Assembly: GCF_000485595.1 (NCBI RefSeq)
Contig: NW_014577311.1
Coordinates: 106,686-170,685, forward strand
Length of the DNA stretch: 64,000 nt
From: Priapulus caudatus
Lineage: Eukaryota; Priapulida; Priapulimorpha; Priapulimorphida; Priapulidae
Direction: 5' to 3'
The notes beneath the pieces were generated by a model. It worked only from the letters and a program-made list of their open reading frames with translations, was not told the origin of the DNA and made no database searches. This document shows positions 1 to 64,000 of this stretch, piece after piece. Made by a program: the position numbers and the translations under genes. Numbering within the stretch: position 1 is the first letter of the stretch; each line of letters starts with the position of its first letter.

Positions 1-690
1 GCAGTAGACGTTAGATGAGCGCTGTCGCTCCGCGGCACTTGTTTTCTAAAGCAGTCTATATTAGCACCCTGAGTAGCACCCTGTATTAGCACACTGTAAT
101 GAACCCTGAATGCTCGCGTGGGTAGGGAAAAACATGGGGGCAGTCCATTACGCATGCATGGGGGTGGACTGGCACTATTCTAATCATAATTATTGCCTGG
201 CAACCTGCAATGCAGATGTGTTAACTCGCAGCTGAGCGAAATTCTCGCCTGCCTGAATATACTTGGATTTCAGCAACTCAATGGAGTGAGGTTATCACGC
301 GCAAAGGGTGATGCCATCTTTGATTATTGATGACACTTGCACGCGCCATTTCGCGGCAACTGCTTTTGCTATTAGAGCCTCCTCCACCCGCCCCCTCCCC
401 CCACTCTCCCACCACAACCACTACGCTCGCGCTCGACGCATATCCATGATAACATGTTAATATAGAGAAGTCATTAAAGTTACGCAGCTGTATCTTTATT
501 ACTGTACTACCGGTTGAGCAAAGCCTAGCTATCATAGATTTTAGATCTGTATTAGTAGTATCCTAGATATATGATCTGAGCGCGAACGCGGTGATGGGAG
601 GGTGCTCTTCATTCGTTTGCCAGTGAGTTTAGCATCAGAACACCTGCCGTCAGGTGAGCGCTGTCGCTCTGCGGCACTTGTTAGTAGAAC
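1..690 (+). repeat. Dispersed/tandem repeat unit, two partial units
   Basis: The stretch from about 44 to 690 is a copy of the repeat at 44221-44585: both begin at TTCTAAAGCAGTC and end at GCTGTCGCTCTGC..CACTTGTT. This copy has about 275 bp (283-558) that the other lacks, so one copy carries an insertion or the other a deletion. The end motif of the unit (GAGCGCTGTCGCTC) also occurs at 17-30, directly before the start of the unit. That suggests the tail of a second unit in tandem, cut by the window edge. No coding potential is supported; short ORFs here have no recognisable similarity. Confidence 0.7.
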
Positions 691-1279
691 AATTCTTTTT
701 TTTATCTTTTTTTTTAACTTTTGGTTTAACAGGGGGGGCATGGCCCCCTTTGGCCCTCCCTAACTACGCCACTGTTGCCTACCTCAGTCTAAGAAACCTC
801 CATATTCCACCTATGCTACATTTAAGATTTCTTGCAGAAATGGAAGTGCTTTCTTTCTTGTAAAAAAGAGAGTAAAAATGAGTGGATGTGGTATTTTTAC
901 ACATACACTTCATACCTATGCACAAATTAATAATATCTGTTTTTTAATACACGCCAAAATTGCCAAACACCACCGATAAACAAACAAAAACACTTTTAAA
1001 ATTGCTTATAGAGCCATGACACAAGCCAGAGGTGCGAATATACGTTGTTCTGTCCCAGGGACAGAGTTATATTAAATATTTTGAATAAATATTTTGAATA
1101 TATTTCATTTAAATCTATCGACTGCTTCTAGCTTTACTAGAATTATCTAGTAATAATTTCGAATGTAATGGTTATTATGTATTTGGTTGAAGTATACTGA
1201 CTACTGTGATTACTACTTGTGCCTATGTACTTTTATTTAGCGTTTATTCTGTCTTTTTGCAGGCTCAACCTGTTCAACT

Positions 1280-1450
1280 ATGCGTCAACTAAAAGGCAAA
1301 GTGAAGGAGAACAAGAAAGAAAAGCGTGAGAGGAAACTGGAAAATGTAAAGGGAAAAGAAATGATAATGAAGTTTGTCATCCCCACTCTGGTTGTAATTG
1401 CCATGGTCGTCGCTCTCATTGTGTATGCTGGCACGAGACCAAAGGTCTAA
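1280..1450 (+). CDS. SMCO4: Single-pass membrane and coiled-coil domain protein 4 (SMCO4)
   Basis: A 56-residue protein from one coding exon. It starts MRQLKGK, has a highly charged Lys/Glu-rich N-terminal half (residues 4-27), a single hydrophobic segment (about 32-51, FVIPTLVVIAMVVALIVYAG) and ends TRPKV. The order MRQLKGK, charged helix, VxPTLxV membrane span and ATRP-like tail matches the conserved SMCO4 family, which is about 59 residues in vertebrates. The family is a small single-pass membrane protein of poorly known function. The exon is preceded by a good 3' splice site (TTTTTGCAG, ending 1262), so at least one non-coding 5' exon lies upstream. CFAP298 starts 167 bp after the stop on the same strand. 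The gene is too short for most ORF callers; recognition rests on motif order and length. Confidence 0.88.
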   Translation: MRQLKGKVKENKKEKRERKLENVKGKEMIMKFVIPTLVVIAMVVALIVYAGTRPKV

Positions 1451-1617
1451 CTCTCTATTCTAAGACTATTTCGTAATAATCTTCTCTTTGTTTGGTGCTG
1501 GACATACTCTCCTAACTATATAAGTGCATAGCGTTCTCCTGAGAGTTAGTGGTACATATCAAGGATTCGTCTGATCTTCTCTCTATATTCTGTATAGTCT
1601 CTAAAATAACAACTATA

Positions 1618-2712
1618 ATGGTGAAGCTACAAGTAAAGTATCGAGACGAGCTGCAGTTTCTGTACGAGACCGTCGTCGACACGCCGGTCGGCGACATCCT
1701 CAAGGAGGTGGTGGCCATCTATAACGGGAGGCTGAAGGTGCAGCGGCTGTGCAGTGACATGGAGGAGCTAGCGAGTCACGGCGTCGTGATTCCGCACGAG
1801 ATGCAGGGTCTCACCGACGAGCAGGTCCACGAGCTGAAGCTCAGGGACGAGTGGGTGGAGAAGTGCGTCCCCAGCGGCGGATACGTCGAGAGCAAGGACC
1901 CGATTGGCCGACGGAACGGCAGGGCCCCGAACGAGAAGATGGCGGGCGTGATCACGAGAACGGTCAGCGAAGCGAAGGCTGAAATCTCAAAGAAGCAGGC
2001 GGAGGCGAGCGTGTGCGTGACGCAGACGATGATCGGTGATGCCCTAGACCAGCTGCGTGGCGCCAGTATGATTGTCTACCCGATGGGACTGCCGCCACAC
2101 GACCCTGTACGCATGGAGATCGAGAACAGGGAGGACCTTACTGGAACTCAGGTGACACGTTTAATCGAAATATTCAGTCTGTACGATCGATACGGTCGCC
2201 GATGTGTTTGTTACATCTCGAACAATGATATAAGATGCTGAAAGTAATATATTGGCTCCCAAGCACTCGTTTTGGATGCCTGACTGCCATTTCCCGCAGA
2301 ATTGCATAATCTAGACCTGATTGTCATGTTAATTTCTAGACTAAGACTAGACGAAGTTCCTTTTTGCCCCACACAGGCCTCGCAGGAAGTGATTGACCCA
2401 GCTCTGGCACAGCTCTGGTGGGCAGGGAAGGAGCTGCAGCACGACAAAGCTCTACAGGAATACGTTGGTAAAAACGAGAAGACCAAGATTGTAGTAAAGC
2501 TGAATAAGAGAGGTTTGGGGGCACCAGCAAGGGAACCCATCTGTACTGAGGAGCAGAAGAAGCAGATGATGCTGGATGCATACCGGAGGCAGGAGCAATT
2601 AAAGAAATTAGAGGAAGGTAATGATGAATCGTACTTGGACAGTGACTGGTCAGACAGCACTGCTCTTAAGAAGAACTTCCATGGAATGAGCAACGTCAAG
2701 TGGCGGATGTAA
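1618..2712 (+). CDS. CFAP298: Cilia- and flagella-associated protein 298 (C21orf59/Kurly orthologue)
   Basis: Two coding exons, 1618-2151 and 2377-2712, join in phase 0 across a GT/AG intron to give 289 residues, nearly the length of the vertebrate protein (290). Family hallmarks seen here are YNGRLKVQRLCS (about 39-50), MQGLTDEQVHELKLRDEW, EKCVPSGG, IGRRNGRAPNEKM, DQLRGASMIVYPMGLPP, LWWAGKEL, YVGKNEKTKI, GAPAREP and a C-terminal FHGMSNVKWRM. CFAP298 is a cytoplasmic factor needed for axonemal outer dynein arm assembly and for motile and polarised cilia, so its presence implies an animal with motile cilia. The ATG at 1618 is chosen because conserved MVKLQVKYRDE begins there; the longer upstream reading frame is untranslated leader. 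A pyrimidine-rich tract and TATAG end 20 bp upstream of the ATG, a possible splice acceptor. Confidence 0.95.
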
Positions 2713-2896
2713 TGTAACAGCAGCAGCCAACGCAATCTACTCTTTTCACTAGATCATAAACTGAAGCCTTGTCGTTATGAAGTGCTTTGGAGTTTGCTCA
2801 AACATGTCAGTGTATATGTCATGAATTTTTAGCTATGCCAGCTTTTATAACTATGAACTGGATATGAAATGCACCTGGTAATATGGACTTCTTATG

Positions 2897-2902
2897 AATA
2901 AA
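2897..2902 (+). terminator. Polyadenylation signal AATAAA for CFAP298
   Basis: AATAAA lies 185 bp after the CFAP298 stop codon in an A/T-rich 3' region and is the first canonical hexamer downstream. It is the likely 3' end signal. Confidence 0.6.
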
Positions 2903-2929
2903 ATAATGAAGCATTTTTATTATAATCCT

Positions 2930-4110
2930 TCAATAATTATACTGTTTCCTGTAACTATGAAAACTTGTGTCTATGTATACTCATGAACATGTGTATACAT
3001 ATTTTCATACTGCAACTCATAGTAAACAATACCAATACTATTTGAAGAAAATGAAAACGGTTGCCATCAAACTAGTACCAGTCCCGCTTTCTACAAACAC
3101 ATAAAATGAGGAGAATCACTCGTACCAGAGTTTTGTATACTCTTGGCCTTTTCGTAAATATTGAACGTTTAAAAACGGTTGCTCAATATATACATTGTGT
3201 AGATGTGCTGTGTTCCCTCTTTTCTCACATTACAAGCACAAACATTGGCGTTTAATCAAAATCGTGTGCTGTACCATAGGTGCAGTTTGGTGCAACAAAT
3301 CGCAAAATTGCTCGCAACCCGAGTTGAAAGTACTGTATAACTTGGTAGCTCCATCGTGACATAGAACGTGATCAGTGTAAAAATAACCCGCCTTCTCTAT
3401 TCCACGATGTGTAATTTCAATTCAAAATCGGTTTTCTGTTGTGTTTACAATTGAATGTTAACTCGTGTTTAGTTGGTATTATAATTCAGTATTATCAGTG
3501 GCAGTTAGTTGCCTATTTACATTATACAAGAAAAATGAATTGTCAACTGTTACTCAGCTATGTGTTACTAGTACAGTAGTACACATACATGGCTAAGAAT
3601 TTATGTCATATAAGATTAACATTTTTTTACCAAAAAGTTACTTTTAGATTTCATGAGTATGTGTATAGAGTAATGGGTGCTGGGTTTGTGCACCAGACCA
3701 TAGAGAATATGAAGTCACTGATCAGTTCGTTCTGATACTTGGTATCCTTTTGTTTTCATGCATGTTCTGAATCATAGCCATGTGTTGTGTTGCACTAACT
3801 GTGTAAATTAAATGTTGGAGTGGTATTTGTGTGTGGCGTCTTAATGGCACAGGTTAAAGTTATTGGTTTGAGCTCTTTTTAATAGAATTCTTTGATATTT
3901 GCATACCAACTATCAATTTTTCACGGTTTTAAACAAAAAAAAACTTGTGTTTGAGGAAACAGGTATTATCTTAACTGTCATTTGTATCTTTTGTTTATAT
4001 TGAAAGGGAAAATATATAAACAATGTAAACTTTTTAAATTGATATAAATCTTGATAGCATTTATTACTAAAACGTAATAGGATCAACATAATGGTATGGA
4101 AATCATGTAT
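2930..4110. other. Convergent intergenic spacer, no gene seen
   Basis: A/T-rich sequence between the 3' ends of CFAP298 (+) and DPH1 (-). I see no conserved coding segment, inverted-repeat element or RNA gene here. Confidence 0.6.
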
Positions 4111-4119
4111 ATTCCATTA

Positions 4120-4125
4120 TTTATT
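4120..4125 (-). terminator. Polyadenylation signal for DPH1 (AATAAA on minus strand)
   Basis: TTTATT on the plus strand reads AATAAA on the minus strand, 23 bp after the DPH1 stop codon. This would give a very short 3' UTR. Confidence 0.6.
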
Positions 4126-4147
4126 CTGGAATATAGATTCCAACTAA

Positions 4148-7100
4148 CTAAGTGGTGTTGTTGCAGTTACAATTTTCACATTTTTTACAACCATTATTCA
4201 CCTCTATAGACTCTGAAATAACAACATTTGCGATGTTCTCCACGGCTACTGGTGTCTCTTTCACTGCGGTTTTATCCTCCGTTTCCATGCCAGTTTTTCT
4301 AGGCCGAATACGGTGCTTGGTGACCAAATGTGGAGGTTTATGTGTGGGATGGTTTGGAGTCCACGGGCCAAGACTGTTATTTGAGTAAAAGTCCATCGGA
4401 TACCTGTCGTGCCAGGCCACCTCTGACAGTGCCACTGATGCCTAGATGTAAATAATGATATGCACTTATTTTAAATGACAAACAGAGATTACATTCTTAT
4501 CAATATGTTCATGTAATTTGGGACTACATGCTTATCAATATGCTCATGGAATATGGGACAACATGCTTATCAATATGCTCATGGAATATGGGACAACATG
4601 CTTATCAATATGCTCATGGAATATGAGACAACATGCTTATCAATATGCTCATGAAATATGAGACAACATGCTTATCAATATGCTCATGGAATATGAGACA
4701 ACATGCTTATCTGAGAGGAATGTGAAAGGAGACTGTAATGATGTGCTCACCTCGTACGGTGTGAGCAGAGGTTTTGAGAAGGCAGTGCCCCAATCTATGG
4801 AGAGTCTTGGACATGCGACCTGCACCCAGGCATCGATGTCTCTAAACTGCCGGAGCTTGTCGGGGAATATCTCCGAGAGCAGCACAGTGACGTGATCAAT
4901 ACCTCTGCTGTCCAGTGTTTTCTTGAGATGCTGAAACAGTACGTAGTAATGAGTGCGACTAATCGAAATAATCAAATCACAAGCGAGTCGAATAATTACA
5001 ACCTATATCAGTAACGCCAGCTTTGATATATTATCAATTATTGCACTTCAGTCGAGTAGCCAAATAATCTGAAATTCTTCCTTTCTCGCGATACCTCCAT
5101 TATCTTTGGTGAACCCTGCCTGCCAAGCGTTCCAAGAATAATGCCGAATTTCTTGGCAGATCGAGACTGGGTGATGGCTGTCATGCGGTTTTTCAGCATC
5201 TGCGCATGATCATAATGTTCCACCAAAAACTCTTTGTTGTATGGATCATACCTGCACATGCACGAATCTAAGTAATTGGGCATAATTAAAACATCAGAGT
5301 TGGGTCATATTATATAAGATTTAATTACATTGTTAACTGATGAACAAAAACTGATACAGAGGCAATACACAGCAAGGAGCCTGCTTAATTTACCTGTCTA
5401 ATGCCACGCTAATAAATTGCTGGAGAAGTGTAACAGGAAGAAGTTGGCAGAATGCTCGAAACAGGCATATGAGAATAGGGAATTGTGAAAATCTCTAAAC
5501 CCCTTCCACCCTCAGTATCTTGCTTAGATGGATAGGTCAATTATAATAAAGCTTAATAATGTTCCATTACAAATTCGCTAGATTATTAATAGACGCTCGA
5601 TCGTTCACTATTGAAATTACTGGTCAGCTAAGTCATGGAATTTCTACACTGATTATATTGGAGAAGATGTGATATGGTACCTATAAGCAGATATTGAAGG
5701 ATTGGCTATCATGATGGATTCCAGATGAAATCTTCCGTCACCCAAGTAGCTGTAAAAAAGTGCAACGTGTTTCTTATTGAATAATACAAATACTTTTACA
5801 ACCTACTACCAATACAGTAATAATTATGCTAATATGCTAATTGTGCTTTGTATGCTCACACAGATTTTCTGAATAATCTATGAAAAGTCTATTATATAGA
5901 TAATTATGTTTGTCATTTATGACTGCATATGGAGCATGACTTACATAATAGCATCAGCATCTGGTACAAGTGGAGAGGTACAGCCAAGGATCTCCCCTGG
6001 AGACAGTGGCTTGCATTGAGGTATTTGCACAGTGTAGTCCTCTGACAGATCCTCTTTGACACTCTTGAATATATTTAAATACAATCAGATATATTTAACC
6101 CCTGTGTTTGTTGATAATGATAGCATACACCAACTAGATGGGTATCTATCATTAGTTATGCACATTTGTCTGTTTCACTGATTTGTTATAAAAGAGACAA
6201 TTTGTGAGCAGTATTTAACAAATGGTAATCCACATTACAAAACTAACAAAAATGAAACCAACAATGGCATTAAATGACTTGTACTGGTGTGCAGCCATAC
6301 CCATGACAATGTCGGCAACTAAAGCTGGGTTTACACTATCGACTTCATGCTGACAAATTGTGGAATTGGAGCAATTTCCCAAGCTCAATCAACGGTTCTA
6401 TGAGCAGTTCAAAGCTTTTACGTTATCAACCGCGAGTCGGCAAACATCCATAAGTCCATAGTTCCAGCATAAAGTCGTAGTGTAAACCCAGCTTAAGTGA
6501 ATTACCTGCAATGCTGCAACAAATTGGATCGTGCTCACTAGCACTAGCCGCGACTTGCACGGAAAGTTGTGTCGCACGGTCTCCACGAAATGCAGGGTAT
6601 CAATTTTTATGTCAACAAATACGTAGAGCATGTTGATCCCTGACGTTTGATCCACCGTGACTACAAACACCAGAAAATGCACATGATTTTACTAAAGCTT
6701 GACCACCAATGAACAATAAACAAGGAAAGAGGACGTGAAACTAGGAAAATCAGCTAGGTGCTCATGACACGAGACAATTCTTATGAGTTACCACATCCCA
6801 CAACACTGTTCGAGTAAAGTGAAGTGCTACGGCTTTATTTGCAGAGAGAAATAGCTATTCCAGTCTGTATGTGTTAATATATTGGCACTTTGTAGAAGAT
6901 ATACTCACTTAGACAACTGTGCCCGTAGTGTACCATGAGATCTGCACCAAGCGCTCGGGCTGTGTAGTCATCCACACAACATGCTCCGTACGTAACATCA
7001 GCCATCACCAAGGTCTCTGCTCCTGAAAACCTGAAGCAAACCTGAACTGTCATGTTCTTTTTTCTGTCCGAGGTAAACCATACTTTGTAATAATAGTCCC

Positions 7101-8842
7101 TAAGTATCATTCATATATGCCCTGCTGATGTGTGTAGAGTGATTGATATTCCTATACTTCTTTCATACGTTAGTGAGCTATTGGCCTATAAAATTGTCGA
7201 GCGTAGTTGTTTTACTGACAATGCCAAAACGTGATGACCTAAAAATTAATGTACAATATGTATTCAGTCTGGCTTTCCAATAATTTAACACACTCTGATT
7301 AACAAATGTGTAGTGTAATCAGACAATATGACAACAGAGAGTATAGAATACCAATGAAACTACACAGAACCAGGTATACATATCACCAGGTCACATATGT
7401 AAGGAAGATTTTAATTCTGTTTTTATTTCACCCTAGATGACTAGGCAAATCAACAAGTTTGTTTATTTCAGTAGATATGCATTACTCTTCGATATTTACA
7501 TTATACAACCCTAATAAATATTTATGTATGCTGTAGGTTTTAATAGAATAAAATATAACTGTCAAAAACATCTTTATAATTTATTATATAGTTGTTCCTG
7601 ACAGTTATATAGTTAATTTTGATTACACATACTTCTCAATAATGTCGGCAATGGTACAGGCAAACATCAGCAAACCCTCAGGGAACTGCAATGCCACTGA
7701 AAGATTGATAAAACCTTCATCTTAAATCTTTATCAAATAAATTTTACAAGGAAACCATTTTCTCCATCAAATAGACTGTCATACAATTATTTTGACTTGA
7801 ACATACATCATAAAATACATCACGACATATCAGCAGCTGGTTTTAATAAAGTTTGCTACAGTTGAAAAGTTTGCTAAATACACTAGAGGTATATAGGATA
7901 ATAAGATACAATACTGGTAAACTAAACATAATTAATATGTTACAGTCCATAAGAAGTACAATCTATTCTTTAGTAATTAACTACTTCCTCTTTGTATGTT
8001 TTCTATCCCAGATTTAGTCTAGAATTCTGAACAGTTTGCATGATTTTAATTTTATATTATTTACTCATTTATTAAATGGTCCTCCATATTATAAGCATTC
8101 AATGCATGAGTTATAACACAAACGTATCTATACAATGTACAGATATGTACATATGTGCATTGTACAGATATCTTCGTGCTTATAGGCATTTATACTTGAA
8201 CAATTTAATCTTGGTGCCTTGTTCTCTATTGATTTACTACACGGATTATATTATTGTGCTTATCTTATATATTAAAATTGGTAGTAATTATCAAAAATAG
8301 CTAAATGTAAAACACATTATTTGGGTCTGATATGATTATAGTATAGACCCAAGTCTTGATTAATTTAGAAATGTATGATGATCAAAATCAACTGACTACT
8401 TTATATATATGCTAGTTTAAATAGGCAATCAATTATTCATGATTTAGTAACTAATGAATTGCAACCAATATGAATAGTATGACACATTGTTTCAAGGTTA
8501 CCTTTACGTGAACCTGTTCGTTTTATTTTCCATATTGTCTTGGGAATTTCAAAGTTGTAGTTGGGTGGTAGCTGAAATATAATATTCTATACATAAATAA
8601 CAATATACCTTATAAATATTTTTCAGAATTATCACAAAGGGTCACTGGATGGCAAAAATAATTAACAGTTTCCCAACTTGCTAAAGCTGGGTTTACACTT
8701 ATAAATTTTAGTTAAAACGTTGACAAATTGATCAAATTTGTTCGTGACTTCAATACAACGGAGTACAGTACCTGTAAAATAGCTTTTTGCAGTTCTTCAT
8801 CATTCAAGATTTCTTCTGGAATTTGTGATACTCGTTTTATTC
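4148..8842 (-). CDS. DPH1: Diphthamide biosynthesis protein 1 (first coding exon not found)
   Basis: Ten coding exons on the minus strand, 5' to 3': 8842-8772, 8571-8502, 7696-7633, 7030-6909, 6660-6506, 6063-5945, 5749-5681, 5251-5095, 4930-4751, 4441-4148. All have AG/GT borders and matching phases and code for about 432 residues; the N-terminal 10-40 residues are missing. With DPH2, DPH1 transfers the 3-amino-3-carboxypropyl group of S-adenosylmethionine to a histidine of eEF2, using a [4Fe-4S] cluster and non-canonical radical chemistry. The three conserved cysteine regions are visible: [19 protein letters not shown] and [13 protein letters not shown]. Other signatures are [67 protein letters not shown] and [14 protein letters not shown]. 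The C-terminus is Cys/Asn-rich (CKKCENCNC), as in animal DPH1. Exon 8842 starts with the last two bases of a codon, so a 5' exon must exist upstream. Confidence 0.95.
4491..4711. repeat. 35-bp minisatellite, six units, in last DPH1 intron
   Basis: Units of 35 bp begin ACATGCTTATCAATATGCTC at 4526, 4561, 4596, 4631 and 4666. A degenerate unit precedes them at 4491 and a partial one follows at 4701. The array fills most of the intron between exons 4930-4751 and 4441-4148. Confidence 0.9.
6323..6493. mobile_element. PIF/Harbinger-like MITE with TAA target duplication
   Basis: Inverted ends AGCTGGGTTTACACTA and its complement are flanked by TAA on both sides (6320-6322 and 6494-6496). A 3-bp TAA/TTA duplication is typical of PIF/Harbinger elements (family knowledge). 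It sits in a DPH1 intron with its right edge only about 10 bp inside the 5' splice site at 6505. Related copies are at 8685 (left end only), 14562-14787 and 59078-59796. Confidence 0.75.
8685..8715. mobile_element. Fragment of the AGCTGGGTTTACACT MITE family
   Basis: Left terminus only, preceded by TAA, in a DPH1 intron. No matching right end is seen nearby. Confidence 0.5.
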
Positions 8843-9035
8843 CTGTAAAAATTATTCAAAAGGTTCCATTTAAAATGTACTCAAAAGCTATGTGCTTGAG
8901 TAATTTTCAGGTGCTGTTATACTGGTATGATGGCAAATGATATTGTTATATCAATATATTATAATAACATATAAGCTAATTAGCTTTTGTATACATACTC
9001 TTGTATGATATTTGAATTAATCTACATTCTTGTCT

Positions 9036-9185
9036 GTGTGCACGCATGCGTGCATGTGCGCATACATGTCTGTGTGCCTCTGTCTGAGTCTTTGTCACTG
9101 TCTGTGTCTGCCTGCATGTGTCTGTGTGTCTCTGTGCTTATCCATCTGTATATTTCTGTCTCTATGTGTGTGTGCGCATGTACGA
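9036..9185. repeat. TG/CTG-rich low-complexity tract
   Basis: Imperfect TGTGTGCATG/TCTGTGTGTC repeats upstream of the found DPH1 exons. Reading frames through it are low-complexity artefacts. Confidence 0.6.
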
Positions 9186-9289
9186 GTGTAATGGCAAACA
9201 AAAAAGGAATAATTTGCATCATATATAAGTTATATGATACATACAGCCTAACACAAGCGTGGCTGTTAGGCACCTAGAGCAGAGACTGT

Positions 9290-10760
9290 ATACAATAAGC
9301 TGGGACAGTTCCTACACTCGCCACATTCAAATTACATCCCACGTGTGACACTAGCACCGACCAACAGCGAGTAAATAATTGAGTAGCGGTATCTGTAGGA
9401 TACCAAACAATAAATAACAACAATGGCGTGTAGAGTGTTAACCGTAAATGGAGATACTTAATTGTACAAAGCAAGATGATTGATTGAAATTCGCTGTATT
9501 GGTAGATTTTTATTCAAGTCCATGTTGTTATAGGTAGCTTGTACAAAACTGCACCGGAAATCATTAATAAAACACGCGTTTTTGGACTAGAGTGCATAAC
9601 AGGCTGATGACTTATAAGTGAACTCTGTATACTCTTATTATCTGCATGTAACTGTGTTAGCACAAACTGCACAGCTGGTGCAGAGAGATACTCTGACAGT
9701 GAGATGACTTATTTTTTCTCAACATTACTCCTGTGAGATTTTAGTGATGTATGCGGCTTGGGTAGCATTTGTTTGACAGCAACTTATTTTGTGCAGGGCT
9801 GCAAGGTCTTTTTTAAGTGTTTGTTCACCAGTATTGTAGTGGCATAGTTAGCCTACATTTGCATGCTACCCATGTAGCCCAGTAGATGGCGCTCGCGCTC
9901 GCCTTTCGCACGCTCTATTCCATCTTTGTTTTGTTGTTTTGCTTGTATGCCAGTTGTTCTGGAATAAAGCCGGTTTGTTCCACTGAGTAGCTCTTCGTAT
10001 GTGTGTGTAATAATTAGGGCTGTAACGATCCACCGAAATCGAATCAAATCGTGATTCTCTTCCCTCGATCCGATCCTCGATATTTTTCCCCGTATTTTCG
10101 ATTCGATCCAAGCTGCTCCAATTTTTAAACTGTATGCATCGGCCGAAGTGTGTATGAGACGCATGCTCCGATTGGTCAATAGTCACGACTCGCCAGTCAG
10201 CTAATCAGCGGCTACAGCACATCGCTAACACGTTGTTTACATGGCTCAGTTTAGCTAAAAAAGCTAAGCTTACTCATCCGACCCAGCATTAAAGTATTAA
10301 AGTATTAAAGTATTAATAATTGGCCATCAATCATCTCCCTAGTGGCGGTGAGACTTCTTTTATTGGGTGATGGCTGGAAGCATGGAGCTTATCAGGTTTT
10401 GAATATGTGCTGTATCAAATTTAAATATACCACACGAACCATGCAGCGGCATCATCCGGCATGTACATGTACTGATCTGCAGCTACAGGAGCCTACACAG
10501 TCGGTCCATGACATGATGTAGATTTCGTTAATAGCATGTGGGGGTAGAACCTTTAATTAAAATTGACAGAGGTCTTGTTCAGGGACAGGGTGTTGCCTAT
10601 TCTTCATTTCTAGCAAGAAATACGTTGTGCCTATGAATAGCAAGAAGCCTATGAGTATGATTATGAATGTGTTAGCACATGGCATAATCATAGGACTGTG
10701 ACAAACAGATTACAATTTAAAACTACAAATACAATTATTGAGTCAATAATGAGTATTAAT
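9290..10760. other. Spacer between DPH1 and RNF185, no confirmed gene
   Basis: The missing first exon of DPH1 should lie in or near this stretch, but I cannot identify it with confidence. Around 10015 the sequence TAGGGCTGTAACGATCC resembles the end of a hAT-type transposon. No matching right end was found, so it may be a fragment. ORFs at 9853-10186 on the minus strand fall in this repeat-like sequence and match nothing I recognise. Confidence 0.4.
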
Positions 10761-10764
10761 TGAG

Positions 10765-11326
10765 GCTGAGAGGGTCTATGTCCCCCAGGGTACTGCCAGA
10801 ACGTACCCTGGTACTATCTAATATGCCGGACCGTACCTCGCCTACTCCACTAACGAGTCTATGGAGTCACCTACGCCTACTCCCTAACCCTAACCATATC
10901 AAATAGTGACCAGGGTACGTTCCGGTATACCGGACCGTACCCAGGGTACGTTCCGGCAGTACCCCTGGGGGCAGGGGCGTCACAACATGATTGGGGGCCT
11001 GTAAGCAAAAATGAAATTGGGGCCCTAAACATGAATATTTTTTGATGGACCGTGCGCCGCAGGCTCACGGCACGAGTGCCGGAGGTAGGAAGTGTGAAGG
11101 GGCGTCTGGGGGGTCTACCCCCCATAAAATTTTGAAATCTAGACGCCCTAAAATGCTATTTCCACTCTTCCAGCATTCTGAGGCTATTTTAAAAGTAAAT
11201 TTTAAAAAAATTGGGGGGGATAAAGTTTGGGGGCCCCTTTAGGCTGGGGGCCCGTAGCGTTTTCCTACGGCAGCCCTACGGCTGTGACGCCCCTGCCTGG
11301 GGGACATAGATCCTATGAGCTTAGCC
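10765..11326. mobile_element. Inverted-repeat element, TSD TTAATTGAG, with nested insertion
   Basis: The ends share the motif GGGTCTATGTCCCCCAGGGT followed by TACTGCC; the right end is the complement with small changes. The direct repeat TTAATTGAG flanks it at 10756-10764 and 11327-11335, an 8-9 bp target duplication. The core has GTACC/GGTACG palindromic blocks and CCCTAACCCTAACC. The same family is inverted at 59213-59473, and a fragment lies near 39266. A second element (10972-11295) is inserted in its right terminus. Confidence 0.75.
10972..11295. mobile_element. hAT-like MITE with 8-bp TSD CCTGGGGG, nested
   Basis: Ends CAGGGGCGTCAC and its exact complement GTGACGCCCCTG are flanked by the perfect 8-bp direct repeat CCTGGGGG (10964-10971 and 11296-11303). 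CAGGG tips with an 8-bp duplication are the hallmark of hAT elements (family knowledge). It interrupts the right inverted repeat of the element at 10765-11326 and is therefore younger. At 324 bp it has no coding capacity. Confidence 0.85.
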
Positions 11327-11378
11327 TTAATTGAGTGTAGGGGCCCTACCGAAAGTGACAACAAAACAGTGTCCGTGT

Positions 11379-11612
11379 ACATGCGGCTAGCGACAGGGCG
11401 TCATCCCTATGTTACGGATGCGCGATTCACCCTAGCGGCGAGTTATGGAACTAAAACCATGTACAAGTACATTTGATAAACATGAATTTTACATTTTACC
11501 CTAACCCTAACCCTAACCCTAACCCTAACCCTAACCCTAACCCTAACCCTAACCCCTAACCCTAATCGCGCATGCGTAACATAGGGATGACGCCCTGTCG
11601 CTAGCCGCATCT
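11379..11612. mobile_element. Inverted-repeat element with telomere-like core, TSD TGTCCGTGT
   Basis: Inverted repeats of about 50 bp (ATGCGGCTAGCGACAGGGCG continuing to ATGCGCGATT) are flanked by the 9-bp direct repeat TGTCCGTGT at 11370-11378 and 11613-11621. The space between the arms holds a run of CCCTAA units. A 9-bp duplication is the length seen for Mutator-like (MULE) elements, but no transposase is present to confirm the class. Confidence 0.8.
11499..11565. repeat. Interstitial telomere-like array (CCCTAA)n
   Basis: About eleven CCCTAA units, one with an extra C, at the centre of the inverted-repeat element 11379-11612. The flanking sequence is unique and genic, so this is not a chromosome end. 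Confidence 0.9.
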
Positions 11613-12188
11613 TGTCCGTGTCAGTGAGCGTAATTTGTATTTGTAATTTGTAGACGTTGGACACAAACACTTTAGAAATTTAAAAAGATACTAATATTAT
11701 TCGGTGCGATATACAGCACCTCTCACCTTTACCACCGGAAAAGTGCTTTTTACTCGTTTTGGCAGAAATTACAACAGGCAAATGAGCCTGAGCCTGAGGC
11801 AATACAGTTTCACTGGGTGCTGCCATCTTGGAGTTTGCCCTACTGCGGCGTTAGTATTGTTAGAACTCGCTAAAACATATACTATGTTAAGATGGAAATT
11901 TTTTGTGCTTTGATAAATAATTCTGAATTTTAGTTTGGCATATACTTTAATAAATTTCTAATTAAAATTACGGATGCTATTTATGATATTTATGCAATCG
12001 AAGCGCACGATATTGTACGATACGTCTCGCCCTCGGTACAGTCTTCCGACTCAAAATGATTACAAACAATTTCGTCAGTTCATGACTTCACGTATTTCTG
12101 GAGAAAAATAGCGATATTGCGATCATATTTCAAGTCTGTAAAAACTGTAATCAACGCACTTGCGTGAGAACCGGTGATATATTATAAT

Positions 12189-15100
12189 ATGGCTAGTACA
12201 TCCGAATCTGAAGGACAGAAAGAGGGAGACGACCCGGAAGATGCGAACAAGTCTAATCCCAGTCAAGATGGCACATTCGAGTGTAACATATGTCTAGATA
12301 CAGCACACGATGCTGTAGTTAGCATGTGCGGGCACTTATTTTGGTATGTACTAATTGCTACTAGTAGGCGTCGTACGCCATGGGACCCACTAACTAAACC
12401 AAAGGGTAGTGTGTTACATGATACATCATGCACACAATCTACCTAACCACCTGGCACCTCAACATTCGGTTCAAGGATAGAGATTAGAGAACATGGGTCC
12501 CAATAAAACCAATGTAATTTACATCAATATAAATATAATATTACATCAATATAATAGGTTAGGGTTATGGTTAGAGTTAGGATTAGGGTTAGGATTAGGG
12601 TTAGAATTAGGGTTTGGGTTAGGTTTAGGCACATTGGTTTTATTGGGACCCATGTTCTCTATCCTTGGGCCCAACATTCCACAACTCACAAGTGCACAAC
12701 AAATACAAATGCATCATTACAATTTACATGTCTGAAGGCTGGCCTCCGTCTTTTTCATTGACTTGTAACTTTGTATATTAAGTTCGTCAGGAGTCGTCAA
12801 GTAGCGTAATTTATTAGGTAGTGTGCCTGCATGGCGTGACATAGATACAATAATGTAACCCAAACCCAGGAGGATAGGGTTACAAAGCGTCCGTATGGTT
12901 TTGTGCGGAGGAACGCCTGAGTGAATCACTCAGGGCGGTTTGCTAGTGCGTTTTCAGAGACTAGAACTTCCAAACTGGGTTTATTCTAAACACGAACCTT
13001 TCTCTGCTATCCGGGAACTTACTATGTATCACAATACTCTGTATTAAACTAATATAACCTGTTACAAAAATTCGAAGTGACGAGCGGCGAATATACTGAG
13101 CGCATTTCTGTTGACCTGTGACGTACTTCGGTTTGAAGAGCGGATTCACCGACCAATTGGAGGGCGCTGCGTTTGCCGATCGCTATGCGCATTGGGAATG
13201 TGTACGTCACAGGTCAACAGAAATGGCGCTCGAAATATCCGCCGCTCGTCACTTCGAATTTTTGTAACAGGTTATATTAGTTTAATACAGAGTATTGCGA
13301 TACATAGTAAGTTCCCGGATAGCGGAGAAAGGTTCGTGTTTAGAATAAACCCAGTTTGGAAGTTCTAGTCTCTGAAAACGCACCAGCAAACTGCCCTGAG
13401 TGATTCACTCAGGCGTTCCTCCGCACAAAACCATACGGACGCTTTGTAACCCTATCCTCCTGGGTTTGGGTTACATTATTATATCTAGGCGTGACACACT
13501 AGCCAACGAAAGAAACGTGAATTTGATTATCAATATTAACTTCAAACTTAGAGAAATAGCGAAGGTGGGTAGGACTGTTTCTTTGAAGTTGAATAAAATG
13601 GTTTGAACATAGGGTACTCACTTGTCATAATTATTCATTATTACATGGTGGGTGTTCTAATTGACATCTTGGTACAAATTCACTCTGTACTGTAATGTGG
13701 TGGCCCGCATTTTAATACTACAGCTTGCCACATTTGCTGCTCTGGTTTTTCTTGGGATTCACTGCTGACAAATGAGCTAGGTTCAGGCCAGGTACTGATT
13801 TTTAGGGGTCTTCACTTTCCCAAGTGAGAATACATTTCCAATTAATTTCCTCAGTTTTAAAACCTAAGTAACCTTAACCATAACACTAGCTAATTTGGAT
13901 CAAGGATAGTTTGGGACGCCGCAAATGTGTTTTAGCATGTTACCTAAACTAGGATTGGGACACTAATTCTAACATTTAATGTAGCAGTTTAGTTAAAGGT
14001 TATACAGTATTCGTTCAATTCTACTTTAGATGTACAATTTTTAATGACGGGGTTAGGTTAGGCTTATGGTTCAGGGATAGGGTCATGTTGCAAAACGCTA
14101 CAATAATAATGATTTATGTAATGTGGTTACAAAGTTAGATGGAGCCGATCAATGAATTGTGTCCTAGAAATTTGTGCTAAATAGCTCTAGATACTATGGG
14201 CACAATCTCTTTCTCTGTAACCCTTCAGTCTCCTAAGACACAGGTTGTGAACTCCCTCCATGTTCCTCGGTTGGTCACCTTCCGCTCCATTTCCCTCCAG
14301 GTGTAACCTTTCTTCTTGAGTTCCACCTCCGAATCTCGCTTCCAGGTTGCTTTAGGCATTTCTACCCAATGTCTTCCTTGCGGGTTCCAGCTCAGCGCCA
14401 TGCATGTTATGTCAGTCGTTTCCTTCCGCAGTGTGTGGCCCACCCAGCCCCCCAGCCCCCTGGGCTCAATAGACTTGCATATATTTAGTACAGCGGGGAA
14501 CTAATTTAGAAAAGTACATAAAATCTGTTACGGTAATTATTTTCTCGTGTGCTTTATATAAAGCTGGGTTTACACTACCGACTTTATGTTCGCGAAATGG
14601 CGAGTTGGACCAATTTCGCAATTCGGCAACTCCAAGTTGGCAAAAATAAAACATGGTCTAACCTGCCAACTAGTTGCTATCGATTGGTTGGTCGCCCAAC
14701 TTTTGTGTTTACACTGCCGATTGTCGGTTGTATAGTTGGGAAGTTGGTCCAATTCGCCAACACAAAGTCGGTAGTGTAAACCCAGCTTCAGACCAATTCC
14801 AACTGAGCATGTTACACTCTACATTATCTAATGTTGCATTGCTAAGGACATAAATTACTCTATTCTGTCTAATTTAAACTAAATTTTACTTACACGTGAC
14901 AGCTTTCAAATTTTCTAATTTGATATTCATGATTTATATGATCTAAAATCTGACTCCCACATTGCAGTTGGCCATGTCTACATCAGTGGTTGGAAACGAG
15001 ACCAAATCGGCAAACATGCCCAGTTTGCAAAGCAGGAATTAGCAAAGAGAAGGTTGTACCCCTCTATGGAAGAGGAAATGCGAAGCAAGAGGACCCTAGG

Positions 15101-18100
15101 TTAGTCAGTGATATTAAACATTAGTTATTACATTCAGTTAACCTCAGTGTTAATGTAAATTTCAAGCAGTTTTACTATGCATGAAATCAGGTTATATTTG
15201 ATAGAATATTTTAGGGTTGTCAAAAACAGGGATCTATATGTTTCAGGACCAAAGTCCCACCACGGCCACAAGGTCAGAGAACTGAGCCTGAAAATAATGG
15301 GGTAAGCAAATGAAGTTGATGATGGCTAACTTCTACTAGCGAAACTATCAATTGGGCAATAATAATATACAGTACCATTTGGTGATTGATTGTGTATTGA
15401 TTTTAGCTGGACCTATTAAATCAACATGTCCACATCTTGTCTTGATGATTTTTTCACGTCTTTTGAAGAATTTCATGTGAAATAGCACGTGTCTGTAGTA
15501 AAGTTAAAGTGTGAGGAAAGAGATATTGCCAGAATTCTCCTTTTAAATTTCTGTTTTGTAAATCACAACAGCCTAAATTCTTAGTGATTATCAAGTTTGT
15601 GTAATTGGTAGTATATCCACTAATAGGTTAGACTGTATTTTTCTACATATTTATATTATTGGCTGCGTCGTTTTCATTATTGTATCCCCCACGACGAAGT
15701 CGGCGGGGATACTATGGTTTCATGTCTGTCCAGTCGCCGTCGCAGACACTTTCCCTTCTGCTCTATAACTCGACGCCTAATTGACCTAGCGTGACCAAAC
15801 ATGGTCTACTTACACATCTTGGGGAGAAGGTGCGCAGCGTACCGAAACCAGGTCACTATGACCTTTATTTGACCTTTACCTTGACCTTTATCATATTTCC
15901 CTTCCGCTCTATAACTCGGCCTCTAATTGGCTTAGCGATACCAAACTTGGTATACTTACACATCTTGGGGAGAAGGTGTGTCGCGTACCGAAACCAGATT
16001 ACTGCAACTTTTATTTGACATTGACCTTGACCTTCATCATATTTCCCTTCTGCTCTATAACTCGGTCCCTAATTGACCTAGCGTGAGCAAACTTCGTATA
16101 TTTACACATCTTGGGGAGAAGGTGTGTCGCGTACCAAAACCCCTAAGGCAACCAATTTTAACATACTTGCACATGTATCTCAGGCAGATGAGTTGTGTAA
16201 CAAACCTTTGTCTTTGTGACTTACTTAACTTTACCTACCTTCTACGTCCTTACAGAGATATTTCATTCATACTAGATCACGGGGGATACATGTAGTTGGC
16301 GACAACTGCCCTTTCTAGTTTGTTATAAGATTATTCGAAGACTTGAAAACAAAGAAAAAATCAATTTTAATATGTTTGATCTTGTTCAGCCATTTCAGAG
16401 TTTCAACTGGGGAGGAGATGGAGGATTTCAAATGTCATTTGGAATTGGTGCCTTTCCCTTTGGCTTATTTGCATCAACAGTGAATCTAGGAGGCCCACGG
16501 CTACCTGGTGGTAAGTAGAGCATATTTCAGTGGAATTTCAAAACAAACCAAGTCGGATACACACTACTCTACGAAAGAAAACACGACACTTGAATGCCTA
16601 GCAAGGCGTGATGTAACCAAGGGGCAAGGAGAGATTGTATCAAGAGTACCTAATAGAGAAGAGTATGACACCGTTTTAACAGCGTTTTGCATAGTTTTCA
16701 ACTTGTAAATATTCTATCAATATGTGAATAAATATATTCAAACTTTACCTTGTTTTTGTCTATGATTCTCCCTTAATCATATGACACCACCAATTTACCT
16801 GAAAATCGTATGTGTTCTTCAAAAAAGTTCTTTGAATATGACACGTTTCACACAGTTTTCACAAATGAGCACATGTATTCGGCTCATGTTGATATGCGGC
16901 GGCAGCACCAGGTTGTAACTACGGGACGCTGGGGGCTGTTGTGGATATTAGGTAAGAACAGTAACAGCACTTGTTTCTCTTCCTTATCATCAGGAACACG
17001 ATGGCAACACAGCTCAAATCAGCTGCTAGCTCGTCGTGAGCACACATTTATTTTTAGCACGCTGGAAACGCTACACGCTGAATACAATTCGATGCCTAAT
17101 CTCCCCAGCACCCCCAGCGTTCCGTCATAGACAATAGAACACTAATCCCATAATAAACTTGCGCCGAAAACATGCGCTCATTTGTGAAAACTGTGTGAAA
17201 CCGTGTCGTATTCAAAGAACTTTTTTGAAGATAACATGTATACGATTTTCAGGTAAATTGGTGGTGTCATATGATTAAGGGAGAATCATAGACGAAAACA
17301 AGGTAAAGTTTGAATATATTTATTCACATATTGATAGAATATTTACAAGTTGAAAACTATGCAAAACGCTGTTAAAACGGTGTCATACTCTTCTCTATTA
17401 TGTACTCTTGATTGTATATATACATTGACAATACATTTGCAATATCCGTGCTTGCTGTACTACCATGCTTCCGACAAGACATTGCTTGCTGTCCGTGTCA
17501 TTAGAAGTGATAACAGTATTTATGTCAGTTCTTTTTCACAATGTTACCTGGGGAGACCCCAGGAGGCGGTTTTACCAAATTAAGTCAATTAAGCATGTCA
17601 TAAGCAGCTCTAGCACACAGGTAAACTCAATTAGTTCGGAGATGCATTTATCAAGTTGTGTAAACTCACCATGACTGCGTTAGGATTGTCAAAAGAGAAC
17701 ACAGCTAGAAGTTAGGGCATGTCAATTAGGCAATTAAGGCATAATAACATCTTGAGGATTTATTGGATGTCGCAAATTAGCTTAAGCTTTGAAGGCATGT
17801 GGGACCTTACATGCATTAAGAGCCTGGGCATAGTATATGTGACCCGCTCCAGCAAAACCAGGATTAAGTAGGAAATTCTACAAATTGAGTTATGTGCATA
17901 TCTGAATAGATCATTTAATTACCTTTAAAATTATATATAATATTTGGCTATATCTAAAGAATTGACCGATCTACAGCAATTTGAAGATCGGAAACCGACT
18001 TATTCCGGAATATGCAGCTTTTGAGATAAAGCGTTCCGGGTATGGTGCCCAGTCGGGGATGAGCGGTCAGGGGCCCTTCAAAAAAAATTTTATTTTTTTT

Positions 18101-18705
18101 ATTTTTTTAAAATTAAAAATGACCATAATAATTTAGAGATATCTGAACCTAAATATCCGGATTAAATATGCACTTAGGAACTTATTTTTGTAAAAATCTC
18201 ATTTTTGTCCAGGTAGGCCATTTTCAGAATTGACATGTGTGCGTGCTCATTATTCAAAACAATGACTTGCGACTTAGTCCGTATTATGCTGGAGCGGGTC
18301 ACATATGTGTAAATATAGTGCTGATGAGAAGATGCAAAATCAAGGTTAAAGATCAAAAGGCCAATTGCTCTAAGGTGCAGATGTTCAAAAGCAGATTGGG
18401 GGATGAACCGCAGCTGAATAGTCGTTTGCGGCTCTATTTACTAATATTACTTTATTTGATGTTTGATCTTTATCAATTCTTCCTGCTAAAAAGACGATTT
18501 GTGGAACCAATTACTATTGACATACGAGATGCAACTATGCTGAATATTTTATTTCTACATGTATTTAAAGATTTACTTGTTTTAAATCTAAATTTTTCTT
18601 TTTTCAGCACAACCAGGGACACCCCAGTTCGAAGAGGAGCAGTTTCTGTCGAAGCTGTTTCTCTGGGTAGCTATTCTATTTATCTTCTGGTTGCTGGTTG
18701 CGTGA
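12189..18705 (+). CDS. RNF185: E3 ubiquitin ligase RNF185
   Basis: Five coding exons, 12189-12343, 14968-15099, 15247-15301, 16390-16510 and 18608-18705, join in phase to 186 residues (vertebrate form about 192). An acidic, Ser-rich N-terminus (1-28) precedes a C3HC4 RING with ligands C32, C35, C47, H49, C52, C55, C69 and C72. The surrounding sequence is family-specific: [20 protein letters not shown] and [35 protein letters not shown] and [15 protein letters not shown] follow, then a C-terminal hydrophobic anchor (about 171-185). RNF185 and RNF5 are tail-anchored ER/mitochondrial ligases acting in ER-associated degradation and autophagy. The RNF185-type linker ([11 protein letters not shown]) favours RNF185 over RNF5. 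The start is the first ATG before conserved sequence. Introns 1, 3 and 4 carry repeats or transposons, but every splice junction is intact. Confidence 0.95.
12468..12671. mobile_element. Inverted-repeat element with telomere-like core, TSD CAACATTC
   Basis: The ends carry AAGGATAGAGA and ACATGGGTCCCAATAAAACC in inverted order, and the left arm has a 7-bp duplication. The core from about 12556 to 12627 is degenerate GGTTAGGGTTA-type telomere-like sequence. The direct repeat CAACATTC flanks it (12460-12467 and 12672-12679). It lies in RNF185 intron 1. Confidence 0.75.
12842..13487. mobile_element. Long foldback element, 9-bp TSD GGCGTGACA
   Basis: Two arms of about 285 bp are near-exact inverted copies (outer tip TAGATAYAATAATGTAACCC, inner tip CTGTTGACCTGTGACGTAC) around a spacer of about 73 bp (13128-13200). 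The perfect 9-bp direct repeat GGCGTGACA lies at 12833-12841 and 13488-13496. The ORFs seen in both arms mirror each other because the arms are copies and are not separate genes. Foldback structure with a 9-bp duplication fits Mutator-like non-autonomous elements (inference). It lies in RNF185 intron 1. Confidence 0.85.
14562..14787. mobile_element. PIF/Harbinger-like MITE (AGCTGGGTTTACACT family)
   Basis: Inverted ends AGCTGGGTTTACACTACCGA and complement, 226 bp. The left flank is TAA and the right flank TCA, a duplication with one change. Internal subrepeats around GCCAACT/AGTTGG make the core partly palindromic. It lies in RNF185 intron 1. Confidence 0.75.
15686..16290. repeat. 146-bp tandem repeat, about three units
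   Basis: The block TTCCCTTCYGCTCTATAACT recurs at 15751, 15897 and 16043, giving a 146-bp period. Each unit also holds CACATCTTGGGGAGAAGGTG. A short hairpin, CCCCCACGACGAAGTCGGCGGGG, precedes it at about 15687-15709. It lies in RNF185 intron 3; ORFs here simply follow the repeat. Confidence 0.8.
16640..17411. mobile_element. TCARGAG-family long foldback, TSD TTGTA
   Basis: The left arm (16640-16877) and right arm (17170-17411) are near-exact inverted copies around a 292-bp unique spacer. The outer tips are TCAAGAGTAC and its complement. The 5-bp direct repeat TTGTA flanks it at 16635-16639 and 17412-17416. It lies in RNF185 intron 4, 129 bp after the splice donor. It shares tip sequence and TSD form with 22816, 31254, 32560, 34731 and 37244. 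Confidence 0.85.
17838..18303. mobile_element. Inverted-repeat MITE with TA flanks (Tc1/mariner-like)
   Basis: Ends TGTGACCCGCTCCAGCA and complement are flanked by TA on both sides, the duplication used by Tc1/mariner elements. The 466-bp body has no long reading frame of note. It lies in RNF185 intron 4. Confidence 0.7.
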
Positions 18706-18719
18706 CAGATGCCCAGTGA

Positions 18720-20030
18720 GACCCTCCAGTTCTTGCTGTGAAATCAAAAACAGACCTATCCGCGTTTCCCGACTCAGCAGTCATGTTTGAACGGGTGCCA
18801 CATAAACCAAACTATATGAAGTTGTTCTGCGCAGTGGATGTTCCAAATTGTGTGTCACTACTTACATGAAGTCAAGGACCTCAAGTCATCGCTGCAGACG
18901 GACATGATCACCACAATGCACGTATGCCATGCTGAAGACTGAGCGAGGGCTGATTTACAGATTTTCTTTAAAAGCTGCTAGCTGTGAGATTTATGTTTGG
19001 GTTACTTGTGTGGTTTGTCTGTAATGGCAGTTAGTGTTACAGTAAAAATATAGTACACAGGTAGGAATAGCATGGTTTTGCTAGTGTACACAATGCAGCC
19101 TTATATAACTTTAGTACTGACTACTAAATTATAGTGTAGCAGTGTTCTACTATAGGAGGTGCCGAATTTATGCATTTTGCATCACCCAGAATATATCTAA
19201 GCAGTCACTCCAATCTAGCATATATGTGTCCAGCATTACCCTATGGGTTAAATGTATTTTATTCATTTTTTAAACCAGAATATGGACATTAAAGGTGCAG
19301 GTAATCAATTGTGGAGATGAACTGTAAGGTATTTGTACACGGTGCATAGACTAATACATGCATGTCATGACTCACAAAATGCATGTTTATTATAATATTA
19401 TAATGACATGACCGTGTATCGTCTATCAGTTGAAATTTTCAACTACAACTGAACAAAACTCATGCTGCTGTATTTCTGAGACCATGTCTTCTAAGATGTG
19501 GTAGTCGTTGTGCAGTAGCCTGCCAGTTTCATTTCTGCACAAGAATAATTAATACGTTGATACAGTAAAATAATATCAAGAGCTTATAATACCTATATAT
19601 ATATAATAATAGCCTGATAATATTGGGATGTGAAACAGAACATTGAGGGCAAGATTTCTGTAGCTGTAAAAAATTCGAGATATATGAAATATTATCAAGA
19701 TGTTTACTAAAAATGGTATGTAAATTGCTCTTGGTATTTTAAAATATGTAATATATTATATATTGAAGGCATGTTGAATGAATGTAATTGTTAATAATAA
19801 AGTTCTAGTGCTAAGAAGACATTGAGTTATTGTACACGAATATATGTTTACAAGAAGTTATTTATGGTTTTACTGCAGTTTATTATACACTACCATGGGT
19901 GTTAACAAAAAAAGTTGGGACTGAAAAAATTGGGTCCAGTGGGATGGATTCTGTGCAATATAACATGCATTTGATGACATTTCTTGATAAGATAGAAATT
20001 AGTAAATGCTACAGTCTATTTAATCTGTAA
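18720..20030. other. RNF185 3' UTR and spacer
   Basis: Sequence after the RNF185 stop. AATAAA at 19796-19801 is the most convincing polyadenylation hexamer. No further conserved exon is seen. The ORF at 19830-20030 is not recognisable. Confidence 0.4.
19796..19801 (+). terminator. Candidate polyadenylation signal for RNF185
   Basis: AATAAA 1.1 kb after the RNF185 stop, followed by GT-containing sequence. The distance makes it only a candidate. Confidence 0.35.
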
Positions 20031-20037
20031 CATAAAA

Positions 20038-20384
20038 GCTTGGATAAAACACTTATACAAGAATATATAACAAGCATACATAGTTAAGATCATTAGATGC
20101 AACTCACTTAAAAAAAATTTTTTTATTAATTTAATTTAAAATTCATTAAAAAAGGTCCCAATTTTTCTTAAGATGGACGTCTGTCTACAGACAGACAGTT
20201 AACACCCATGCACTACACATGACACACAGAAAAATATACATAGACATGGCAAACAATCATTTTTTTAAATTCACAAATATTTACAAATGATAGAGGACTT
20301 GGATATGCCAAAAACTTGGATAAAACACTATTATATGAGTATATAACAAGCATACATAGTTAAGATCATTAAATGCAACTCACT
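20038..20384. repeat. Direct repeat pair of about 72 bp
   Basis: A segment starting CTTGGATAAAACACT and running through AACAAGCATACATAGTTAAG to GCAACTCACT occurs at 20038-20110 and again at 20313-20384 with few changes. About 200 bp separate the copies. Confidence 0.75.
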
Positions 20385-20409
20385 TTTTACAAAATTGTTA
20401 AAACTTTAA

Positions 20410-20997
20410 AGGGACAGTAGCCTCTAGGATTTTACTGCATACAACTGTACTTACTGTATAACAAATCATCTATACCCACATGTATTTGTCACCAGATACT
20501 TAATTAATTATTTACACATCAACGCTACGAAATTTGAACGGCGCCATGACACCCGCGACCGTGCTGCCACCCTGAAAAAGTTGCGTATTTGCATTTTTAT
20601 TTTGCAGGTAAATGACCGAGGGCTAATCACAAAAGTGCAATTATATTTATACCTAAATGCTATTTAACCGAACGATATTCATTTTAGGGCAAATTTATCC
20701 ATATTATAACTGAAACTATATGTCGTTTATAAGATATTACAATCCTTTTGCTTTTAAATGAATAAATAAGAAATACCCTCGGTCTGTAGCCCTTGGCTGG
20801 AAAGTGGTTTTGCGCAACTTCTCAGATCGTGCGCTTTGAGTGGCGCCACCGTCGTTGTAAGCAAACTGTAGTCGTTAGTTTTAAAACATTTAAAAAAAAT
20901 ATTTCTAATGGTGATTGAACCATGAAACTTTTTATGTAGCGCAATTATAACCTAAATTAGCTGAAAATAACCCTAGAACCTAGAGGCTACTGTTCCT
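20410..20997. mobile_element. TTAA-flanked inverted-repeat element, family A copy 1
   Basis: Ends AGGGACAGTAGCCTCTAGG and complement are flanked by TTAA at 20406-20409 and 20998-21001. A second copy in the opposite orientation lies at 39382-39980. TTAA duplications are made by Kolobok and piggyBac elements; the AGGG tip favours Kolobok (inference). It is non-autonomous, 588 bp. Confidence 0.85.
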
Positions 20998-21121
20998 TTA
21001 AGATTAAACAAAAATACAATAAAAATACAAATATTTACAAATGCTAGAGTCAAATCATTTTGTCAGCTAAACTTGGCACTTGTGAATGCAATGCATGCAA
21101 TTGCATCTCGACGTTGAAGTA

Positions 21122-24100
21122 TCAACTGCTGCTGCTGTCCTTTGGCTTCACAAACGTCATCTCGTCTCTCCATTTCATGAATGTAGGCTCTCCAGAACGC
21201 AGCAGGGGTTCAGGCGGGTCGTCCATCCCTGGCCGATCATATGCTGTAGAGATTATGGCTTGACGCTGCCCTTGCTGAACTCTGGGCCCATCACTACTTA
21301 CCAACCTCTCGCCATGGTAGCTGTGTTGTAAATTATACTATATATAGGTATTTACATATATAATAAAGGAGAACATTAGCGCTGCTTGACAATTTTTAAT
21401 TATCCAACACATAAATTTCCATTGCTTAAAATTAATTGGAAGTTAATAAATACTTGATTTCAACATGATGTGTTGATTAGAGTTTGTTTACATTTAAGAG
21501 ATGATGCCTGTGTTGTTCTTAGATTTTCATTTTCCTGTGACAATACTGAGCATTGGTAATTTTTAACCATTTAAATGATAAAAGATCGTAATATTTTAGA
21601 CTTTACATTAAGCTTTAAAAATTATACATGTTATAATACTAATCTTTTACAGTTAAATGATAGCTGCAGATCAATACAATTTACTTTGATTATAAGCTCT
21701 AGGTCTGAAAAGTTAGAAACTATAATTCAAAATCACTATCACCATGAATACATCAAAAATACATACCCAAATCCAATTTTGGATTTCCCAGCCTGTCCAT
21801 CCAACTCCACAGCTTCAGAAATACCTGATTTCATCTTTCCAAGTCCCTGACCCTCCTTCCATCCATGATGCTCCATGATTTTTCTACCAAACCCCTGAAA
21901 GGCCATTATAAAAATATACACTATCTAGATGCAATGATCTTATATAAGTGTCACATAATATTCCATGACAAAGAACTAGTAGACTGATTGCAAATACTAA
22001 CCTTAGTATATTTCTCAAACTTTCCAATTTTTTGGCTCTCTTCTGGATCAAGAACTTTCTTCCTTTTCTTTCGGTCTCCGAATCCAGCAGTAAACATATC
22101 AGTAGCTTCTATCCCAGCTCTTCGTCTCTGCTCTCTCCTCATCTGGACGAAATCCCTGAAAGATTGGCACAGGACGATTTCAAAAAGTTGCTTTACTGTT
22201 TTTTGTTAGGACCAGATATATACCAAATTATGTGCAATAGTGCTATTTACTGCGGTAACGGCAGATCCAGCAGGTTGGTTCCTCAAGGTTATTCCCTACT
22301 ACCCGAATCGATTACGGCAAATGAGTAAAAAAAACAAAGCAGTCATGAACATTTTAATCCTCCATTTTACATACTGCTTCCCAAATTTAGTATTCACTAG
22401 AGGCTTTAAAATTGTTGTCTGCTGTTCGGTGTCTTACCCAAAAAAGCTTATAGCTCTTCCCTATAGACCCACTTGCTGCCCACGTTTGGTCATGTTTCAG
22501 GCAAAATCACATCGTATTTTAGATGTTGCAATCAGAATTGATAGAGTGATTCAGTTTTGATAGCCATGTTCGCCAACTCAAAAATATCTCTACAGACGTT
22601 ATTATTTGGCAAAGGTTAGGGTGGTGAAAATGGCCACAGGGGGAACACCTACCTGCTGTCCTTATCTCCACCAAGAGGCTCATACCACACAGACATGTCA
22701 ACGTCCCACTCATCAGCTGTTCTCTCATCGAAATCTAATCGTAAGGATATTACAAAAGATTTTAATTTAACTGTCACAGTGCTGGCTATCAGAACAATTA
22801 CAATGCTACATAGTATCAGGAGTGTATCAAACACAAAAGTATTGATACACTCCTGATAGTATTAGGTGTTAGAATGCCCCTGTGTGAATGCAGCAAGGGT
22901 AATTAAACCTAAAAAAATGTGTGTATCACTGTGAGCTAAGGTTATAATGTACAGGTGTCTGTAGCACTATAAGTTTACAGCTCACATGACACAATATGAG
23001 TGGGGTTTACACATCAACAATAAGTGATCTGATCAAAGTAACACGATCTGTCTAAAATACTGCTAAGACAGTTAAAATGGGCACAAGCGGTTTCACCTCC
23101 TTCCAATTGGTCCCAGTATGCTGCATCTGTATGCCAGACAAGACCTGGCCCACCCTTTTCCCAGGTCACCTCCATTTCTTCTTCATAAAGTCTTTCCTTT
23201 GTGCGATCCTGCGAGGTGACATCATTGTGGAAGGATTCGTACCTATCCCATTCCTCACCTGTGTCGTCATCCTAGAAAAGCGGAACATGGCCAAGCACAT
23301 TATTATTTGTTTCTTTCAGTTATAGATGCTGTTAACCTGAATCACATTGATTATAGTATCTAAATTGTACTTGGCCAAGACAGTAGTTCCCCTGCGATTG
23401 GTCTAACATAACGATATATAATTGTAACACTGCACAGTGTAGATATCGCTTACTCAGAAGATTTCCTAAGAAGAGTTCTAATAATTTAATTCTGCCTTTG
23501 GAAATGCTGCTGTACGAATGGATACATGTCATCTGAACACTTAATTACCTCTCCAGAATCTGTGTCGTTGCTGATGCTGTTGTTGTCATCCTTCCTGGTT
23601 TCCGAGGGCATTTGTGTCTTTAAATACACATCGCTCAGCTGCATCCCTGAAGCTGTAATGACTTCATCTTCCTCAGTATCTAATCTTGAGTAGGTTTCCC
23701 CACCGTAATCACATGGCACATTCCCATAGCGGCGATTTGATCTGCAAAATAAGAGTATTTCAAATGTGAGCTTGTGCTCTGACAAGTCATTAAATGCCTT
23801 TTGCCACCTAATAAATTCCCTATTTTACATTTGATTAAAAAAAACTATGAGGAACCAAACACAGTTGATTCACACATGGTCAAGATTATGCCAGTTTATT
23901 ACCTTGACTTTGGAAACTGCAATCCCAACTGTTTAATGAGATGCCCTGGCATTCTGCACAACCTTATCTGCTCCAGGAAATATGTTACAGGTGTTCCCAC
24001 GTTGCCCTGTGGCATCACGGGTGGGGGGTGAAGCTCAGCAAGTTGCCTTATGTTTACATCGGTCAGCTGTTCCCGATCTGGGTCAATCTGTCGCTGTTCT

Positions 24101-25265
24101 TTCCTGGTCACGTACTTGGAACTTGCAGTACCTGTATCTGTGAACAGAAAACATTAGTTATAAGTTGAAGATGATCCTATATCAGAAGAATTACTGCCTG
24201 AAAGCTCTGGAGCATACAGAAATAACAAAGGTTAACAACGAGAGACTCTGTGGCTCAGTGGTAGGCATCGTGCACTGTCCACCAAATGCTGTGAGTTCAA
24301 ACCCCGGCCGGGGTAATGAATTTTCTCAAGGTGTAAAAACCTGGCTCTCAACATTGGAGACTGAATCTCCCGTGGCTCGGATGACCACGTAAAATGGCGG
24401 TCCCGTCTCCAGAAATGCTAGCCAATAGGGACGTAAAAGAACCACTGAGGGTGCAAAGGAACTCTGGCTGTGACCACCCTCAGTGCCATTTGGCTAAAAA
24501 GCTGACTACCTGGCTTTACCCAAGCTAGGTCACACCTCATGGCTAGTTATAGCCCGTTGCCTCGATGCCAAATTTGGATACTGCAACGTACTACAACAGA
24601 AACAGAAACCAAGCTATTAATAAAAGCAAAAGGCCCATAGAAAAGCCACGTACCTGTACCAGGTACCTGTCTGTAAATGATAAAGGTCAATTTAGGTATT
24701 CCCATAGAGTGGTTGTAATAACCAGATTTGTCTGCATTAATTGTTATTTATATACTAAGTAGGCTATCATTTCGTGAATACCATTATCTGATGATGTTCT
24801 TAGCTTTGCTATAAAACATTTTGACTGGATCATGTTTCCTTCCTTGTCAAGCCAGTGTTTTCTGTGGTACATCTTTATAAGCTTTTCTACATTTTCATTC
24901 GCTAGCCGTACCACACAGCATGTTGTATTCATTACACTGTCACTGAGCCGCGATTTACTTCCTTCGCCTTCTGTTGTACAGGATTGCGTCCCACTACTAG
25001 TAGTAGTAGTACTTGCACTAGCAGTAACTGTTGATCTTGCAACGTTTGCTACAGTCACAGTGAGTACAGAGTCTGAGACTGAAGATTCCGGAACGTTTTT
25101 TAACTGTTTCGTTTCTGGTCGATGCCGAAAGTGAAAACAATTAAAACCTCCAGATTCTATAAATTGAGAAAAGTAATTTCTTAGATCGGACGATCTATAA
25201 TAAGGAGGAATATTCCCAATAATACATAAAACAAGCGATGCATTAGTTTCGATGGGGGCAGACAT
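21122..25265 (-). CDS. GPATCH3: G-patch domain-containing protein 3
   Basis: Eight coding exons on the minus strand, 25265-24782, 24137-23903, 23741-23549, 23271-23097, 22734-22653, 22155-22002, 21894-21767 and 21320-21122, give 549 residues in uninterrupted phase (human about 525). Signatures in order are an N-terminal RRM-like block (SSDLRNYFSQFIESGGFNCF, then HFRHRPE), WLDKEGNMIQSKC, PPPVMPQGNVGTPV, LQFPKSRSNRRYGNVP, EEWDRYESFHNDVTSQDRT, a WEKGGPGLVWHTDA block, FDERTADEWDVDMSVWYE and a G-patch at about 442-486 (GFGRKIMEHHGWKEGQGLGK). The C-terminus has KWRDEMTFVK. G-patch proteins typically bind nucleic acid or DEAH helicases; vertebrate GPATCH3 is linked to regulation of antiviral signalling and transcription. 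An odd point is a Ser/Thr/Val-rich low-complexity insert (about residues 60-95) in exon 1. Confidence 0.95.
22816..22856. mobile_element. TCARGAG-family mini-palindrome, TSD TAGTA
   Basis: A 15-bp arm TCAGGAGTGTATCAA, an 11-bp loop and the exact complement, 41 bp in all. The 5-bp direct repeat TAGTA flanks it (22811-22815 and 22857-22861). It lies in a GPATCH3 intron and has the same arm sequence as 34731-34762. Confidence 0.85.
24241..24570 (+). mobile_element. tRNA-derived SINE
   Basis: The head carries RNA polymerase III promoter boxes with tRNA-like spacing: A box TGGCTCAGTGG (24251-24261) and B box GAGTTCAAACC (24293-24303). The body that follows has CTCGGATGACCACG and GGTCCCGTCTCC, which resembles the conserved core of some widespread animal SINEs (unverified). 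The acceptor stem does not close, so it is not a functional tRNA. It lies in GPATCH3 intron 1, antisense to the gene. Confidence 0.75.
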
Positions 25266-26640
25266 CTTGGACCAACGACAACTACCAGGAACTGACGTCG
25301 TATCGCCTATCGGGTCGATCGGTGGTGTGTGCTCACATATTTGGGCAATACTGCATCGTTAACAACGATATATTTGTCATAATACATAAGAAGAAAGCGT
25401 AACATGATCACAAATAATTAAAAACTTGTATATATTGAGTACACCTAAGAACAGACCGACATTCTGCGGGCAATAATCTCTGGCTTTATACTCGCACCCC
25501 TTGCACTATTACCCGCTACCGCGAATAGGCTCACCCAAAAAGCGGAACACCCGCAACAAAAACAAATGACTCACTCGTCTCCCAGCCACAGCCAGTCGGC
25601 TTATTCAACTGAGGAGAACTTGTCATTTAGCGGTAGGTGATATTTTCCATAATAATTATCGCGTAACGGTTTACTGGTTTGGAGCTCTATGCTACGTGGA
25701 ATGTTCTTTGATAAAACACCATCACTGGGGCATTGGCGAGCACCACGAAATCGTTAGTTGTGCGATCAATGAGAGACGTATGTAATACTAATAGTAATTG
25801 GTAATACTAATACTAATAGTACTAAATACATCTTTATGTTAGCCGGCACAATCCTATTCCTAGGCTATACTGCCTATAGTGAATGTGATTGTCATGGGCA
25901 ATGGCTCGGTACTTTGCGTTAAGCGTAGCAATTAGCGTTGCCATTCAAGTTAACGCACGCATTTGTAACGGAACTGAGTATTGAATCATTAAGTCGTGCG
26001 CTCGTGAGGAAATGGCACGACCCTGCATCTAGAATCTAGATACAATAACGCAACCCATTCTCGAAATTCAAAAATTCTCCAATACATGCAGGCCGAGTAT
26101 GTGAATCAAATTTATTTCTTTATTGAGTAAGTGATTCTTGATGGGCACAGTGACGTCAGACTCATTAACTACACAACTGACCAACATCTTTCTCCTTCCT
26201 CGTTTGTTACTGTCTCTTGGACTATCAATAATGTTCTTTAATATCAGGTTATGAGGTTAACAGATAATGTAAGTATAAGTTTAAGCGAACTTCTACTAAG
26301 CTCATGCACTCAGGAGGTGGTAAATCTGTGTGCTTCAAACACTGCTCAGTCCTGACCATTCATTGTTATTATTAAAAGATTATATCATCACTAACCCAAT
26401 CCACGAATAAAAAACATTCAAGCTGGCCAATTCTTTAATTAGAACTGCGTGAAAGCCAAAACACACTTTAGCAACATTGACCACTAGTAACGTCTTGGAA
26501 AATTAAAAACAGCTGTTTCTAATAAGCAGTTGCATGCGCATGTGATAATGTCAAGTAACATTATAATGCCTACCGGTATATAACAGTTTACATTGTTTGT
26601 GATTTTCAATATATGATTGTGTACAGCTGTTTTCATTTTC
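25266..26640. other. Start of 9.8-kb gene desert; GPATCH3 upstream region
   Basis: Upstream of the GPATCH3 start. No coding segment is recognised, and no inverted-repeat element with clear ends was seen in this part. Confidence 0.45.
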
Positions 26641-26658
26641 CATTCTATTATATTACAT

Positions 26659-26959
26659 CAGGGTTCGAAATTAACGGGAGTCCGGAGTCAAATATTTCCC
26701 CCTGAAAATTCTGCCATACTACCTAGTTCGTTCCAGAGCGTGGCCTCGTGGAAATACCGTATTTTTTCAGCTAATATCCAAAGAAAATTTGACAGACGTG
26801 CAACCGCATGAATCTTAAAAATAAGCACATGCGTTATTGTTAATATCTTTAAATTTGAACCTCAGACTGCAGACTCCCTCATTTTGCTGCGGACTCTCTC
26901 TTTTTGAGGGTAGGGAGTCCGTTGGACTCCCGTGTTGCATCCGTTAATTTCTACCCCTG
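26659..26959. mobile_element. hAT-like MITE, ends CAGGGTTCGAAATTAACG
   Basis: The left end CAGGGTTCGAAATTAACGG and the right end (CAGGGGTAGAAATTAACGG on the opposite strand) match closely; GGGAGTCC/GGACTCCC occurs subterminally. TTACAT flanks both sides (26653-26658 and 26960-26965). hAT elements make 8 bp, so the duplication has probably decayed. Confidence 0.7.
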
Positions 26960-27785
26960 TTACATTGTACATTATTTGTGTTTACACTTTACAGTAAGTA
27001 TCCTATCATTTCTCAGCTACTAGCCAAAGCTTAATATTCTCACAAGCTGGATGTGTGTATTTTTGCAGTTTGCTGCTGTCTACAGCTGAGACCACTTTAA
27101 TCACAGGCGTTCTCAGCAAGGTGTGGCGTGTGTGTATTTACTTCTCTGCTGCTTTTGCTCAAGTTTCACCATGTGGCTGCTAGTTTTTTGTGTGTGGCGG
27201 CATCCAGTTGCTGCAATGTTCCGTGCGGCCAGCAGTTTAGTGCGTGGTGTAGCATTTCATTAACCATCACTTCTGCATATACAACTCCAGATGCTGCAGA
27301 TCTTACTGTGCTTCATCTTGCTGCTTGTGTGTATATATGCAAGCTAGCATCGTGTTTATTGAATACAGCAGGTATTTGGGGAACTGGGTAAAATCTGCCT
27401 GGGCAATAAACGTGGCGGTATAAATATTTCGAGTCCAGACACTTAACATGTTGGATGGTCAGTTAGAGTGGTGCTGGGTGAAGCTCTAGCTAGATAGTAT
27501 ATATATGTTTTTTCATGAGATGTGCCCTGTCATTGGTCAGAGATATCCAATCTGCAGGCATGCACTATAAAAACAGATGTGTTTACCGGTTTGGACGAAC
27601 TTGCATTTCGAGTAGCATTCTGAGTAGCATCAAATAGAGTTGACTGCATGTATCAGTATCTCATCATCTACTTTTATACTAATTGCAAATAATGCAAACG
27701 TGTGTACACTGTTTAAGCGCACACATATTTAGTATTCTCTACACACATTGCATTTCATACTTGCAAATCTTACACCTACACTTAA

Positions 27786-28275
27786 AGGCTCACAATGCGC
27801 ATCCAAACGCTAATTTCTCCAGTACTAGACTATAGCAAATACTTCGTGTCATGCATAATCACACTACCTTATGGCAAAATAAACTCTAGTTCCTCCCATT
27901 TCACTGCGCGTTTGCTTAAAACCCACAAGAAAGAGGTGAGAAAACTGGCATTCTGGCGCAAACGCCGACTGTTTCCCAAACAAAATAGCCTCGAAGTGGT
28001 GACGTGACGTCACATGTTTTTATCTTTGCTGCGCCCGTACCGCTGTACCGCGGTACCGCTGCACGGTTGCTTGGAGATTGGGGAAACTGTCAACAACATC
28101 GGAGAATTTCAACAACATTGGAGGTATTTTCAAAATACCTTTTATAAGACAACGTGCAGTGAAATTGGAGGAACTAGAGTTTATTTTGCCATAAGGTAGT
28201 ATGATTATGCATGACACGAAGTATTTGCTAGTCTAGTACTGGAGAAATTAGCGTTTGGATGCGCATTGTGAGCCT
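27786..28275. mobile_element. TTAA-flanked element with long inverted repeats, family B copy 1
   Basis: Ends AGGCTCACAATGCGCATCC and complement continue as inverted repeats of about 130 bp (containing GCTAATTTCTCCAGTACTAG). TTAA flanks it at 27782-27785 and 28276-28279. Its core holds CCGCTGTACCGCGGTACCGC. A second copy, cut by the window end, starts at 63686. Confidence 0.85.
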
Positions 28276-28279
28276 TTAA

Positions 28280-29760
28280 GACAAGCCTACATCATGTACA
28301 CACCTCAATCCTCGAATGCATGCATGCTCGCATGCACATGCATGAACACAAGTATATCACCTAAAGGCTAAACTGTTCACACCCACATATCTCGTACACT
28401 ACAGATCTCTACACAATTATACCCATACATGTAAGAACATTGAGTTCCGACTAATCTCGAACATGCTCGTAGGCTAGTCAACCCTCCTTGTTGTGGTTTC
28501 TTTATCAGTTTATTGCTTGGGGCATTCATCCTCATTGATGTCTGTACGACATGAAATACGCGTTGTGGACAAGATAAGATAGAAAAGTATGGAAACTAGG
28601 CCAGCACATTGATGGTAAACCACACGCGTGTGACACAGTGCCCTTATACGTAGGAGGGTCGACATGGAAATAATAATACGCAGCTGCTACCATACCTGTT
28701 CATTATAATAATAAAAAAATCATCAGCTCCCTACATTAGGTATATAAATATTTAAAACGCCATATCCTTGTTGCTCATTGCAACCAAAACCGGATAGAAA
28801 AATGGGTACATTCCCTCAGTACTATTTATCCCAGTTCAGTGAGGAGTACTTGAAAGCAAGGTCACATAAATTTGCCTTAGATTCATTTCAACGAAAGAAT
28901 TTACTTTCACCTTGAAAGACCTTCATCCAATTCACCAGCTCTAGGTTATCGGTGAACATAACTATATTTTTTTCTGATGAACAATCTGTTCAAAGATTCT
29001 AAACCACAGATCTTGTGGGACCACTGTGGGAATATGTATCATATTCGATCAACATTATCTTACATGATTTATTTTAAGTGGTTTGTGCCACCATGAACAG
29101 TTATCAACGTTCAGGGTTCACGTTTTGTAGATAGTCACGTTCATAGTTGTCTTTCGTTGGTTAGCTCATGTCTGTAATGTGCAGCCTACGTCGTGGCACT
29201 GGTACATGTTGGTGAGAGTGCTGGTGTTTGTCTTCAATAGCAGCTACGCCCTGAACAGTTAATATTATAATGTTCAAAGATGTAGAATGCTGGGCAAATA
29301 AGATACCCCTGGTGCGAAAGGGAAGGGAGAGGAGAGGCGAAATAGAGACTCAGTGAGGGGGTCACAGTGGGGGACAGTAAAAGAGGAGGAGTCGAGAGGG
29401 TGCAAAAACTACTTCAAATGGTAATGTAGGCCATCGTATATAAAGATGTAGAACGTGGTTTTCATTTTAAGACTCGAATCCAAGTAGCATGACATCTTGT
29501 GAAAATGGGTCATTAGGGCTTGATCTTCGTATCTGAATACTCTCTCTGTATGATTTAAAATTTTCTCGTGTACGTTTCTGGCAAATTTTATTGTCTGGCA
29601 TGTGACTTGGTTAGATTGTTAAATCTTCTTTATTGCATCATTGAAGTTTATTTTAAACTGAAATGATTTGATATATGCTTTTCTGCACGTGTGCGCTCTG
29701 GAATGTCCGCTTGTCTGCTTCTCCGGTTGTCTGCGCGTTTCTGCTCTATGGATTTATTGA
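28280..29760. other. Intergenic sequence, nothing recognised
   Basis: No conserved reading frame, RNA gene or element boundary found. Confidence 0.4.
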
Positions 29761-29793
29761 CATGATGTACGGAATATCCTCCTCGTAGGCATG

Positions 29794-29838
29794 TATGTGC
29801 GTGCGTGCGTGCGTGCGTGCGTGCGTACGCGTGTGTCA
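29794..29838. repeat. (GTGC)n microsatellite
   Basis: A run of about nine GTGC/GTGT tetranucleotides. Confidence 0.85.
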
Positions 29839-30105
29839 TTATGCACAGAGCTGTACTCTTAGTCATAGATGTGCGCTCAGTGTTTCTGCTTGTTCCTGGA
29901 AGAGGCGCGCTCATCGCTCTCCTCACCAGAATGGTAATTGAAGCATTATTTCACTCCTAAGAAAGTATTCCATTCGACAGCTCTTCAAAGTTGGGAGTGA
30001 TGATATAGCGGTCGTTGTGCTCGTTCGTGAGATTCTTTCGGTTTTCAGTTCTTACTGTGAGTGTGCATGCAGCTGCCTCCAGCCGTATACGCTTACCCCC
30101 TTGTG

Positions 30106-30107
<2 letters not shown>

Positions 30108-30136
<29 letters not shown>
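30108..30136. repeat. (TG)n microsatellite
   Basis: About 14 TG dinucleotides. Confidence 0.9.
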
Positions 30137-30138
<2 letters not shown>

Positions 30139-30397
30139 CTCACAGCGACCGGACAGCTTTGACAGGGAGTAAGAATTGGCTGACTTACGTGTGGTGAAGA
30201 ACTAGCCGTTTTGCTCAGAAGGAAATTTGTGAATAGTGGAGGTAGAAAGTAGCAGGAGATCTGATCTCGTTGTTCAGGATTCTGTGTATTGACGTGTGAG
30301 CGAAGATTTGGGAAGCCTGCGTACCAAGCCTGTGCTTTCACTTGGTGCCCAACGTGGTGTAGGTTTTAGAGCCATACCTAAGCCATGTGAGTCCGTG

Positions 30398-30512
30398 TTG
30401 TGTGTTTTTGCGCATGCCTGCGTGCGTGCGTGTGCATGCATGTGTGGTGTGTGCGTGCATGCGTGTGCGTGCATGCGTGTGCGTGTGCGTGTGTGTTAGT
30501 GTGTGTGTGCAT
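30398..30512. repeat. Compound TG/TGCG low-complexity tract
   Basis: Imperfect GTGTGCGTGCATGCGTG repeats. His/Cys/Val-rich frames through it are artefacts. Confidence 0.8.
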
Positions 30513-31253
30513 AATGTGTCCGTCAATTATCTGGGAACACAAATGAATGTCGCACCATCGACCTAGGCAGCGCTGACTCAGGCCGGAGATGCGAGCCAAT
30601 ATAGTCTGACTCATTCCCCAGTGAGACCCCTACCAGGCACTCAAATATCCGAGTATCACATATCACGTATGTGAGGCCAGTAGCCTCCCCACAAGCACAG
30701 AGCTTCCTTCGTAGTGTAAGTAACTATAGCGTACTTCCTTGGTCGTTAGAAAACAAACGAGGGATTCTGCTTGTACTGGTGTGTAAAATAATGTGATCAT
30801 TGGGATGAGGATGCGACTATTGTTAATTGAACATCTTCTGTATCTGGTCAACCCACCTGAATCCTCAAGACTGCATATCTGCGCACATCACATAGGATTA
30901 TGAAGGTTATACTTAGATTATAGTACTCGGAGTCGATGTTATTGTTTATATAATTAAGTTTGATGGCAGTGCACATGCCTTTATTGATGCGCTTAGCTGC
31001 ATAAGCTCTGCTGATTCATTTTTTTATGCCACAGCATTTTTTAAGTATTGTTGAGTCATTGCGGAATTAATTGAAGCTGGTAAACATTGAGGTTTCGTCG
31101 TGAGTGTATGACGTATGGGCTTGTAATATCTATACACTGTTGTGTGCGATTTTGTAGTCGGTGTGTGAGGCTGTAGTGTTCAATAATTATGTATTGTGCC
31201 GTTGCAAGGCTGCTACATGCCTGTAGTATATGTGACGTTATAGTAACATATAG

Positions 31254-31293
31254 TCAAGAGCATATAAAGAAGGCCTTCTTTATATGCTCTTGA
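31254..31293. mobile_element. TCARGAG-family perfect 40-bp palindrome, TSD TATAG
   Basis: TCAAGAGCATATAAAGAAGG is followed directly by its exact 20-bp complement, with no loop. The 5-bp direct repeat TATAG flanks it at 31249-31253 and 31294-31298. It shares its arm with 37244-37282. Confidence 0.85.
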
Positions 31294-32299
31294 TATAGTA
31301 TAACAGCTCAAGGTTGTAAGTGTAACGATGTAAGCGCGTGCTTCTGTAGTAAGTATATGATACTGATATACGTAGGTGGAAGTAACGGAACTGAGTGTTA
31401 CTAAGTTAAATGTAATGTGTTCGGAGCGCTGTAGTGTTTGTATGAGGATGTACTAGTGAGTGAGGAATCGTTGTAGGGTGTAATTTTGCGGTAAGTGCAC
31501 GATGCCGGCATAAGTGTGCGTGGTGGTCAATGGTAGAGAAACAGCCGGTTCTTAAGCGACACGCTGTCAGCTGGCCATCAATTCACGGGGATTTCACAGT
31601 AATTGGTAGCAATTGATGGAAACGATGATTTAGCTAAAGTGCTGGAGCCTGGAATATAGTTTGCGTCGCGCGCTGGTTGGCAGCTGGCATTTTGATGCTT
31701 GTCTGTCCGTGCCATCGCGGTGCGGGCGGCGGCTGCGGGGATCCGTGTTTGATGGAAATGCACGCCCAGTGTGAGTGGAGAGGCTAGTAATGACGTTGTC
31801 CCGGCCGAAAATAATCATCAGCTAATTGAATTCATCGTGCAGAAGTCCCTTCCTTCATTTGTGCCCAGCCGGTGGCTACTCTGTATTGCGTCATGCTGCC
31901 ATAACGCCGAATAACACAAGCCATTTAGCAAGGAATATGAGTGCAATCCATTTAGTAAGGATGTGAGTGTAATCCTCTATCACAGCGCAATTTCCTGAAG
32001 AAGCTGTATACATACAGGTCTATATGCGCGATGCTGACCCGACCAATCGCTCAAATCAAGCAAGTTTAGTGACTGATTGGTGGTATATTGAGTGGTTGGT
32101 GGTGACGCACTTGCGTCCCGGTTGTAAAGGGTAGCAGTCAGTCCGTGGGCGCGCATCCATTGAGTGCAGGACGGGTGTTGGCGTTTGTTGGAGACGTCTG
32201 CGTGGTCTTTAGGCAACTCTAGATACACTAATGTAAGTTGTAACCCAAATGTAGTTCACCCTACTCTGTAGTCTGTTGTGTTACGTTGTTGTAGCTATT

Positions 32300-32490
32300 T
32301 GTGTCTATATTATTGTATCTATGGTGTCTATATTATTGTATCTATTGTGTCTACATTATTGTATCTATTGTGTCTACATTATTGTATCTATTGTGTCTAC
32401 ATTATTGTATATATTGTGTCTACATTATTGTATCTATTGTGCCTACATTATTGTAGCTATTGTGTCTACATTATTGTATCAATTATAAGG
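32300..32490. repeat. 23-bp minisatellite, about eight units
   Basis: Units of CTACATTATTGTATCTATTG plus TGT, with small changes. The YCVYIIVSIV-type peptide repeats in two frames come from this array. Confidence 0.9.
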
Positions 32491-32559
32491 CAGTTCGTGC
32501 GGATTGCTACTGCTGCGTTATATTGTTCAGCCGTTACGCGATATTGTAAATACATATGA

Positions 32560-33164
32560 TCAAGAGTAGATAATAGGGAAGGAGTGTGACTTCAATAAAC
32601 AAGGGAAATTCGTCATTTACTAGCCTTAGAATACCTACGATTTACTACGCGTAACTCAACCAACTTGAGCTTAAATCGTACACAGTACATTCGTCTAGCA
32701 TCGTGCGAAATCGTTTTCTCGTATACACCCGCAATCCGGAGATACAGGCTAAAACGTACGACACGATTTTCCATTATGTTGCCAGCAAACTGAATGTGTA
32801 AACCGCCTAACTCGAAACAAAAGGCAGCTGTAAATAGGTCAAAGATTAGCTCTGCGAGCCACACCGCATCGCTGAGGGCGCAAGAGTCGTTAGTAGCTGC
32901 CTTTTGTTTCGAGTTATGCGATTTACACATTCAGTTTGCTGGCAACATAATAGAAAATCGTGTCGTACGTTTTAGTCTGTATCTCCGTATTGCGGCTGTA
33001 TACGAGGAAACGATTTCGCACGATGCTAGGCGAATGTACTGTGTACGATTTGAGCTCAAGTTGGTTGAGTTACGCGTAGTAAATCGTAGGTATTCTAAGG
33101 CTAGTAAATGCCGAATTTCCCTTGTTCATTGAAGTCACACTCCTTCCCTATTATCTACTCCTGA
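32560..33164. mobile_element. TCARGAG-family long foldback, TSD TATGA
   Basis: Arms of about 270 bp are near-exact inverted copies around a 66-bp spacer (32830-32895). The left tip is TCAAGAGTAGATAATAGGG; the right tip, on the opposite strand, is TCAGGAGTAGATAATAGGG. So both tip variants of the family occur in one element. TATGA flanks it at 32555-32559 and 33165-33169. Mirror-image ORFs in the arms are a consequence of the palindrome. Confidence 0.88.
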
Positions 33165-33170
33165 TATGAT

Positions 33171-33376
33171 CAAATATATCCTGACTATGGTCTGTAGCTC
33201 CAAGAAAATACATCAAATATATCCTGACCATGGTCTGTAACTCCAAGAAAATACATCAAATATATCCTGACCATGGTCTGTAGCTCCAAGAAAATACATC
33301 AAATATATCCTGACCATGGTGTGTAGCTCCAAGAAAATACATTAAATATATTCTGCCCTCGGTCTAGCTCCAAGAA
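33171..33376. repeat. 43-bp minisatellite, about five units
   Basis: Units begin CAAATATATCCTGACCATGG and end CCAAGAAAATACAT. The array starts immediately after the right TSD of the foldback at 32560-33164. Confidence 0.9.
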
Positions 33377-33379
33377 ACG

Positions 33380-34725
33380 GTCATATATCGAAAGACCGTT
33401 GTTTATTGACGTTGGTCTCGCAGCATGGTCGGGCTACTCCCAATCGAATCTATTTGCGTGTTGGACGCAACGATATCATGTACATGCGTTTGTATGTGTG
33501 GGTATAAGGTCCCTTCGCGTGTGTTATATGAAAACGTGACACATCGATCGGTGCCGTTGACGGCATATGCGATGTTGTTTGTGATACATTGTATAATTGC
33601 ACCTGCCAAGCATCCAGCCGTGTACACCCAGCCCAGTGGAGCGTGTCCCCCGCTTTCAGTGCTAGTGTTAGTCAACAGACTCTACACTTACCGCGCTGGC
33701 ATTCAGTTTTAAACCGACGGTTGGCGGTGCACGTGGCGCCCGCTCTACCTACGCACCGGCTGCTGGCAACGCGACTATATATATATCCTGTTATTGCGCG
33801 ACTCGCCTGTCACATCCTAATAGTGCGTGCCGAAGATCCTGTTATCTTCAAGTCAACACCCAAGACGAGAATTCTGTGTCATTGGGTGGAGTGAAAGCTG
33901 CAGCTGCCGTGCCTGGAGGGCGACGACGGAGTAGCAGACGCTATTATTTGCTGTGTAAATAGTACGGTGAAAGTCTGACAGCTTACCTAAGGAACGTCGT
34001 TCTGCCTAGCCCAGTAGAGCTGTGAGCGTGACACAGTTCCACTGAAGATTTTAGTGGATGTAGTTGTAGTGGTATGTTTAATCTCAGAAGTGAATAAAAA
34101 CACAATCCTGTTTTATACGCTTCTGATATTATTACGGTTGCCTTGATCTATCATATCGTTCATATCAGTTGATAATGGTGCCAACTCTGACTTCGTTTCA
34201 AAAACAAACAATCTCTCGAGCGAAGACTGTTTACATAGGATTAGGGCAGCTGAAATTAGATCCAAGGCTGGCAGGAAATGTACCACGTAGTTGTGCATGT
34301 TACACAAACCATGGCTCTACATGGCTAGTTTATTCTACAGCAACGTTGCAAGTTTGAAACTGCCAGTTTAGCTGATTGTTTGTCCGGATGATGGGCACGT
34401 ATGTATGTGTACCTGTGTACGTGCTGCAGTGTACGAATTTCTACAGCGTTAATTAGCCCAATTACAGGTAAAGATCACAGTCGTGAACGCACACCACAGA
34501 ACACAGTCGTGCTCGATTGGTTACATTGCGTATAAATGATAGCATATCTCTCGGTGGGTGCTGTCAGTAAATTAGGTAACACGTCAACACGAATTGCTAA
34601 TTGCTGTTAAAACGCCCATAACTTGCTAGTATGGTGAAGTTTATACTATTGGGACATGTAAGAATTTGCGTATGAATCGTTTTTAAGGATGTATGCTTGC
34701 TCGAGTGAGTCCGTGTGCGCATACA
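33380..34725. other. Intergenic sequence upstream of the myosin gene
   Basis: No recognised exon. ORFs here (for example 33425-33712) show no family motif. Confidence 0.4.
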
Positions 34726-34730
34726 TGTAA

Positions 34731-34762
34731 TCAGGAGTGTATCAATATTGATACACTCCTGA
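34731..34762. mobile_element. TCARGAG-family perfect 32-bp palindrome, TSD TGTAA
   Basis: TCAGGAGTGTATCAAT plus its exact complement, without a loop. TGTAA flanks it at 34726-34730 and 34763-34767. It is the smallest member and lies about 330 bp upstream of the myosin start codon. Confidence 0.85.
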
Positions 34763-35089
34763 TGTAATCATGAAGCTACTCGGAGATGGAGAAGGTATAA
34801 AAGAACAGGGAGAGGATGAACAAGAGATGAGGGGGAGATGGAAATGGGAAGGGGAGATGAACGTCATCGAACGGAGAAACAGAGATGCTGTGGGAAACCA
34901 CGGCCAGAGAAAACATATATACATATATATTTTATTATGTGATGATCTATCAAAGTATAGATATCGAATAATTATATCAATATCAATAATTGGCATAGCA
35001 TCTAAATTTTGCATTGTCACTACAAATTTGTTCTTGTTTGTGATGATTCAGCTCTGACTGAGTGAGATTTCACTGCTAAGCCTGGTGTG

Positions 35090-38000
35090 ATGGAGCACGA
35101 CCTTCATTTGAGAGACAGGGTAGGACTGCAGGACTTTGTCCTGCTGGAAGACTACCACGACGTCAACGCCTTCATAGAAAACCTGCGAAAGAGATTCAAT
35201 GAAGACATAATATATGTGAGCACGAAATAGACAGCGATCGAAACATTCTACTTTGCTATTTCATTTTTTTTCTACTTCTCTCTCCTCTCTCCTCTCTCTC
35301 TCTCTCTCTCTCTATGTATATATATATAGCAATTTTGTTATCATATTAATATTAGCTGTGGGCATATGTAATTTTACCGTCGAAGAGTGCCGATAGATGA
35401 AAAACGATCTAGTCTAGAACACTTGAGTATCATGCGTAATGCATTCTGTCCCAGTTGACATGCCGGAGTGATATCCCGTTAAAGTGTCAGTTTAGATGTG
35501 GTTGACGTTTGTGTCTGTTCACAGACGTACATCGGTCCAGTGCTGGTGTCTGTGAACCCCTACAGGGAGCTGCCTATCTACAGCCAGGAGTATATCGAGA
35601 CATACAGAGGCGAGGCATTCTATGAGCTGCCACCACACATGTAAGTCTTAACACGTAATTGCCCTATAATGTCGCCTGCAATGTAGTATGAGGAGGAAGC
35701 ATCGGTAGATGCACAACTAGTGTGCTGCTCTCTCTCTGGTGCGGAAGGCAAGAAGACAGGCACAGGTAAGCAAATGGGGAAAGATACATGGGGCAGATAT
35801 GCTGGTCTAGCAGCTACATAAATGTCACAGAGACACAGATGTTACAGCAAATATATGCAAACAGGATAGCAGAGGTCGAATTTGTATTCTTTATGGCAAG
35901 GCAAGTGTTGCCATTGCCTTAATAAGATATTCTATTGCACCACCGCAAGTTGGAGGGATACCAAAGGAAAAATTACCTTGAGATAAGTGTTTTCGGGGAC
36001 AGTTATTAGAACTAACTTTTAACATGGAATTTGCAACATGGAAATTGCGTTTCGTAACATGGAATTTATGAGGCAGAAACGGGGGAGCGCCAGGTAAGGC
36101 AGCCACGGCAATTTATAGCCGTAGATATCTTCCAGTTTTCAGGGGAATTCATGTAAGTATGGAGAGGAACCACGGCACTTGCTATTCGGCACTTGTCTTC
36201 ATTGCCTCGCCAACATTCGAGAACTGGGTGTAGGTTCACATATTGCTGATACACATTCGTGGCAGGTAACTGCAGCAACTCAAACATAGTAGGTGATACA
36301 GCAGCGTGACAGATACAGAGGCACTGAGTGACTGACTACACATAATTACTCGAATAATGAAGTGTGAGCATATTGTCGCTGATGTAGTGCTCAGAGATCA
36401 AGAGTTGATGACAGCTCGGTGCTGATTATGCCAGAAGGCATGCGCACCTCTAGCCATAACTTAATGACCCGACAACATGTTACCCGCGAGTTGGAGTGTT
36501 CGTTAACAAGCTAATGAAGTTAGCACTCATTACTGTAAGGTGATAGAAGAAGAGTCAGGTGTCTGAAAAAAGTTTGTTGAAACTGTGGCGCACCTTTCAT
36601 GAAACGAATATACGTAAATTCGTTGTGCGTTATCACAGTTGTGTAGGCGGGGGCATGTGAGTGGGGTTGTAGGTTCAGTGTGTGACAGATACAGCGTGTA
36701 TATCTGCGGGCGATGACCCATCTAGTTCGGGTCGCGTGCTACCGTGCGGCAAGCTTTGTCGTGCCAATTTATTGTGGTGGTTGTAAAGCTGTTGCTGGAA
36801 TAGTCAGCATAGCTCGAGTTTAGATTGACCACAATTGCCTAATGGAACTAGTTACGGCCCGACGACATTTGTCCATGATTATTCATTGAAACGAAATAAA
36901 CCAGTCAACTAGCATTATGGTTAGTGGTATTGTCTCTTAGTTTGTTTTTGAAGAACCACCATTTCAGAGAAAGAGGTCACTAGTGTTCCTTGCCGTACCT
37001 CGACTTAGAGTCGGTGCTGGTATAATTACAAAGGCGATGTCTTGTGGGGTGTGATGAACACATCCATGTTAGTGATTAAGCAGTGAAATAAGTTTGCTAG
37101 ATGGGGAACAGATAGACAAAGAGACCAAACGTCTGTGTAGCAGCTTTTTATTTTTCACATGGTTGCGCATGGCAGAAGCTGGCACATTTGCAATAACCCC
37201 AACCTTGGGCTAGTTACTGGTACACATTACTGGTTGCATATAATCAAGAGCGTATAAAGAAGGCTTCTTAATACGCTCTTGATATAATTGTACCTTCCAT
37301 GCATATACGTGGCAACGCGGCCGCAGTAGCGAGATCAAGCATGAATGAACACACGAACATCTGAATATAGGCGCAAATGTGCAGCCAGTGGCGGCGTTTA
37401 CGTGTGTCTGGTAAGGGCGGGGCAGATGGATAATGAACCTAAATCTACAGTAACTGTATCTGCGTTTGCATCTGCTTTCATGCGCACCGAATCCTGACAC
37501 TCTGTACTTTCTCCTCAACTACACGCTGGTATTCCGTCTGCAATAGAACCCGTCCGTGGTGCTTGAACCCAGTAATGTCGCAGATGGTAATCACCGTCTA
37601 TTGGTAGTGTCAATAGCATGTGAAGTCATGAAAAACGCCTGAATGCTGCCATCTAGCCTGTCATGTAGTGGGCTTGGGTTGGGTTCCCTCAAAAATACAA
37701 CTAATAGGTTATCAGAAAGGTCCGTCGTATTTCTAGTGTAATTCGCACATTTGTGATGTGTAACTAAGCAGTTATAGGTGCAATGGAATGTAACACAGAA
37801 GTCATAGAGTGAGTGGGGTTCAGTATGCGATCTGTATGGGTCCACTGTCATCAGCGTGCTGAAAATCCACAGAGTCGCCCGACTCAGTCGCGTAGTGTGT
37901 CCACAGAGTCGCCCGACTCAGTCGCGTAGTGTGTCCACAGAGTCGCCCGACTCAGTCGCGTAGTGTGTCCACAGAGTTGCCCGACTGAGCCGGCCGGCTC

Positions 38001-41000
38001 GATCACATGAAAAATCGCGTAGTGTGTCCAGTGAGTCGCGGTCGATTTTCGAGTCGGCCGGCCGGCCGAGTCGCCCGATTCAAACACGTTTGATAATTAT
38101 TTGAGCCGGCCGGATGCAATCACCTAGTGTGCAATCAGCCAATCAGCGTGCTGAAAATCCACAGAGTCACCCGACTCAGTCGCGTAGTGTGTCCACAGAG
38201 TCGCCCGACTGAGCCGGCCGGCTCGATCGCATGAAAAATCGCGTAGTGTGTCCACAGAGTCGCCCGACTGAGCCGGCCGGCTCGATCGCATGAAAAATCG
38301 CGTAGTGTGTCCACAGCTTAAGCGATGCTCATGGTCATATCGCATCAGTGCATATAACCTGTGCCGTTGCATTCATACGCGCGCGTGTCGAACCGGTTTC
38401 GATTTCATTTCCTTGTTTTAGTTAACAAGCGGGCAGGGTAATATACGAGGGAGTGTGATTACAGATTACCCACCCCCCCCCTTTTATCCGTGATCAGTGG
38501 GTGCGACACGAACGTTACGGCATAGTGAGCAGCTTACCGACATTTTGTGTCGATACTGTTCGACTGTTTCAGTCGGTGTTGGCCAGTTTTTAAAGACACG
38601 TGGTATAGTCGGAGCCAACAATTATTACGTACCAGTTATTTCAGATGCGACCATGGGTAAAATGATAGTTGGTTACAGGGGCGGCGCCATGGTTTTCAAA
38701 GTGGGGGGGCCCAATTGAGAGAATGAAGCGACCATGCCGGGGGGCTGAGTTATTCAAGCGTAGGGGAGCCAGGCGACCAAGCGGTTGTGTGGGGGGTGGG
38801 GGGAGCTTTTTTCAATTTTGCTACTGAAAATGGAAGCGATCTGGGCGTGCACATGGATAGCTGGGCTGAAAATATTCAAATTTTTAAATGGAAGAAAAAC
38901 GGAAATAACACCTTTTCAAGTACATGTCTATGCTGCATGTCAACTATAGTGAAGTATATATAATTTGCCATCTCAATATGAATACATTTTCAGGGCGTAC
39001 AGGAAATTTCCATTTTCTTCAACCTGGTAATAGAAAAAATAACATTGCTGGAATGATATTTAAACACTTATAAACATCACTCGACTAGCTTTTATCTTTA
39101 GTTTAATCTTCATGTTGCTGACAACAGTTTTGCTTAAAAACCCAAGCTGCTAGGATATTACATAAAGAATACAGCAACTATTTATTAATTAAAAGACTAA
39201 GAAACTAAACTGCTAAACTAAACTAAAACAATAAAAGGAACTATATAAAAATATATACATAAAACTAACGCTCATAGGGTCTATGTACCCCAGGTTACTG
39301 CGGACGTACCCTCGGTACGGTCCGGTATACGGCTCTGCGTTATCAGCGTGGCGTTAGGCTCTGCGTGCTGCGCGTACTTAAAGGGAAGAGTTTACTCTAG
39401 GTTCTAGGGTTATTTTCAGCTAATGCAGGTTATAATTACGCTACATAAAAAGTTTCATGGTTCAATCACCATTAGAAATATTTTTAAAAAATGTTTAAAA
39501 CTAACGACTACAGTTTGATTACAGCGACGGTGGCGCCACTCAAAGCGCACGATCTGGTAAGTTGCGGCAAAACCATTTCCAGCCAAGGGCTACAGACGAG
39601 GGTGTTTCTTATTTATTCATTTAAAAGCAAAAGGATTGTAATCTCTTATAAACGACATATAGTTTTCAGTTATAATATGGATAAATTTGCCCTAAATGAA
39701 TATCGTTCAGTTAAATAGCATTTAGGTATTAAATATAATTGCCACTTTTGTGATTAGCCCTCGGTCCTGTAACGTGCAAAATAAATTGTCAAATACGCAA
39801 CTTTTTCGGGGTGGCAGCACGGTCGCGGGTGTCATGGCGCCGTTCAAATTTCGTAGCGTTGATGTGTAATTAATTATAACATTTAAATTAGGTATCTGGT
39901 AACAATACGTGTGGGTATAGACGATTTGTTATACAGTAAGTACAGTTGTATGCAGTAAAATCCTAGAGGCTACTGTCCCTTTAAGCTGTGCGTACGCGTG
40001 CGTAGTGCAGTATAAGTACAATGTGTGCATATGCAGGCCCGTAGCAAGCATTATATTGGGGGGGAGGGGTTCGTTTTTCAATGTTGGTAATTTGCTCGGC
40101 AGGGCCGTGTGCAGGATTTGTACCAGGGGTGGGTCTAACCGTAACCCAAAGTTGCGAGCACGCGAAGGGGGGGGTCTGGGGAAATTTTTTCAAATTAGAC
40201 CCCCCCAGATGCGTTTTCTGCGCGAGCAAGGGGGGGTCCGGACTCCCTGGACACCCCCTGTACACGCCCCTGCTCGGGTGCGAAGCGACCAGGCGAGGGA
40301 GCCAAGCGACCGAGCGGAGGGAGGGTGTTGGAAGTGGGTGTTCACTGTTCACCCTCCCGCACGATGGAGATTTTGCAATTATTACATTAAAATGGAGCGA
40401 CCTGAAGTGAAATTCTTGCAAATTTTCCCAAATTATTATTTTTGGCTTGGGGGGAGGGGGGTTCGTTCGAATCCCCCGAACTCGCCCTGACTACGGGCCT
40501 GCATATGCAAGTACGGTAAGCCCGGCGCACACGTGAGTTATTTTACTCAAGTAAAATGACGCATGAGTCATTTTACTCACGTGTGCGGCGGATTTTCGTT
40601 GAGTAATTTGACATATGAGTCATTTTACTCACGTGTGCGGCGGATTTTCGTTGAGTAATTTGACGCACGCCTCATTTTACTCACGTTTGCGGCGGATTTT
40701 CGTTGAGTAGTTTGACTCATGCGTCATTTTACTTGAGTAAAATAACTCACGTGTGCGCCGGGCTGTACTGATATTCGACCCTCGATCGAGCCTCCGAAGC
40801 ACAGGATCAGGCCCCGAAGTCCGCACGGTATTGGGGTAAATACGGCGCTGTGCATGTCTGTTTGCTATAGAGTAAGGCTAGAGGGACTTCGTCAAACTTT
40901 GTAATTTTCCAGTAGGCAGATGAAAATGTGGATAAACACTCTCTTTCGCTCTTTCCCCTCTTCCTCTCCTCCTTATTCCCTCTTTCTTTTCTTGCATTTC

Positions 41001-44000
41001 TTTCCGATCATACAAAATACATATAGACATATATTTTCTGCCAAAAAAGTGGGGGGGCCCGGGCCCCCCCGGCCCCCCCGTACGCGCCGCCCCTGGGTTA
41101 TACTCGGCTGATCGCGCACATTATAGTTTTATGATCGGTCGTCCCAAACCGTTTGTGACAAACACTGAGATTGAAACGGAAACGCATTATGGTTGTGTAG
41201 TAGCTGAGACAGAGCGAACTATCTGTTGATCTGTAACTCGGCAGAAAAGAGCCGTGAAGATCATCGTTTCATTTTCATTTGTCAGCAATGGAAAAGCCAG
41301 TTTTGTATTGATTAATCTCGGGTTGGTATACCTATACTCTATTACAGGTAGTTAGATTTTGACTAAAACTGCACTTACTACGCATGTAAAATAAATATAA
41401 ATATATATTTAATAGAATATATATTAGGATATATATATATATATATATATAGAATTAGAAGTATATTTTTAAGTCAAATATGTGATGGATTAGGATCGTC
41501 TATTAGCTGTTATAAACAGTCAGCATGGTCGCTTGTTTCTTCGCAGATATGCCGTGTCTGACATGGCTTACCGCTCGATGCTGGCTGAGCGACGTGACCA
41601 GTGTGTGCTCATATCGGGGGAGAGCGGTGCCGGCAAGACGGAGGCCACCAAAAAGATGCTCTACTACCTAGCAGAGGCAAGCCACCATGCTGCTGAGGTC
41701 GACAGGGTGAAAGACAGACTGCTGCAGTCCAACCCAGTGCTAGAGGTGTGTGTTTGCACATGCCGAGTGTGGCTCGCACCCCACATTGTCTTGAAAGCTG
41801 TCGATGTATTCAAAAGCATGTAATTCCTTGTCGTAGCATCTAGTTATGATGATTCGGTAGCACCGATCAAACCTTATTGTCACGAAAATCCTGAAATGGA
41901 CATGGATCCTGGACAGTACCATAATGCAAGTAGGGGTGGTCTTTTATGCCCCTGCTGCAGCTGTTGAGTAATGGAGCTTCTGTAGAGTTTTTTAGTGGAG
42001 GCAAGAGCTTCAAAATCAATATTAGGAATCAGTCTGAGTTTGTTTAAGAATGTATGCTCAGTGGTTTACACATCTTTCTAGCAGAGCACACCATCTAATA
42101 GGTTCTGGAAGTGTATTGCATAACTAAAACCTCTCACGTTCCTCTCTCAACAGGCTTTTGGAAATGCAAAGACTACGAGAAATGATAATTCTAGCCGGTT
42201 TGGGAAATACATGGACATCCAGTTCAATTTTAAGGTAACAAATTTGGTTTAGTCATGACGAATTTCCTCAACAGCAAAATCGTCATCCTTATTATCATCA
42301 TCATCGTTATCATCATCATCATCATCATCATTAACATCGTCATCATCAGCATCATCATCATCATTATCATCATCATCGTCATCATCATTAACATCATCAT
42401 CATCAGCATCATCATCGTCCTCATTAACATTGTGGCCATTGTAATCATCTCTGTTCTAATTACTGACAGCAATAATGTGGTGGGTGTGCGAGTGGGAGCA
42501 AGGGTAGAAGTATATTAGTTCTTCCTTTCTTTCTTTTACTGTAGGGCGTGCCAGTTGGAGGCCACATACTCAATTACTTATTGGAGAAATCCCGTGTCGT
42601 GCATCAAGCTAACGGCGAACGTAACTTCCACATCTTCTATCAGCTGCTAGCCGGAGCAGACGAGCGATTGCTACAAAGGCTCCATCTAGTGTCTGATCCT
42701 GATCAATATTTCTATCTTAAACAGGTATGTGCTAGGCGTTTGCGATGGGCTGTCTTGTTCAAATACGTTGTAGTTCTATCTGTATCATCTGTACAAATGA
42801 TGGAATTTTACACGAATGCTGGCAGTAGGTAATTCATGCTAAATGTATGTGATATATGATGTGTTATTGTCATGCAGGGTGGTTCCAGTCAAGCGAGAAG
42901 GATCAATGATGAACAGGATTTAAAGGTCGTTAGGCGTGGCTTGGAAGTGGTTGACTTCTCACAGCAAGAGCAAGATGTGAGTAAGAACATCTTATTGTCA
43001 CCGTAGCTAAAGTTGACATCGTCATCGTCATTTTGGCATGTGGAGCTGTCACGTGCGTTTTTGCTCGTGTGCGATCATGACCGATCTGAGTCGCTTTGGT
43101 TACGTTGAGGTATCGTTGTCCTTCACAGGAGCTTTTTGCGATCGTGGCTTCAGTGATTCACATGGGGAACATTACCTTTGAGGAAGAGGATCACATCACT
43201 CGCGTGGAGGATGGAGAACACGCCAACGTGGTTGCACAGGTCAGACAGCTGTCATGTCGACTTCAATCCAACCTTACTGTGCATTTATTGAAGTGGAAAC
43301 AGCTCGATTATTCAAGGTTAATTCAAATTACGTATTTCATGTCTATGGCCAGAGTGTGCGTGGTGTACATAATCTCTTCTGTTACAGTTACTGGGTTGTC
43401 CCTTGGATGTACTGAAGCAAGCTCTGACACACAAAGCTATAGAGGCTCGTGGTGAAAAGGTAGAGTGCACTAAGTGCATTGATCACATTAATCATAGTGT
43501 TAATTAAGTAACATATAACATTTCTTTTATTATTAGCTCGTCTGACGTAGTCAGGTGCAGCTTGTAGAATTGCATGATTGTCCGTCCGGCCGTCCGTACG
43601 TCCGTCAACAGTTGGGCACAAATCTAAACAGCTCGACGTACGGATTCGAAAGTCGGGACGTAGGGAGGTAATCCGAAAACGAGTTGGGATGTCGAAGCTG
43701 TGGGTCAAAGGTCAAAGGTCAAGAGGTGTAAAAGAAGGGGGAACATTCCCTTCTTAACTTAAGGTATAGGGAGGAAATGCAGAATTGCGGCACAAATCTA
43801 AACGGATTGACCTAGGCTTGTGATAGTCGGTGTATAGCACATCCTGGTAGGAAAAGCCATCACTGTGTCGAAATTGGAGGTCACAGGTCAAAGGTCAATG
43901 GGGCACAGGGCAGATTTTAGACATTTTCTGAGGACATGGTCTGACGGAGCGATTGAAAAACTTTTTTGTTTCAGCGGTGACCTAGCATTTTTATGGCTTT

Positions 44001-47000
44001 ATTGAAAGGACCATAAAATGTACTTTCCGCTGACATGCGAAGAGTAAGTGTCGGATAACCTTTTGACCCTCAAGAGGAGGGTTAAACATGGATTTGTTAA
44101 CTGTTAACAAAGGACTGACCTGCTTTTGCTATTGTGGATGTGAGGCTACAGTTGCACAGTTCAATTGCAAAGGCAAATGTTTGTTGAACAAGGTTTACGC
44201 TCCTTAAATCTCATATTATTTTCTAAAGCAGTCTGTATTAGCACCCTGAGTAGCACCCTGTATTAGCACACTGTAATGAACCCTGAATGCTCACGTGGGT
44301 AGGCAAAAACATGGGGGCACCCCATTACGCATGCATGGGGGTGAACTGGCACTATTCTAATCATAATTCTTGCCTGGCAACCTGCAATGCAGATGTGTTA
44401 ACTCACAGTTGAGCGAAATTCTTGCCTGCCTGAATATACTTGGATTTCAGCAACTCAATCCTAGATATATATGCTCTGAGCACGAACGCGGTGATGGGAG
44501 GGTGCTCTTCATTCGTTTGCCAGTGAGTTTAGCATCAGAACACTTGCCGTCAGGTGAGCGCTGTCGCTCTGCAGCACTTGTTCATTGTGTTATCTGCTAA
44601 TCTGAAAATGAATTGTAGACAAGGAAGTTGTGCCTGTCAGTACAGCATATGGATATGTTTACTGTACTCTTCCTCGTAACTCCAAAGATTGAGGAACTGC
44701 CAGCATGTTGACAGTGAATGAATGTTTAATCTATGTTGTAGTAGTCATGAATGGTTTCTAAACGCACAGTCTGAGCTGGTTGATAATTATTAACGAGACG
44801 CGTGTAGTGTGTCACTTTTTAAAAACTGCATTCGTGTTAAATTAACGTCAAAATATCTATCAATCTAGCTTAATGCTGTAAGCAGAATTCTTTTGATTTT
44901 AGCTGTCTAAACGTCTTTGAAGTTCCGACGAGAATTTATAATTAGATATGTCAAGCAATGCATTTCAACATGTATACATCAAGCACCATTCAACTTTAAT
45001 GGCAAGTTTTCAAACTGCCAGATTATTCAATTGCTTGCTTGGATAAACGAAACCAATTAAATTCTACATGAGTGAGTTCGTGACAAAAATGAGAATATTT
45101 AGCCGTGTTATGGAGCAAATGTGAAACTGAGTTTTAAAAATGCGCAAAATGGCCCGTGTCTTGCACTTTCATTAGCTTTGCATTCAGCATGAAGCATTAT
45201 GAAAGCATTCAGGGCAATGGTCAAGGTTGGAGATAATTTATAGCCAATTATTCTTATCCTGCTTGAATATATATTAGGAACTTATTAACTCTTTTGGTTG
45301 CAGATGCATACCCCTCTGAGTCCTGACCAATCTGTCTATGCTCGTGATGCGCTTGCCAAGGCTGTGTATGAACGTCTGTTTACGTGGCTAGTTAACAAAG
45401 TCAACTTCTCTCTGGCGTTTGAGGTAAGTAAATTATATAGTTTATTCGGTACAAAACATTTGTCACAAGAGAGTTTCGTCTGCCCTGCCAGTGCACTTGA
45501 CAAGGTGCAGTAGGCAGGGGATACTAGGCAATGTATATTTACAGTTTTTATGAATTGATTAACTGAATATAATATATTAATATATTTTACGACCTTTGTT
45601 TTCAAATATGCAGCACCGGGCAGATAAGCTATCTTATGTGAGTATGAGACATGTGCTAGTGCCAAATAGCCATGTAGCATGAGCTGTGACTGAATAGTAT
45701 TAAGGATGTGCTGGTTTTCTATTTTTGTTTTTTGTAGCTGCACGTGTAGTTTTGGTTTTGACTGGTTTCACGATGAAAGGATTTTTTTAACAATTTGGGC
45801 AATACCCCTGCAACATGCTAGGATATGCATGGTCTCGTGGACGTATTTCTTGCTAGACACCACTTTAATTTGCCAGAAGTAGTTTGTTATCGATTGATTT
45901 GTTTTAGGAAATGTACTCCGCGTCAATGGTGCAGGCAGTTCAACCAGCTTTGCTAGATTGCACACCGTTGTTCTATGTTTACTGTGATTTACCAATTAGT
46001 TAAGGCTTTTATTCCAATTACTACCCCACTAGTTGCCTTGTGTATGAATGTTATGCTGGCCTGCATTGGCAGCATCCGGAACATCTTGTGGCATGGTAGC
46101 CAATCCACAGACTTACAGCCTCTTATATTTAGCCAACATGACTGTTACTAATATGCTGTCTCTCTCTCTGTATCCCTCTCCCTCTCTCCCTCCCTTCCTC
46201 CCCCCTCTCTCTGTGTCTATCTCTCCCCCTCTCATTCTCTCTCCCCCACTCTCCCTCTCTCTTACTCTCTCTCTCCCCCACTCTCCCTCTTTCTTACTCT
46301 CTCTCTCTCTCCCTCTTAAGCATGCGATCACGTAACAGACTGCTTGAATGACTGGCATGTATAATAGTTTTGACGTGTAACTGGCAGTATTAGTCTACTA
46401 GCCACCCCTATGTGTTCTTCATTGAACCTAGAAATGTCGAGTACTATAAGGTTTTATGTTGGAAATGCAATATACAGGTCATAAGGACTCAGAAACTGCC
46501 GGATGCTAATTTGCATATGTGTAGCATTTTGCATAATCGGCCTAATTAGCATATTAATTAGGTCAAATTACTAAATCAAGAATATCTTCCTTAGTAATGC
46601 ACATAGAGACTTCATTCGTGTGTCTAGACCCATGTTTTCGACACTAAGCAATTGATCTGACATGGATTCAAACCCCTACCATCCTTCCGACTGCCAGAAA
46701 TCCAATATGGCTGCCATGCATAATGAGGTAAACCGTAACATCACCATAACTCAGCAACTGTTGGAAGATAGAGACTTTGTTTTGATGTTTAGACCCATGT
46801 TCTTAACACCAAGGATTCCATCGTCTATAGGACTTATATATTTAACAGTAAGTTATTATTATATACGAAAATGTTAAATATTACGATGCAGCTAGATCAT
46901 GGAATACATAGATGAACACCCAACACCATCAAACTACATACTATTTGCCTTCGTCTTCATGGTTGTGATCATTCTCTCCAGTCTCCAGATCATCTTCTCC

Positions 47001-50000
47001 TTCCTTCTGCTCTTCATACCCTTCTTCAGCATCATCTCGTTGTGTCAGTGAGTTACAACACTCATTTCCTCCTTCACACACACACAGTAGCAGACCTGTA
47101 CATGACAATCCAATTTGCTGCACAACCACACTTCCTGCTGCGTGCAATTCCTCCTCTGCTCGCGCAGCCTGCAGCTAATGACGTCCATCGAGGTTTTTTG
47201 GTGCGGTAGGTTCTTTTGACAGCACTGGTACCACTTCATCATTTAACGTAACTTTCCATCCATAGTTAGTGATTTGCGGACAGCAGGAGGGTCAGCCTTG
47301 TCCGCAGCCTTCCATAGCATCATTTGGAGATGTGCTCTCCGGATATGGAATCCCAGGTTGATGTCTGTTGGTGGAAGGGACTTCACGGATAGAGGATTCT
47401 TTCGCTTGCGATAAAAGTGGGATGGATCCGTGCTTGCCATCAATGCCACTGTCACCAAGCTCGGGAGAAATGCAAAAGAATATTGGGAATGCACGCACTC
47501 TCAGGCTGTGACACTGTGTCCTATCCTAATGGGAAAGGGAAAGTGTCCGCCCTGAAAGTGCTCAACCAGACTGATATTGCTGGACTAAACTCAGTTCTTG
47601 GAGAGAACGATGTCACTGACAGTGACCTGATGGCAACTGGCAAAGCCTTCTTCCTACATTTATATGGCCAGAAGAAAAGCACGTCAATGAATGCTTCCAG
47701 GTACGAGATTATCGCAAGCGAAAGAATCCTCCATCCGTGAAGTCCCTTCCACCAACAGACATCAACCTGGGATTCCATATCCGGAGAGCACATCTCCAAA
47801 TGATGCTATGGAAGGCTGCGGACAAGGATGACCCTCCTGCTGTCCAAATCACTAACTATGGATGGGAAGTTACTGTAAATGATGAAGTGGTACCAGTGCT
47901 GTCAAAGAGACCTACCACACCAAAAAACCTCATGGACGTCATTAGCTGCAGCTGCCGAGCAGAGGGGAATGCCTGCAGCAGGAAGTGTGGTTGTGCAGCA
48001 AATGGATTGTCATGTACCTGCTACTGTGTGTGTGAAGGAGGAAATGAGTGTTGTAACTCACTGACACAACGAGATGATGCTGAAGAAGGATATGAAGAGC
48101 AGAAGGAAGGAGAAGATGATCTGGAGACTGGAGAGAATGATCACAACCATGAAGACGAAGGCGAATAGTATGTAGTTTGATGGTGTTGGGTGTTCATCTA
48201 TGTATTCCATGATCTAGCTGCATCATAATATTTAACATTTTCATATATAATAATAACTTACTGTTAAATATATAAGTCCTATAGACGATGGAATCCTTGG
48301 TGTTAAGAACATGGGTCTAAACATCAAAACAAAGTCTCTGTCTTCCAACAGTTGCTGAGTTATGGTGATGTTACGGTTTACCTCATTATGCATGGCAGCC
48401 ATATTGGATTTCTGGCAGTCGGAAGGATGGTAGGGGTTTGAATCCATGTCAGATCAATTGCTTAGTGTCGAAAACATGGGTCTAGACACACGAATGAAGT
48501 CTCTATGTGCATTACTAAGGAAGATATTCTTGATTTAGTGATTTGACCTAATTAATATGCTAATTAGGCCGATTATGCAAAATGCTACACATGTGCAAAT
48601 TAGCATCCGGCAGTTTCTGAGTCCTTATGACCCTGTATATTTCATTTCCAACATAAAACCTTATAGTACTCGACATTTCTAGGTTCACTAGGCTGGCTAG
48701 TAGACTATATAGGAAGATGTGTATGACTATGTGATCAGGAATGCATTGACATGGCTAACAGGAGCTAACCGGAGTACCCATGATGATACGCAGGGGCGGA
48801 TCAAGAGGGGGGTCGAGGGGGTCCGGACCCCCCCTTTTTACCACAAAAAAAGAGAAAAAAGCATACACACGCACGCACGCGCGCGCGCGCACACACACAC
48901 ACACACACACTTCTTTTATATTGTCTCCATAAAAAAATCTTGTGTAGCGCTAGTTTTTCTGGTAAAGATTTACTTATATATATGTAAATTCGTTATAAAA
49001 ACCTAGAAATGGGCAAAGAGGGGTCGGCAGGCGTCCGGGGGACCGGATCTGATAAATTTTTGCATTCTAGACATCAAAATTACTGCTCAGATGATCTCAG
49101 AATGCACCAATTTTTAAAAACAATCCCCCCCCCCTAAGTGGCCTTCGGCAGCTTTTTAAAAACACCAGAAAAAGGAAACCCTAATACGATTATCTATGTC
49201 TGATATTGTTTCAATAAAATTTTGCTTTGTCGACTTAAAATTTAATACAACGACATTTTCCGAAGCATCGCGTGCTCTATGCGGTCGCAATAAGACTTCC
49301 CTCCGAAGAAAAAAATATGTATGCCACCATTCATAATGACATGTGACTGTTACGTGACGACCAGGACATAGCAGTCCTCGCGTGCTTGCTCTGTGTATTG
49401 ACCGCTGCTGTCTGCTGCTGTACACAGGAGCAGCACGGTCAGACCGTGATGGGACTGCTGGACATCTACGGCTTCGAGATCTTCGACGTGAATGGCTTCG
49501 AACAGTTCTGCATCAACTACTGCAACGAGAAGCTGCAGCAGCTGTTCATCGAGCTGACGCTGAAGTCAGAACAGGACGAATACCTGAGGGAGGGCATCGA
49601 GGTGAGCTGAAGCTGCACTAGCCTTATATGTTAGGCTCTAATCATATGTTAACCTTTGATGTTTAGGCCATAATAAAAATATTGTTTGTTTGCCTTCACC
49701 CGACCGACCCGCCAAAAAGGGGCCGACTCAAACAATTTTATTGATCTTTCCCATTCATTTTTAGCTCACCTTGACATCGTCAAGCTGAGCTATTGCCATG
49801 GGTCGTCGTCCGTTGTGCGTCCGTCCGTCCGTCAACATTTCGCTTCGGTCAACGATAACTCAGGAACCGTTTGGCCCACATGTTTGAAATTGGGTATAGT
49901 TGTTACTGCTGTGCTCCCATATTAAACGTCCTATTTTGAAGCACGCCAGTCGATGTACTTTTGAGCCACGGCAATTTTTTGGCAAAAATGGGAATTGCCA

Positions 50001-53000
50001 TTAGTCAGTTCAGGTTCAACGGATTTTGCTCATTTTTGGTATGTGAATGAATAAGGGCTAGGGGTTTTGATATTTAAAAAAAATTATGCAAATTAGGTAG
50101 GGTTTGGCAATTATATAGCATATTATATAGACACAAACAGTCTGTGGTGTCACACTTGTCTCGTTCGTTTTACAAGATTTCATTGACAATATCTTTAATG
50201 TAAAATTGGTATTTCCTTTCCACCCTGCCGATAAAACGTCTATATTAGAGTAAAGATTTACAAAACATGTTGGAACACAGCATAACCTATTTATTTCAAA
50301 CGCCATCGCTACAAAGCGGGTATAGCGCCATCTACGGTCACAAATTGTGATTCATTTTGGTTTATAAATTATTATTGCGATATACAGATGGCAATCGTTT
50401 CTATAATGTACGTCGATGGTTGCTCAATTAAAACTGACTTCTTCTTACTCCCTCATTTGTGTCCTTTTTTGTGGTGAGCTACAGTGTCATTGACACTTTC
50501 ATTTTTTTACAAATTGAATCACTGTACATTATATAAATTTGTGGGCAATACATTATATGTACCAAGCAAAACAAACATGCAACATAAAAGGTATCTCCAC
50601 ACAAGCACACGCCAGCATGTAGACCCCATACTGAAAATGACACCCCCAAAAAAGCCTACCTACCTAGCCAAACTATTTCAGCCTGGGTCGGGTGAGGGCA
50701 AACAAATATGTTTTTAATTGTGGCCTGAAGCTGCACTAGTCTTCTTTGTGGAGCATAGAGAAACAAGCTGCAGGCCACAGTTTAACAGACGAGGTTCGAA
50801 ATTTAAGGGCAGCGAACAGCAGTTCTATAATCTATTCCATAATAATATTGTCTCACTTTCAGTGGGAGCCAGTGGAATACTTCAACAACAAGATTATCTG
50901 TGACTTAATTGAGGAGAAGCATCGAGGCATAATTGCTATATTGGACGAGGAATGCCTGTTGCCGGGGGAGACCACAGACGCTACTTTCTTATCCAAGATG
51001 GAGGACACAGTTGTACATCCGCACTTCCGAGATCACAAGGCAGCCAGGAAGGAGATCTCCAGAGAGGTTAAGATGGAATTGTTTTTTATGAGGAGAAAAC
51101 AGCTCTAGTACAGTAACGTGTCCTGCGATTTTTAGTTTAGCGACATTTTGGCTTTGCACGTGGCGTGTATACTTTTATCCACATTATTTCAGTGTCTTAT
51201 ATTGAGTCTGTTCTTCCTCACAGGAGTTTCAGCTGAAGCACTATGCCGGCGATGTAACGTACAGTGTGACCGGCTTCCTAGACAAGAACAACGATCTCCT
51301 GTTCAGAAGTCTAAAGGAAGCCATGATAGAGACGACTAATAGCATCACCTCCACCATCTTCACAGCTGCCGAGATGGAGAGCAAGAAACGGCCGGAAACG
51401 GTGAGAATTCTGGTGACGACTGCTCCGACATCATCTACACACGCACCCTCTGTCTCGTACACTGACGCTGTCGATGACTCAATGACCAGCGTCGTTCGTC
51501 GATGCAGAGCCACTGTGCTAATCCCGCTCTTCTCTTACTCTGCTTCCAGGCGGGAACACAGTTCAAGACGAGTCTTTCACAGCTGATGGTCATCCTCATG
51601 TCGAAGGAGCCGTCGTACATCCGCTGCATCAAGCCGAACGACGCTAAGCGGTCGGGCATCTTCACGGAAAAGATCGTCCGGCACCAGGTGAAGTACCTGG
51701 GTCTGGTCGAGAACCTGCGGGTGCGGCGCGCCGGCTTCGCCTACAAGCGCAACTACGACTTCTTCGTGCATCGGTGAGCACCGTCGCCTCGAGATAGTTT
51801 ATACAGGGTTTCTTATACATAAGAGGCACAGTGGCGCACCGCCATTGTCAAATTTAACATCGCCGTTGTGAAAATGTTCAAATGCAGGTAAGACATTCAA
51901 ATTTTTTAAATTTTGCTAGGGGAAGACCCCCCAGAACTCCCGCATCTGCATGCGTGCCTACGACACACCTTTGAATCCATCATGCGTGTTTTTTCCCAAA
52001 CTGACCATTACCTCCTTTGTCTAATTTTCCCTCAGAATAAACCCTGTTATAATGTCGGTCGTTACACGATGGCTGAGCTAGCAGTGTGACAGCGCTTGGG
52101 GTGAGCTTCTCAGATGAATCTTTGCAAATGTATTCGTGTTTAGATTAACAGTATGTTCACTGTCGATGCCAGGGGTTTCTATCGTCGCGTGTATTGTGTG
52201 GTATGTGTGGTATGTGTTGTATACAGGGAAAATGCATAGGTAAATTTCACACGTCACTGCATTGGCGCGTCGCTAAAATGATGTAAAATATAATGGTGTA
52301 GGGAATATTTGTGCCAACTTCTGCGATAAAATATTTGAACACCGATTTCCATAGAAGTGTATAGTTTAGTGGCGTAAATCACAATGTAAACTCATGTAGC
52401 CACTAAGCCACCATCACGGATTATCTTGCATTGCCCATAGTCACAAGAGTATGAGTCAGCGATCCATGGTCAATTAACAGGAAATTACGCACGATATCAT
52501 TTCCCATTTTCCAGCACTAGATAGTTCTTCCAGCACTAGATAGTTCTTCCAGCACTAGATAGTTCTTCCAGCACTAGATAGTTCTTCCAGCACTAGATAG
52601 TGCTGACATCCTTCCTCGTCTTATTTCTCAGGTACAAGAGTCTTTGCCCGGCTACGTGGCCGAGCTTTAACGGTCCGGCGAAGACGGGGGTGCAGCTCAT
52701 CTGTGAGCACCTCGGCTACAACCCCAGCTCTTACAAGCTCGGCCGCACAAAGATATTCGTGCGAAGCCCGCGTACGCTGTTTGAGACAGAGGATGCCCTG
52801 CAGCAGAGGAAGCATCAGCTCGCCTGTCTCATACAGGCCAAGTTCAAGGGCTTCAGGCAGAGGCGAGCCTACGTGAGCATGCAGCTTGCAGGTACGCATG
52901 CACAGACGTTTCGTCAACAACTTGACAAAATTTTATTTTTTGGAATTCTAAACTTGGATGATAGTTTTTTTTTAACGGCAACAGTCATTTTTGTTTATTT

Positions 53001-56000
53001 AAAAATGTCACCTTTAAGCCTCGTTATTGAGAGCGTAGCCCATGGGTATTACATCAGTGTGAGCGTTGATGTGGGATTGATAGGGCTGTGAGGGGAGTGA
53101 CAAGTGCAGGGGAGTTCGACAAGTGCAATACAGACGTGACGGTAATCAGGGGTGTGGGGGGGGGGTCAAAGCGGCAATGTTTTATGAGAAGGGTTGATTC
53201 TCCGAGCTGATTGTCGGTACTTTTCCTAACTACTGTTACAGTGACGTGCATCACCAAGTATTGGAGGAGAGTACTAGCTAAGCGACTGCTCGCCAGGCGG
53301 CGCCACGCTGCGATCGTACTGCGGAGATTTGTGAAGGGTTTCATGACCCGTCATGAGCCGCCGTGTGAGGCCAATGCCGAGGTGCGCGATATTACCGTAC
53401 CTGTGTCAACACGTAGTCCATTCTTTATTCCTATTTATTTTTTATAGTCCCTATTTCTATTTCCTGTTTATTTTTAATTAATGTAGATGTATGTTCTTTA
53501 TCAACAACGCGTGCAGTTCTAGTAGGAAAGCAGCGTAAGAAAGCAGCGCACACTTGTGGTTTGCTTTGCCGTCGTTATCGCCGACAACATTTTCGCTCGC
53601 TCGTTAACCCCGAGTTTACGCACTGCTATTTCACAGTTTCTGCAGTACGTGAGGAGAGAGTACCTGCTGAGACTGAGCAGGAAACTGCCGAGATCTGTGC
53701 TGGATAAGGTGTGGCAGCCCTGCCCGAGAGCCGTCAACGAGACAGACGTGCTGCTGCATCCGTTATGCACGCGGACGCTCGTGCGAAAATACGTGCGCTC
53801 ACTATCTCCAGAAAGGAAGAACCAGGTGTGTTTGATGGTGTATGCATTTAGTAGGTTCAAATTCAAATTCAAATAAAATTTATTTTCATCGGTATAAAAA
53901 TTACAGGAACATGAGCTGTATTTAGCTCGTAGACCGATATCTAACATGAGCAATATACAAAATTTACATTTAAAACAAAATAGGATGATATGATTATGAA
54001 TATTTACAATGCAAATGATGAGAAAGGATGACTAGTAATTTAAAGTCTAGTCAAATAAAAGAAAAAAGGAACTAGATTAAAATTGATGATTAGGTTTGAT
54101 GATTAGGGGGCACTGGAGCGACACATGGAACATTTGCAGGTTAGAAGTATTCCAGTTTTTGTGTTTATTCGTTGTATTTTGGCAACGAAAATATATGAGC
54201 AGGGCCAATGTTTAAAATGCAATGTGCTGTTGTTTCAATGCATTATTGTCAAGTATTGTTACATGACACGTGTACCAAATAGCAGAATGGCTTGTATTAT
54301 CCAATACTGCACTGACGAATTTCGAGATTATTTCATTTGAGAAAATACTGACTTAATTGGTACATAGTTTTAGTATTATTTCCACAGTTAATATTCTAGG
54401 TTTGAATGAAATTATTTATGAATAAAATCAGCTGCATTACTTGCGTTAGTTCCTAGATACGCACCAACCGATATGTTATTATGGGGAGATGATTGCCTTG
54501 AAGATCACTGTTAGCCTTTGACTGCTAAGGTGCAGTTTTTTTTCAGACAAAAAAGTACACTGTGGGTCAAAATTTCTAACAACTTATTTTCGAATTTGTA
54601 ATCGATGTCATTTGCTTTTTTTAAGCTGGAACAGAAAGTGGTGGCTGAAGCCATCTTCCGTGGTAAAAAACAGAGCTACCCAGCCAGCATCATGGATTAC
54701 TTTCAGGATCACCGACTACCAGATAACATGGCACAGTCACAATTCGAAACAAAAATTAAACCCGGGGATGAGAAAACAATGGTATGAAGCAATTCTGATG
54801 TATGTGCGAGATGCAGTTCTCAAGTGGTTATCTAAAGTTTGTGCTATAAATATGACATTTTACTGAAATGTGGAATTTTATGAAAAATTATCTGTTACAG
54901 TATTCCACCATGGTAACGAAGTATGACCGACATGGTTACCAGCCGCGCAACTGGATGCTTTTCGCAACCAACAGTGCCATCTATCTGCTGGATGAGAAAA
55001 GTTTTAAGCTGAAGCACAGGATTCCATACACGACCATTAAAGGTACTTCTTGTTATGTAAAAAGAACAGTCAACTATGTTCAGTTCAGCAGAGAATATTG
55101 ATGTACTATCTAACAGTGCTTGCTGTACATTGCCATCTAATGATGCGAATAAAGTCACTTTTGTATATTTATAATTAAGTGTCAACAATTCTCACTATTC
55201 ACAATTATTGACATGAACCCTTTTAGATAAAAAAAATTAATAAAGCAATAAATTACTAAGAGATTAATATAATGTGATATGCTAATTGTTATATTTTCAG
55301 GGATCTCAGTCAGCTCTCTAACAGATTCTGTGTTTGTTATACACATTCCTACTGAGAACAAGAAAGAAAAGGTTAGCAAACAGTTGATATTCAAAATTGT
55401 TGTTAGTGGGTTTGGGATTGAAACGGTTGCTTTGATTTTAAACACTGTATCGTTTAACATAGTTTAAGGTATATCTTTTATGCATTATCATTACATGATT
55501 TTTCCTCTATGCATTTCTTCTTTGGCGCTCATGTTTAATGCAAATCTTCATATTGTGTGATGTCTTGATCATCATGTGTGCCACCTTTCATCTTCCAGAG
55601 TTTTCTACCTCATACTCGATCTATCTTTTCTTATATATATATATATATATATATATATCTGTACTGTATCCATACCTGTTCTATTAATGCTACTCAGGAT
55701 ACACAGGCAGATGCATTTGTTCACAAGGTATATTTCTACCATCCTTGACAATGTTGGCTCACTGTTGCATGCACATGTCAAACATGTGTTTCCATGCTGT
55801 ATGTGTCCGAGTTTCTAGTATGTTGCCTGAAGGTGTTGGCCTTCCATCAGGGAATAGAATGTTCACGTGTGAATATGTTGATGTGTATGTGTGTATGCCA
55901 TATACAGTCCAACATTTGACATTAATTCTGTTGAATTGTGCACTTCAGTTATTATGATTGCTTTCAATTAGAAGGTTGTATTTTTCGTAATTCTTGTTTT

Positions 56001-57463
56001 CCACCTTGCTCATAACCGTGTATGAATAGCATTCTGCATGTTTTACATTAATTTTATTCATTAAGATTGAACACACCAAGTGTTTTGGTTGAAAGCAATC
56101 TTTTGAAAAATTACATAACAATTAATTTATGTGTAATATTCCAAGTTTGGTGGTCATAATTTACATATTCCATAGGGGCGACAATCTATAACTAGAGTCA
56201 TTGCAATGTGGATTATCACTGTATAAAGGAAGATTAGTGATGAGATTCCGGAAGGGGGTAGCTAGGATTTAATCAATGATCTTGTAGATTTATATACACA
56301 CAGGGGACCAGTGTGTCACGTTCTGTTAGGTTTTCGCATTGTGACCATCATCTACCAATTACAAGTGGAGTAACTTTGCAGTGCCATTCACAACATATCC
56401 CATCACTCTCAGAGCTCTTATTGCTATTAGCTCGAAAATCTTTCATACTGAATCTAGCATACCAATCTTACATATTTTATGTTTCATCCTGCAGGGTGAT
56501 GTGATTCTGGAGAGCAAATGGCTCATAGAGACGGTCACAAAAATCTGCATCGTCTCCCGAAAGCTGGACATGGTCCATCTGGAGGCTAGTGGAAGGTCAG
56601 TAGCAATGCTCTCAGCCAGTAGTGGGATTTTTGTTTCCTATGAAATCATCCAAAGAATCTTATAATCTTATAGTGGAGAATCTCGTGGAGAAATCTTATA
56701 GAAACTGGTCATCAGATTTGTGATTGCAGAGTATATTTTTATGTTTGTGTTTCATGTGATAGAAAGTCGTTTATTTGAATAATTTTTACCTTCGGCATGA
56801 GCGTATTTGCATTTAGAAGTCATCTTAAACCTGTTTATTGATTTTTTGTAGTGGTCATATTGCTGTGCTTTTTATAACAGCTGTGTTGTTTTCGGTCTGC
56901 TGTGCGCTCCACAAGGACCTCTATGGTTTGGTCGAATTGGTTTGTTTATATATAATAGTTGTGCATGTGTTAGATTGCTCATTGCTGCATGTATTTTAAT
57001 GGAATTAAACTGCAATTGCACCTTGCATTACAGCATTTCGCACACTATGGCAGACGGCAAGATGGGAGTAATTGAATTCCAGATGGGCGAAGAACCTTCG
57101 ATAGCAAAATCTAAGACTGGTAACCTGACCGTGGTGAGTAAACGTAGGCAATTACTAATAGAAGCTGTGCTTAAAAGTTGTACTTTCCCGCATCGTTGTA
57201 AGCAACTCCAAGTTATTTAATAATCAAGACAAAATTCTTCACCAGTTTACCTAAAACCATGGGGATAATGAACTTTGTTCTGTGGGAGCCTTTTAAGTAT
57301 ATGTACTTTCATTTATTTACTATTGAAATGCAAGTTTTCCATCAGTAGACTGAATAATTGACTGTCATTGTGGTGGAACTCATGTGTTGCCTATTAATCC
57401 ATAATGTTAATTTTTCTAATCTTCCAGGTTACTGCTTCCAACGGTTACGCCAATGGATTCTGA
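35090..57463 (+). CDS. MYO1C: Unconventional class I myosin, MYO1C/MYO1H type
   Basis: Twenty-two coding exons give 1025 residues in unbroken phase: 35090-35215, 35525-35640, 41547-41745, 42154-42234, 42545-42724, 42878-42976, 43129-43239, 43388-43459, 45304-45423, 49428-49601, 50863-51066, 51224-51400, 51550-51773, 52632-52891, 53242-53381, 53637-53825, 54626-54781, 54901-55042, 55301-55371, 56495-56595, 57034-57133, 57428-57463. The motor domain (about 1-685) has P-loop GESGAGKT (105-112), switch [11 protein letters not shown] (157-166) and switch [10 protein letters not shown] (378-385). Also present are [20 protein letters not shown] and [20 protein letters not shown]. Three IQ motifs (about 690-757) bind calmodulin and a TH1 tail (about 762-1025) binds acidic membranes. 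This is a short-tailed, membrane-linked actin motor. Similarity runs evenly along MYO1C/MYO1H; a pre-duplication orthologue of both is possible, so the symbol is approximate. Confidence 0.93.
35271..35330. repeat. CT-rich and TA microsatellite
   Basis: (CT)n run followed by TATATATATA in myosin intron 1. Confidence 0.85.
37244..37282. mobile_element. TCARGAG-family mini-palindrome, TSD TATAA
   Basis: Left arm TCAAGAGCGTATAAAGAAG; the right arm is its complement with one mismatch, 39 bp overall. TATAA flanks it at 37239-37243 and 37283-37287. It lies in myosin intron 2. Confidence 0.83.
37865..38320. repeat. 34-bp GC-rich tandem repeat with longer variant units
   Basis: Units such as AGTCGCGTAGTGTGTCCACA and GAGTCGCCCGACT repeat with a 34-bp period (37867, 37901, 37935). 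They alternate further right with longer units that add GAGCCGGCCGGCTCGAT and GCATGAAAAATCG. Each unit contains a self-complementary GAGTCGCCCGACTC core, so the array is full of small hairpins. It lies in myosin intron 2. Confidence 0.85.
39262..39345. mobile_element. Fragment of the GGGTCTATGTCCCC element family
   Basis: GCTCATAGGGTCTATGTACC followed by a GGTACGGTCCGGTATAC block matches one end of the elements at 10765-11326 and 59213-59473. The other end is missing. Confidence 0.65.
39382..39980. mobile_element. TTAA-flanked inverted-repeat element, family A copy 2
   Basis: Inverted copy of 20410-20997 with the same internal blocks (GGCGCCAC, GGCTACAGACGAGGG, CATGGCGCCGTTC). TTAA flanks it at 39378-39381 and 39981-39984. 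The left end has diverged (AGGGAAGAG). It lies in myosin intron 2. Confidence 0.85.
40032..40502. mobile_element. Inverted-repeat MITE, ends CAGGCCCGTAG
   Basis: CAGGCCCGTAG and CTACGGGCCTG close the element, flanked by CATATG on both sides. That hexamer is itself a palindrome, so the duplication cannot be sized. ORFs inside (40005-40490 +, 40421-39981 -) lie wholly in G/C-run repeat sequence and resemble no family. Confidence 0.65.
40518..40763. mobile_element. Inverted-repeat element with three 52-bp internal repeats
   Basis: Perfect inverted ends AGCCCGGCGCACACGTGAGT, extending to about 46 bp, are flanked by GTA. Inside are three tandem 52-bp units (40568, 40620, 40672) starting TCATTTTACTCACGTGTGCG. 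The first bases AGCYSGG resemble the AGCTGGG tip of the TAA-flanked family. It lies in myosin intron 2. Confidence 0.75.
42283..42425. repeat. (ATC)n trinucleotide microsatellite
   Basis: Imperfect ATC/ATT run in the myosin intron between exons 42154-42234 and 42545-42724. The Ile- and Met-rich frames through it are artefacts. Confidence 0.95.
43530..44000. repeat. Dispersed repeat with GTCCGTCC motif
   Basis: Begins TTAGCTCGTCTGACG, with GTCCGTCCGGCCGTCCGTAC and GGTCAAAGGTCAAAGGTCAA inside. It resembles the element at 49762-50481 in its TTAGCTC start and GTCCGTCC tract. Myosin intron 8. Confidence 0.55.
44221..44585 (+). repeat. Second copy of the repeat at 44-690
   Basis: Same start and end as the unit at 44-690, minus about 275 internal bases. 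It lies in myosin intron 8. Confidence 0.8.
46160..46318. repeat. (CT)n/(CCCT)n low-complexity tract
   Basis: Imperfect CTCTCTCC repeats in a myosin intron, just left of the 2.3-kb palindrome. Confidence 0.9.
46391..48707. mobile_element. 2.3-kb palindromic element carrying a repeat-protein fragment
   Basis: The left arm (46391 to about 47413) and right arm (about 47709-48707) are inverted copies close to 1 kb each. The outer tip is TAGTCTACTAGCCA and the spacer 295 bp. The flanks share only TAT, so the TSD is uncertain. The arms carry the 3' half of a reading frame (see 47420-48168) plus about 520 bp of non-coding tail. The left arm therefore looks like an inverted duplicate of the element's 3' end. 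It lies in the myosin intron 45423-49428. Confidence 0.85.
47420..48168 (+). pseudogene. Fragment of an uncharacterised Cys-rich repeat-encoded protein
   Basis: Two overlapping frames, 47417-47740 and 47737-48168, together read like one protein with a frameshift or unrecognised intron near 47709. Motifs are [20 protein letters not shown], then [20 protein letters not shown] with MLWKAADK. A Cys-rich block follows ([20 protein letters not shown], then LSCTCYCVC) and an acidic tail. I recognise this style from multi-copy uncharacterised invertebrate ORFs. The cysteine block recalls CXC/tesmin-type motifs, but function is unknown and no transposase catalytic region is present. The second half is repeated in inverted orientation at about 47413-46927. 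The piece is about 250 residues and lacks a start, so it is treated as a broken copy. Confidence 0.6.
48790..49140. repeat. GGGGCGGATC-type repeat end and CA/GC microsatellite
   Basis: CAGGGGCGGATCAAGAGG starts a G/C-run repeat, and (CA)n with GCGCGC lies at about 48866-48910. A matching right end is not visible. Confidence 0.45.
49687..50705. mobile_element. Nested inverted-repeat elements in myosin intron 10
   Basis: The outer ends TGTTTGCCTTCACCCGACC (49687) and the complement-like GGGTCGGGTGAGGGCAAACA (50684-50703) bracket an inner element at 49762-50481. The inner element has tips TAGCTCACC / GGTGAGCTA and a GTCCGTCCGTCCGTC tract. The arrangement implies the inner one inserted into the outer one. 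Confidence 0.6.
52509..52603. repeat. 19-bp minisatellite with acceptor-like units
   Basis: Five tandem copies of TTCCAGCACTAGATAGTTC. They end about 28 bp before the 3' splice site of the myosin exon at 52632. Each unit boundary reads TTCTTCCAG, a plausible splice acceptor. Confidence 0.95.
55632..55658. repeat. (TA)n microsatellite
   Basis: Run of TATATA in a myosin intron. Confidence 0.9.
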
Positions 57464-57743
57464 ACAGCATTTGATTGAGTACTCCAGTCCAAGTCTGTGG
57501 AGTGGATGTATATGTCACCTGACTGTGTATAAGCCCAACTTGCATTAAAAAATGCCTTCTGATATGTTCCAGTCATCAGGTCATGAACGTTTTCCCACCA
57601 TAAAAATGCTTATAATTTATTTTGCCTACATAAACAAACCACAGTTATTCACTGGAGTTGTAGGGGACTTGGAGAATCACCTTTTGTTGTTAATCAACAG
57701 AATGAGCATGGTGCCAGAGCTGGTGCAATGTGTGTTCAGAATT

Positions 57744-57749
57744 AATAAA
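57744..57749 (+). terminator. Candidate proximal polyadenylation signal, myosin gene
   Basis: AATAAA 281 bp after the myosin stop codon. A second hexamer is at 58481-58486, so alternative 3' ends are possible. Confidence 0.5.
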
Positions 57750-58480
57750 TGAAATGCTTCTCCTTACTTTGTGTACAGTGAACAAGATAGATTCCTGTCA
57801 TATTTGCTCTAGACAGTTTTGTAGTTAATATAATATTGTTTTATAATCCGGTGTTTTATATATTTGTTACTGAATTGCAACATATTGAAGTCATGAGCAG
57901 CTGTACATTATATAACTGCTAACATCAAATGTAGTTGCTCTTTTACTTGTGACATATCGGTTATCGTATCCTCCCTGTGGTTGTTTAAATTTCTGTTTAC
58001 GTTCCGTGGACCTATTTATTGTTCGTTAACTGCCAGTCTTAGTCCACATACAACTCGTGTTGTAGAAAATTTATAGCTGCATAGACCTTTCTGTAGCATG
58101 GTGGAGTCTGTGTTATACTTTGTACTCTTATATAGCAATTCAAGAAACATTGAATGTGAATATAAATTTATTTGAAACATACACCCTAAATGATCATGTG
58201 CAGAAAGAATTGTAATAAATATGCTACCAAATTGTTATTTATGAATAAGATTGCATAAAGTGACATAGATAAAATAAATGGAAAAATTACCAAGATAGTT
58301 TGTGACACATCCCTTGCTCCTAATTATGACAACCTGGTTTTTGCATTTGTTACCACTCTGGTCACTTTTTGTTGTATATACACAGACACATTGTTGTATA
58401 CATGCCTTATATTACTGTATATTGTGGACTGATTTTATTAACTGCTAGATTTGTATTGATTTATCTGTCATACATTTCGT

Positions 58481-58486
58481 AATAAA
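58481..58486 (+). terminator. Candidate distal polyadenylation signal, myosin gene
   Basis: AATAAA followed by TTTTGATGAATG about 1 kb after the stop. The stretch between the two signals looks like A/T-rich 3' UTR with no other gene. Confidence 0.4.
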
Positions 58487-59077
58487 GTAGCTTTTGATGA
58501 ATGTAATAATTACATATTTTCTTGTGCATAACAACTAGGCATAGTCACCTTAGCTCTGCCTGTAGGTGTGGTGCTATGGTGACATTTTGCAACACACATA
58601 CTGTACAGTACGAAGAGCACTTAATATTTTTCTACTATTGCGGTGCAATATTTGTTACGTGTTCATGTCCATAATGATGTAATGCAACGACTTCTCTAGA
58701 AACAAAATGTGCATCTAAAAATCAGTTGCACCTTGAGAATAGAATATAACATGTAAAATAACATATATATAATACATTATAACAACGTACCATAATTATT
58801 ATTCTCAGCAGAATATAACCCGTATACATATAAGTTTTATCCAAGTGAGTTCAGCTCCTGTACCAAAGGAAGTTACTAAAGAGTTATAAATAGCCTTCTT
58901 AACAGCAACAAGGATTCCACACTTGCAGTTACAATCATTTCAATAAATATTAAAGTTTATATCGGGAAAACACCTTGGATGAAACAGAGTGCTCCAATTT
59001 AGATGCATTGCAATCCTGTAATCCCAAAGCAATCGAAATTAAACGTCCAGCAGTAGAAAGTCGTACGTGTAAATCTG

Positions 59078-59796
59078 GCTGGGTTTACACTATCGACTTT
59101 ATGCAGGCAACTAGGCGGTTTTTCTTCTTTCTACCAACATCTCTATATATGTTGAAAGCGATCCGTTATCAACCGCGAGGCGGCAAACGTTTCAACATAT
59201 GACCCGGCGTGTGGCTCATAGGGTCTATGTCCCCCAGGGTACTGCCGGAACGTACCCTGGCCCGGTCCGGTATACCGGAACGTACCCTGGTAACTATTTG
59301 ATATGGTTAGGGTTAGGGTTAGGGAGTAGGCGTAGGCAACTCCCTAGACTCGTTAGTGGAGTAGGCGAGGTACGGTCCGGCATATTAGATAGTACCAGGG
59401 TACGTTCCGGTGTGCCAGACCGTACCCAGGGTACGTTCCGGCAGTACCCTGGAGGACATAAACCCTCTCAGCCGTAGTGTGCACATGAGGCGACTCGGAT
59501 ACGCATTTTTCCATGTATTCCATGCTGCCAGCATGGCGCCTAAAGCACAAACGTGCTCTCCCCCTAGGTGGACAGACACACCTCCTAATTGCTGTTCTAC
59601 GAGTGGCCAGCATGGCAAAAACCTATACAATTCAGCAATACCGAGTTGGGCAAATAGAATATGTTCTAATCGTCCAACCAGTTGTTAGTAAACAGTTGCT
59701 CACGCGACTTTTGCGTTTACACTGCCGCTTGTACAACTGCAAAGTTCGTATAATTCGCCAATTTCACTGCATAAAGTCGGTAGTGTAAACCCAGCT
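59078..59796. mobile_element. AGCTGGGTTTACACT MITE interrupted by another element
   Basis: The left end GCTGGGTTTACACTATCGAC and right end complement close at 59796, followed by TAA. The inner part contains the inverted-repeat element 59213-59473, so this MITE was split by a later insertion. Confidence 0.7.
59213..59473. mobile_element. GGGTCTATGTCCCC element, inverted copy of 10765-11326
   Basis: Ends GGCTCATAGGGTCTATG and (opposite strand) GGCTGAGAGGGTTTATG, with the same GGTACG/CGTACC blocks and GGTTAGGGTTAGGGTTAGGG core. It is nested in the MITE 59078-59796. Flanking duplication is not clear. Confidence 0.75.
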
Positions 59797-59837
59797 TAAT
59801 ACAATGTTTAATGTGTAATAAACGTGTAATTTGCACA

Positions 59838-59873
59838 CCCATGCACACACGTACGTACGTACACACGCACGTA

Positions 59874-59909
<36 letters not shown>

Positions 59910-59920
59910 CACACACACAT
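59838..59920. repeat. (ACGC/ACGT)n microsatellite
   Basis: GTACGTACGT and CACGCACGCACG runs before the assembly gap. Confidence 0.9.
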
Positions 59921-59997
59921 TACTCAGTATTAAATGAGCAAATAAAAAACAGATCAGTGTCACAATATTATTTACAGTCAGATTAACTAATGGCATA

Positions 59998-60490
59998 NNN
60001 NNNNNNNNNNNNNNNNNNNNNNNNNNNNNNNNNNNNNNNNNNNNNNNNNNNNNNNNNNNNNNNNNNNNNNNNNNNNNNNNNNNNNNNNNNNNNNNNNNNN
60101 NNNNNNNNNNNNNNNNNNNNNNNNNNNNNNNNNNNNNNNNNNNNNNNNNNNNNNNNNNNNNNNNNNNNNNNNNNNNNNNNNNNNNNNNNNNNNNNNNNNN
60201 NNNNNNNNNNNNNNNNNNNNNNNNNNNNNNNNNNNNNNNNNNNNNNNNNNNNNNNNNNNNNNNNNNNNNNNNNNNNNNNNNNNNNNNNNNNNNNNNNNNN
60301 NNNNNNNNNNNNNNNNNNNNNNNNNNNNNNNNNNNNNNNNNNNNNNNNNNNNNNNNNNNNNNNNNNNNNNNNNNNNNNNNNNNNNNNNNNNNNNNNNNNN
60401 NNNNNNNNNNNNNNNNNNNNNNNNNNNNNNNNNNNNNNNNNNNNNNNNNNNNNNNNNNNNNNNNNNNNNNNNNNNNNNNNNNNNNNNNNN
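59998..60490. other. Assembly gap (493 N)
   Basis: Unresolved bases. CA-type repeat borders the gap on the right, so it probably hides more of the same array. Long frames reported across it are meaningless. Confidence 0.99.
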
Positions 60491-60511
60491 ACACACACAC
60501 ACACACACACA

Positions 60512-60550
<39 letters not shown>

Positions 60551-60975
60551 ACACACACACAGACGTTCACGCACACGTACACACACGTACAAGCACATGT
60601 ACAAACACGTACACGCACACGTACACACACGTACACTACATGCACACATACACACACGTACGCACACGTACACGTGTGCGTGTACGTGTGTGTACGTGTG
60701 CGTGTACGTGTGTACATGCACACGTACACACACATACACAAACACGTACACACACACATGTACACGTACACGCACACGTACACGCACACGTACACACACG
60801 TACACGTACACGTACACACACGTACACGCACACGCACACGCACACACACGTACACGCACACTCACACACAAACGCGCAAACACATGTACACACCCACACG
60901 CACGCACGCACACGTACACACCCACACGCACGCACAAACGCGCACGCACACATGCACACACGCACACGCACGAAT
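60491..60975. repeat. CA/CACGTA compound microsatellite
   Basis: Long array of ACACAC and CACACGTACA units. All His/Thr/Val/Cys frames on both strands derive from it. Confidence 0.97.
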
Positions 60976-61033
60976 GGACGCAAAACCGAACACATACATG
61001 TATACGCTTCAAGAGCGTATATAAAGTGAATAC

Positions 61034-61132
61034 ATAATTTAAATTATATATATATTGATATATATATATATATATATACTATATATATATATTATATATA
61101 TGTATATTATAATTATTATATATATATATAAA
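61034..61132. repeat. AT-rich (TA)n tract
   Basis: Several TATATATATA runs, partly self-complementary. Confidence 0.9.
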
Positions 61133-61296
61133 CAGTGTAGTTAAACAGTGTAATCAAAAATGGAAATATAAGCTTGTTTACTGCAAATATTTCTTTCTGT
61201 AAGTAAGATTTCGCAGTCACCATGGAGTGCTGAACATGACCGTCATCGTCCCTGGTTGATGCTTAAGTCAGAGATGGTATGTTGGCAATCAAACAC

Positions 61297-61325
61297 GTGC
61301 GCGCGCACGCACGCACGCACGCACA
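61297..61325. repeat. (GCAC)n microsatellite
   Basis: CGCGCACGCACGCACGCAC run. Confidence 0.85.
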
Positions 61326-61605
61326 TATATGTACCTCGGGTACATATCTGTAGACTGTATAGTACCTGATACGACAACAACCCCTTGAGCACAAATATGC
61401 TGGTCTTAAAAGTGTCGACTTATGCAAGTTTTACTGTACTTTCTATTTCATGCAAACAAGTGACAGATCCAGGGGGCAGGAGACACCCACCCCCCACATT
61501 TTTGAACAAACACGTACATAGAAGCAAATATCATGTACAATTGTACATGATCTTTGATAGAAGCGAGTGGCCTTGTCGGTCTGTGCCCCCTTTTTTTATC
61601 AAAAC

Positions 61606-61694
61606 TGGACTCGGACTCGGACTCGGACTCGGGTGGTGTGGACTCGGACTCGAACTCGGGTGGCGCGGACTCGGACTCGGACTCGGACTCGGGG
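61606..61694. repeat. (GACTCG)n hexanucleotide repeat
   Basis: Runs of GGACTCGGACTCG with GGTG-containing interruptions. All three plus frames give Arg-Thr, Leu-Gly or Asp-Ser type dipeptides, so it is not coding evidence. Confidence 0.92.
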
Positions 61695-62011
61695 GTGCGG
61701 ACTCGACTACAACACTGATGTGATAGTGATAACTAGAGCACGTATATCTGCGTAGATGATACATATATGCTACATATGCTCTGGTATAACATTACCTATC
61801 GATACGACCATAAGAACGGCCGTAGATATATACACAGTGTTGTTTGCATCTAAAGAACGACGGTCGGTAGTACACACACGATAGATACCATATATTATCA
61901 TCCGTGCGAGTACTGCATTGCCCGGTTGTGTAAAACGTCACGCGTTTTGCCACTTGATGACGTTTATGTGTGGATGTGACGTAGTTCACCAGCATGGTCG
62001 GAAAGTGAGCG

Positions 62012-62175
62012 ATGGAAAAAGACACCGAAGCCATTTTACGACGAACATTGAGTGATATAGGCTCCGAATTAAAACAGAATGAAGGTTCACCGATAGTTCT
62101 TAACACAGTCTACCTCACGGATGCAGAGGTTGAAGGAGAATGTATCGACTGGCTGCTGCAATACCTTCGGCAAAA
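62012..62175 (+). CDS. First coding exon of an unrecognised gene
   Basis: From ATG 62012 the frame codes 54 residues and two bases, then meets a good splice donor (AA/GTAAGG at 62176). The peptide begins MEKDTEAILRRTLSDIGSEL, looks helical and acidic, and continues with SPIVLNTVYLTDAEVEGE and CIDWLLQYLRQ. Composition is protein-like, with no repeats or biased runs. An ATG 18 bp upstream is closed at once by TGA, which supports the chosen start. I do not recognise the family. Downstream exons are not found before the window ends. The minus-strand frame over the same region is less protein-like. Confidence 0.45.
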
Positions 62176-62179
62176 GTAA

Positions 62180-62770
62180 GGACCATATGATCGCATCCCC
62201 TCTGTCAACATTGAACACACTGTCACTTATCTGTAAACTGTACTGTACTTTTCTACCTGTTTTCAACTTGCTTATCTGTTCCGTGTGGGTATCATTTGAC
62301 GAAGCAACGTGATTACAGATGCTTGTGCATCTTGAGATTCTGTATTGCTGCTACATTTCCTAAGCGTACGTACTTTGGTGTCAGTATAAGGTATTATGTG
62401 TATACAGTATAACTGGAACTGGGTAGGGGCGTTTTTTGGTGAGACAGACACTAGCCTGTGCCAAATAGTAATACTATTTATATACACCTGATGTTCATAG
62501 CGATTTACATGAACACTGAGGGATGAGAAAGTTTGCATGTATCATTAAATTTTGCACACATATAATGTATGTTGTAGCTCATACAATCATACATCACTGA
62601 GTCTGTAGTCTGTACTTGGTCTTGATCTTGATCTTGATATGATACACCGACACTAACCAATTCTGGCGTGGGGTCGGCAGGAGTCGAGAGAGGGCACAGG
62701 CACTTGGAGCGTTTCAATAAAATATAATGCTAAATAAATATGAAATCTATTTACTATATATACCAAAGTC
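62180..62770. other. Putative first intron or spacer, nothing else recognised
   Basis: Sequence following the 62012 exon. No second exon with a matching phase could be assigned. Confidence 0.35.
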
Positions 62771-62774
62771 TTAA

Positions 62775-63681
62775 TGTTTCTCTAGGCCTACTCTCTTTCT
62801 CCTATTATTGCCGACAATTTCCTGTAAATGCCATCCAAATGCTCATCTGCAACACATGCTGGCTGCCGCACGCTAGCTGCTGCACACTGACACATCAATA
62901 TATAGCAGGTAGGAAAGCGTGAGCACTGCCAAAATTTGCTCGACGCTCGCTTGATTTCACACGAATACAACACAAATATTCAACCATTCTACTCCATCTT
63001 TGTTTCTATTTGAAGGACAGTGTTCACTTCTTATACAAACATAGTGTCTGTGTTCGTAACCGAGCTGTGTCACGTGAAATCACACAAAGCCTGACGAAAT
63101 TCTCGCGTTCGCTCCCGTTGCGCAGTTTATGTAAATGGCTCTCGGAATCAGGAAACACCTACCGGCGCTCTTCGTGACCTCATTTTTACGCCGCAACGCT
63201 GTAACGTTTTTGCAACGCTCTACTGGTGGCTTTGACGAGGCTCGTACGGGAGTTGGAAAGCAGCGTGGTAGTTTCCCAAAATGCAGTGCGCCGCCTATAG
63301 CCCTGTACTTGCAGCCATTTACATAAACTGCGCAACGGGAGCAAACGCGAGAATTTCGGCAGGCTTTGTGTGATTTCGCGTGACACAGCTCAGTTACGAT
63401 CACAGACAGTACTGTATGTTTTTATAACAAGTGAACACTGTCCTTCAAATAGAAACAAAGATGGAGTAGAATGGTTGAATATTTGTGTTGTATTCGTGTG
63501 AAATCAAGCGAGCGTCGAGCGAATTTTTTGGCAGCACGCTTTCCTACCTGCTATATATTTATGTGTCAGTGTGCAGCAGCTAGTGTGCGGCAGCCAGCGT
63601 GTGTTGCAGATGAGCATTTGGACGGCATTTACAGGAAATTGTCGGCAATAATAGGTAAAAGAGAGTAGGCCTAGAGAAACA
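62775..63681. mobile_element. TTAA-flanked long foldback element
   Basis: Arms of about 365 bp (left to 63138, right from 63315) are inverted copies around a 176-bp spacer. The tip is TGTTTCTCTAGGCCTACTCTC (20 bases shown without the last C: TGTTTCTCTAGGCCTACTCT). TTAA lies at both borders (62771-62774 and 63682-63685). Both arms contain the frame with CQCAAASVRQPACVADEHLD; because the arms are copies, this is no independent support for coding. Confidence 0.8.
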
Positions 63682-63685
63682 TTAA

Positions 63686-64000
63686 AGCCGCAATATGCAC
63701 ATCCAAATGCTAATTTCTCCAGTACTAGACTAGCAAATACTTCGTGGCATGCATAATCACACTACCTTATGACAAAATAAACTCTAGTTCCTCCCATTTC
63801 ACTGCGCGTTTGCTTAATACCCACAAGAAAGAGGTGCGAAATCTGGCAATCTGGCGCCAACGCCGAATTGTTTGCCAAACAATTTAGCCCTGAATCGGTT
63901 AGGTGACGTCACATGTTGTTACGGGTTGCACCCGCTGTACGGTTGCTTGGCAGAACAACGCGAACGTGTCAACAACATCGGAGAATTTAAACAACATTGG
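63686..64000. mobile_element. TTAA-flanked element, family B copy 2 (cut by window end)
   Basis: Starts AGCCGCAATATGCACATCC after the TTAA at 63682-63685. It then follows the copy at 27786-28275 through GCTAATTTCTCCAGTACTAG, GTTTGCTTAA and GTGACGTCACATG. The right end lies beyond the window. It shares its left TTAA with the foldback 62775-63681. Confidence 0.8.

Follow-up and report, generated by a model that had tools for sequence, protein, structure and literature searches.

Short palindromes in the genome of Priapulus caudatus are probably excision scars of a P-element-like transposon

Results

Palindromes within the window

In the 64-kb window, which is the whole stretch of Priapulus caudatus DNA analysed here, a direct check recovered all six inverted TCARGAG pairs with perfect 5-bp repeats at the positions where a sequence-only reading had placed them. 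Six of the ten listed inverted tip pairs up to 3 kb apart are flanked by a repeat, the other four being cross-pairings without one. A scan allowing two tip mismatches added a seventh, degraded palindrome at 19576-19617 (5-mer TAATA), absent from the earlier list of six, and the same scan found none in the reversed window and none in 20 shuffles of 3-base blocks. No transposase for the palindromes was seen among the window frames of at least 130 aa, as had been claimed before, and Pfam searches with ten of these frames gave only CFAP298 and a myosin-head match below cut-off.

All seven sites are given in Table 1. They had been regarded as foldback elements, and this view holds for the two long palindromes but not for the short ones: five of the seven sites are now palindromes of 30-40 bp with a tip-to-tip structure, which are best read as excision scars.

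Table 1. Position, ends and flanking repeats of the seven palindromes in the window
Feature	Length	Position	Strand	Tips or arms	Flanking repeat
Non-autonomous foldback element, full	770 bp	16641..17410	.	CAAGAG..CTCTTG	ATTGTAT, 16634-16640 and 17411-17417
Probable excision scar, degraded	40 bp	19577..19616	.		ATAATAT, 19570-19576 and 19617-19623
Probable excision scar	39 bp	22817..22855	.	CAGGAGTGTATCAA + filler + TTGATACACTCCTG	ATAGTAT, 22810-22816 and 22856-22862
Probable excision scar	38 bp	31255..31292	.	two 19-nt arms, flush junction	ATATAGT, 31248-31254 and 31293-31299
Non-autonomous foldback element, full	603 bp	32561..33163	.		ATATGAT, 32554-32560 and 33164-33170
Probable excision scar	30 bp	34732..34761	.	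CAGGAGTGTATCAAT joined to ATTGATACACTCCTG	ATGTAAT, 34725-34731 and 34762-34768
Probable excision scar	37 bp	37245..37281	.		ATATAAT, 37238-37244 and 37282-37288

Long foldback elements and uncut copies

Both long palindromes combine the features of non-autonomous foldback elements (MITEs), namely long inverted arms, no gene and many copies. The 770-bp element has outer inverted arms of 173 nt, which are 99% identical, and its relatives elsewhere in the genome, which cover it wholly or for the most part, match at 89-94%. The 603-bp element, with arms of 271 nt (96%) and 65 nt between them, belongs to a high-copy family, and the ends of 10 other copies of this family were read. Inside neither element is there a frame of at least 130 aa. 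Between the two long elements and the fetched loci, the matches listed are uncut family ends, scars and one other weak match of 32 nt.

At least 26 neighbouring plus/minus pairs of uncut ends were found, and among the pairs listed 22 lie 474-820 bp apart. Three others are at least 49 kb apart and were left out of the spacing analysis. One further pair, 9,454 bp apart (C96), was rejected as a long element, belonging to an inverted duplication with mirrored flanks.

Length of the target duplication

The target duplication is 7 bp long (ATNNNAT), sometimes 8 bp, and the element tips are CARGAG..CTCYTG. Of 49 copies whose 5-bp repeat is perfect, 48 have an A before it and 48 a T after it, and a palindromic target, ATNNNAT, is centred on the duplication, with outer letters found in 46-48 of the 49. 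Where the outer tip-adjacent base is not T/A, 34 positions are informative, and at 30 of them (15/18 on the 5' side and 15/16 on the 3' side) the opposite repeat has the identical base; these positions come from 28 places with a 5-bp core, out of 40 fetched. Because substitute outer bases recur in the opposite repeat, the leading T and the trailing A lie outside the element and the duplication is 7 bp.

Exact 7- or 8-bp repeats flank all seven window sites (mismatched flank pairs: 0/42), 36 of 48 sampled short palindromes (30 with 7 bp, 6 with 8 bp and 12 with none; mismatched pairs 68/2,256), 8 of 15 longer palindromes (14/210) and 26 of 40 places selected for being without the outer T/A (11/1,560). 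The palindromes without an exact repeat (12/48 short, 7/15 longer and 14/40 selected ones) count against reading them as scars; some of them are decayed, two (L047 and L048) are cross-pairings within a single nested locus, and one (L053) is a tandem array.

A single transposon group and a target rule peculiar to it had been proposed from the sequence-only reading. Both are retained here, but not the 5-bp length and the TC..GA tips, and with the corrected values of 7 (sometimes 8) bp and CARGAG..CTCYTG the argument that the group fits no known superfamily falls as well.

Abundance in the genome

In the whole assembly the pattern TCARGAGN5-30CTCYTGA occurs 2,269 times, against 25 times for the pattern read backwards, and with N31-60 it occurs 1,864 times, against 46. 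In total the genome has 4,133 pairs of inverted tips spanning no more than 74 bp, and the control has 71. For one tip group we counted 334 putative scars, and none with the reversed pattern. In the one family counted, the number of putative scars is about that of the surviving elements. We also observed a scar inside a scar, and back-to-back scars with a common repeat. In the titles and opening lines of abstracts of the literature found, no elements of such kind are described for Priapulus, and the element family itself may be undescribed.

Inner limit of the retained tip sequence

The retained tip was followed in 38 putative scars of one family, that is 50 listed ones minus 12, for the most part sister variants, in which neither arm keeps 17 nt of the end in question. 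Of their 76 arms, 28 keep 20 nt, one keeps 21 and none keeps more. The arms agree with the uncut end in 40/76 cases at position 20, in 3/76 at position 21 and in 1/76 at position 22; in the uncut control (20 ends of 10 copies) 18-19 agree at each of positions 20-24. When every centre is counted once, as 11 of the 38 duplicate the centre of another, 17 of 54 arms end at 20 nt and one at 21. The 20-nt limit is well measured in this one tip family only.

Centres and fillers

The centres of the short palindromes vary: in one tip group, 39 distinct ones (orientation ignored) were counted for the 50 scars listed. Flush junctions occur in 17 of the 38 scars, five of which have both tails complete, and microhomology is no explanation for them. 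The fillers are partly copied from the arms, above chance: the eleven fillers of at least 4 nt have longer words in common with the arms than shuffled fillers have, with a sum of 60 compared with a mean of 42.3 after shuffling, and 0 of 2,000 shuffles reach 60. A perfect 40-bp palindrome recurs in four of the 50 listed cases, and in L002, L004, L016 and L018 it has four different repeats; this recurrence counts against reading it as a scar because a moving unit would give it too.

Search for the transposase

A member of the P superfamily should encode between its own tips a P-type transposase, which has an RNase H fold with a GTP-binding insertion. The P-type transposase domain PF21787 has 64 matches in the genome. 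Scanning 30 P-type loci with flanks of up to 1.5 kb revealed no CARGAG-tipped element with a transposase gene, and rescanning nine of them with flanks of about 3.4 kb (one shorter, at a contig end) no gene between CARGAG inverted repeats. When we looked at P-type loci for any 7- or 8-bp duplication with inverted ends, or for ends common to copies, none was found to fit. One frame of 827 aa contains PF21788, PF21787, PF12017 and PF21789 and has no CARGAG tips nearby. Another P-type locus (C136) was set aside, having 7-bp repeats 5.1 kb apart but other ends (GCTGATAGGG).

Discussion

A proposed model of excision

Most of the short palindromes are very probably excision scars of a P-element-like transposon and not miniature transposons. 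In the mechanism which we propose, a cut-and-paste group with CARGAG..CTCYTG tips would insert into a palindromic 7-bp ATNNNAT target (sometimes 8 bp) and duplicate it. At excision the transposase would free the 3' ends of the transposon at the tip, with its cut of the opposite strand lying 20 nt into the element, a strand polarity which we infer. As the cuts would lie at the tip and 20 nt inside, the donor break would retain both target copies and on each side a 20-nt single-stranded tail of the element end. This break would be sealed by end joining, presumably of the alternative/theta type and in many cases with a short filler templated by the tails. The outcome would be a palindrome of about 24-70 bp (tip, filler, inverted tip) between intact duplications. 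The short palindromes would then be scars, and the 770- and 603-bp palindromes resident non-autonomous foldback copies.

Comparison with known transposons

Transib elements are known for a 5-bp duplication and CAC tips, so that with 7 bp and CARGAG a Transib or RAG-like membership does not apply. The hAT elements make an 8-bp duplication, which was found in only 6 of the 48 sampled palindromes as compared with 30 having 7 bp. LTR elements have long direct repeats with TG..CA, while the ends found here are inverted repeats with CA..TG.

Several features of the P superfamily are found: CA..TG tips (CARGAG..CTCYTG), a duplication of 7-8 bp, a palindromic target and, in one tip family, a sharp 20-nt limit that points to a cut inside the tip, given the strand polarity assumed above. 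Tips starting with CA are also described in passages on Drosophila (CATGATG; PMC2895639) and zebrafish (CATACC; PMC10983969).

The excision products of the Drosophila P element are described as having, between two target repeats, a tip of up to 17 nt followed by filler and an inverted tip (PMC2895639), and the cut of this element has a 17-nt stagger (PMC7776569). Like the Priapulus palindromes they keep both target copies, retain the tip to a fixed position and have fillers copied from nearby (PMC2895639; PMC7776569), but they keep 17 nt instead of 20 and have an 8-bp duplication instead of 7 bp (some 8). In addition, the Drosophila footprints are laboratory-made events, whereas the Priapulus scars are many natural ones of one genome.

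Galileo, a member of the P superfamily in Drosophila, shares the long inverted arms, the palindromic target (consensus GTATTAC) and duplications of mostly 7 and sometimes 8 bp, according to passages of PMC4168063, in the main text of which the word "footprint" does not occur. It differs from the Priapulus elements, which belong to a different phylum, in the target (GTANTAC versus ATNNNAT) and in their CARGAG tips. Zebrafish Pdre2/THAP9 elements, with a P-type transposase, likewise have CA..TG tips and target-site duplications, but their own 13-bp tips (CATACCTGTCAAC) and an 8-bp duplication (PMC10983969). Bacterial REP sequences are similar in being many palindromes of 20-40 bp (PMC3733652); the Priapulus elements, however, are eukaryotic, have duplications from staggered insertion and derive from the ends of longer transposons.

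Alternative explanations

The scars could be real and yet be made by a non-P enzyme, i.e. another eukaryotic transposase making a long staggered cut, in favour of which is the missing P-type gene between CARGAG tips at the 30 loci scanned. We consider this unlikely, as the length of the duplication, the palindromic target, the foldback habit and the tip-keeping scars match P and Galileo (PMC4168063; PMC2895639) and P-type matches are numerous in the genome (64). We infer a P-superfamily transposase. That several thousand germ-line scars come from one transposon group with a 20-nt staggered cut, be it a P branch with a shifted cut or another deep-cutting superfamily, seems to us rather likely.

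A very improbable alternative is that the short palindromes are minimal transposons, consisting of two tips with nothing between and moving by themselves via the same transposase. Intact tips, perfect target duplications and the exact 40-bp sequence at different targets would fit, but copies of a moving unit should have a common centre, which the 39 distinct centres do not show, and the tip sequence is over by position 20 in 75 of 76 arms, regardless of the centre. Moreover, a single transposase complex would have difficulty in bringing together two ends only 0-10 bp apart on stiff duplex DNA.

P elements also yield internally deleted copies via interrupted gap repair, and the short palindromes could be such derivatives instead of joined cut ends. 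Incomplete repair synthesis from P-element breaks is indeed described (PMC2895639), but it should give many lengths beyond the cut, where we observed one arm of 76 at 21 nt and none longer, so that we give this origin hardly any weight.

Least probable of all is a TC..GA-tipped foldback family outside the known superfamilies that duplicates 5 bp (TNNNR). In its favour, each of the six sites first described does have a literal 5-bp repeat. Against it, an A stands before and a T after the 5-mer in 48 of 49 copies each, and the sharing of the outer T/A positions between the repeats, behaving as duplicated target in 30 of the 34 informative cases, refutes this length.

Significance

Excision scars of such a form are already known from P-element experiments in flies; here very many of them are found in one non-model genome. 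Two cautions follow: a tiny "MITE" may be a scar even when its duplications are perfect, and a conserved target can disguise a 7-bp duplication as one of 5 bp. In every scar a break has been repaired from known starting ends, and therefore one can read directly where an unseen transposase cuts and can measure the end-joining habits of the priapulid germ line. If the reading as excision scars is true, scars would offer the target again to new insertions, as in the nested and back-to-back scars, and break repair in this priapulid could thus be studied on a large set of natural events.

Palindromes in the window and in the assembly

The six TCARGAG-tipped palindromes with 5-bp repeats described in the sequence-only reading are all present exactly where it placed them. 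When the window is scanned with as many as two tip mismatches allowed, a degraded seventh palindrome appears, and the same scan finds zero in the reversed window and zero in 20 shuffles of 3-base blocks. The window belongs to contig C251 of a 385-Mb assembly, in which TCARGAGN5-30CTCYTGA occurs 2,269 times versus 25 times for the pattern read backwards; with N31-60 spacing the numbers are 1,864 versus 46. Summed, this gives 4,133 inverted tip pairs of up to 74 bp versus 71 in the control, a number that includes cross-pairs and tandem arrays, so that not all need to be of scar origin. Flanks were compared for 53 tip pairs of up to 44 bp, four of them from the window: a perfect 5-bp repeat is present in 36, a 6-bp repeat in 6, and neither in 11. 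One palindrome without duplication is due to a tandem array (locus L053) of ~26-bp units containing TCAGGAGCC, which imitates the tips. Coordinates, including those of other elements and genes nearby, are collected in the table.

Features of the window and of loci (L) and contigs (C) of the assembly (G000)
Position	Feature	Details
Window 16641-17410	770-bp foldback element	long inverted arms
Window 32561-33163	603-bp foldback element	long inverted arms
Window 19576-19617	degraded seventh palindrome	
L005:172-257	scar nested in scar	own repeat for each
L044:202-271	two back-to-back scars	one target copy in common; ATTTTAT three times
G000:C96:346657-356110 (ends L168, L169)	two uncut 603-type ends 9.45 kb apart	rejected as long element: flanks of 20 bp mirrored and identical, large inverted duplication
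G000:C136 (L166, L080, L167)	P-type locus within long inverted repeats 5.1 kb apart	7-bp repeat CAAGTAA; ends GCTGATAGGGTC
L002:1105-1159 and L087:2040-2094	scar-like 55-bp palindromes, possibly of a second P-like family	tips CATAGAAATARTATAGATAAC; centres differ; 8-bp repeats GTTCCCAC and GTCACAAT
Window 61525-61556	32-bp near-palindrome CAAATATCATGTACAATTGTACATGATCTTTG	7-bp repeat ATAGAAG at flanks; could be the scar of another family
Window 20410-20997	TTAA-type MITE, inverted repeat	tips AGGGACAGTAGCC (one letter different at other end); TTAA on both sides
L078	tip AGGGACAGTAGCC again	directly after TTTAA
Window 27786-28275	second TTAA-flanked inverted-repeat element	tips AGGCTCACAATG; arms of 52 and 89 nt
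Window 1543-2712 and 52597-53091	CFAP298 gene pieces	also a myosin-head match under its cut-off
Window 1624-2184	frame	98% identity to a Priapulus caudatus protein; then 72% (unnamed) and at most 68% (named)
Window about 59800-61050	long CA/TG-rich repeat	includes a run of N (493 N bases in window)

Length of the target duplication

The 5-bp TNNNR duplication proposed from the sequence has to be replaced by one of 7 bp, sometimes 8. Across the 49 copies whose 5-bp repeat is perfect, A precedes it in 48 and T follows it in 48, and the 5-mer itself has T first in 47 and A last in 46; the target therefore has the form ATNNNAT, and the outermost T and A assigned to the element could be duplicated target. 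The outer bases were tested by searching for palindromes without the outer T (VCARGAG..CTCYTG), which gave 1,801 forward and 1,838 reverse matches in the assembly versus 707 and 721 for the control. Forty such places were fetched, chosen by eye for clear arms among the matches listed, and the 28 with a matching 5-bp core were counted, the other 12 being left out. In 15 of 18 cases a base other than T before the left tip recurs at the end of the right-hand repeat, and in 15 of 16 a base other than A following the right tip recurs at the start of the left-hand repeat. Because these bases would be unrelated if the duplication were 5 bp, their recurrence in the opposite repeat defines the elements as CARGAG..CTCYTG.

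With this 7/8-bp parse an exact repeat flanks 36/48 short palindromes among the matches listed (7 bp in 30, 8 bp in 6; against 68/2,256 for mismatched flank pairs), 8/15 longer palindromes (14/210), 26/40 palindromes selected by eye (24 of 7 bp, 2 of 8 bp; 11/1,560) and all seven window palindromes (0/42).

Foldback elements and probable excision scars

The 603-bp element has at least 94 genome matches (40 scored of 876 candidates) and the 770-bp element at least 121 (40 scored of 318); over their outermost 31 bp the two families are 84-87% alike. The ends of ten other 603-type copies show a 7-bp repeat in four, an 8-bp repeat in four, three of which sit in AT runs, and none in two. Allowing up to two mismatches, 313 and 327 uncut ends of the 603 family were found, corresponding to roughly 320 elements, versus 334 scar-type palindromes sharing the first 16 nt of this end, although the stringency differs between the counts and the 334 take in sister variants.

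If the short palindromes were copies of one small unit, their centres would agree, but one tip group, with 50 members among the matches listed, shows 42 different sequences as read and 39 distinct centres irrespective of orientation. The short palindromes are instead best read as excision scars, consisting of repeat, tip, filler, inverted tip and repeat. Arm length was measured against the uncut end CAGGAGTAGATAATAGGGAA/GGAG in the 38 scars in which one arm or both keep 17 nt, the other 12 of the 50, mostly sister variants, being left out. The 76 arms keep 16 (6), 17 (7), 18 (13), 19 (21), 20 (28) or 21 nt (1), the floor of 16 nt being set by the search pattern; with each centre counted once, by hand, 17/54 arms end at 20 nt and 1/54 at 21. 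Agreement with the uncut end at positions 20, 21 and 22 is 40/76, 3/76 and 1/76 in these arms and 18/28, 1/28 and 0/28 in a set of 14 scars taken from loci, of which 12 overlap with the 50, whereas 20 uncut ends agree in 18, 19 and 18 cases. Since agreement drops past position 20 in scars and not in uncut ends, the tip is retained as far as a constant position 20 nt inside, but not beyond.

Inserts of 1-16 nt occur at 21/38 junctions. The words that the eleven fillers of at least 4 nt have in common with the arms are longer than after shuffling, with a sum of 60 versus a mean of 42.3 (0/2,000 shuffles reach 60). In another set, 20 scars taken from loci, the sum is 89 versus 75.8 (0/1,000 reach 89), where the arm limit was taken from mutual pairing and unrecognised arm may give part of the signal. 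The remaining 17/38 junctions are flush, with neither insert nor overlap; in five both tails are complete, e.g. GGGAA/TTCCC, without microhomology, and such junctions stay outside what the excision mechanism explains.

The palindromes of the earlier reading are confirmed, but with the parse corrected their meaning changes: in the window the 603- and 770-bp palindromes are foldback elements and the five others are best read as excision scars, all of a P-like group.

Relation to the P superfamily

The CARGAG group agrees with the P superfamily in the length of its duplication, its palindromic target, its CA..TG tips, its long inverted arms and its scars that keep the tip. Galileo is nearest: its duplications are 7 or 8 bp and its target is GTATTAC (PMC4168063), resembling the CARGAG group in duplication length and palindromic target. 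The genome contains 64 matches to the P-type transposase RNase H domain (PF21787), one of them in an 827-aa open frame with further P-transposase domains. CARGAG inverted repeats surround none of 30 of these loci scanned with as much as 1.5 kb of flank at either end, nor any of the nine among these 30 that were rescanned with about 3.4 kb. The CARGAG group behaves like a P element, and it probably belongs to the P superfamily.

Proposed mechanism and likely re-use of target sites

Structure, limit, fillers and uncut relatives are observed directly; the identity of the cut strand, the repair pathway and the enzyme we infer. The transposase would free the 3′ end at the tip and cut the partner strand 20 nt inside the element. 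The donor break would then hold both target copies and a 20-nt element tail on each side, and joining of the tails would yield repeat, tip, filler, inverted tip and repeat. P-element transposase cuts the two strands with an offset of 17 nt (PMC7776569), and the fly excisions sequenced in PMC2895639 have the repeat at both ends and, between the repeats, tip sequence of at most 17 nt, then filler and the inverted tip. The order of parts is the same as in the Priapulus scars; the offset is 17 nt in the fly and would be 20 nt in Priapulus.

A scar with its repeats retains two target copies, and the simple reading of the nested and back-to-back scars is renewed use of the same site.
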